The position numbers and the translations under genes were made by a program. Positions 1 through 32,427 of a stretch of DNA of 32,427 nt are shown here, piece by piece. Positions within the stretch are counted from its first letter, which is position 1. The number at the start of each line of letters is the position of its first letter. Source of the DNA: a virus. The notes under the pieces are model-generated. The model made no database searches. It was not told where the DNA came from and saw only the letters and a program-made list of their open reading frames with translations. The stretch spans positions 1-32,427 of the IMG/VR virus record IMGVR_UViG_3300020404_002628; one strand, written 5' to 3'.

Positions 1-1836
1 ACCGGAAGTATAGATGTTAACTTAAATATTGATGCAGGTGGTTATGTAAATGCAACCTCAATGGCTGCAAACTTATTTAACGGTAGTTTTGATGGTGATT
101 TATCAGGTAGTGTATATGGTGACGATTCCACAGTATTAGTAGACGGAAACAATAATAAAGTACTAGCATCAGTTTTTAACTCCTTAAACAATGTAATGGT
201 TGATGTAACAAGCAATACATTTTCAGGTGGTGCGCTTACATTAAGTAGCGATAGTGCAAATATTATTGTTGATTCAACTATAACAAGTACAAATGGTGTA
301 GCTTTAGAAGCAAGAGGACATAATGGTACTATTGCAAATAAAACAGTATTGACAGCAGGTGATACAGTATATAACTTTATTTCAAAAGGCTATGACGGAG
401 ATTCTTACACTAACTCAGCTATAATTAAAATGGGTGCTGACAAGTATACCACTGCTATTGCTGATGGTATTATGCCAGGTAGAATTGTATTTTTAACATA
501 CAACGAATCAGGTGGTACAGGCACAGACAATGCAATGGTTTTCAACCGTTTTGGTTATTTAGGTATTAAAACGGATCAACCACTAAAAGCATTAGATGTA
601 AGAGGCGATGGTATTTTTTCAGGCAACTTAGAAGCAGCCTCTATAACAGGTACAGTTGTAGCTGATGATTCAACAATATTAGTTGATGGTGTAGCAGGTA
701 AAGTAAACTTAGCACCTAACACACTTTCTGATTTAGGAAATGTAACTATTGGTACTCCACAAGCTGGACAAGTTTTAAAATATAACGGTAGTGCGTGGGT
801 AAATGATGTAGACGTTGTAGGATCAGGTGGTTCGGGCGGAGGCATTGGCAACATTGGTGTTGGTGCAGACGATAGTGCTATTAGATTAATCAATAGCGGA
901 GAAAGTTTTAAAATACTTGGTGCAGGAAATATAAGCACTTCAAGTAATGCAGAAGGTGACATTACAGTTACTGGTGTAACTGAACTTTCAGGCGATACAA
1001 GTCCAGTGCTTGGCGGCAATATGACAACAGGAACTTACAACATTAAGTTTGGTGATGCTGCAAGTCCAGGTTCTGACGATACATTAATATTTGGTGCAGG
1101 CGATGATTTACAAATTTATCACACAGGCACAGCAAGTGTAATTAAAGATGCTGGTGATGGCGGATTACAAATTTTATCAAATTTACTAGAAATAAAAAAT
1201 GCTGCAAATGATGAAGTACAAATAGATGCTACAGAAGATGGTGGTGTTAGATTATATTACAACGGTAGTTCAAAATTACAAACAACCACTAATGGTGTAA
1301 CAATCACTGGCACACTTACAGGTGACGTAACAGGTAATGTAAGCGGTACAGCAGGTGGAGTTGCTTGGTCAGGTGTAACTAGTACACCAACTACACTAGC
1401 AGGTTACGGCATTACAGATGCTGCTACAAGTGCTCAAGGTACAAAAGCTGATTCAGCACTGCAACCAGCTGCCTTAGGAAACTACGATTTCACAGGATCA
1501 ACTGTTGATACAAACGATTCAAGTGGTATGGTAATTATTCCAGCAGTAACTTGTCAAAGTGATCTTACAGTTGAAAACAATTTAACAGTTACCAATGCTG
1601 TTATTGCAGACCGTTTTGAAAGCACAAGCACAGGTACGCCAGAAATAACTGCGGCAAGTAATTTAAACTTGACAGCAGGTAATGCAGTAGTAATTACACA
1701 ATCGCCAGTAAGATTTGCATCATTCACAACAACAGAACGTGATGCATTAGCATCTGCAAATGGTGATATGGTTTATAATACCACTACAAATAAATTCCAA
1801 GGATATGCAAACGGTGCTTGGGTAGACTTACACTAA
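1..1836 (+). CDS. Tail-fibre protein, 5' end outside the window
   Basis: Virion tail-fibre or structural protein, probably involved in host contact. The reading frame is open from base 1 and continues smoothly into the first in-window ATG at 61, so that ATG is very likely internal and the gene starts upstream of the window. From the ATG (591 residues) it carries repeated blocks of the type DDSTVLVDG and DDSTILVDG, a glycine/serine hinge near residues 255-270, the marine-phage fibre motif LQIYHTG, and a phrase TPTTLAGYGITDA that resembles T4 gp37-type long-tail-fibre repeats. It ends with MVYNTTTNKFQGY and WVDLH, a signature shared with the fibre gene at 29202-30644. The stop codon is part of the Shine-Dalgarno sequence of the next gene. 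The role is inferred from repeat style; receptor specificity cannot be read. Confidence 0.85.
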   Translation, partial: TGSIDVNLNIDAGGYVNATSMAANLFNGSFDGDLSGSVYGDDSTVLVDGNNNKVLASVFNSLNNVMVDVTSNTFSGGALTLSSDSANIIVDSTITSTNGVALEARGHNGTIANKTVLTAGDTVYNFISKGYDGDSYTNSAIIKMGADKYTTAIADGIMPGRIVFLTYNESGGTGTDNAMVFNRFGYLGIKTDQPLKALDVRGDGIFSGNLEAASITGTVVADDSTILVDGVAGKVNLAPNTLSDLGNVTIGTPQAGQVLKYNGSAWVNDVDVVGSGGSGGGIGNIGVGADDSAIRLINSGESFKILGAGNISTSSNAEGDITVTGVTELSGDTSPVLGGNMTTGTYNIKFGDAASPGSDDTLIFGAGDDLQIYHTGTASVIKDAGDGGLQILSNLLEIKNAANDEVQIDATEDGGVRLYYNGSSKLQTTTNGVTITGTLTGDVTGNVSGTAGGVAWSGVTSTPTTLAGYGITDAATSAQGTKADSALQPAALGNYDFTGSTVDTNDSSGMVIIPAVTCQSDLTVENNLTVTNAVIADRFESTSTGTPEITAASNLNLTAGNAVVITQSPVRFASFTTTERDALASANGDMVYNTTTNKFQGYANGAWVDLH

Positions 1837-1840
1837 GGAG
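1834..1840 (+). promoter_or_regulatory. Shine-Dalgarno TAAGGAG
   Basis: TAAGGAG overlaps the stop codon of the fibre gene and lies five bases before the ATG at 1846. It fixes that start and suggests translational coupling of fibre and protease. Confidence 0.75.
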
Positions 1841-1845
1841 CCTAA

Positions 1846-3780
1846 ATGAGCGAGAAAGAGTATATTGTCACACTTAAAGCAGGTGTAGACTACGATGCAT
1901 TTAATGCAGAAATGATAGCATCAACTGGTGCTGGAGATATACCAAATAGAACAGTAGACGTTGCAAATGCAAGACCGTTAAGTCAAAGAAATACACACTA
2001 TGCATTAACAGATGCAGAAGCTACTGCACTTAGAGGTGATAATAGGGTAGTAGATGTACAAATACCACCACAAGATAGAGAAGATATAGATATTGGGTTT
2101 AATGCATTTCAAGGTGGTGCTAATTGGAAAAAGAATACTCAAAGCGGAAACTCAAACGATTTAAATTGGGGTTTGATAAGATGTGCTAAAGGCTTTGATG
2201 TTTTTGATGGTACAGCAACAATTACAGAGCAATTTAATTATACACTTACAGGAAAAGGTGTAGACGTTGTAATACAAGACAGCGGACTACAAGTTGATCA
2301 TCCTGAATTTACAGATAGTGCAGGTATAAGCAGAGTAAAGCAAATCGATTGGTACGCAGAAAGTGGACTTGCAGGATCACAAAGTGCTAACCATTATAGA
2401 GACTATGACAGTCACGGAAGTCATTGTGCAGGTACAGTAGCAGGCCGCACACAAGGTTGGGCTAAAGATGCACACATATATTCTGTAAAAGTAGCTGGTT
2501 TAGAAGGCACAGGAGATTCGGGTACTGGTATTAGTGTAACTAATTGTTTTGATGTTATCAAAGGATGGCATAACAACAAGCCTATAGATCCTAAGACAGG
2601 ATTCAAACGTCCAACAGTTGTAAATGCAAGTTGGGGTTATGGTGGTAATAGAAGCACACCAGCTAGTGGTTCCTTTTTAGGTAACAGTTGGAGTTATTCA
2701 GATTATGGCAGCAGTAGTAATAATCTTTGGGCTAATGTAGGTGTTGTGCCTGTAATAGGTCTAAACAGAAGAATAAATGTTCGTGTTGCTAGTGTAGATA
2801 CAGACTTACAAGAATGTTTAGATGCTGGTATTATATTTTGTATAGCAGCAGGAAACAGTTATTATTACATAGATAAAGCAAGTGGCCCACATTATGATGA
2901 TACGTGTGCATTTGGAAGTGGCTCTCAAGAATTTATCTTCCGCGGTAGTTCACCTTTTAGTGAAAATGCATTTATGGTAGGAAATGTAGATTATACATAT
3001 ACAGGTAGTAAAGAGCAAAAAGCCGAATCAAGTTGTGCAGGACCGGGTGTAAATATATTTGCTCCAGGTACAGAAATTATAAGTGTAGGTTCAACTGATA
3101 ACGGTGGTACAAGTGCATTATACAGCACATATGGCGGACCTGATTCACCATTAGACAGCAATTATAAGTTAATGAAAATATCAGGTACTAGTATGGCATC
3201 ACCACAAGTTGCTGGTATGGTTGCGTGTATATTAGAAGCAAATCCAGGTATGACACCAGCACAAATGAAAACATATATTGAAGCAAATGCAAAAAGTGAT
3301 CAGCTATACACAGATAAAACAACACCAGAATCTTATGCAATCACTGCTACAAACAGTGGAGCAAGTGCATATGTAATGAGTGGAACAGATAGAAATGGTA
3401 GTGTATCAGGTAATAATGATAGTATTGCTGTACAAGTAGGAGATACGCTTACTATTACAAACAATGCAGGGGTTACACATCCAATATACATAAAAGATGC
3501 TGCAACTACTGGTACTGGCGATCAAGTATCAACTCCGGCCGCAACAGGTCAAGGTTCATACGGCGGTAATGGCGTACAATGGACACCAACATTACCAGGA
3601 ACTTTTTATTACATTTGTGGCAACCATAGTTCTATGCAAGGAACTATCACTGTTTCTCCAGAAATAAATTTTGACGAAGATGATAGTGTTTGGGATAGTA
3701 CAAACAAATATTTGCATAGTCCATTATGGAAAAGTGAGAAACCTTTTAGCAGTAATATATCTGGTAAATTTGGTCTTTAA
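1846..3780 (+). CDS. Subtilisin-like (S8) protease fused to a cupredoxin-like domain
   Basis: Serine protease of 644 residues. Residues 1-75 look like an I9-type propeptide (YIVTLKAGVDYDAF, then RVVDVQ). The S8 catalytic residues are visible: Asp145 in VVIQDSG, His190 in SHGSHCAGTVAG and Ser449 in GTSMASPQVAG, with the oxyanion Asn337 in AAGNS. Residues about 500-605 form a cupredoxin-like domain with His545 (GVTHPIYIK) and the cluster Cys591-His594-Met597 (CGNHSSM). That spacing, CxxHxxM, matches the short amicyanin-type copper loop. No signal peptide is evident, so it is more likely a virion or maturation protein than a secreted enzyme. It follows the fibre gene in the same direction and its 3' end overlaps the opposing gene by 4 bp. 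Processing of fibre proteins is plausible but inferred; copper binding is predicted from ligand spacing only. Confidence 0.9.
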   Translation: MSEKEYIVTLKAGVDYDAFNAEMIASTGAGDIPNRTVDVANARPLSQRNTHYALTDAEATALRGDNRVVDVQIPPQDREDIDIGFNAFQGGANWKKNTQSGNSNDLNWGLIRCAKGFDVFDGTATITEQFNYTLTGKGVDVVIQDSGLQVDHPEFTDSAGISRVKQIDWYAESGLAGSQSANHYRDYDSHGSHCAGTVAGRTQGWAKDAHIYSVKVAGLEGTGDSGTGISVTNCFDVIKGWHNNKPIDPKTGFKRPTVVNASWGYGGNRSTPASGSFLGNSWSYSDYGSSSNNLWANVGVVPVIGLNRRINVRVASVDTDLQECLDAGIIFCIAAGNSYYYIDKASGPHYDDTCAFGSGSQEFIFRGSSPFSENAFMVGNVDYTYTGSKEQKAESSCAGPGVNIFAPGTEIISVGSTDNGGTSALYSTYGGPDSPLDSNYKLMKISGTSMASPQVAGMVACILEANPGMTPAQMKTYIEANAKSDQLYTDKTTPESYAITATNSGASAYVMSGTDRNGSVSGNNDSIAVQVGDTLTITNNAGVTHPIYIKDAATTGTGDQVSTPAATGQGSYGGNGVQWTPTLPGTFYYICGNHSSMQGTITVSPEINFDEDDSVWDSTNKYLHSPLWKSEKPFSSNISGKFGL

Positions 3781-4241
3781 GTTTTATAAAGTACATCTAA
3801 CTTTAAAGGATCGCCTATAGTCATTCCTGGCGTTCTATGATCTTCTCTTACTGCCTGTAAAATTACTTTATTACTTTTTAATACTAAGTCAAATATTTTG
3901 TTTTTTTGTTTTTCATTTACAGGATATTGATATGTAATAAGTGGTACTGTTGCAGTAAAGTATTTAGGATCAACTTTTTGTTCCCATTGTTCACGAACAT
4001 CTTTACTATCCCATATTTGATATATTTTTAACACGTTACGTTTGTTAATAACTTTTGCTCGTAGTATAATATGTCCTTGGTGTTTAGCATACAAATATGC
4101 CTGTTCATACATTTTCCAGTAATCTTTGCCTAAGGCTTTACCTGTACCAGTTTGAAATCTTTTTGCTGGATTTGTGAGATAATCATTAAAATAATTATCT
4201 TTTCCAATTACATTTATCGTTAGCCAATATATTTTTGCCAT
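3777..4241 (-). CDS. Protein of unknown function (154 aa)
   Basis: I do not recognise this family. It is a soluble, lysine- and aromatic-rich protein starting MAKIYWLTINVIGK, without transmembrane segments or an obvious catalytic motif. It starts at an ATG inside the 3' end of the TauD-like gene (22 bp overlap) and is the last gene of the long leftward block. Its stop overlaps the opposing protease gene by 4 bp. The tight coupling and an uninterrupted frame with ordinary composition support a real gene. Confidence 0.7.
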   Translation of the reverse strand: MAKIYWLTINVIGKDNYFNDYLTNPAKRFQTGTGKALGKDYWKMYEQAYLYAKHQGHIILRAKVINKRNVLKIYQIWDSKDVREQWEQKVDPKYFTATVPLITYQYPVNEKQKNKIFDLVLKSNKVILQAVREDHRTPGMTIGDPLKLDVLYKT

Positions 4242-5008
4242 GGTTGCAACAATGTTTTCCTATAAAGTAAACGTTCGTTAGGGTTTGTTAATGTTCTTCT
4301 ATAATGAAATGTTGTCCAATTATCATTAACAAGCAGATCACCTTCTTTAAATTCAACAATATCGTGATGCCCTTTATCTATCATATCTTGAAACCAAGTA
4401 GATATTTCTTCATCAGGAACAATATTCCTATCACGCATAATTGCCATTGTAAATGAAAAATGATTATGTGCGTGTCCTTCATCAGGTTCTAACCCATATA
4501 CATCGCTGTATACAACTTTACTTCCCCAGTTTAAACTTTCTTTACCTGTAATTGGATTTACTTTTACAAAGTCATCGTAATAAGGTTGGCAATTTCCTTT
4601 GTAGCATTGCACAAGTACTTTCATATATCTAAAGTCTGCTTTTTGATTTTCGCCAAGTGATTCAAACCATTTTGTTTGATTAAGAAACTCTAAAGGTCCG
4701 TCTTTTGGATCAGGTATATTTACTGCATAAAATGCACGTAAAGGAAACTGAAAATCTTTACTCCAAGGATTATCAGCGTGCCAAGGCAAACTACGTTTCA
4801 TAAATCTAGTTTCACTTGACCAATCTACAACTTCTTCTTCGTTAAGATCGCCTTCTCCGTGCATATCGTGTATTTTCCACGACCAAGGTGTAGCAATATG
4901 GTTACAAAACTCCATAAATTGCTTCCTATCCATTTGCACATCTCTTTGTAACCACCATCCGTGTTCACGTGCGTGATTAATTATTTCTTCTTTGTTAAAA
5001 TTATCCAT
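4220..5008 (-). CDS. TauD/TfdA-like 2OG-Fe(II) dioxygenase
   Basis: 262 residues from the ATG at 5008 (MDNFNKEEII). The open frame extends upstream to a TTG at 5119, but the ATG gives an 8 bp overlap with the preceding gene and a normal N-terminus. The iron triad appears complete: His77-x-Asp79 in LPWHADNPW and His235 in NDNWTTFHYR, with Arg250 (LLYRKTL) as a likely 2-oxoglutarate ligand. Family members use O2 and 2-oxoglutarate to hydroxylate small molecules such as taurine; the substrate here is unknown. It is followed by an unknown gene and preceded by an Asp-hydroxylase-like gene. It ends in PWQKYIG, echoing PWQK motifs in the upstream protein. Confidence 0.85.
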   Translation of the reverse strand: MDNFNKEEIINHAREHGWWLQRDVQMDRKQFMEFCNHIATPWSWKIHDMHGEGDLNEEEVVDWSSETRFMKRSLPWHADNPWSKDFQFPLRAFYAVNIPDPKDGPLEFLNQTKWFESLGENQKADFRYMKVLVQCYKGNCQPYYDDFVKVNPITGKESLNWGSKVVYSDVYGLEPDEGHAHNHFSFTMAIMRDRNIVPDEEISTWFQDMIDKGHHDIVEFKEGDLLVNDNWTTFHYRRTLTNPNERLLYRKTLLQPWQKYIG

Positions 5009-5675
5009 GACGTTTGACTTGTGTTTCTTTCTTTTGTTTTTGCCAAGGAACTGTTTCTTCAAACATATTAATAATATCATCACCTTCGTATGCTTTAACA
5101 AGTTTTTGCCAAGGCACAATAAGTAAATGTGTTTTTAATATCATACGTTCTTCTTCTGTATCATTTGCAACACCGTGATAACGATTTACATTTAAAAAAT
5201 TAGGATTGAAATATTCGTGCGTTTCTAATTTTTTGCCGACTTTGTGTGTTCCATCTTCTTGTGGTAAATGTTCATAGAAACTTATTTCTGTTTTGCCACG
5301 TAATGGTGTATTAAATGCACTTAATGCTCTGAAGTAATGAGCTGTGTGTGGAGTAAGATCTCCTCCTGGCGGCATCCATATAAAAGTAAAACGCATACAA
5401 TGTTTTATTTCATCCCAATTTAGTTTTACATCACACATCGTACCTATATTTGTAACACGATTATATATTTCGTTCCATAAAGGTATATTACAATCATAAC
5501 AAACATTGTATATATGTTGCTTGGTACTATCTATACCAACAGTGTTATGATCACCTAATTTTCCTTTTACCTTTTGTTCAAAGAAGTTATTTAATTCATC
5601 TTTATCAGCAGCAAACCCATCGTATCCTTTAGTTTCTGCAAATCTATCTCCGAATTTATATCTCAATCTATTCAT
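5001..5675 (-). CDS. Aspartyl/asparaginyl beta-hydroxylase-like protein
   Basis: 224 residues with a C-terminal double-stranded beta-helix of the AspH type. The motif MPPGGDLTPHTAHYFRAL gives His110, and HxA takes the place of the usual HxD. Human AspH likewise lacks the acidic ligand (HxG), so this need not mean loss of activity. The distal site is His167 in RYHGVANDT, followed by a basic stretch (EEERMILKTHLLI). The C-terminus carries two PWQK motifs 22 residues apart. The ATG at 5675 follows AAGGAG with good spacing and overlaps the upstream stop as ATGA. The substrate is unknown. Confidence 0.75.
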   Translation of the reverse strand: MNRLRYKFGDRFAETKGYDGFAADKDELNNFFEQKVKGKLGDHNTVGIDSTKQHIYNVCYDCNIPLWNEIYNRVTNIGTMCDVKLNWDEIKHCMRFTFIWMPPGGDLTPHTAHYFRALSAFNTPLRGKTEISFYEHLPQEDGTHKVGKKLETHEYFNPNFLNVNRYHGVANDTEEERMILKTHLLIVPWQKLVKAYEGDDIINMFEETVPWQKQKKETQVKRHG

Positions 5676-6367
5676 TGTAATCTCCTTAGGTATTTAACTG
5701 CTTCTTTAACATTATTAAATAAAGTTGGTATACCAAATAATACTCTATCTTCATTATTTGTTGTATTACGTCCTTGGTGCCAAGACTTAACATCAAACAA
5801 AACAGGCTTTGTGTTAAGTGTGTATCTGCCAGTAATTTCTTCTTCTGTAAATCTACGTCTTTCTAAGAAAGGCACATCGTATGTTGCTGACCATTGTGTT
5901 TCGCCTAAATGTGAATTAATATACGGAAATGTAAATTGTACATTTGTAGTTTGTATTTCTGTACCTTTTTCGCCTACTGCATCGGTTTGTACTTTATCTA
6001 CAGCAGCACCATCATCTGTAACACCACGTCTAACTTTTCCTGGCATATGTCTATGTGGTAAAAATTCACCTGTAATATCTTTATGTCCAGATTGTGTAAA
6101 ATAGTCTATATTGTGCTTGAATTTGTATTTGTCAAATAATTCAAGTATTAATTTTACTTCCTGATCTGGTTCTTTTATTCTATCAAACCATAATGCTTGT
6201 TTATGCTTGTTAAAAGGATTTTCGTATGCATCTTTTAATTTATCAAAAATAATAGGCAATCTTGGAGTTTCATCATCTAGAATACTAGGCATACTAACGT
6301 AAAACTTTGTTAGTATTTCAAACATAAGTTTGAAATCATCTGTCCATTCTAGTTCGTAGTAATGCAT
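5672..6367 (-). CDS. Probable 2OG-Fe(II) oxygenase-fold protein
   Basis: 231 residues from the ATG at 6367, which overlaps the upstream TAA as TAATG; a longer frame would need a TTG at 6379. Candidate iron-site elements are FLPHRHMPGKVRRG (His105/His107) and a distal His197 in FDVKSWHQGRN, followed by beta strands (RVLFGIPTLF) as in Asp/Asn-hydroxylase-like beta-helices. About 35 polar residues are inserted between the two (residues 112-145). The motif match is weaker than in its neighbours, so the call leans partly on position between clear oxygenases. An alternative is a non-catalytic cupin-like protein. Confidence 0.5.
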   Translation of the reverse strand: MHYYELEWTDDFKLMFEILTKFYVSMPSILDDETPRLPIIFDKLKDAYENPFNKHKQALWFDRIKEPDQEVKLILELFDKYKFKHNIDYFTQSGHKDITGEFLPHRHMPGKVRRGVTDDGAAVDKVQTDAVGEKGTEIQTTNVQFTFPYINSHLGETQWSATYDVPFLERRRFTEEEITGRYTLNTKPVLFDVKSWHQGRNTTNNEDRVLFGIPTLFNNVKEAVKYLRRLQ

Positions 6368-7203
6368 TATCCATAACAACCTTCATAATCAAAACTTAGT
6401 CTATATAAGAATCTATCACCTTCGACTGCATTACGTTTATGAATACTATGAAACTGATCCATAAAAATAAAATCACCTGGTTGCCAATCATCGTGATGCC
6501 AAATATATTTGTCTTGGAAAATATGTGCCATTAATTTATCAAAGATAGGTTGCTTGTCCAACTTCTCTTCTGGATTATCTCTAAGCCACATTTCTCTAAT
6601 GTAATGAAATGTAAAGTACAATCCTTCATCACCATCATATGGATGCGTATATACCAAAGGTTTTGTAACACCATACTTGAAATCTCTTGCGCCACCTTGA
6701 AACATTTTTAATTCTTTGTCATCTTCGTCTAAGTCATAAAATGTTCCGTTCTCAAATTTAAATGTACAATCTATTTGCTTGTAAAAGTTTTTATCTTCTT
6801 CGCTTAGATCTCTATATGCTTGTCTAGTATCACAAAAACTAGTTACACTGTTTTCACCAGGACGAATACAATATAAGGCTACACAACACTCTTTGCCGCT
6901 TTTCCTACCATTACCGTTACTGTGCCAGTCTAGTTCTTTGTCTGCAAAGATACCAATCTTATCGCCATCCTTACGTTCGTTTGTTACTCTAAATAAGCCA
7001 GGGTAATCTGGATGCATAAAAAATTGATTTGGTTTCAGCACATTGCCAACTAATTCACAAACTCTTAGTATGCCTGCTTCGTCTAGGTTTTGGTTTCTAA
7101 CAAGTACAACATTATCTTTTACTATATTTTTACCCCAGTTTACAATTTCTGAGTCACTCATAGTGTTAAAATCTATTTCATATCTTACTGCGTCCATTTG
7201 CAT
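6367..7203 (-). CDS. TauD/TfdA-like dioxygenase with HxN in place of HxD
   Basis: 278 residues with the TauD layout: an N-terminal segment rich in charged residues, the iron motif at 94-96, and a C-terminal block WQPGDFIFMDQFHSIHKRN with distal His255 and Arg268 in FLYRLSF. The facial-triad acid is replaced: residues 92-98 read DWHSNGN, so His94-x-Asn96. I checked this in the codons (CAC AGT AAC). It could be inactive, altered in chemistry, or use another acid. The ATG at 7203 overlaps the upstream TAA by one base (TAATG). It lies between two Asp-hydroxylase-like genes. Confidence 0.8.
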   Translation of the reverse strand: MQMDAVRYEIDFNTMSDSEIVNWGKNIVKDNVVLVRNQNLDEAGILRVCELVGNVLKPNQFFMHPDYPGLFRVTNERKDGDKIGIFADKELDWHSNGNGRKSGKECCVALYCIRPGENSVTSFCDTRQAYRDLSEEDKNFYKQIDCTFKFENGTFYDLDEDDKELKMFQGGARDFKYGVTKPLVYTHPYDGDEGLYFTFHYIREMWLRDNPEEKLDKQPIFDKLMAHIFQDKYIWHHDDWQPGDFIFMDQFHSIHKRNAVEGDRFLYRLSFDYEGCYG

Positions 7204-7931
7204 TAGTTTTCAGCTCCTAATAAAATTTTATTTGGTGTGTCTATTTTTCCGTTAACATAATCACGCCATAGTTTTGCATTTACTTTTTCATTATTAAATT
7301 CGTCTTGCCCTACTTTTCCAATCCTAAAGTTTCCTACTGTGTCCCAAACATCAGCAACTAGATGCCATCTATCTGTGTCACCATTATTTTTTACATAATG
7401 ATAAGGATTAACACTTGCTAGATAACTACCACCTTCTTCTAATGTGTAAGATTCGTCTCCGTGTACAAAATCTGTACCATCTGTGTATATCGGTATATGA
7501 AATTTATATCCGCCTCCATCGCTATGTGTATTAATAACACCTTCTGGTGGTAAGTAAGAAAGTCTTACTCTACGTGGATTCATTCCTTTACTGTACAAAA
7601 AGTCTATTATTTCTTTCCATATACCTGTACAAGCATTTGTTTCTACTTCATAGTCAAGCATATGATATATGTTGTTTTGTTTAGCGTATTCTAAATCAAA
7701 ATAAATTTTAGGATTAGGATCTTGTTTATCTTGTTGTTCATACGGAGGATATTGTATAGCAACATTAAAATTAAATCCATTGTATAAACTGCCGTCCTGC
7801 GAAGTTAGGCATAACCCGTGTAAACTGCCATCTCGTTGATTGTTGACTTTATTTTCTTCTAATAATTTTTGCAACTCTGTTTGTAGTTGTTTTGTATCAA
7901 ACACCCAATCATTTTTATCAACATATGTCAA
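7203..7931 (-). CDS. Aspartyl/asparaginyl beta-hydroxylase family protein
   Basis: 242 residues with a clear C-terminal hydroxylase domain: RVRLSYLPPEGVINTHSD holds His136-x-Asp138, followed by FHIPIYTDG. NPYHYVKNNGD supplies distal His178, and DRWHLVADVWD supplies Arg188 and the terminal strand. The family hydroxylates Asp/Asn side chains or related substrates with 2-oxoglutarate and O2. The best start is TTG at 7931, overlapping the upstream TGA as TTGA; no ATG lies in frame until residue 91, which would still leave the domain but discard a conserved-looking N-terminus. The substrate is unknown. Confidence 0.85.
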   Translation of the reverse strand: MTYVDKNDWVFDTKQLQTELQKLLEENKVNNQRDGSLHGLCLTSQDGSLYNGFNFNVAIQYPPYEQQDKQDPNPKIYFDLEYAKQNNIYHMLDYEVETNACTGIWKEIIDFLYSKGMNPRRVRLSYLPPEGVINTHSDGGGYKFHIPIYTDGTDFVHGDESYTLEEGGSYLASVNPYHYVKNNGDTDRWHLVADVWDTVGNFRIGKVGQDEFNNEKVNAKLWRDYVNGKIDTPNKILLGAEN

Positions 7932-8587
7932 ATTAGCAAACTTTCTTTGTTTGGTAAATTGTCATAGTCAACACCAAAAATTAAAACAATTCTTATGTTG
8001 TTACTATCATTTGTAACTCTATGTAGCCAACCAGTGTTAACAAAATAACTATTGCCGGTTAACATATCTAAACTAATTTCTTCAGTTTTTGTTTTCCATT
8101 GAAATAAACTACCTTCTGTAATTACAGGTATTTGTACACGACATAACACACTTGTATCAGTGTCTATGTGGTAATTTAGTTCATTACCCCCGTGCATAAC
8201 GCTTATACGGGCTCTATACGGTGTTTTAAACGTGTTTTCTAAGTATTGTTCAATTAGATTAGTTTGTAAGTCTTTACGCCACGTTGTGTAGTTAGTTTCA
8301 TCAACTTCATTTTCTGCGCCATCATTTAATTGTTGCAACAAAATTTGTGAATACGATTCACTGGCAGTAAATGCAGTTTTTACATCACAATGCTGTGATA
8401 TCTGATAATTATCTCCGCCTAAATCATTTCCGTTATATGTAGCAGCAATTTGGTAAATTTGTTCTAATACATCTTTAGGTACGTTTTGTGTAACTGTACC
8501 GTGTGTTTTCATTTGATGTCTTCTTGGTCCGTTGTTTCCTGCAACTCTGCTTCTACGAGTATTATGAATTAAACACTTTTCTGCCAT
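7928..8587 (-). CDS. Aspartyl/asparaginyl beta-hydroxylase family protein
   Basis: 219 residues from the ATG at 8587. A second ATG at 8512 (MKTHGTVTQNV), preceded by AAGAAG, would give a 194-residue protein and remove an arginine-rich 25-residue extension; either is possible. The catalytic block is clear: RARISVMHGGNELNYHIDTD with His140-x-Asp142, then VQIPVIT, then NTGWLHRVTNDSNNIRIVLI with His189 and Arg199. The longer form overlaps the upstream acetyltransferase-like gene by 26 bp. It ends in TTGA, coupling it to the next hydroxylase. Confidence 0.82.
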   Translation of the reverse strand: MAEKCLIHNTRRSRVAGNNGPRRHQMKTHGTVTQNVPKDVLEQIYQIAATYNGNDLGGDNYQISQHCDVKTAFTASESYSQILLQQLNDGAENEVDETNYTTWRKDLQTNLIEQYLENTFKTPYRARISVMHGGNELNYHIDTDTSVLCRVQIPVITEGSLFQWKTKTEEISLDMLTGNSYFVNTGWLHRVTNDSNNIRIVLIFGVDYDNLPNKESLLI

Positions 8588-9158
8588 ATATGCTTTCCCA
8601 TTCTGTTTGCGATATGTGTCTCAACGGAAATTTACTATCTGTTTGTAATACACACACTGGTTGCCAACTATGTGGATCATCACTGTTTGGATAAGTGTGA
8701 TATAAATTATCAAGCACTTTCCAGTTAGTAGAATATTTATCGTTGAGCTTTTTTGCCAATTTCACTAGTGAATTTTTTCTTCTTATAAATTCTACACTCA
8801 TAAAATTATGTTTATAGTTTGTTAATTCAAGTTGTGCTTCAAGCATATACATTGCAGGTGTTTTTTCATTATGTTCATATTTTAAGTGCTTGCGTCTATA
8901 TTCAGGATTGTAAAATGTTCTTGTTAAAAGCCTAGCACAATCATCTGGAAAATAATGTGTTTGCACACAACTCAATGCAATTAGGTTATCGTTGTCGTCT
9001 ATGAGAAAAGTCCACAGTGGATATTTTTTGTATGAATTTGGTATGCTTCCTGCATAATCAGGATCAAACCAATCTTTATTCCTATCATCTAAATTATAAA
9101 ACTTATTACAATATGATAAAAATTTTTCTTCATATTGTTCTAGTGTAACAATTCTCAT
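8562..9158 (-). CDS. Possible GNAT-like acetyltransferase
   Basis: 198 residues without a sharply recognisable catalytic motif. The order of elements suggests a GNAT fold: strands around WTFLIDDNDNLIALSCVQ, an arginine-rich turn (RTFYNPEYRRKHLKYEH) where acetyl-CoA would bind, and a helix after it (PAMYMLEAQLELT). It resembles in style the gene at 30622-31224, but the two are not close copies. The start overlaps the upstream stop as ATGA. The function is tentative; a plain hypothetical label would also be fair. Confidence 0.6.
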   Translation of the reverse strand: MRIVTLEQYEEKFLSYCNKFYNLDDRNKDWFDPDYAGSIPNSYKKYPLWTFLIDDNDNLIALSCVQTHYFPDDCARLLTRTFYNPEYRRKHLKYEHNEKTPAMYMLEAQLELTNYKHNFMSVEFIRRKNSLVKLAKKLNDKYSTNWKVLDNLYHTYPNSDDPHSWQPVCVLQTDSKFPLRHISQTEWESIYGRKVFNS

Positions 9159-9814
9159 TTTTTAAAAAATGGATCTAGCCATTCCTGCTTGTAATAACTT
9201 GGTCTACTTACTTTAAAATTAAATAATGAATTATTTAATATTTCATCATACTTAGCATTAGGCTTTCCTTTCCAAGGAGCACCTATACAAAGTGTAATTT
9301 TTTCTTCTGTGCCAGGATCTAAACTATGTGCGTGACTACCATCCATTACATAGGTATCATAACAATCAGGCACAAATATTTTTTTATGATCTCTATCTAA
9401 AAAATATAGTTTGTCAATGTTACCATTTAGAACATATCTAAACTTGTGTTGTAATGTACCTATTTCTTCATAGGTGCTATCTAAATGCACAGACAATCCA
9501 GCATTAACTTTTGTACGTAGTATTGTTACTCTGCCAACAGGATCCATAAAAGGAAACATTTTATTTTCTAATGTATATCGTGTGTAATGGCATAGTTTAC
9601 CAGCTGGAGTATAATCAAATTCACCTTTAGCAGTATTTCCTGCTACATCTCTACCACCTAGTTTACCGCCACCGTTGTATATGCCTAGCATATGACATCC
9701 TCTAAATTCATTGTAATGCCAATAATCATCAGGAACACTAAGTATCTCATTTAATATTTTTTGTTTTTCTAAAGCACTAATACCTAAGTCAATTGCTGCA
9801 AAAGTAATGTCCAT
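9155..9814 (-). CDS. Aspartyl/asparaginyl beta-hydroxylase-like protein
   Basis: 219 residues. Residues 94-180 carry the hydroxylase core: GRVTILRTKVNAGLSVHLD with His110-x-Asp112, FRYVLNG, and a distal histidine in MDGSHAHSLDPG (His161 or His163) before the closing strand KITLCIGAPW. The HxD acid is present. The N-terminal 90 residues include a glycine-rich segment (YNGGGKLGGRD) of unknown purpose. It starts one base after the desaturase stop and ends overlapping the next start as ATGA, so it is translated as part of a coupled run. The substrate is unknown. Confidence 0.8.
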   Translation of the reverse strand: MDITFAAIDLGISALEKQKILNEILSVPDDYWHYNEFRGCHMLGIYNGGGKLGGRDVAGNTAKGEFDYTPAGKLCHYTRYTLENKMFPFMDPVGRVTILRTKVNAGLSVHLDSTYEEIGTLQHKFRYVLNGNIDKLYFLDRDHKKIFVPDCYDTYVMDGSHAHSLDPGTEEKITLCIGAPWKGKPNAKYDEILNNSLFNFKVSRPSYYKQEWLDPFFKK

Positions 9815-9815
9815 A

Positions 9816-10529
9816 CTAAACCTTAATTATTTTTATAAACCAAGCAGTAGGATCTAGTTCCCACCATTTTTGTCCTATTTCATAACTTCCTGCACGTTTA
9901 TGATGATTTTTATGCCAACCTTCGCCAGCAGTTAATATGTTTGCTATCCAACTATTGTTTGGTTGTGCATCTTTGTGTCCTAAAACATTTAACAAACCAT
10001 ATCCGTGAAATGCTAGTACAACAGGCATAGCATAACCAAATATCATAAGCATAGGATCAATAGCAGTAAACACAACAATAATTGCAACATTTAAATGAAA
10101 GTAATATTTGTGGAACCATCTTAACAACGGATCTTGTAGTAAACGTTTTATAAATCTACGTTTAATTTTAAAACCATAACCCCAGGTGTTTACATATACA
10201 CTCCAAATACCTTTGATACTATGACTGTGGGGATCGTCTTCAGTGTCACTATATGCGTGATGTTGTCTATGTGTTGCAGCCCAAGTCATTGCTGGCCCTG
10301 CTCCTGCAAACATTCCTAAAATATTTACAGCATATGGATACCACTTGCGTGTCTTAAAACTAAAATGACTGTAATATCTGTGATATCCACCACTTATTGC
10401 AACAATAGCAATTACATACCACCAAGCAAATCCTGCTATGAACATCCAAGCATCACCATACAAAAATGCAGGTATAAGCATAAGATGACAAAAAGCGTGA
10501 TTAATTAATAACTTTGTTGTATTCTCCAT
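9816..10529 (-). CDS. Fatty-acid desaturase (acyl-CoA delta-9 type)
   Basis: 237 residues from the ATG at 10529, preceded by AGAGGAAAGG; a TTG three bases earlier is less likely. It has the three histidine boxes of membrane di-iron desaturases: HRYYSH (50-55), HRQHH (87-91) and HKNHH (206-210, in GEGWHKNHH), plus NVLGH (181-185), as in stearoyl-CoA/delta-9 desaturases. Hydrophobic segments near residues 8-48, 64-84 and 145-180 fit an integral membrane enzyme. It is somewhat shorter than cellular members. Its likely role is inserting double bonds into host acyl chains and so changing membrane fluidity. It sits between two 2OG hydroxylase genes, overlapping the upstream one by 29 bp. Confidence 0.92.
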   Translation of the reverse strand: MENTTKLLINHAFCHLMLIPAFLYGDAWMFIAGFAWWYVIAIVAISGGYHRYYSHFSFKTRKWYPYAVNILGMFAGAGPAMTWAATHRQHHAYSDTEDDPHSHSIKGIWSVYVNTWGYGFKIKRRFIKRLLQDPLLRWFHKYYFHLNVAIIVVFTAIDPMLMIFGYAMPVVLAFHGYGLLNVLGHKDAQPNNSWIANILTAGEGWHKNHHKRAGSYEIGQKWWELDPTAWFIKIIKV

Positions 10530-11103
10530 CAAACCTTTCCTCTAACACACAAGCAACCAAATGCATTCTAGTTTCTCTGCTTGCGTTCATTGCAGTATGC
10601 TCGTATCGTGTATCCGTATGATACCATTTATTTTTTTCTAAATGTTTTACTTCGTCTTCAATAATCATAAAACAGCCATCTTGTGTTTTCATTGGATAAT
10701 GTATTCTAGTTGTATTATCACTATGCCAAGTTAAACAAGTCTTTGGTTGACTATTCATTATTCTAACTCTGCCAACATTGTATTTTTTTGTGAGAGCATT
10801 GTAAACTTCTTCAAACAGTGTACCTTTAAATGCTGTGCAAAGTGTAGTAAACTGTTGTTCCCGTAACGGTGGTTTACGTAAAGGAGTTACTATTTTACCA
10901 TCTTCTTCATAAGATTTATCCCAGTCATAATATAAACTCGCTCTACCTAATAAAAAATTATCAGGATCTTTTTTTGTACTATTGATACAAATTTGATCTT
11001 GACAATCATCTCTAAACCAATGTATAGTACCATTGTCCATTAACTTATTGAATTCATCGTATAATTCTAATTCTGGTAAATCTAATTCTGTATAATAACT
11101 CAT
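10501..11103 (-). CDS. Aspartyl/asparaginyl beta-hydroxylase family protein
   Basis: 200 residues with one of the clearest hydroxylase cores in the window: GRVRIMNSQPKTCLTWHSD gives His127-x-Asp129, then TRIHYPMKT, then DTRYEHTAMNASRETRMHLV with distal His169, Asn173 and the 2-oxoglutarate-binding Arg179. The first 105 residues are a variable, charged N-terminal region. The ATG overlaps the upstream SDR stop as ATGA, and its 3' end overlaps the desaturase. The substrate could be a protein side chain or a free metabolite; nothing here decides. Confidence 0.87.
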   Translation of the reverse strand: MSYYTELDLPELELYDEFNKLMDNGTIHWFRDDCQDQICINSTKKDPDNFLLGRASLYYDWDKSYEEDGKIVTPLRKPPLREQQFTTLCTAFKGTLFEEVYNALTKKYNVGRVRIMNSQPKTCLTWHSDNTTRIHYPMKTQDGCFMIIEDEVKHLEKNKWYHTDTRYEHTAMNASRETRMHLVACVLEERFDGEYNKVIN

Positions 11104-11639
11104 TGCTCTCTCGGTAAAATTGTCATTGTTCTTACGTTATATTTATTTGCCCATTCTACTGTCTGGTAAATTATTTTTGCAGCATCTTCAACAGGAATAT
11201 AATGTTCTGGTTTCATATATTTTAATATTCTTTCAGTACCAACATAGCCAAATTTCAACAATGCAACTCTGCAAATATCCTTAGTATTGCTAAGTTGCAA
11301 ACTTGCTGTTTCTAAACTTGCTTTGTGGGCAGTGTAAGTATGCGGAAAGTCTTTCATACCATCAGTTGTATTACTGCCCATATTGATAATAATTTTATCA
11401 CTATCTTTCCATTTTTTATGCAATTCGTATAACAAGTCTGTTTGATAATACAATGTATATGCATTGTTTATAAAAACATCACAGTCTATACTTTCTTTAA
11501 TAATTTTTCTTCTATCTTCAACATCTTTAATATTGTATCCATTTGATTTGCTGAAGCCAATAAAATTATCTTTTACTTCTGGTAATTCACTAAATGCTTT
11601 ACCTATTCCGTTTGTATGTCCAGTAATTGCATATTTCAA
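11100..11639 (-). CDS. Short-chain dehydrogenase/reductase (SDR)
   Basis: 179 residues from TTG at 11639 (read as MKYAITGHTNGIG). This start overlaps the upstream TGA as TTGA, has AAAAGG upstream, and begins right at the first beta strand, as SDRs do. An ATG at 11675 would add 12 residues and overlap the upstream gene by 40 bp. SDR features are the cofactor loop TGHTNGIG (6-13), NNAY (58-61), Ser89 in NMGSN, and Tyr102-x3-Lys106 in YTAHK. It is shorter than the usual 230-260 residues, with a reduced substrate loop. It likely oxidises or reduces a carbonyl with NAD(P)H. It is a distant paralogue of the gene at 18487-19041. Confidence 0.85.
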   Translation of the reverse strand: MKYAITGHTNGIGKAFSELPEVKDNFIGFSKSNGYNIKDVEDRRKIIKESIDCDVFINNAYTLYYQTDLLYELHKKWKDSDKIIINMGSNTTDGMKDFPHTYTAHKASLETASLQLSNTKDICRVALLKFGYVGTERILKYMKPEHYIPVEDAAKIIYQTVEWANKYNVRTMTILPREQ

Positions 11640-12325
11640 TTTATTATCCTTTTTATTTTCCAAGGCGTAAAACATACAGTTCCTAAACTAATATGATCTG
11701 CACCTGCATCAATATATGTTTTTGCATCTTGTTTACTGTATACACCACCACCAGCAATAACTTCAACATCAGGATGTGTAGTTTTTATATAGTCTAGTAT
11801 TCTAAGTGTATGTTCAACTATTACAGAACCACTTAGCCCGCCTTTTGCAGTAGGCACTGTATTACTTGCGTGTATTTGTTTATATCCTAAATTAACAATT
11901 CTGTCAATTTGTTTATTTGTAATAATTGGTGGCACTTTTACAATGCACCATTTCCTATCATCTTTAGAAAAAATTTTACTTAGATTAGGATGCTTGTCAA
12001 CATTAGGACAACTAATGTTTAATTCTACACTCATATCTTTAGGAACTATTTCATAAAGTATTTTCCAATCGTTTGGTTCTAAACTTGCAATACTCATTAC
12101 GCTTTTAGGTGATGTATTTTCTATTCCTTGGAATATACCTGGGTTACGCAAACCTAGTTGATTACGCCAACCTGTTTTAGTATATCTAAGAGTTTTGATA
12201 ATTTGTTTTGCTAGTCCAGGGCGTGGCTTTACTGTAAATGTTCCTGTCACACTTATTACTGGCTTACCACTTAAAAAGTTAGTATACTGTAAATAGTTTC
12301 CAAAAGGTGCAGAAATAAAATACAT
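11636..12325 (-). CDS. Dihydroorotate dehydrogenase-like flavoprotein
   Basis: 229 residues from the ATG at 12325, overlapping the upstream TAA as TAATG; a longer frame from a TTG at 12379 is less likely. DHODH motifs are visible in order: GTFTVKPRPG (28-37), LRNPG (59-63), ELNISCPN (101-108), KVPP (130-133), SNT (154-156), GGLSG (162-166) and a phosphate-binding GGGV (192-195). It should be an FMN-dependent TIM barrel. It is much shorter than cellular DHODHs (about 300-350 residues), so loops or helices have been trimmed. No other pyrimidine gene is nearby, so either it boosts UMP synthesis during infection or it has been recruited to another reduction. Confidence 0.85.
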   Translation of the reverse strand: MYFISAPFGNYLQYTNFLSGKPVISVTGTFTVKPRPGLAKQIIKTLRYTKTGWRNQLGLRNPGIFQGIENTSPKSVMSIASLEPNDWKILYEIVPKDMSVELNISCPNVDKHPNLSKIFSKDDRKWCIVKVPPIITNKQIDRIVNLGYKQIHASNTVPTAKGGLSGSVIVEHTLRILDYIKTTHPDVEVIAGGGVYSKQDAKTYIDAGADHISLGTVCFTPWKIKRIIN

Positions 12326-12999
12326 TACACTTCTTCTCCAAATACACCTGCAAATCGTAAACTCAATCCCATTTTCCAATCACAATCCATTCTACCAGTG
12401 CAATGAATATGTTTGCTATCAAAAATAATTAAACTACCAGGTGTAAAATCAACAGCAATACCAGATAAATTTTTAAACAATAATCTATCTCTGCCACGTG
12501 CTTCTAAACAACTTGTAAACATTTCTTCATCTATTTCAAGATTTGTTTTATTTTCTACTATGCTGTCTTTGAAAGGAAACCTACGTTTTTTATTATGTTC
12601 AAACTCTGGTGCAGCAGCATACCATTTGCCCATCCAAGTTGCACCACTGCTAAAATCATTTATATACTGATCAAATATGCAAAACTTTTGTTCTAAATCA
12701 TTGTGTACTTTTAACGGAATAAGAACATTAAAACAAGGATAACCAACACTTGTATCACAATGTGGAAAATATGGATCGTTGTGTTTGTATATATTATCTC
12801 CTATATTTTCTAAATTAGTGTCAAAGTAATTTGATAAAACAGGTTTTATATTCTCTTGTACAATATCTAGGTTCCACGGATCTTCAATTTTGTACATACC
12901 ATTTGTTAAATGTGTTTCAGCAAATCTATTATCATAATATTCAATTATAGTATCTATAATATTTTGATCAAAAGCATTTTCTACAATCTTATAATGCAT
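12325..12999 (-). CDS. 2OG-Fe(II) oxygenase (prolyl-hydroxylase-like)
   Basis: 224 residues from the ATG at 12999 (MHYKIVENAF), preceded by AAAGGAAAG; the longer frame begins with a TTG at 13074 and is less credible. Iron-site motifs are YFPHCDTS with His80-x-Asp82 and FDSKHIHCTGRM with distal His199 (or His197), followed by a basic strand (GLSLRFAG). NVLIPLKV is the conserved strand after the first ligands. It overlaps the upstream radical SAM gene by 11 bp and the DHODH-like gene by one base. The substrate is unknown. Confidence 0.85.
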   Translation of the reverse strand: MHYKIVENAFDQNIIDTIIEYYDNRFAETHLTNGMYKIEDPWNLDIVQENIKPVLSNYFDTNLENIGDNIYKHNDPYFPHCDTSVGYPCFNVLIPLKVHNDLEQKFCIFDQYINDFSSGATWMGKWYAAAPEFEHNKKRRFPFKDSIVENKTNLEIDEEMFTSCLEARGRDRLLFKNLSGIAVDFTPGSLIIFDSKHIHCTGRMDCDWKMGLSLRFAGVFGEEV

Positions 13000-14110
13000 T
13001 TTCTTTCCTTTTTGGTATTTTACTATCTGCACTACTAACACAACTTTCAGTGATACAAGGCATAGGATGATCAAATAACTTAAATCCTGTTTCTATGTTG
13101 CCAAGTGGAACATCGTGACAAGAATAACTACGTTTGATACTTCCATCAGGCTCTCTAATAATAATTCCTTGATATCCTGCATTGCATTTCCATCCTTTAA
13201 ATTTGTTAAAATTAAAAGCGTTGAATCTTTCTGCTTGATCCATATACCAAGCTGTTCCTGCTTTATCTCTAAATTCCACTTGCATATGCCAAGGCACACT
13301 TGCATCTGGCATATACATCATATCTTTAGGAACTTCAAATTTAGGTTTAGGTCTACCTTTCCACTGCCTTTTACTTTCAGTGTACGCTCTTTGAGGCATT
13401 CCGTTCCATAAACGTTTTAGGTCTTCTTCTTTGTACCCTTCAACCACTTTACTAGCCGTTGGATCGGATTGCGGCTTGAGTGTGACGTTGATTCCTTGTT
13501 CGTGGAAGAACAGTGCGTTTTCCCAGTCTCTTTCGAACCAATCAGGTACCATGACCATATTAATGGTAATCTGTACATCGTGTTCTTGACACAGGATTAA
13601 TTTATCTGCAAAGTCCTGCATCTTCTCCTTTGTATTTAAGTGTTCTGTATGTAAACTGGCTGTAATACTTGCTCTATGAAAAGGTTTTGCATATTCTACA
13701 TATGTTTCAAACCACTTTACAGGTCTACTGCAATTACTTGTCATATGAATACTAGTATAATTTGTGTTTTCTACATCATTAGCCAAATGCTGTAAAATAT
13801 CCAAGTAGCCAGGATGGAAAGTAGGCTCCCCACCGCTAAGACTAAAATGATAACTATTAAATCCGTTCTCACGTGCTTGCCTTTTTATTTCATCGATTGT
13901 TCGTAAGCATAGCTCGGTAGGACGATGGTCTTTACGGTCACTACGGGCATAAGGCCAACAATAACTGCATCGGTAGTTGCAGAATCTTCCGAGGAGCCAA
14001 GATACTGTGAATATGTCACGGTACAATAAAGTACGCTGACCAACGCTAACAATATCATCAAAGGGTATTTTCGTGAAGTCATAGTTGCTCCATTTCAAGT
14101 CTTCAGTCAT
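12989..14110 (-). CDS. Radical SAM protein with C-terminal cysteine cluster
   Basis: 373 residues from the ATG at 14110; a GTG at 14125 would add five residues. The [4Fe-4S]/SAM motif is Cys44-x3-Cys48-x2-Cys51 in FCNYRCSYC, with SGGEP at 92-96 for SAM binding. The last 60 residues hold further cysteines (KGWKC, YSCHD, MPCITESC) that could bind an auxiliary cluster as in SPASM/twitch proteins. Its domain order matches the protein at 19025-20203, with the core first and extra cysteines last. Parts of the 5' half have much higher GC than neighbouring genes. A near-consensus sigma-70 promoter lies directly upstream, so it may head its own transcript. Substrate unknown. Confidence 0.9.
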   Translation of the reverse strand: MTEDLKWSNYDFTKIPFDDIVSVGQRTLLYRDIFTVSWLLGRFCNYRCSYCWPYARSDRKDHRPTELCLRTIDEIKRQARENGFNSYHFSLSGGEPTFHPGYLDILQHLANDVENTNYTSIHMTSNCSRPVKWFETYVEYAKPFHRASITASLHTEHLNTKEKMQDFADKLILCQEHDVQITINMVMVPDWFERDWENALFFHEQGINVTLKPQSDPTASKVVEGYKEEDLKRLWNGMPQRAYTESKRQWKGRPKPKFEVPKDMMYMPDASVPWHMQVEFRDKAGTAWYMDQAERFNAFNFNKFKGWKCNAGYQGIIIREPDGSIKRSYSCHDVPLGNIETGFKLFDHPMPCITESCVSSADSKIPKRKENAL

Positions 14111-14115
14111 ATTAT

Positions 14116-14144
14116 AGTATAACACTCCTTAATTTATTTGTCAA
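14116..14144 (-). promoter_or_regulatory. Sigma-70-like promoter, TTGACA-17-TATACT
   Basis: Reading the minus strand, TTGACA (14144-14139) is followed by 17 bases and TATACT (14121-14116). Five bases separate TATACT from the ATG at 14110, so transcription would start at about the A of the ATG and give a leaderless mRNA. TATAAT at 14116-14111 is an alternative -10 but would need a 22-base spacer. AAGGAG within the spacer would be upstream of transcription start. Confidence 0.6.
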
Positions 14145-15462
14145 ATATTTTTGAGTATTGTGGTGCTACATCTAGTATGCTTTGATTTCTTGTTTTATCA
14201 AGGTAATTAGTAAAATTTACAAATTCTTGTAAGTAGTCTTGTGCATAATCTTCTTTGTTGGCAAATTTTAGTATACTGTCCAAAATATTTACTGCGTTAT
14301 CCTTTGTATGTGGATCTATTTCATTGTCTTGTATAAATTTTTCTTCCCATAATTTATAATGATGAAACAGTTCCTCCTTTAGTTCTGTACTTAGCAATTT
14401 TATATTAGTTCTTTTTGGTCCGTGTGCAACGTGGTGTGTAATAATTGGTCGTTTTTTTGAACTGTTTATTTTTTTGAAACCACTTTCTTTTAACTTCCAC
14501 CACATAAATTCTGGTATATGAAAAACGTTGTATGCAGTAACAGTACAAGCAAGCCAAGCAAATATATTTTTATTTTCAACACATATGTCATCTAGTTTTT
14601 GTAAATTTTTGTAAGCACTCTTCCATTTCAAAGGCCAACGTTGGTATTCAACCATATCACCAAAACCGTCAATACTTGCACCTACTCTAACTTGCCTAAA
14701 ATGTTTCCACATTGCTAATACACGAGGAGGTAATGCTGTCATATTTGTATTGTATTCTATAATAATTTTTTTAGCATAGCCACTATCAATACATTTTTGC
14801 AAAAATTCATAGTGCCTTTCTATCATCATTGGCTCACCGCCTGCCATATAAACGTGTCTTATGTTTGGAATATTTTGTTCTATGCTATCCCAAAAAACAT
14901 TGCTGCCGTGCCAATCATAATCATTTGTAAATAACCTACCTTTTGCATTACGTTGTAATGTTACAGTACCGTGTGTATCAATGTAATCATTTGTTTTATG
15001 ATAATCTACCCATTGTTCAAACCAAGTGTGACTATCTGTTGGACCACACATTCTACACGCAAGATTACATAAATTTCCAAAACGCAAATCATAATATGTT
15101 ACAGGAATATCATTTACATTGCCGTCTTCGTCTGTTACATCTCTTGCTTTGTCAATAGTAAATGTAGGCCAATTTTGCTGTTCGTATTGGCGTCTGCTGT
15201 TAAGCCCTGCTTCTTCTTCTTGTTGACATCTGCCGCACTCTTGACTCCAAATACCTTCAAGCATATTTTTCCTTACAGCTTTCATAAGGTCTGCATTACG
15301 TGCATCCTCTAAAGAATCACGTTGTGCGTTGTAGGGTGTGCCGTCAGTGTGTCGAATAACTCCTTGGTTTTGTGTTACGTTTGCTTGACAGCAAATTCGT
15401 ATATCTCCATTGTTTCGAACAGCCTGGAAGTTCCAAGGAATTGGACAGAAGGTGTCTTTCAT
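14134..15462 (-). CDS. Radical SAM protein with N-terminal twitch-like cysteine domain
   Basis: 442 residues. It begins with FCPIPW, then IRICC and ECGRC: Cys6, Cys24, Cys25, Cys76 and Cys79, a SPASM/twitch-like set placed before the core. The core has Cys132-x3-Cys136-x2-Cys139 in LCNLACRMC and MAGGEP at 207-211. The long C-terminal half (to IFDK) finishes the barrel. It belongs to the same subfamily as the genes at 22271-23683 (closest), 17282-18487, 21010-22284 and 31217-32427. The start lies 19 bases after the nitroreductase stop. Relatives in other systems modify peptides or sugars; its substrate is unknown. Confidence 0.9.
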   Translation of the reverse strand: MKDTFCPIPWNFQAVRNNGDIRICCQANVTQNQGVIRHTDGTPYNAQRDSLEDARNADLMKAVRKNMLEGIWSQECGRCQQEEEAGLNSRRQYEQQNWPTFTIDKARDVTDEDGNVNDIPVTYYDLRFGNLCNLACRMCGPTDSHTWFEQWVDYHKTNDYIDTHGTVTLQRNAKGRLFTNDYDWHGSNVFWDSIEQNIPNIRHVYMAGGEPMMIERHYEFLQKCIDSGYAKKIIIEYNTNMTALPPRVLAMWKHFRQVRVGASIDGFGDMVEYQRWPLKWKSAYKNLQKLDDICVENKNIFAWLACTVTAYNVFHIPEFMWWKLKESGFKKINSSKKRPIITHHVAHGPKRTNIKLLSTELKEELFHHYKLWEEKFIQDNEIDPHTKDNAVNILDSILKFANKEDYAQDYLQEFVNFTNYLDKTRNQSILDVAPQYSKIFDK

Positions 15463-15481
15463 CTATTATTTAATAGAAATA

Positions 15482-16132
15482 TTAGTAATGCTTTTTAACT
15501 TTGATCTTCTGTTTTGGCTTTGTTGGAAACATAAAACCAGTTTCGTGATGTTCTCTTCTATTACGAGTAGCATCTTTGTAACCTATTCCCATCATTAGCA
15601 AAACAGGACCATCTAAATTTAAAAGTTCTGCAATAGCATCACCATCGAAGCAAGCACAACAACCAGTACCATAGCCCATCATAGCACTAGTAACATTTGC
15701 ATATCCTGCTGCGATACCCACAGCCATTTGCTGATCTCTTTTAAATGTTTCTTGCTCTGCTTCGGAAAGTTCTTTTCCTAAATCCATCTTCAATATTTCG
15801 TCATTTCTAAATACTTTTTTATCTCTATTTAGATGTCCGTTATATGCCTCAAAAACAATTAACAAATTAGCTAAAGTTTGGCTGTTTGTTTCGCCTTCCA
15901 TTGTAACAAAGTTGGTTGTGAAACCTTCTGTTTTACTGTGGATTGCTTCTATTAAGTTTCTATCGGTAATCATATGTGCTTTGTAAAATGCAACATTTTG
16001 TTTGCTAGGACATTGCGTTATAGCGTGTTGAATTAGATCTAAATCTTCTTCAGGTATTTGCTTTGACAAATCCCAATTACGCTGACAGTGCTGGCTTCTA
16101 ATGACTGCTTTTTCAATTTGTTTATGATCCAT
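15482..16132 (-). CDS. Nitroreductase-family flavoprotein
   Basis: 216 residues from the ATG at 16132 (MDHKQIEKAV), chosen because AGGAG sits seven bases upstream; the longer frame starts with a TTG at 16165. Family features are the N-terminal FMN-phosphate region RSQHCQRNWD, ITQCPSKQN (the usual substrate-side loop), the helix GIAAGYANVTSAMMGYGTGCCAC, and the closing strand VLLMMGIGYKDATRNRR. Such enzymes use NAD(P)H and FMN to reduce nitro, quinone or enoyl-like groups, or in peptide-maturation clusters oxidise azolines. It is the first gene after a NATAAATA motif. Confidence 0.85.
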   Translation of the reverse strand: MDHKQIEKAVIRSQHCQRNWDLSKQIPEEDLDLIQHAITQCPSKQNVAFYKAHMITDRNLIEAIHSKTEGFTTNFVTMEGETNSQTLANLLIVFEAYNGHLNRDKKVFRNDEILKMDLGKELSEAEQETFKRDQQMAVGIAAGYANVTSAMMGYGTGCCACFDGDAIAELLNLDGPVLLMMGIGYKDATRNRREHHETGFMFPTKPKQKIKVKKHY

Positions 16133-16154
16133 TGTAGTCTCCTGTATACAAATG

Positions 16155-16162
16155 TATTTATT
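16155..16162 (-). promoter_or_regulatory. NATAAATA late-promoter-like motif
   Basis: AATAAATA on the minus strand, in the context GAATAAATACATTTGTA, lies 22 bases upstream of the ATG at 16132 with AGGAG between. The core and flank match the motif before the fibre gene at 29202. T4-like cyanophage late promoters are described as NATAAATA. Confidence 0.5.
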
Positions 16163-16758
16163 CAATTTTTATTAATTCTTATTTCCTGATACCATTCTTT
16201 TACTTCTTCAATATTTTCATACATTAAACTTAATTGTTGAGTATTTTGCTTGTAGGTTTTTTTGGTAGGATTATATTTTCCATTTACAAAAGATATTTTA
16301 TCAAGGTCTTGTAAAGTGTATCTTTCTTTGTAATTAATAAGATGTTTAGTACTTTCAAACTTTTGTATAGAATATTTTAACATATCAAAAAATTCTCTTT
16401 TATAAATTATATATTGATCGAGTTGCTTTGAAATATTAAAACTATGATAATTTGTTGTTTTAGCTGCTATACCCCAGCTTATAACTTGTCGCCAGCGATC
16501 GTTTGTTTCTGTAACTATTAATGGATTAGAAAATAACCAATCGTAAAAAGTATCTGTGTAATAGCCATATGACAAATCTGGATGAATTATTATTACAGAG
16601 TTTTCCGGAATAGATTTTATTTTATCTTCAATATTTACTTGTGCATTAGGTATTGGAGTTTTAAAATATTCTCCCAAAAATAACATATTATTTTTATTAG
16701 CAATATGCCTTGCTACAAAATGAGAACCTGTCCTCGGTTCTCCATATACGATTTGCAA
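16162..16758 (-). CDS. Sulfotransferase-like P-loop protein
   Basis: 198 residues. The N-terminus IVYGEPRTGSHFVARHI matches the 5'-phosphosulfate loop of sulfotransferases, with PRTGS at residues 8-12 directly after the first beta strand. A second conserved-looking block, VIIIHPDLSYG, and an arginine-containing helix (NDRWRQVISW) fit the later part of the fold. It would transfer sulfate from PAPS to an acceptor hydroxyl. The start is TTG at 16758, one base after the upstream stop; the next Met would delete the P-loop. It is shorter than cellular sulfotransferases (about 250-300 residues), so the acceptor side may be reduced. Confidence 0.7.
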   Translation of the reverse strand: MQIVYGEPRTGSHFVARHIANKNNMLFLGEYFKTPIPNAQVNIEDKIKSIPENSVIIIHPDLSYGYYTDTFYDWLFSNPLIVTETNDRWRQVISWGIAAKTTNYHSFNISKQLDQYIIYKREFFDMLKYSIQKFESTKHLINYKERYTLQDLDKISFVNGKYNPTKKTYKQNTQQLSLMYENIEEVKEWYQEIRINKN

Positions 16759-16759
16759 A

Positions 16760-17254
16760 TTATGACAACCTTTCAGTAACTATACTAATAGACTCGCTCA
16801 CCCCATAGACTAAAAAACAAAACTTTATGTTAGATTCATTAACCCAACGTCTATATAAAGAATTATCAAACACTAATGTAGAATTTAATGCACAATTAGT
16901 GTTGGCAAAATGTAATATTTTTTGTTCTCTTGAATAATCAAACAACGGTATGAAAATAGTTGTATTAGAGCCGTTAACTTTATTTGGTACTTTAAATGAA
17001 TTTCTTTTTGTATTTCCTTCAATTCTATTTGACCCTATTATGGTAATGTTTAAATCTTTTTCTTTGAGATAATTTGTAATAGGTCTAAGTAAATTTGTAT
17101 AAGGTTTCCATCTATGACTTTGATTCTTAGGTTTGTGTGGCAAATACGAGATTCCCATATCAAAAAGATGTTTTTCTGTTGTGACAAATTTTCTTACAGC
17201 ATCCAAAGAATCTTTACTCAACATTTTGTAGTTTATGTTTTTTGTGTGGAACAT
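16760..17254 (-). CDS. Protein of unknown function (164 aa)
   Basis: I do not recognise this protein. The C-terminal half has short strands such as TTIFIPLFDY and IKFCFLVYGV that recall an oxygenase/cupin beta-helix, but no HxD or distal histidine motif is visible, so an enzyme call is not justified. It has a proper ribosome-binding site (GAGG, seven bases before the ATG at 17254) and a NATAAATA motif upstream, and is followed after one base by the sulfotransferase-like gene. It could be a degenerate oxygenase-fold partner protein. Confidence 0.6.
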   Translation of the reverse strand: MFHTKNINYKMLSKDSLDAVRKFVTTEKHLFDMGISYLPHKPKNQSHRWKPYTNLLRPITNYLKEKDLNITIIGSNRIEGNTKRNSFKVPNKVNGSNTTIFIPLFDYSREQKILHFANTNCALNSTLVFDNSLYRRWVNESNIKFCFLVYGVSESISIVTERLS

Positions 17255-17275
17255 TTTATCCTCAATAGTTTTATA

Positions 17276-17283
17276 TATTTATC
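17276..17283 (-). promoter_or_regulatory. NATAAATA late-promoter-like motif
   Basis: GATAAATA on the minus strand, followed by TATAAAAC and then GAGGATAAAATG. It sits 21 bases before the ATG at 17254 and overlaps the end of the upstream radical SAM gene. It would start a transcript for the unknown, sulfotransferase-like and nitroreductase genes. Confidence 0.45.
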
Positions 17284-18487
17284 AGAGGTTACGTAAGTAA
17301 TCTAGTTGCCCAGGTTCTAGCTGTGTATCTTCAAAGTATGGCTGAATTTCATTGAACAACCAAGGATTAAAGTCTTTCCAATGTTCATTACGTATTATGT
17401 TTATACGTGTGTCGTTGCGTAAAAACATTCCAAAGTCGCCTTCTTGTTCTAATTCTTTTATCAATAAATCGTAATGAAATTTTGCATCACCAAATTGCCT
17501 AATTTTTGTATTGGTTGCACTGACTAAATGCTTTTTTACTATATCAATACATTTTTGTTTTACTGCTTCAGGTAAATTTCTTGGCATCATCCAATTAGGT
17601 CCATCAACAATACAATTTTTTTGATTAAATTTTTCTGCAATACAAAAATCTATAAGTTGATTACACAAGTTTACATTGTATATAGATGTAACACTATGCA
17701 CTGTTGTATGATGTCTTCCGTAATCTTCTTTCATAGCAAACATATTGTTCAACGTAGTATCCCAATGACTGCCTTTCCGCAGTAAGTCATTGAATTCGCC
17801 AAACTGGTCAATGCTTACAGTCATATATACTTTTTCACAATCTTGCAGCAATTGATGTAATGTTTCATTTGGCAACAAAGTACCGTTTGTAGTAATATGT
17901 ACAACTAATTTTTCTCTATTACATTTTTGCAATAGTTTAATCATTTTTTCTTGTTCCATCAAAGGCTCGCCGCCTAAAAACTTAATAAAAGTCAAGTCGC
18001 TTACATCTGCATTTTCTATCCATTTGTTTTCAGCAATAATTCCACGCTTTTCAAACGGATAATTCATTTTCTTTGCGTCACTATACCATTGTGTACTTAA
18101 TTCTGGTCCACACATCCTACATTTATTATTACAAACATTACTGAACGTTATATCTATGTTTGTAAGTTTTGGTATTTTTCCTCTACTATCATCTGTTGGT
18201 AAGTTTAGAAAATTATACGGAGAATTAAAAATTTCTGTACGCATACTTTGTCCAGATGTTTTTTCATCTTCGTAACATTTACTACAGCCCGGTATCATTT
18301 CATCAAGTAAAACACTTTGTCTGTTTTGTTTCATAAAAGGATGTTCGAAAGGATTGTCTAAAGATAGATTTAAACCTTTAGGAACATATTCGTGTCTAAA
18401 ATAACAACACGGTATAACTTGTCCATCTGGACGAATAGCCATATGATGCATAGGTAGTAAACACCCATACTTCGGCAAGGAAGACAT
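17282..18487 (-). CDS. Radical SAM protein with N-terminal twitch-like cysteine domain
   Basis: 401 residues. Cys9 (YGCLLPMHHMAIRPDG), Cys27-Cys28 (IPCCYF) and Cys68-x2-Cys71 (PGCSKCYEDE) precede the radical SAM motif Cys119-x3-Cys123-x2-Cys126 (VCNNKCRMC); LGGEP is at 171-175. The phrase SGQSMRTE after the second cysteine pair is the subfamily counterpart of GLNSRRQ and GHNSKRM in the paralogues. It overlaps the upstream SDR stop by one base (TAATG), so the two are coupled and may act in sequence. Substrate unknown. Confidence 0.9.
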   Translation of the reverse strand: MSSLPKYGCLLPMHHMAIRPDGQVIPCCYFRHEYVPKGLNLSLDNPFEHPFMKQNRQSVLLDEMIPGCSKCYEDEKTSGQSMRTEIFNSPYNFLNLPTDDSRGKIPKLTNIDITFSNVCNNKCRMCGPELSTQWYSDAKKMNYPFEKRGIIAENKWIENADVSDLTFIKFLGGEPLMEQEKMIKLLQKCNREKLVVHITTNGTLLPNETLHQLLQDCEKVYMTVSIDQFGEFNDLLRKGSHWDTTLNNMFAMKEDYGRHHTTVHSVTSIYNVNLCNQLIDFCIAEKFNQKNCIVDGPNWMMPRNLPEAVKQKCIDIVKKHLVSATNTKIRQFGDAKFHYDLLIKELEQEGDFGMFLRNDTRINIIRNEHWKDFNPWLFNEIQPYFEDTQLEPGQLDYLRNL

Positions 18488-19041
18488 TAGCCTCTCCAGT
18501 GTTCGGGCTGCATAGGATCAATACTAATTTCATTTATACAAAGTTCTTTAGGTTGATCTATTACCCATTTTATGTAACTTGTAGCGGTGTCTATATCTAT
18601 AACAGTTCTGTTAGGATGTTTATGCTGATTATTACTTAATGTTCCAAAACTAATGTAACTTATTTTTGGTCCACTATGCCAAACACCATTTAATCCTAGT
18701 GTATTAGAATAATCTCTCAATGCTTTCTTTTCTGCATTGTACAACCAACTACCGCCTTTTTTAACACGATCGGTAGTGCTGCCAACATTAACAATATGAC
18801 ACCAATGTTTTTCTAACATACATTTATGATATACAATATTTAAAAGTGTAGTCTGATGAAATTTAAACAATGCACTACAATTAATAAACACATCGTGTTC
18901 GCATACACGTTCTGCAAGTCTTTCTTGATCTAATTTACGTGCTAAATCATATCCTGTACTTTGACTACAAAATTCTGCATCAGGATAAAGTTTGTGTAAC
19001 GCCTGTGCTATACCAGAATCTTTATTACCCGTGATTAACAT
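18487..19041 (-). CDS. Short-chain dehydrogenase/reductase (SDR)
   Basis: 184 residues starting MLITGNKDSGIAQAL, an SDR cofactor loop in the first strand. Further features are INCSA in place of NNAG (53-57), Ser88 in NVGSTTD, and Tyr101-x3-Lys105 in YNAEK. The catalytic Ser-Tyr-Lys set is therefore present. It is short for an SDR and similar in layout to the protein at 11100-11639, so the two look like old duplicates. It overlaps the upstream radical SAM gene by 17 bp and the downstream one by one base, so it is embedded between two radical SAM genes. Confidence 0.85.
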   Translation of the reverse strand: MLITGNKDSGIAQALHKLYPDAEFCSQSTGYDLARKLDQERLAERVCEHDVFINCSALFKFHQTTLLNIVYHKCMLEKHWCHIVNVGSTTDRVKKGGSWLYNAEKKALRDYSNTLGLNGVWHSGPKISYISFGTLSNNQHKHPNRTVIDIDTATSYIKWVIDQPKELCINEISIDPMQPEHWRG

Positions 19042-20203
19042 TTAATACTCCTGTATCTAAGTGATTTCCTAAAACTTCTAAATACCTATCTTGATGCATA
19101 CTTTTTGGCGCACACAATCCGCAACCGCAAGTCATTTTTGGACATATAATAGTAGGCATAGTGTTAGTTTCCATTTTTTGTCTTAGGTCAGCAATAATTT
19201 GCTTACCTTCACTAAGTTTGCCAATGCGTCCACGTTTACCGTGTTCGAATTTTGCTTGGCAAGTTTGATGATGAAATACACTATCTGTTTGCTGTTCAAG
19301 ATGTAAGAAAAACCAATTTACACTACAACTCCAACCTTTGAATTGTCTGAAATCTACAAAATTACTTTTTTTACTTTTTGCACCAGCGTGTAGTAACATA
19401 TCTCTACTTCCGCAACAAGGACGTCCTATACTGTTTCCAAGTTTTTTCTTTTCGTTTTTCTTTTCGCCTGCTGCACTTAATACTTTACTAATTTCTTTTT
19501 CATCGTTTTTCTTTTCATTTTTTACACGCCAATAATCTTTGAACCACGCAAGTTGTTCGTCATTATATTTGTGTGCAAAACTAGGACGACTATCAGGCTC
19601 TTCTCCTATAACTCTTGGTACATAGTCAACTTGATGTTGTTCTAAGAAAGCACACAAGTCTTTGCACTCGTCAAAATATTCAGCGTGAAACATAACATTT
19701 ACACTTACAGTGAAATTATGTTCTTGTCCTTTGTAATGAAATTGTAATATTCTGTTCCTAACTTGATCTTTTAGTTTTTGATCGCTTTCACTATGATAAC
19801 TTACAGTAGCGTGATCAAAATTTTCCATTACTGCTTGACCCATTTTTTCACCCATTGCACCATTTGATGTCAATGCAAAACCACATTCCCATTTATCCCT
19901 ATATTTGGTATCATACTCAGATCTTAAATATTTTGCAAATGGTATAAAGTTTGGATTGACTGTTGGTTCTCCGCCTGTAAATCCAATATTTGCAATCTTA
20001 CTCTTTCTATACCCTAGGTGTAAATCAATATATTCATACAAAAAGTCAACATTGTCTTTGAGTTCGTCAATAGTTGCGTGTCGTGAAAAATTATCGTGCC
20101 TATGCACAGGACAATAGCTACAGTCGTAGTTACACCTACGTCCGGTATCCCAAGTAACTTGGAAAACGTGCCCAGTAAGCAGATCTATAGTATCAAAACT
20201 CAT
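19025..20203 (-). CDS. Radical SAM protein with C-terminal cysteine cluster and Lys-rich insert
   Basis: 392 residues from the ATG at 20203, which has AAAGGAAA upstream and overlaps the previous gene by 11 bp. The motif Cys24-x3-Cys28-x2-Cys31 (RCNYDCSYC) and TGGEP (76-80) are clear. The C-terminus carries many cysteines (GWSC, HQTC, IICPKMTCGCGLC), suited to one or two auxiliary clusters. Between the barrel and this region lies a lysine/glutamate-rich low-complexity insert (EKKNDEKE and EKKNEKKK) encoded by a short tandem DNA repeat. Order and motif resemble the protein at 12989-14110. Substrate unknown. Confidence 0.9.
   Translation of the reverse strand: MSFDTIDLLTGHVFQVTWDTGRRCNYDCSYCPVHRHDNFSRHATIDELKDNVDFLYEYIDLHLGYRKSKIANIGFTGGEPTVNPNFIPFAKYLRSEYDTKYRDKWECGFALTSNGAMGEKMGQAVMENFDHATVSYHSESDQKLKDQVRNRILQFHYKGQEHNFTVSVNVMFHAEYFDECKDLCAFLEQHQVDYVPRVIGEEPDSRPSFAHKYNDEQLAWFKDYWRVKNEKKNDEKEISKVLSAAGEKKNEKKKLGNSIGRPCCGSRDMLLHAGAKSKKSNFVDFRQFKGWSCSVNWFFLHLEQQTDSVFHHQTCQAKFEHGKRGRIGKLSEGKQIIADLRQKMETNTMPTIICPKMTCGCGLCAPKSMHQDRYLEVLGNHLDTGVLNVNHG
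19443..19466. repeat. Perfect tandem 12-bp repeat, two copies
   Basis: TTTTTCTTTTCG occurs twice back to back (19443-19454 and 19455-19466), inside the radical SAM gene, where it encodes the EKKN/EKKK part of its insert. A 13-base piece of it, CGTTTTTCTTTTC, recurs 51 bp away (19504-19516), in frame. It looks like slippage-driven growth of a flexible linker. Confidence 0.8.
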
Positions 20204-21017
20204 CAATTTCCTTTATCATTTCAGGCACTCTTTGTTCAGCCCACTGTCTTTCATCACACCACCAGCATTCATTACACACAGGAACTTCCATACCTAATGT
20301 GTACTTAGTAAAATCTTTTACAACATCAGATACTGCGGGATTATGGTTGATATCTCCTTCACAACTACGTGTAGTATAATATAAATCAAGTATATTGTAA
20401 AGATGATATTGAGCTACAATCCAATCCTTCTTGACAAACCTAAACGGATGACAAAAATGTGTTTTTAATTTAGGACTAAACCAAATTAAATCCCAACTTT
20501 TTGCATTTTCTGCGTCACCATCTCTATTTTTCATACGATCTTCACGTGAGTCGTCTGGATTCTTACTTGTAGCATTGAATACAGCATCTAAATTATACTC
20601 CCAACTTGCAAATTTATTAAATTCGCCTACAATAATTTGGTCACCGCTCCTACCATCTATAATAGGACCACTTACACCGTGTTCTAATGCAGGTGGTATG
20701 AATGTTGTATGTCTATTTTCTATAATATTAGGATATAAACTTTGTAATTTATTGAAAACTTGTATACTCCACCATCCTTGCCAAGGTCTAGTTTCCCAAC
20801 AACGCTGATATGTGATTACATCTATTTTACAATCTAAATTATTATCAACAATTATCTTACCTAATACAAAGCAAAGTAATGCACTATCAGCACCTCCACT
20901 TAAATTTACACCTATACGTTTCCATTTTTTACTAAACGCAATATCTAAATGGTTTATTTTAGTGATAATAAATTCATCTCCTAGTTTTTCATAAAATTTA
21001 TTACTTGTTTCAAACAT
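20193..21017 (-). CDS. PP-loop ATPase (ATP pyrophosphatase), QueC-like features
   Basis: 274 residues. GVNLSGGADSALL (SGGADS at 40-45) is the PP-loop that binds ATP in enzymes that adenylate a carboxyl or amide, such as QueC, asparagine synthetase and tRNA thiolases. The C-terminal cysteines Cys248-x2-Cys251-x2-Cys254 (CNECWWC), with Cys219, resemble the zinc site of QueC, though Cys219 is 28 residues away rather than the usual few. No other queuosine or deazaguanine gene is in the window, so the substrate is open; activating a carboxylate for amide or nitrile formation is the generic expectation. It overlaps the upstream radical SAM stop by 8 bp (ATGTTTGA) and the downstream one by 11 bp. 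Confidence 0.82.
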   Translation of the reverse strand: MFETSNKFYEKLGDEFIITKINHLDIAFSKKWKRIGVNLSGGADSALLCFVLGKIIVDNNLDCKIDVITYQRCWETRPWQGWWSIQVFNKLQSLYPNIIENRHTTFIPPALEHGVSGPIIDGRSGDQIIVGEFNKFASWEYNLDAVFNATSKNPDDSREDRMKNRDGDAENAKSWDLIWFSPKLKTHFCHPFRFVKKDWIVAQYHLYNILDLYYTTRSCEGDINHNPAVSDVVKDFTKYTLGMEVPVCNECWWCDERQWAEQRVPEMIKEIDEF

Positions 21018-22284
21018 TTCTTAATATCCTATTTGTATTTTTATCAAATTGATAATTTGTAAAGTGGTCGTTAAATTCTTGTTTCCATATAACATCAGTT
21101 TTTTTAATATATTCTTTAAATGCTGTCCAATGTTTTTCTTCTACTCGATGGTTATGTATATATTCCCATATGTTTTTTATGCCTTGATAAGCAATAAAAC
21201 AGTCACTTCTGTCTTTTGATGTAAATTTAGTTAAGTATGCAATAGCACTGTTTATTTCTTTTTCAGTTTCGTCTTTGTAATACAACATCATAAGAGCAGG
21301 ATTTAAATATTCAGGTGTGTATATAATACTAATGTTAATATAATCACATTCTAATTCTACAAATCCTTGTATAATATCTTTAAACTGCATAAGTTGATAT
21401 ACACCTGTTGTGCATATTAATGAAATTTTTGTTTTCCTACTTCTTACAGATTTAAAAGTTGCAATATTTTTTGCTAATACGTCCCAATCGCCGCCTCTAA
21501 AATATTGATACATTCCTGGACTACAATCAATACTTATTTTTACTTCACTGCTGCCAAATTTATCCAAGCGGTGACTAAGAGCTACAGGATCAAATGGAGC
21601 ATTAAAATTTGTATGAAACATTATAAACATATTTTTTGCATTTGGATGTTCTGCAAGTCTATCAAGTGTAGGTAGAAATGGTTTTTGATACAACACCTCT
21701 CCACCTGCAAAATCAACTCTTTCTAAATTAGGAAAGTTTTCAATAAGGTCATCAACTACTTCTAGAGCCATTTTTGTATCTAGCTCAATACGCATTGCTT
21801 CATCTATGTGTTTTCTATGCATATCTTGTGTAAGTTGTACCAAGTGGTGTTCACGATCAATTTCATCTGGTTGATAGCGTTTTAATTTTGTCATCCAGCC
21901 GCTGCTAAACGCTGCACTACAATGTAAACAAGCCATATTACAAGCATTACTAAAACGTATTTCAATAGTTTTTAAACCTTCAAACTTTGTGGCACCTGTG
22001 CCATAATCAGTCCAACGTGTATCAGGTGGTGTTTCCTGTCGCATACTGATACCGGACTTTTGTTCTTCGACTATTTGGCACATATCACAACCAGTAGGCC
22101 AATTGCCTCTTAGCAAATCTAATCTGTGTTTTTTAAATTCTTCATTGTTAAAATATTGACTAGGTAAATGTCCTTTTGCTAACCACTGTAATCTATCAGA
22201 TTGCTGTGGACAACTTGTAGCAAACTGTTGCTTCAAGTTCAAACCGCCTAGTGCATAGTAACAAGGAAGACTATTCAAGGCCAT
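21010..22284 (-). CDS. Radical SAM protein with N-terminal twitch-like domain (divergent)
   Basis: 424 residues. It has a reduced N-terminal set, Cys8 (SLPCYYALGG), Cys25 (FATSCPQ) and Cys66-x2-Cys69 (TGCDMC): the CC pair of the paralogues is a single Cys. The core motif is Cys115-x3-Cys119-x2-Cys122 (ACNMACLHC); the SAM motif reads AGGEV at 193-197, with Val in place of Pro. SGISMRQE is the subfamily phrase after the second cysteine pair. It overlaps the upstream paralogue by 14 bp and the PP-loop gene by 8 bp. Substrate unknown. Confidence 0.88.
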   Translation of the reverse strand: MALNSLPCYYALGGLNLKQQFATSCPQQSDRLQWLAKGHLPSQYFNNEEFKKHRLDLLRGNWPTGCDMCQIVEEQKSGISMRQETPPDTRWTDYGTGATKFEGLKTIEIRFSNACNMACLHCSAAFSSGWMTKLKRYQPDEIDREHHLVQLTQDMHRKHIDEAMRIELDTKMALEVVDDLIENFPNLERVDFAGGEVLYQKPFLPTLDRLAEHPNAKNMFIMFHTNFNAPFDPVALSHRLDKFGSSEVKISIDCSPGMYQYFRGGDWDVLAKNIATFKSVRSRKTKISLICTTGVYQLMQFKDIIQGFVELECDYINISIIYTPEYLNPALMMLYYKDETEKEINSAIAYLTKFTSKDRSDCFIAYQGIKNIWEYIHNHRVEEKHWTAFKEYIKKTDVIWKQEFNDHFTNYQFDKNTNRILRNV

Positions 22285-23683
22285 CGAATATGTCCTTCAT
22301 CTCTGGAAAGACTGTGGCAAAACTGTTGCCACGTTGCACATCACACCTATGTAAAAATTCTTTCATTTCAGGTAGACGTCTACTCCAGTCTTCGCTTTCC
22401 ATAAAATTTACCATACCTTGTAAACGTTTAATGCCATACCCTGCATCACGCCATTGCTGATATGTAGTTTTCTTTTTGCCATACTTATACCAAGAAGGTA
22501 TTCCTTTTTCCCAATTAGCTTCCCACCAAGGATAAAACTCCTCATATTTTTTACGTACTTCTGCTTTGAACCAATTTGGTAAAACTTTTACATTTAAATG
22601 AGGAGGATGATACACAAAGTGATAGTTTATACCGCCTGCACCAAATGGCCACATATTTACTTTTTGAAATCCTTGTTCTAGTTTCCATTTTATAAAGTCT
22701 GGCAAGTAATAAATGTTCAATGCTTGCACTGCACAAGCAACAGTAATTTCAACATTAACACTTGTTTGTTTATCTAAAATATGGAAAACTTCTTCGGTAC
22801 GTTTCCATTCACTTGGATAACGTATGTAACTATTCATTTCTCCTATGCTGTCTACCGAATAGTGAAAACGCACAAGTTTGAATTGTTTCCATAAATCAAA
22901 TAAATCCTCTCGCCATTCAACTCCATTTGAGTTATAACGAAGTTCCAAATCTTTTGCAATACCTTGCCTAATGGCTTCTTCAAGTATTTCATAATGTTCC
23001 TCAATAATTAAACTTTCACCGCCAGCAAAATATATTTGTTTCATATATGGCATTTGTGCATAAAATTGTTCCCAGAAAATAGGATTTTGTTTATGCCAAT
23101 TATAACTACTACCGTTTGTGCTACCCTTGTCTTGCCACTGCATTGTTTCTTTTAAACTTTTATTTTGCACAGCAGGAAATATTTTTTTGTAATCTTTGAT
23201 CCAGCCACTTGAATCGTGCGGACTACACATCACACAAGCAAGTTGACATTTAGTACCAAAACGTAAATCAATGTATGCAAGTTGTGGAGGTACTTCCCCA
23301 TCATCTGTTGTGTTTGCTATTAGTTCATCTACATTTGTACGTGAACTCCAATATTCAGTTTCCCACATACGTTTTGAATTATGGCCTGCGGCTTCTTCTT
23401 TGTAGCATTTCAAACAACTAGGAGGCTTCTCACCATTCATCATTTGCTTACGCACATTTTTCATATACTCACTATTCCAAGCAGTTTGAAAATCTGTAAC
23501 ATTTAAATTGTTTGGCTTGCCGTCATCTGTTTTTAGAATACCAACTTGTCCGCCGTGTTCTTTATCATTTGTTGGACCAACACTACTTGCGTTTGCTGTG
23601 CAGCAAACTCTCATACTACCATCTGGTCTAGTGCTAAGGTGTACCCAAGGAAGAATACAGAACGTATCACTCACTTTATTCAT
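22271..23683 (-). CDS. Radical SAM protein with N-terminal twitch-like cysteine domain
   Basis: 470 residues, the longest of the set. Its N-terminal domain has TFCILPWVHLSTRPDG (Cys9), RVCC (Cys27-Cys28) and SCLKC (Cys90, Cys93), then the radical SAM motif Cys146-x3-Cys150-x2-Cys153 (KCQLACVMC) and AGGES at 220-224. It is the closest relative of the protein at 14134-15462: both have FC.xPW, a DLRFG strand before the core, and an HYE helix after GGE. The start overlaps the upstream radical SAM stop as ATGA. Substrate unknown. Confidence 0.9.
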   Translation of the reverse strand: MNKVSDTFCILPWVHLSTRPDGSMRVCCTANASSVGPTNDKEHGGQVGILKTDDGKPNNLNVTDFQTAWNSEYMKNVRKQMMNGEKPPSCLKCYKEEAAGHNSKRMWETEYWSSRTNVDELIANTTDDGEVPPQLAYIDLRFGTKCQLACVMCSPHDSSGWIKDYKKIFPAVQNKSLKETMQWQDKGSTNGSSYNWHKQNPIFWEQFYAQMPYMKQIYFAGGESLIIEEHYEILEEAIRQGIAKDLELRYNSNGVEWREDLFDLWKQFKLVRFHYSVDSIGEMNSYIRYPSEWKRTEEVFHILDKQTSVNVEITVACAVQALNIYYLPDFIKWKLEQGFQKVNMWPFGAGGINYHFVYHPPHLNVKVLPNWFKAEVRKKYEEFYPWWEANWEKGIPSWYKYGKKKTTYQQWRDAGYGIKRLQGMVNFMESEDWSRRLPEMKEFLHRCDVQRGNSFATVFPEMKDIFDGLE

Positions 23684-24774
23684 AATGTACTTATCGCATT
23701 ATCTACGTAATTTATTTCGTTATGATACGCCTTATTTTTTGCACAAGTCCTAATACATCTTGTCAAATGTAATTCGTGTCCGGGTTCCCAACTTGCTGCT
23801 AATAGTTTTGCATACCAAGGATGTTGTAAAATTTCTTCTTTACTATGATGTTTTAAACTATTCCAGTTTGGTTCAAATTGATTTAATTTGTCAAGTATGC
23901 CTTCTTTGTTTTTGAAAGCACTATCCCAAAGAAAACAACAAGGCCATAATGTTAAATTACTTGCAATAAATATTTCACCTTCGTGTATGTATTTGCACAC
24001 AACAGTTTTTAATATTTCTTGCTTTTTTGTTTCAAAGTTTTTTGTTTTTTTACGCAACTTATATTCAGCAATAAATTTGTCTAAATCTTTTACATCTTTT
24101 TTCTTACTGTGTTCTTTTGCTCCTGTTGTAGTAATCTTCTTTTCTTCAACTACAACTTTTTTTATTTCTTTGTCTTTTTTAGATATTTTGGCTATCCAAT
24201 CGTGATAACTGTTACGCATACCAGTTCTAGTAGCAAAAGTAAAACCTAAACTTTCTGCGTGTATTTTTGCTTTTTCTAATTCGTGTTCATTATGATCAAA
24301 AATAATGTAAATCCAACTTGCACTTCCTGCTGGTGCATATAAACTAAATGCTTGCATATTGCGTGAAACAATATTAAATTTTGTGTTTACACGATATATG
24401 TGGTTAGTTTCTTCGTGACCATCTACACAAAAATGTATGAATACCAGTCCGGGTCTTTCTGCTGCAATCTTGCCTAGTCTTGACCACCACTCGGCTTTTT
24501 GTATACCACCGTTGGTACTCAGTTCGCAATACCCGCCCATACTAGACAAGTAATCAACCATATCAACACATTCTATATGCAAAGCAGGATCGCCAAGAAC
24601 ACCGCAAAACTTGAATTCTACGCCAGTATAATCATCAGGTGGAAATATACGTTTTATATCTTCAAATGTAAAACTTTGTATAGTCAACAGGTCTTTGTTC
24701 AATGTCCTAGCACATCCAGGACAAGCAGCATTACAGTCACTAGTTATTTCTAACTCTACTTTTTTTAAGTTCAT
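23680..24774 (-). CDS. Radical SAM protein with Lys-rich insert and C-terminal SPASM-like region
   Basis: 364 residues beginning directly with the core: Cys14-x3-Cys18-x2-Cys21 in DCNAACPGC. The GGE motif is replaced by GVLGDP, as in its neighbour (NLGDP). After the barrel comes a strongly basic segment (about residues 195-255, with EKEIKK- and KKK-like runs), then C-terminal cysteines (VVCKYIHEGE, WPCC, RCIRTC) of SPASM type. It shares HFCVDG/FSVDG, NHIYR/NHLYR and DHNEHELE/QHNEHQVE blocks with the protein at 24819-25904, so the two are paralogues. No strong ribosome-binding site is visible; a NATAAATA motif lies upstream. Confidence 0.9.
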   Translation of the reverse strand: MNLKKVELEITSDCNAACPGCARTLNKDLLTIQSFTFEDIKRIFPPDDYTGVEFKFCGVLGDPALHIECVDMVDYLSSMGGYCELSTNGGIQKAEWWSRLGKIAAERPGLVFIHFCVDGHEETNHIYRVNTKFNIVSRNMQAFSLYAPAGSASWIYIIFDHNEHELEKAKIHAESLGFTFATRTGMRNSYHDWIAKISKKDKEIKKVVVEEKKITTTGAKEHSKKKDVKDLDKFIAEYKLRKKTKNFETKKQEILKTVVCKYIHEGEIFIASNLTLWPCCFLWDSAFKNKEGILDKLNQFEPNWNSLKHHSKEEILQHPWYAKLLAASWEPGHELHLTRCIRTCAKNKAYHNEINYVDNAISTL

Positions 24775-24801
24775 TATATACGTACTTTACTTAACTAAAT
24801 A

Positions 24802-24809
24802 TATTTATG
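24802..24809 (-). promoter_or_regulatory. NATAAATA late-promoter-like motif
   Basis: CATAAATA on the minus strand, within the 44-base gap between two radical SAM genes and 27 bases before the ATG at 24774. Apart from AT-rich sequence I see nothing else in this gap. Confidence 0.4.
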
Positions 24810-24818
24810 AATCTTAAA

Positions 24819-25904
24819 TTATGCAAACTGAGCTGCAAAAGGATCAAATTTAGCTCCACACTTTTCGCTACAAACTCCTAATTTGCCTTCCTTTACAGTC
24901 TTTGCATTCCAGCTATCTTCAATGCTTTTCAGTAACGGACCTTCCATAACTTTTTTCATATCATTCATAATGACATTAATGCCGCCTTTGCCTCCAGCTT
25001 CATCAATGTGAGACCATATTTGTTCTACTTTTGGATCGGCGTGCCACCATTTATACATACGTCCAGCCGTCCAACAACAAGGCATAAGCAAACCTTCGGC
25101 AGTAATAAAAATATTACCAGCATCTTTTACTTTACAATTAATTTTACACTTGTTATAATATTCAATCATACTGCCATATTGCTTTGCAATATTTTTTTGT
25201 TTGTCTAACTCTTTATTTGCAAATTGTTTTTCTTTAGGCTTTGCCAACGTTTGTGTTTTTTGTCCTTTTCGATTTATCGCTTGGTGTGTTTCTTTACCAG
25301 TCATTTTCTTAGTACTATAGAAACGTCCTGTTTTTTTCTTTATAAATTTTTCTACACCCCATTCTTTGGCAAGTTGTTCTGCTTCTTCTACTTGATGTTC
25401 GTTGTGTTGAAATATGATAAAATCCCAACGGGCTCTGCCACCTGCTGCAACAAATGCTTTCATATTAGTTTCAACTTTATCCCATTGTACGTTTTGTCTA
25501 TACAAATGATTTGTATCTTCTAGTCCGTCAACACTAAAAATTACAGCACCATTGCGTCCAAATACTTGTGCAAGTTCCATCCACCAAGGCATATCTCTAG
25601 CACCAGCATTAGTATTCATACTAAGCCACATTGTAGGATTATGCTCTCTAAAATATTTGAATATTTCAAGTGTGTCTTTTGCAACAATAGGATCTCCTAA
25701 GTTACCACACATATACATTGTTTTTAGTTGTTTGATAAAATCGGGTTTGAAAATCTTTTTTGCTTTTTGTAAAGTTATTTCAGCATTAGTAAGATGAGGA
25801 TTATCATCTCCTCCATTCATATTCCTATCGCACATAGGACAAGCGGCTTGACATTTTTGAGTAACTTCTAAATGTACTTCTTTTATGTCTTCATACTTAT
25901 ACAT
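24819..25904 (-). CDS. Radical SAM protein with Lys-rich insert and C-terminal SPASM-like region
   Basis: 361 residues. The core motif is Cys18-x3-Cys22-x2-Cys25 (KCQAACPMC), with CGNLGDP in the place of GGEP. FSVDGLEDTNHLYRQN and IIFQHNEHQVEEAE are shared with the paralogue at 23680-24774. A basic low-complexity stretch (about residues 190-245, many Lys/Gln) separates the barrel from the C-terminal cysteines: CKINCK, a further MPCC, and CSEKC. The ATG immediately follows the upstream TAA (TAAATG). Paired radical SAM paralogues could form a heterodimer or act on successive sites; this is inference. Confidence 0.9.
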   Translation of the reverse strand: MYKYEDIKEVHLEVTQKCQAACPMCDRNMNGGDDNPHLTNAEITLQKAKKIFKPDFIKQLKTMYMCGNLGDPIVAKDTLEIFKYFREHNPTMWLSMNTNAGARDMPWWMELAQVFGRNGAVIFSVDGLEDTNHLYRQNVQWDKVETNMKAFVAAGGRARWDFIIFQHNEHQVEEAEQLAKEWGVEKFIKKKTGRFYSTKKMTGKETHQAINRKGQKTQTLAKPKEKQFANKELDKQKNIAKQYGSMIEYYNKCKINCKVKDAGNIFITAEGLLMPCCWTAGRMYKWWHADPKVEQIWSHIDEAGGKGGINVIMNDMKKVMEGPLLKSIEDSWNAKTVKEGKLGVCSEKCGAKFDPFAAQFA

Positions 25905-26570
25905 TTACACATCCAAGGTTTTATCATTTATACTTTGTAGCAATTTTTTTTGTTTTTTAAGAAGACTTTCTATTTCTTGCCTATGAAAAAAATCTTGCAA
26001 CGCAGTCATTAATTGAAGTTGCGCCCAATAGTATTTACGTATATACAATGCATCATTATAAAAATTGAATATATTGATACTATCAGGATCAATTAATTTT
26101 ACTTTTAGATCTTGTGTAATTACAATATTTCCTACTCCAAAATCTCCGTGTAATACAAATTCATCATCAGATAATGTTTTACTATATTCCAACATATCTA
26201 ACCACGTTGATTGCATAGCAATCATAATTTCTAATATAGTTTCTTTTTGTATTTTTTTGTATAATCTTACATCTTTTTTTTCTATCAAATCTTTCACTGA
26301 AATTAGGATAGGTAATTTTTCCATCTCAATAGTATCAAACCAATTAGTTTGAAAAACTTGTACAAAGGAATCATTTTTGTCTGCAAGGGTTTGATACATA
26401 TCTAACCACTTACTGTTTAATGGCTGACCTTGATCTCTATTCTTACAAACCTTAATAACTCTGCAATCACATTTTGGTCCAGCGTTATTGCAACAAGGTT
26501 TACTCTTGTCAAAATACAAAGTTGAATGAGGAAATTCTTTGCAGCTATGATAATTAAATTGATCAATCAT
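25905..26570 (-). CDS. Kinase/phosphotransferase-fold protein with Cys-rich N-terminus
   Basis: 221 residues. VLHGDFGVGNIV (His141-Gly-Asp143, Asn148) and VKLIDPD (Asp161) are the catalytic loop and metal-binding motif of aminoglycoside phosphotransferase/choline-kinase-like enzymes. The usual N-lobe is short and no glycine-rich loop or ATP lysine is obvious. Instead residues 10-42 hold six cysteines (SC, PCCNN, KCDC, VC), possibly a metal site. The protein may phosphorylate a small molecule or sugar, or be a degenerate kinase. It overlaps the upstream 74-residue gene by 8 bp and abuts the next radical SAM gene. Confidence 0.72.
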   Translation of the reverse strand: MIDQFNYHSCKEFPHSTLYFDKSKPCCNNAGPKCDCRVIKVCKNRDQGQPLNSKWLDMYQTLADKNDSFVQVFQTNWFDTIEMEKLPILISVKDLIEKKDVRLYKKIQKETILEIMIAMQSTWLDMLEYSKTLSDDEFVLHGDFGVGNIVITQDLKVKLIDPDSINIFNFYNDALYIRKYYWAQLQLMTALQDFFHRQEIESLLKKQKKLLQSINDKTLDV

Positions 26571-26787
26571 CGCTTATCAACTTTACTTCTGTTCCTGGAC
26601 CTACTTTGCTAGGCAAGTCACCGTAATTATCAACATACCATTCAATCACTGCCTTGTACCACATTTGACTATTATGGTGTGCTTTTTTGTTGAACATATG
26701 TATATTGTTGTTTGTGGCTTGCATAGTGCTAAGAGCTCTTGCACTTTCAGTTTGCAATTGTCTTAGTGTAAGTTCATTTATATCCAA
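26563..26787 (-). CDS. Small protein of unknown function (74 aa)
   Basis: Not recognised. It begins with a Gln/Thr-rich helix-like segment (LTLRQLQTESARALST), has a His-containing middle (KKAHHNSQMWYKAVIEW) and ends VGPGTEVKLISDD, with no cysteine. The start is most likely TTG at 26787, with AAAAGG upstream, overlapping the methyltransferase gene by 14 bp; the first internal Met is residue 22. Overlap at both ends supports translation. It could be an adaptor, chaperone or substrate for neighbouring enzymes. Confidence 0.6.
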   Translation of the reverse strand: MDINELTLRQLQTESARALSTMQATNNNIHMFNKKAHHNSQMWYKAVIEWYVDNYGDLPSKVGPGTEVKLISDD

Positions 26788-27817
26788 TTTTCATAAACCT
26801 TTTGTATTTAGGCAATTGTAGTTCGCCTTCATATAACACTGTTGTCATTGGAGATTTATCGCTAAATTCTTCTAGTGTTTTACTGCAATTCACGTGTTCT
26901 TCTATTTCAAAATAATCATTTCCTTGAACAACTATAAATTTATCGTCGGGTATTTTATTATACCAAGTATTGTAATTATCAATATGTTCAGTGCTGGTAT
27001 TTATTATTGTATCAGGAGTATCCCATAATCTTTCAAAATCGCTGCCACCTTTTTTTGCAACAATATAACAATGCTCTTCAAAATTTATATCGTGTATGTC
27101 TTGTATCACAGGCTTGAATTTCCATCCATTTATTACCCAATGTTTATTGAATATTTCTGCTATTTTTTCAGTGCTTTCATCTACATCAAAACTTCTAACT
27201 TTTTCTAATGTCAACCCTGATTCAAATAACATTACTGCTAGTGTACCGTACCATCCTGCACAAAGAAATACAGTGCCAAGATCAATACCAATATTTTTTA
27301 GTTCACGTATTACCCATAACTTACTTTCAAGTTGTCCTCTACTAAAACAATCTTCATCAAACGGAATATCTTCTTTTATCATAGTTTTAAAAGCATACAC
27401 AAAATGTGTGTCTACATAAGATTGTATTATTCTCCACAAACTAAAAACATTATCATTTAGGATAAGTCCTTTGAGATCTTCATCATCGATAAGTCTAAAA
27501 ATACTGTGCAAGTTATCTTCAAGCACTGCTTTTCGTAAATCATCATTACCTGGTAACAATCTAAACAAAGCGTGTAGGTTATGTTCTAATACTGCTTTGC
27601 GTAAATCTTCTATTTCACCAACTGTTCTTTTGTTATCAACGCATCTAAAAACACTGTTTATATTTTTTTCTACTACTGCTTTTCGCAGTTCTTCCTTATC
27701 GATTAAACGAAATAAACTTAGCACATCACGATCAATGTATGCACGTCTTAGATTTGCAAAACGTTCATCATCAGGATAAAGAACTTCAAATCTATCTAAT
27801 AATTTATATATGTCCAT
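26774..27817 (-). CDS. Repeat protein fused to a SAM-dependent methyltransferase-like domain
   Basis: 347 residues from the ATG at 27817; a TTG three bases earlier is less likely. Residues 23-132 consist of five 18-residue units of the form LRKAVLEDNLHSIFRLID, presumably helical hairpins for protein contact. Residues about 165-347 look like a class I methyltransferase: VFLCAGWYGTLAVMLF as the SAM loop (183 onward), FDVDES as the acidic second motif (210-215), and a later DTIINTSTEHI strand. It overlaps the upstream glycosyltransferase-like gene by 14 bp. The target is unknown. Confidence 0.78.
   Translation of the reverse strand: MDIYKLLDRFEVLYPDDERFANLRRAYIDRDVLSLFRLIDKEELRKAVVEKNINSVFRCVDNKRTVGEIEDLRKAVLEHNLHALFRLLPGNDDLRKAVLEDNLHSIFRLIDDEDLKGLILNDNVFSLWRIIQSYVDTHFVYAFKTMIKEDIPFDEDCFSRGQLESKLWVIRELKNIGIDLGTVFLCAGWYGTLAVMLFESGLTLEKVRSFDVDESTEKIAEIFNKHWVINGWKFKPVIQDIHDINFEEHCYIVAKKGGSDFERLWDTPDTIINTSTEHIDNYNTWYNKIPDDKFIVVQGNDYFEIEEHVNCSKTLEEFSDKSPMTTVLYEGELQLPKYKRFMKIGYK
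27425..27751 (-). repeat. Five 18-residue protein repeats, coding
   Basis: The N-terminal region of the methyltransferase-like protein repeats LR(K/R)A..(E/D).N..S(L/V/I)FR(L/C)(I/V)D at residues 23-40, 44-61, 72-89, 94-111 and 115-132. Units 3 and 4 are closest, with LRKAVLE shared exactly; unit 5 is the most diverged. Confidence 0.8.
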
Positions 27818-29135
27818 CAAATTTTTCTCTTAACCAATCAAAGTCATTGATTAACTTCAACGCATCTATGTTGCCTTTATTAGCAGCTCCGTACATAGTT
27901 CCTTCTTTTGCACCTTTGATTGCATATTCTCCATAAGGCTTATCCTTGCCAACACTGCTCCAAATTTTCAAGCGTGTATCAGTTTCGGCTTCTTTTTGTC
28001 TATCAATTACTTTACTACTTAGCTTACAACATTCTCTGAATGCACTTTTCCAAGTTTCAAATTCGCCAGTGTTAAATGCAGTAATATTTGATATTTGTTG
28101 TATTGCCCTAAACTTATCACTAATGCTAGTTGTCATATCAGGTTTACTAGTATCCATAGTAAGTGTAAGTTCTCTTGGAAATAATTTTACTCCACCATAA
28201 CCATACACAAGTCCATTGATAGGATTTCTACTACGCCATACGTGTACGTGGTCCCATTGCCAAACAGGAACTTGATAATCAAAATTAAAATCTTCAACTA
28301 TATCAGCATCGCCATCTATAATCCAAAACATTGGAGTTGTGCATATTTTTGCACCCTCTATATGAGCTTGATGTATTCCTTTTACTCCGTGTATTCTTTT
28401 GCATTGAGGAAAGCGTTTTAGTATGCGATTATAGTTTTCATCAGCATTAGGTTCTTGATAACTTATAAAAACAATGTCATATGGTTTAGGTTTGCTTACA
28501 ATTTTGTTATGTTCTTTTTTGTGTGCAATAAACATAAACTTCCATTCTCTTGCACTAATTTTTGATTTCTTACTGCATAATATAACACCGTCGTGGTGTT
28601 CACCATTTAGGAATACGTGATTTATTTTTCTATCAAAAGAATTATGATGAGTAAAGTATGTGTCAAATTCAAAATCATCTAACAACTCTATAGTAGGTGG
28701 AACTACCCAAAACATATCTGTCTTTGCTGTAACTAATGCATTTGCATAATCTTCATATGTATCTGTATAAAAAATATCATACTTTGTTGGCATACTTGCT
28801 ACAATATTAACTTCTTTAGTGTTAACAAAAAATCTATGATCAACTTCTTTTTGTGACACTTGTGCATTTTTTGGTATCAACGAAATACCATCGTATTCGT
28901 CATTGTTTAGAAAAACGTGTATATAGTCTTGGCTCCATTCATCAGGAACATAATCAAATAAGAAGTTTTCTTTTATTTCTAAGTCTGGATATACGACCCA
29001 CAAAAATTTTGTAATACAAGTACGTTGTGCTTGTTCTATTGTTTTTACACATTTGACTGTAGGAATACTTTTCTTAAGTCGTTTGTAATCTTCTTCAAAC
29101 AAACTTTTATCGGCAATTAAAAATACATCATACAT
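27804..29135 (-). CDS. Triplicated glycosyltransferase-like protein
   Basis: 443 residues made of three successive versions of one module (about residues 2-115, 119-217 and 219-330) and a C-terminal tail. Each has YD(V/I)F at its start, a TKFLWVVYP / TDMFWVVPP / TPMFWIIDG strand, an F.FDY block and an HVFLN / HVFLN / HVHVW strand followed by DG or NG. Only the third keeps an acidic DGDAD motif (274-278), the DxD metal site expected of GT-A glycosyltransferases; modules 1 and 2 read YPDLE and PPTIE. One active and two binding modules is the simplest reading. It is the first gene of the leftward block, with a consensus promoter directly at its start. Confidence 0.7.
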   Translation of the reverse strand: MYDVFLIADKSLFEEDYKRLKKSIPTVKCVKTIEQAQRTCITKFLWVVYPDLEIKENFLFDYVPDEWSQDYIHVFLNNDEYDGISLIPKNAQVSQKEVDHRFFVNTKEVNIVASMPTKYDIFYTDTYEDYANALVTAKTDMFWVVPPTIELLDDFEFDTYFTHHNSFDRKINHVFLNGEHHDGVILCSKKSKISAREWKFMFIAHKKEHNKIVSKPKPYDIVFISYQEPNADENYNRILKRFPQCKRIHGVKGIHQAHIEGAKICTTPMFWIIDGDADIVEDFNFDYQVPVWQWDHVHVWRSRNPINGLVYGYGGVKLFPRELTLTMDTSKPDMTTSISDKFRAIQQISNITAFNTGEFETWKSAFRECCKLSSKVIDRQKEAETDTRLKIWSSVGKDKPYGEYAIKGAKEGTMYGAANKGNIDALKLINDFDWLREKFDGHI

Positions 29136-29141
29136 ACACTA

Positions 29142-29170
29142 ATTATACTAAAAAAATCCATTCTTGTCAA
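29142..29170 (-). promoter_or_regulatory. Consensus sigma-70 promoter, TTGACA-17-TATAAT
   Basis: On the minus strand TTGACA (29170-29165) and TATAAT (29147-29142) are both perfect and separated by 17 bases. The ATG at 29135 begins seven bases after the -10, about where transcription should start, so the mRNA would be leaderless or nearly so. It is the apparent main promoter for the 25-kb leftward gene block and needs only host RNA polymerase. Confidence 0.75.
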
Positions 29171-29176
29171 TATTAG

Positions 29177-29184
29177 AATAAATA
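29177..29184 (+). promoter_or_regulatory. NATAAATA late-promoter-like motif
   Basis: AATAAATA, in context AGAATAAATACATTGTAGGAG, lies 17 bases before the fibre ATG at 29202. The 66-base gap between the divergent genes therefore seems to hold a sigma-70-type promoter to the left and a late-type promoter to the right. Confidence 0.55.
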
Positions 29185-29190
29185 CATTGT

Positions 29191-29195
29191 AGGAG
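29191..29195 (+). promoter_or_regulatory. Shine-Dalgarno AGGAG
   Basis: AGGAG six bases before the ATG at 29202 fixes the start of the fibre gene. It contrasts with the leaderless start of the divergent gene. Confidence 0.75.
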
Positions 29196-29201
29196 AAAAA
29201 T

Positions 29202-30644
29202 ATGACTGATTTTATACCTGGCGATTCGTATCGAATAGATATTGTAGGTGCTGATAGTACTTTAATTATAGATAGTTGGCTAAGCCACATAAAAGCAAAT
29301 GTTGTTAACAAAGACGGCATAGTGCAAGTTGACACAACATTTGGTAAACTATACGGACCTATGGTAGGTAATGTTGAAAATGAAGAAGGCGATGTATTAA
29401 TTAATGCAGCAAGTCGCACTGTTCATATGGACGTTGTAGGAAATGTTAAAGACAACGCAAATAACGTTATATTAGATGCTGCACGTAGTTTAATCAAAGG
29501 TAATTTCGAAGGCAATATTGTAAATTCTGCTGGGGATATGATTTATGATGCTGTTACAAAAACATTAGTTGTTGACAGAATTGTAGGTGATACATATGGA
29601 AAACACCACGGTGAAGTAGACTTAGTGGGTAATGTAAATGGTACATTTATGGGTAACCTAATAGGTCCAAGTAATGGTGTACATTCAGGAACTGTTTTAG
29701 GAGATGTAACAGGTAACTTGAAAGGTAATATTGTTTATGAGAACGGTGACATTATTGTTGACGGATCAAACGGAACAGTTAACGGAAATTTAAAAGGCGG
29801 AATACTAACACCTGATGACGAACACGTATTGACTTGGAATGACACTTTAAAACATCACGTGTTAAGAGCAGGACTTGAACATCCAGATTCAAAAAGTGCT
29901 GTGCTTAAACTTGGAGACACTGACAGAGAAACAATGTACAAAGGTAACATTGCATACTGGGACGATTCTCCTGTACTTACTTTGCTTGATTGGGAAGGCA
30001 CAGATAAACCAAGTGTGCTTGCAGAGTATAGAGGTAGTGTAATTGGCGAAGTATTTGATGAAACTAAAGCACCGGTGCTTACTGTAAATGAAGGACAAGT
30101 AAGACTAGAAGGCGGCGCAACAGGCGAAATTAATATTGGTTACAATAGTACAGAAACATTACAAGTATATGCTGACAATATAAGTTTTAAACTACAATCA
30201 AATCCAGTTAACACTTCTAACTTAGGACAAGTTAATTATTTTGCTTTTAACGGTGATCACGAAAATATGCTTCCACTAAACCCTGGAGATCATATGATGG
30301 TAAACACTGTACACGCTTGGGACGGATTGGCATATAAAATTGGAGGTGGCTTTGGTTTTTATGTAAACACAGACGTAACACCAGATCCAGACTTAGAAAT
30401 ATATCCAACAGATTTTGCAATTACGTTGAGCGATGGAAAAAATTTACCTAGTGCATTTTGGGATAATCCAACTGGCTTAAATTTTGACGGTAGAGGTGTT
30501 TTATCAGTACCAATTATGAAGTCAAAAGGATTTACAGAAGCAGACTTAACAGATGTAGATGGCGAAGAAGGTATGATTATATTCAATAAATCAACTAAAA
30601 AGTTCCAAGGTTACAACGGCACTAGTTGGGTTGATTTAGGATAG
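29202..30644 (+). CDS. Tail-fibre/virion structural protein
   Basis: 480 residues. The first 200 consist of short repeats of the type GNV...GDVI(V/L)DA...V.GN, rich in Gly, Asn and Asp, related to the DDSTVLVDG repeats of the fibre at 1-1836. The middle is more globular. The C-terminus reads GMIIFNKSTKKFQGY and SWVDLG, matching the end of the first fibre (MVYNTTTNKFQGY, WVDLH); this may be a shared trimer tip or attachment element. It is the only + strand gene in this part, with its own late-type promoter, and its 3' end overlaps the opposing gene by 23 bp. A virion role is inferred from repeat style. Confidence 0.82.
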   Translation: MTDFIPGDSYRIDIVGADSTLIIDSWLSHIKANVVNKDGIVQVDTTFGKLYGPMVGNVENEEGDVLINAASRTVHMDVVGNVKDNANNVILDAARSLIKGNFEGNIVNSAGDMIYDAVTKTLVVDRIVGDTYGKHHGEVDLVGNVNGTFMGNLIGPSNGVHSGTVLGDVTGNLKGNIVYENGDIIVDGSNGTVNGNLKGGILTPDDEHVLTWNDTLKHHVLRAGLEHPDSKSAVLKLGDTDRETMYKGNIAYWDDSPVLTLLDWEGTDKPSVLAEYRGSVIGEVFDETKAPVLTVNEGQVRLEGGATGEINIGYNSTETLQVYADNISFKLQSNPVNTSNLGQVNYFAFNGDHENMLPLNPGDHMMVNTVHAWDGLAYKIGGGFGFYVNTDVTPDPDLEIYPTDFAITLSDGKNLPSAFWDNPTGLNFDGRGVLSVPIMKSKGFTEADLTDVDGEEGMIIFNKSTKKFQGYNGTSWVDLG

Positions 30645-31224
30645 GTATAACTTCCTCTGCTTCAGGCCATCTAGACAAAGATAAAGTTTCATAAAATTTA
30701 TCAACATTAATTTTCCAAAAAGTTTGGAATGTACCTTTGTATTCAAGTTCTAATGGATTTTGTAGAACACCTGCTTTATGAAAATACTTTGCCCAAAAAT
30801 TATGTACTTTGTTTTGGCTACCAACATCACCAGTATGTGTGCTAAGATACAAGGGTTTATCTCTGCCAACACCTTCTATACAAGCAGGCAATAAAAATTG
30901 CGAAGCGTGTGAATAGTGAATATCAGTTTTACCTTTCAGACTTTTTACTCTATCTTTTCCTATTAGATGAGTTAACACACAAGTTCTTGCACCTATTCTG
31001 TAAGCATCTTTTCCTAATATTCCAAGTTCTTCTAACTTATGTGCTACTACTGTACCAACAACATTATTATTATGTAATAACAACCAAAGTTTAGCATCTT
31101 CATATTTTTTAATATAATCAATAAGCATTTCTTGACTGCTATTATTATAGAACTTTTTCTTGTGTGCTTCTATAAAAAATTCAGTTAAATCTATATCATT
31201 ATTGTATAATTTTATTTCAAACAT
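30622..31224 (-). CDS. Possible GNAT-like acetyltransferase
   Basis: 200 residues from the ATG at 31224 (MFEIKLYNND), which overlaps the upstream radical SAM stop by 8 bp as ATGTTTGA; a longer frame to 31272 runs inside that gene. LWLLLHNNNVVGTVVAHKLEELG has the strand-turn-strand of GNAT proteins, followed by an Arg-containing region (YRIGARTCVLTHL) and LYLSTHTGDVGSQNKVHNFWAKYFHKAG, which resembles the final GNAT helix with an N..A...Y/F pattern. The exact acceptor is unknown. The motif match is moderate; a hypothetical label would also be fair. Confidence 0.65.
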   Translation of the reverse strand: MFEIKLYNNDIDLTEFFIEAHKKKFYNNSSQEMLIDYIKKYEDAKLWLLLHNNNVVGTVVAHKLEELGILGKDAYRIGARTCVLTHLIGKDRVKSLKGKTDIHYSHASQFLLPACIEGVGRDKPLYLSTHTGDVGSQNKVHNFWAKYFHKAGVLQNPLELEYKGTFQTFWKINVDKFYETLSLSRWPEAEEVIPILNQPN

Positions 31225-32427
31225 ATGTTTCGCATAAATCAAAAAATTCTGCCATTTCTGGAAAAACTTCAATATGATTTACTCCACGTCTTCTATTTTG
31301 TTCTTTAAAAAATTTGTGGAAGTCCTGACGTCCTTGTATAACTTTTTCTAATGGATATTCAGTTCTTTCCATATAATCTACAACACGTCTAAACTTTTCA
31401 TATTCTAATGTACTAAATGCATCTTTGCGTTCATCGTCAACATTTTCTTTTATAAACTGCAAATGATCACGCATATAACTTAAATATTCTTTGGGCAATA
31501 TATTCATATCGTATTGCAGTGGTTCTTTTAAGTGCGGTGTATCAAAACCTAACCGCTGCCATCTATGTGTTTCTACGTCATTATACTTGCCACGCCATTC
31601 TAATATTTTTTCTAGTAATGTTCTAAATGTAGTTACACTAAAAATATTAAATGTAATCATTAGCACCATTGGTGCATCACAGTTACGCATAAAATAATCT
31701 AAGTTACGTTCAAACACTTCAATATCTAATCCGTCACGAATATATTCTGCACGTTTACCCCAAGTATCAATACTTGTAAACATTTTAAAACGTCTTATTT
31801 TATTATTTGTTAATAAATGATTTACACGGTCGGTAAACTTTGCAAGTTGTTTTGGCTTACCTCCTAAGTTACTATTACAGTTAAGTTCTAGTTCTGGTTT
31901 TGGATCTGCATCAAGCATATCAAATAGTCTGTATGTGCTTTGCTGTATTGTAGGTTCACCACCAGTAATACGAAGAATATGTAATTCTTTACTAAGCTCT
32001 GGCCACCATTTCCAAAAAGCATCTAAATAAGGATTGTTTTCTTCTTGATATATTTTAAACCAATCAATATCACATCTATGATTTTGAACCATATCATATG
32101 GACCGTGCTGTTTTATTTCTTGATAAAATCTACTGCTGGCTTTTGGATGACAGTATCCGCAACGGAAGTTACACTCATTACCAAAACTAACTTCTAAGTA
32201 TTCTGGATTTACATCAAACTCTGCGCCACCTTCTTTTACTGCTTTTAGTCTATGTTTAAAGAAAATAGTTTGATTACGTTGCTTTCTGTCACTAACGTAA
32301 TCTTTACCCATTGCTTCAATCTTCCAGCAATAGTTACAACCAGCAGGTTGCTCGCCACGCATCATAGCGGCACGTTCTTTTTTCTTTTGTGCTGTGTTGT
32401 GTATAGCACTTGGATTTTCTAGTAAGG
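31217..32427 (-). CDS. Radical SAM protein, N-terminus outside the window
   Basis: The frame is open to the last base of the window, so the ATG at 32365 is probably internal and the start is missing. The visible part has AGCNYCWKIEAMG, the second cysteine pair of the N-terminal twitch-like domain, preceded by ERAAMMRGEQP as in the paralogues; the FCxxPW and CC elements would lie beyond the window. The core motif is ECNFRCGYC, with ITGGEPT for SAM. The ending VFPEMAEFFD closely resembles the ending VFPEMKDIFD of the protein at 22271-23683, marking both as one subfamily. It precedes and overlaps the acetyltransferase-like gene. Substrate unknown. Confidence 0.9.
   Translation of the reverse strand, partial: LLENPSAIHNTAQKKKERAAMMRGEQPAGCNYCWKIEAMGKDYVSDRKQRNQTIFFKHRLKAVKEGGAEFDVNPEYLEVSFGNECNFRCGYCHPKASSRFYQEIKQHGPYDMVQNHRCDIDWFKIYQEENNPYLDAFWKWWPELSKELHILRITGGEPTIQQSTYRLFDMLDADPKPELELNCNSNLGGKPKQLAKFTDRVNHLLTNNKIRRFKMFTSIDTWGKRAEYIRDGLDIEVFERNLDYFMRNCDAPMVLMITFNIFSVTTFRTLLEKILEWRGKYNDVETHRWQRLGFDTPHLKEPLQYDMNILPKEYLSYMRDHLQFIKENVDDERKDAFSTLEYEKFRRVVDYMERTEYPLEKVIQGRQDFHKFFKEQNRRRGVNHIEVFPEMAEFFDLCETYV

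Follow-up and report, generated by a model that had tools for sequence, protein, structure and literature searches.

Phages rich in radical SAM (rSAM) genes have been in print since 2010, and no demonstrated function for these genes was found in the literature. The Campylobacter T4-like phages CP220 and CPt10 carry 11 and 12 rSAM genes, respectively, among them interchangeable modules of five, with an amidinotransferase (Timms 2010, PMC2853527). Twelve rSAM genes are present in the 183-kb marine T4-like genome TARA_ERS488813_N000010, where they were reported as Fe-S gene content together with an A-type carrier (Nishimura 2017, PMC5332604). Pelagimyophages have rSAM gene cassettes in a host-recognition island, which has been tied to LPS genes and host recognition (Zaragoza-Solas 2020, PMC7029224). 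A preliminary description of the locus studied here could name no described phage counterpart; the accessible parts of these three papers already supply several.

The window, i.e. the whole 32,427-nt stretch of DNA that was analysed, contains nine rSAM genes within 19.4 kb, all of them open and on the minus strand. The single-strand run in the window comprises 31 genes, and an enzyme-gene run of about 25 kb, which includes genuine rSAM enzymes, adjoins tail-fibre-like genes. Each of the nine proteins contains CX3CX2C once, compared with an expected mean of 0.059 of nine genes for residue-shuffled proteins; seven have GGE, which is replaced by LGDP in 23680 and 24819 (genes are named by their lower coordinate). 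PF04055 matched eight of nine in a whole-protein Pfam scan (E<=1e-3) and all nine in a six-frame search of the window (weakest E 1.7e-5), with six above the curated cut-off in either search. The curated cut-off of NF033640, the N-terminal-twitch rSAM family, is 170 bits; it was exceeded by five proteins (14134, 17282, 21010, 22271 and 31217; 203-423 bits) and not reached by 24819 (54 bits), 12989 (47 bits) and 19025 (22 bits), while 23680 had no listed score. The literature titles and abstracts listed describe no function for the Bdellovibrionota members of this family, and none is known to us. None of the nine proteins scored above the cut-off for MoaA or another cofactor family. Viperin was considered as an identity and rejected, the best NF038283 score among the window rSAMs being 42.5 bits against a cut-off of 180.

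In rSAM family alignments of up to 80 members each, the cluster cysteines are near-invariant; the reference of the 24819-family alignment is a fragment, so that only its C-terminal cysteines are displayed. Four or five near-invariant cysteines of an N-terminal auxiliary cluster precede the core in fam0, fam4 and fam8, and two are visible in 31217, which is partial in the window. When a profile of 32 twitch proteins was compared with solved structures, the peptide maturase SkfB was the best match (6e-12); BlsE, a cytosylglucuronate decarboxylase, was matched in the core region (6e-10) and BtrN in the twitch domain (1.6e-5). By motif and profile the nine window proteins are rSAM enzymes, with SAM cleavage predicted. 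The earlier count of nine genes in under 20 kb is thereby confirmed, as are the conserved cluster residues and the division into five N-terminal-twitch proteins, two with C-terminal cysteines (12989 and 19025) and two with a GDP motif and Lys-rich stretches (23680 and 24819); the profile searches it had proposed gave the NF033640 and PF04055 results above.

For the survey of related sequences, 80 loci picked by the anchor gene 22271 were fetched, and the 30 related viral contigs searched among them contain 5-21 rSAM genes each; in the phage loci, the ORFs covered were those of at least 55 aa. The following coordinates all refer to the minus strand. The GDP-motif gene 24819..25904 (fam1), with C-terminal cysteines and Lys-rich stretches, is supported by motif and PF04055 and has family members in 79 of 80 loci. 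Its Lys-rich paralogue 23680..24774 was without a match in the whole-protein Pfam scan and has the weakest PF04055 support of the nine (six-frame E 1.7e-5), and matched phrog_21308 (E 3e-14). N-terminal-twitch genes include the anchor 22271..23683 (fam0 type A; NF033640 423 bits; 80 of 80 loci, which were chosen by this gene), 21010..22284 (fam8; 203 bits; 53 of 80), 17282..18487 (fam4; 236 bits; 58 of 80) and 14134..15462 (fam0 type B; 367 bits; a homologue at least 50% identical in 31 of 80). The fifth, 31217..32425 (fam14; 271 bits), keeps its rSAM assignment but not its full extent, being cut by the contig end after 402 codons, compared with 457 in the full-length orthologue of the syntenic contig G001. 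The genes with C-terminal cysteines are 19025..20206 (fam7; PF04055 1.1e-11; 54 of 80) and 12989..14110 (fam11; PF04055 2.7e-16; 33 of 80). The latter is likewise retained as an rSAM gene, with its start probably at ATG 14110 instead of GTG 14125.

Other enzymes accompany these genes. The stretch 4220..11103 (minus strand) encodes five Pfam-supported 2-oxoglutarate oxygenases, two of the TauD (4220 and 6367) and three of the Asp_Arg_Hydrox family (7203, 7928 and 10501), and a fatty-acid-desaturase-like protein (9816). The rSAM strand also holds, according to Pfam, a DHO_dh-like protein and a nitroreductase-family flavoprotein (15482..16165, minus strand; PF00881 3.2e-10). All these genes were absent from the preliminary description. 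An SDR-like protein (18487..19041, minus strand) matched adh_short below the cut-off (E 8e-4), with family members in 40 of 80 loci. The PP-loop protein 20193..21017 (minus strand) contains SGGADS followed by CE...CX2CX2C, invariant in its alignment, which we take to be a QueC-type motif. The window protein itself had no PF06508 (QueC) match; among 82 mixed proteins, 22 of them from its family, five unspecified ones matched (best E 2.7e-5). Annotation of the window identified no canonical gene for nucleotide-sugar synthesis. On the plus strand, a putative fibre-like protein (29202..30644) is divergent from the operon head and shares a C-terminal module with 1-1836 (E 8e-6). Neither Pfam nor PHROG matched it, nor did the annotated tail fibres of the pelagimyophage Mosig, so that its name is our inference. 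The stretch 1..3780 (plus strand) comprises a virion-structural-like protein open at the contig start (1-1836) and a subtilase-plastocyanin fusion (1846-3780; PF00082 5e-29, PF00127). The PHROG matches in this stretch are phrog_19195 (virion structural protein), phrog_677 (baseplate/fibre connector) and phrog_15006 (tail fibre).

The conserved head of the island consists of a protein with a predicted GT-A-type fold, a methyltransferase-like protein, a 74-aa helical protein, a GDP-motif rSAM and the type-A twitch rSAM. The operon head gene 27804..29135 (minus strand) encodes 443 aa with a DGD motif, of which D274 and D276 are invariant in 17 alignment rows. It was without a Pfam, PHROG or PDB sequence match. 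In its AF2 model (mean pLDDT 88), the C-terminal domain (about 215-357) has a GT-A or nucleotidyltransferase-like fold: residues 215-357 align to B4GALNT1 with a VIA Z of 11.0 and an rmsd of 2.9 over 138 residues, nucleotidyltransferases are nearly as good, and the best Foldseek E is 1.6e-5. The following gene, 26774..27820 (minus strand; 348 aa), has a methyltransferase-like core after N-terminal repeats, and its family follows the head gene in all 55 of 55 cases. Pfam gave no match for it and the PDB no informative one; a 'putative methyltransferase' of Mosig is weakly homologous (E 5e-6; profile E 4e-18). The 74-aa protein (26563..26787, minus strand), a predicted three-helix bundle (pLDDT 87.5), is found behind the 26774 family in 56 of 78 cases. 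Its 34 non-redundant homologues have a mean column identity of 66% and an alignment without a variable core or leader-like end, and a PDB fold search gave no match at E<=1e-3. Among the loci examined it is restricted to phage or phage-like contigs, and its profile matched L111 and L112 alone among loci L110-L142.

Upstream of the head gene lies a sigma-70-type promoter (29142..29170, minus strand; TTGACA, 17 nt, TATAAT) that matches 12 of 12 hexamer positions and ends 6 nt before the ATG of 29135, so that the -10 box to ATG distance of 6 nt leads us to expect a leaderless head-operon transcript. Sigma-70 scores of at least 10 were obtained for 12 of 21 distinct upstreams of fibre-divergent head genes (shuffled mean 0.77). 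A second such promoter (14116..14144, minus strand; TTGACA, 17 nt, TATACT; 11 of 12) ends 5 nt before ATG 14110, with its -35 box inside the 3' end of gene 14134; nine of 26 distinct 12989-family members are of the leaderless class. The adjacent fibre-like gene has a different promoter class, a T4-late-promoter-like element, AATAAATA (29177..29184, plus strand), 17 nt before the gene. The ATAAATA element occurs in 17 of 24 distinct homologous fibre-gene upstreams (shuffled mean 3.5, maximum 8), in 15 of these 17 at 16-18 nt from the ATG; it also precedes some island enzyme genes. Judged from promoter sequence, the enzyme operon is probably expressed early.

In the related contigs the island has a fixed head followed by a fast-changing, exchangeable array. 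In 39 of 55 cases, counted without dereplication, the operon head has the fibre-like gene as its divergent neighbour, which agrees with the linkage to structural genes for which the preliminary description had proposed a neighbourhood survey. Downstream of the anchor enzyme, gene content has a mean Jaccard index of 0.29 (32 pairs with anchor identity of 80-85%), and this turnover resembles an exchangeable set of tools behind a fixed core. Because the array content changes so quickly, a single nine-step radical pathway is not supported; the action on a virion or host-surface structure proposed before remains plausible. The phage origin is upheld, and the linkage to structural genes is also seen in G001, a syntenic 137-kb contig with matches to T4-like gp20, gp21 and gp23. 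The major capsid protein gp23 was found in six of 30 related records, including G001, whose capsid protein is nearest to those of jumbo phages such as Vibrio 2.275.O, Phosso and PA5oct (65-70%). The capsid kin are jumbo T4-like phages and not pelagiphages. The window is interpreted as a fragment of a jumbo-type T4-like phage, with the island as its variable region beside fibre-like genes; the source is a large, uncultured virus of bacteria, probably marine. In G001 the island is located between structural genes, far from a polymerase match, and a tail-fibre-type gene, two GT8-like genes (assigned by reading, with no family match listed), a second head-type gene and an rSAM gene are consecutive on one strand. 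Of 132 proteins scanned for the families of the 80 loci, one each matched UDPG_MGDP_dh, CTP_transf_3, FkbM, Asn_synthase and carbamoyltransferase.

Head-enzyme homologues are also present in Bdellovibrionota MAGs; some bacteria have them beside polysaccharide genes. For instance, the head-gene homologue of Mucilaginibacter galii adjoins Wzz, Poly_export and Acyl_transf_3 genes, and in L130 a GT2 gene is overlapped by a twitch rSAM gene. At a distance of about 5 kb or more from its rSAM set, L127 contains GDP_Man_Dehyd and DegT genes and, by reading, a dTDP-sugar isomerase and a GT2; epimerase- and DegT-like genes were read in L139. PqqD adjoins a twitch rSAM in L121, and the copies in L118 and L123 lie amid housekeeping genes with no glycan gene visible by reading. 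In the class of G036 (129 genomes), NF033640 exceeded its cut-off in 63 genomes, and 11 of 18 head-gene places, spanning seven of nine genomes of which two are seed genomes, have a listed twitch rSAM no more than 6 kb away, compared with an expectation of about 0.3. A Bdellovibrionales MAG contig combines a homologue of the phage family fam23 with GT8-like, head-type and rSAM genes.

The reading that we favour, tentatively and at somewhat less than even confidence, is that the island is an early-expressed set of C-H-modifying enzymes for the tailoring of a glycan, or a comparable surface component, of the host or the virion. Host RNA polymerase would transcribe the enzyme operon at an early stage; a sugar, nucleotide sugar or glycan-like acceptor would be the substrate of the GT-A protein together with its partners; rSAM and 2-oxoglutarate enzymes would alter C-H positions of the product by oxidation, epimerisation, cross-linking or decarboxylation; and the QueC-like and methyltransferase-like proteins would decorate it. 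The final product may reside on the envelope of the infected host, and might there exclude competing phages, or else on virion fibres. We propose that the array turns over fast because the tailored structure is under diversifying selection. This glycan tailoring is suggested by the predicted fold of 27804, the matches to BtrN and BlsE as sugar-tailoring enzymes, the bacterial homologues near glycan genes (M. galii, L130, L127 and L139), the closeness of head genes to twitch rSAMs in the G036 class and the gene row of G001, and is consistent with the promoter classes, the sugar-related families in the 80 loci and the pelagimyophage precedent. The missing nucleotide-sugar synthesis gene, the housekeeping surroundings in L118 and L123, the fibre-like protein without a family match, the unexplained 74-aa protein and ATAAATA before some enzyme genes argue against it.

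SkfB as the best twitch match and PqqD in L121 point instead to peptides, and most SPASM/twitch rSAMs mature peptides. Both the rSAM and the 2-oxoglutarate enzymes might alter side chains of the phage's own fibres, or a RiPP-like peptide for which the 74-aa protein is substrate, carrier or adaptor. The Asp/Arg-hydroxylase-type oxygenases in the same run, the divergent fibre-like gene and the Bdellovibrionales contig are in line with such protein modification, which we nevertheless consider unlikely: the 74-aa protein is predicted to be folded and has no leader-like end or variable core, the enzyme operon and the fibre-like gene differ in promoter class, and fam23 does not visibly travel with rSAMs in that class, since the L132 homologue was found in one of 129 class genomes (single-protein search at E<=1e-5, which would miss distant kin). 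Early promoters and the DHO_dh and nitroreductase proteins would also suit enzymes that enhance the cofactor, vitamin or Fe-S metabolism of the infected host, as proposed for CP220 (Timms 2010, PMC2853527) and for the Fe-S genes of marine T4-like genomes (Nishimura 2017, PMC5332604). Rapid array turnover is ill-suited to a fixed host pathway, no rSAM reached a cofactor-family cut-off, and the A-type Fe-S carrier PF01521 was absent from 30 of 30 related records, all likely fragments; we regard this role as rather improbable. Phage rSAM and QueC-type enzymes are known in base modification, and the motif of 20193 is compatible with the rSAM, QueC-like and other enzymes altering phage bases against restriction. 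We consider this very unlikely, given the position of the G001 island among structural genes, distant from the polymerase match, and the bacterial homologues beside glycan genes; HMUDK_hel was not found in seven long records, to which we give little weight as the control was likewise silent.

A more elaborate form of glycan tailoring, which we regard as possible although doubtful, is a surface-remodelling system of marine jumbo phages. Its early leaderless operon would combine a GT-A/methyltransferase/rSAM head, partly shared with predatory-bacteria relatives, with an exchangeable array (up to 21 rSAMs per contig, and oxygenases) and a carrier or organiser of 74 aa, so far phage-only; by rewriting host glycan or coating new fibres through combinatorial radical chemistry it would serve superinfection exclusion or receptor disguise. 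The conserved core, cellular homologues, timing-predicting promoters and small protein make the function testable. If the island is a glycan-tailoring kit, such phages would offer a large and as yet unexplored supply of radical reactions on sugars, and infection would involve a way of remodelling surfaces that has gone unrecognised.

Compared with known systems, CP220 and CPt10 belong to a different genome group with a different host. In a 49-kb stretch of CP220 (best match per ORF, E<=1e-5), the GDP-motif family was the best profile for three ORFs and the 19025 family for two, whereas no ORF was matched best by an N-terminal-twitch profile, 26774, 27804 or the 74-aa protein; CP220 itself also has two nucleotide-diphospho-sugar-transferase-like genes adjacent to its rSAM genes. 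TARA_ERS488813_N000010, as far as its published account is accessible, differs in its A-type carrier, which was not found in the 30 window-related records, all likely fragments. The pelagimyophages HTVC008M and Mosig resemble the window, in the available part of their description, in having a variable island amid the tail genes, enzyme genes placed after fibre genes, and 2-oxoglutarate oxygenases, nitroreductase, desaturase and rSAM cassettes. Mosig shares GDP-motif- and 19025-type rSAMs and a 26774-like protein; its stretch has two CX3CX2C ORFs (three genes are annotated as MoaA-like) compared with nine in the window. HTVC008M core proteins matching G001 are 28-37% identical, and no ORF of G001 or G022 had as its best match at 1e-5 the VrlC or gp14 of HTVC008M, between which the host-recognition cluster of pelagimyophages is positioned. 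The NF033640 rSAMs of Bdellovibrionota are similar in that fam0-type twitch rSAMs occur in short sets with 12989-type, GDP-type and head-gene homologues; these sets differ in being shorter, in lying on MAG contigs with housekeeping genes (by reading) and in having no 74-aa protein in the loci searched. Phages with about a dozen rSAMs were already known, and what appears to be new is a shared, apparently early-switched module with parts in relatives of predatory bacteria.

The nine radical SAM (rSAM) genes proposed in the preliminary description, from 12989 to the end of the window, are all true minus-strand ORFs with one CX3CX2C motif each, against an expectation from residue shuffles of 0.059 of nine genes. 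A Pfam scan of whole proteins gave rSAM support for eight of the nine and a six-frame profile search for all nine, with six over the cut-off in either search. Motifs and family profiles also bear out their division into three groups: N-terminal-twitch proteins (14134, 17282, 21010, 22271 and 31217; family NF033640), C-terminal cysteine-rich proteins and GDP-motif proteins (24819 and 23680). Synteny with the related viral contig G001 extends over most of the window, with the nine rSAMs 82-95% identical; taken with the motif shuffles and profile matches, it excludes chance or artefact. The rSAM 31217 is incomplete because the window is the entire 32,427-base IMG/VR record.

Eight of the nine rSAMs lie in a single-strand run of 31 genes from 29135 to 3777, where, at 29 of the 30 junctions, neighbouring genes overlap or are separated by no more than 30 nt and the widest gap is 44 nt; the ninth (31217) stands outside, past the divergent fibre-like gene (29202-30644, plus strand). 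The run also encodes five Pfam-supported 2-oxoglutarate oxygenases, desaturase-like, DHO_dh-like and nitroreductase-like proteins, a QueC-type PP-loop protein and proteins without assignment, so that enzymes dependent on O2 are encoded alongside O2-sensitive radical enzymes. The five oxygenases fall within 7 kb of the run (4220-11103). The QueC-type family (20193-21017) has 97 members in our own clustering and occurs in 56 of 80 related loci, often twice per island; no other deazaguanine-pathway genes were recognised beside it in the window.

These 80 loci are the best of 187 relatives found in a viral-contig scan with 22271, which serves as anchor, and cover viruses with 22271 protein identities of 81-100%. 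Locus counts derive from our own family clustering and are lower bounds, as many loci end at contig ends. The 22271/14134 family, by which loci were selected, is present in all 80, the 24819/23680 family in 79, the methyltransferase-like 26774 in at least 75 and the head gene of the run, 27804 (27804-29135, minus strand), in at least 65. They are followed by 17282 and 26563 (at least 58 each), 20193 (at least 56), 19025 (at least 54) and 21010 (at least 53). Counted without dereplication, all 55 cases of 27804 have 26774 as the next gene, and in 56 of 78 cases the gene for a 74-aa protein (26563-26787) comes next after 26774; the 5' neighbour of 27804 is an opposite-strand fibre-like gene in 39 of 55 cases and a same-strand gene of family fam18 in eight. 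Gene content downstream of the anchor falls quickly as anchor identity drops: the mean Jaccard index is 1.0 at 100% identity (2 pairs), 0.83 at 95-100% (12 pairs), 0.50 at 90-95% (45 pairs), 0.36 at 85-90% (61 pairs), 0.29 at 80-85% (32 pairs) and 0.24 at 75-80% (1 pair).

The gap between the head gene and the fibre-like gene (29135-29202) holds a perfect sigma-70 promoter (29142-29170) ending 6 nt 5' of the operon ATG, as well as AATAAATA located 17 nt 5' of the fibre-like gene. For head genes divergent from a fibre gene, the sigma-70 pattern (score of at least 10 of 12) was found in 12 of 21 distinct upstreams, always at 6-7 nt (mean 0.77 and maximum 3 in 30 shuffles); for those with a same-strand gene upstream it was found in 7 of 14, at different distances (shuffled mean 1.0). 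Of 24 distinct upstreams of the fibre-like gene, 17 contain ATAAATA (mean 3.5 and maximum 8 in 200 shuffles). A survey of every gene in the window and in the 80 loci, which tried each in-frame ATG up to codon 30 and had no shuffle control, sorts promoters scoring at least 11 into two distance classes. Twenty-nine lie at 5-7 nt, and 22 of these belong to the 27804 and 12989 families; 32 lie at 15-37 nt, and a single promoter falls at 9 nt. In G001 and a second related contig, G022, the 5-6 nt class (score of at least 11, longest start only) is confined to genes in or around the enzyme island. From promoter spacing, mRNAs whose promoters end 5-6 nt before the ATG, mostly before two island gene families, are predicted to be leaderless. 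A second consensus-type sigma-70 promoter is located at 14116-14144. In T4 biology, sigma-70 promoters are early and ATAAATA promoters late. The split is not clean here: ATAAATA also precedes some island genes in G001, G022 and the window, so parts of the operon may be transcribed late. The whole window has no match to TATAAATA against 6.25 expected; it thus lacks the complete T4 consensus, and the elements present are other ATAAATA forms.

Thirty of the 80 records, mostly the longest, were searched with profiles. Each has 5-21 PF04055 matches and 6-17 NF033640 matches (E<=1e-10); none of the 30 has PF01521, which speaks against a supply of Fe-S by the phage. For PF18723, searched in seven long records with DNA hypermodification in view, the control itself was silent. 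G001 (136,876 b) has homologues of window genes 12325-32425 in the same order except 25905, some extra genes, including a further rSAM, and matches to gp20, gp21, gp23 and gp25; gp23 was matched in 6 of the 30 records. The island layout of the pelagimyophage HTVC008M had led us to assume a pelagimyophage; this was dropped, as the G001 capsid protein (gp23) is closest to those of jumbo phages among isolates. The names of its relatives suggest that the virus is marine. Among 50,697 records of isolated phages, 22271 matches two (22% identity), 24819 four, 26774 one and 27804 none.

Fibre identity by homology was not supported. At E<=1e-3, the three fibre-like window proteins match none of eleven proteins of the pelagimyophage Mosig (five annotated as tail fibres) or of the HTVC008M set, and nine G001 genes gave a sole match to the same sets, of one gene to gp6. 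The G022 homologue of window gene 1-1836 is 46% identical to a single gene in the HTVC008M fibre region. Adjoining the island, 1846-3780 encodes a fusion of a subtilase, a plastocyanin/azurin-type copper domain and tail-fibre/connector-like parts, with homologues in G001 and G022.

The 27804 profile, scanned against one genome per species (84,980 species), found eight relatives out of 40 pattern matches, a lower bound as the scan rests on short conserved patterns. Three loci (L110-L112) are phage-like by gene content, four (L113-L116) are from Bdellovibrionota MAGs and one (L117) is from Mucilaginibacter galii. In the class of the cellular genome G036, NF033640 exceeds the cut-off in 63 of 129 genomes, against 0 of 14 control genomes, and the 27804 profile matches nine; at 11 of 18 such places a listed twitch rSAM is no more than 6 kb away, against an expectation of about 0.3, and when the seed genomes G033 and G036 are excluded, the proximity holds in five of seven genomes. 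Fam0-type rSAM (the 22271/14134 family), 12989-type rSAM and head gene are consecutive in L136 and L137; L140 shows the latter two, and in L135 the head gene sits on the opposite strand between both rSAMs. Head gene and 26774 homologue are consecutive in L141 and L142. In a tree of 68 twitch proteins, the phage 22271 group falls within a supported clade with bacterial proteins of L118, L113 and L127, and the 14134 group joins L118_11336 and, more loosely, also L115 and L114. This placement, in a tree with several long branches and a bacterial sample of proteins fetched by the searches, gives both twitch types Bdellovibrionota relatives; L118 has one of each. Between rSAM genes, one Bdellovibrionales MAG contig (G033 C21, L132:11389-15800) carries a homologue of phage family fam23, which in this class turned up in a single genome of 129, together with a small fam19 protein, a pair of GT8-like genes and a gene of head type. 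Nearby lie pheT- and trmD-rplS-like genes, named by reading sequences. In a Bacteriovoracaceae MAG, a PqqD protein of the RiPP recognition element type (L121:8557-8844) adjoins a twitch rSAM, with an ABC-2 transporter gene nearby.

Both a glycan and a peptide were weighed as substrate. Against solved structures, the twitch profile matched SkfB, which acts on a peptide, and viperin as well as BlsE and BtrN, which act on sugars. Residues 215-357 of the head protein are modelled with a GT-A/nucleotidyltransferase-like fold, and bacterial neighbours include polysaccharide-export, sugar-nucleotide and GT2 genes in L117, L127 and L130 as well as the PqqD and ABC-2 transporter genes of L121; the other bacterial loci seem to have housekeeping neighbours only, with several genes named by reading sequences rather than by family scan. 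The 74-aa protein, whose gene overlaps the end of 26774, is highly conserved and seen only in phage-like contigs so far. Its predicted three-helix bundle weakens its candidacy as a RiPP precursor, and Foldseek against PDB gave nothing at E<=1e-3. PDB sequence searches with 12989 and the profiles of 26774 and 27804 yielded nothing useful; 24819 matched NifB (3e-4) and one further rSAM (9e-3). On balance, a glycan-like substrate seems likelier than a peptide.

In the open-licence literature, no paper was found on rSAM with tail-fibre modification, titles and abstracts gave nothing relevant on rSAM with jumbo phages or Bdellovibrio, and nothing found there, judged mostly from listings, describes the promoters, the head module or the 74-aa protein. 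Multiple phage rSAM genes do have precedents in published reports. In Baltic viruses, ahbD-type rSAM calls were treated as speculative (PMC9301287), and rSAM genes were prevalent in Tasman Sea viral contigs (PMC7150976). CP220 and CPt10 carry 11 and 12 rSAM genes, with a five-gene rSAM module called interchangeable and likely non-essential (Timms 2010, PMC2853527). A marine T4-like genome has 12 rSAM genes (Nishimura 2017, PMC5332604), and a host-recognition cluster with rSAM cassettes has been described (Zaragoza-Solas 2020, PMC7029224).
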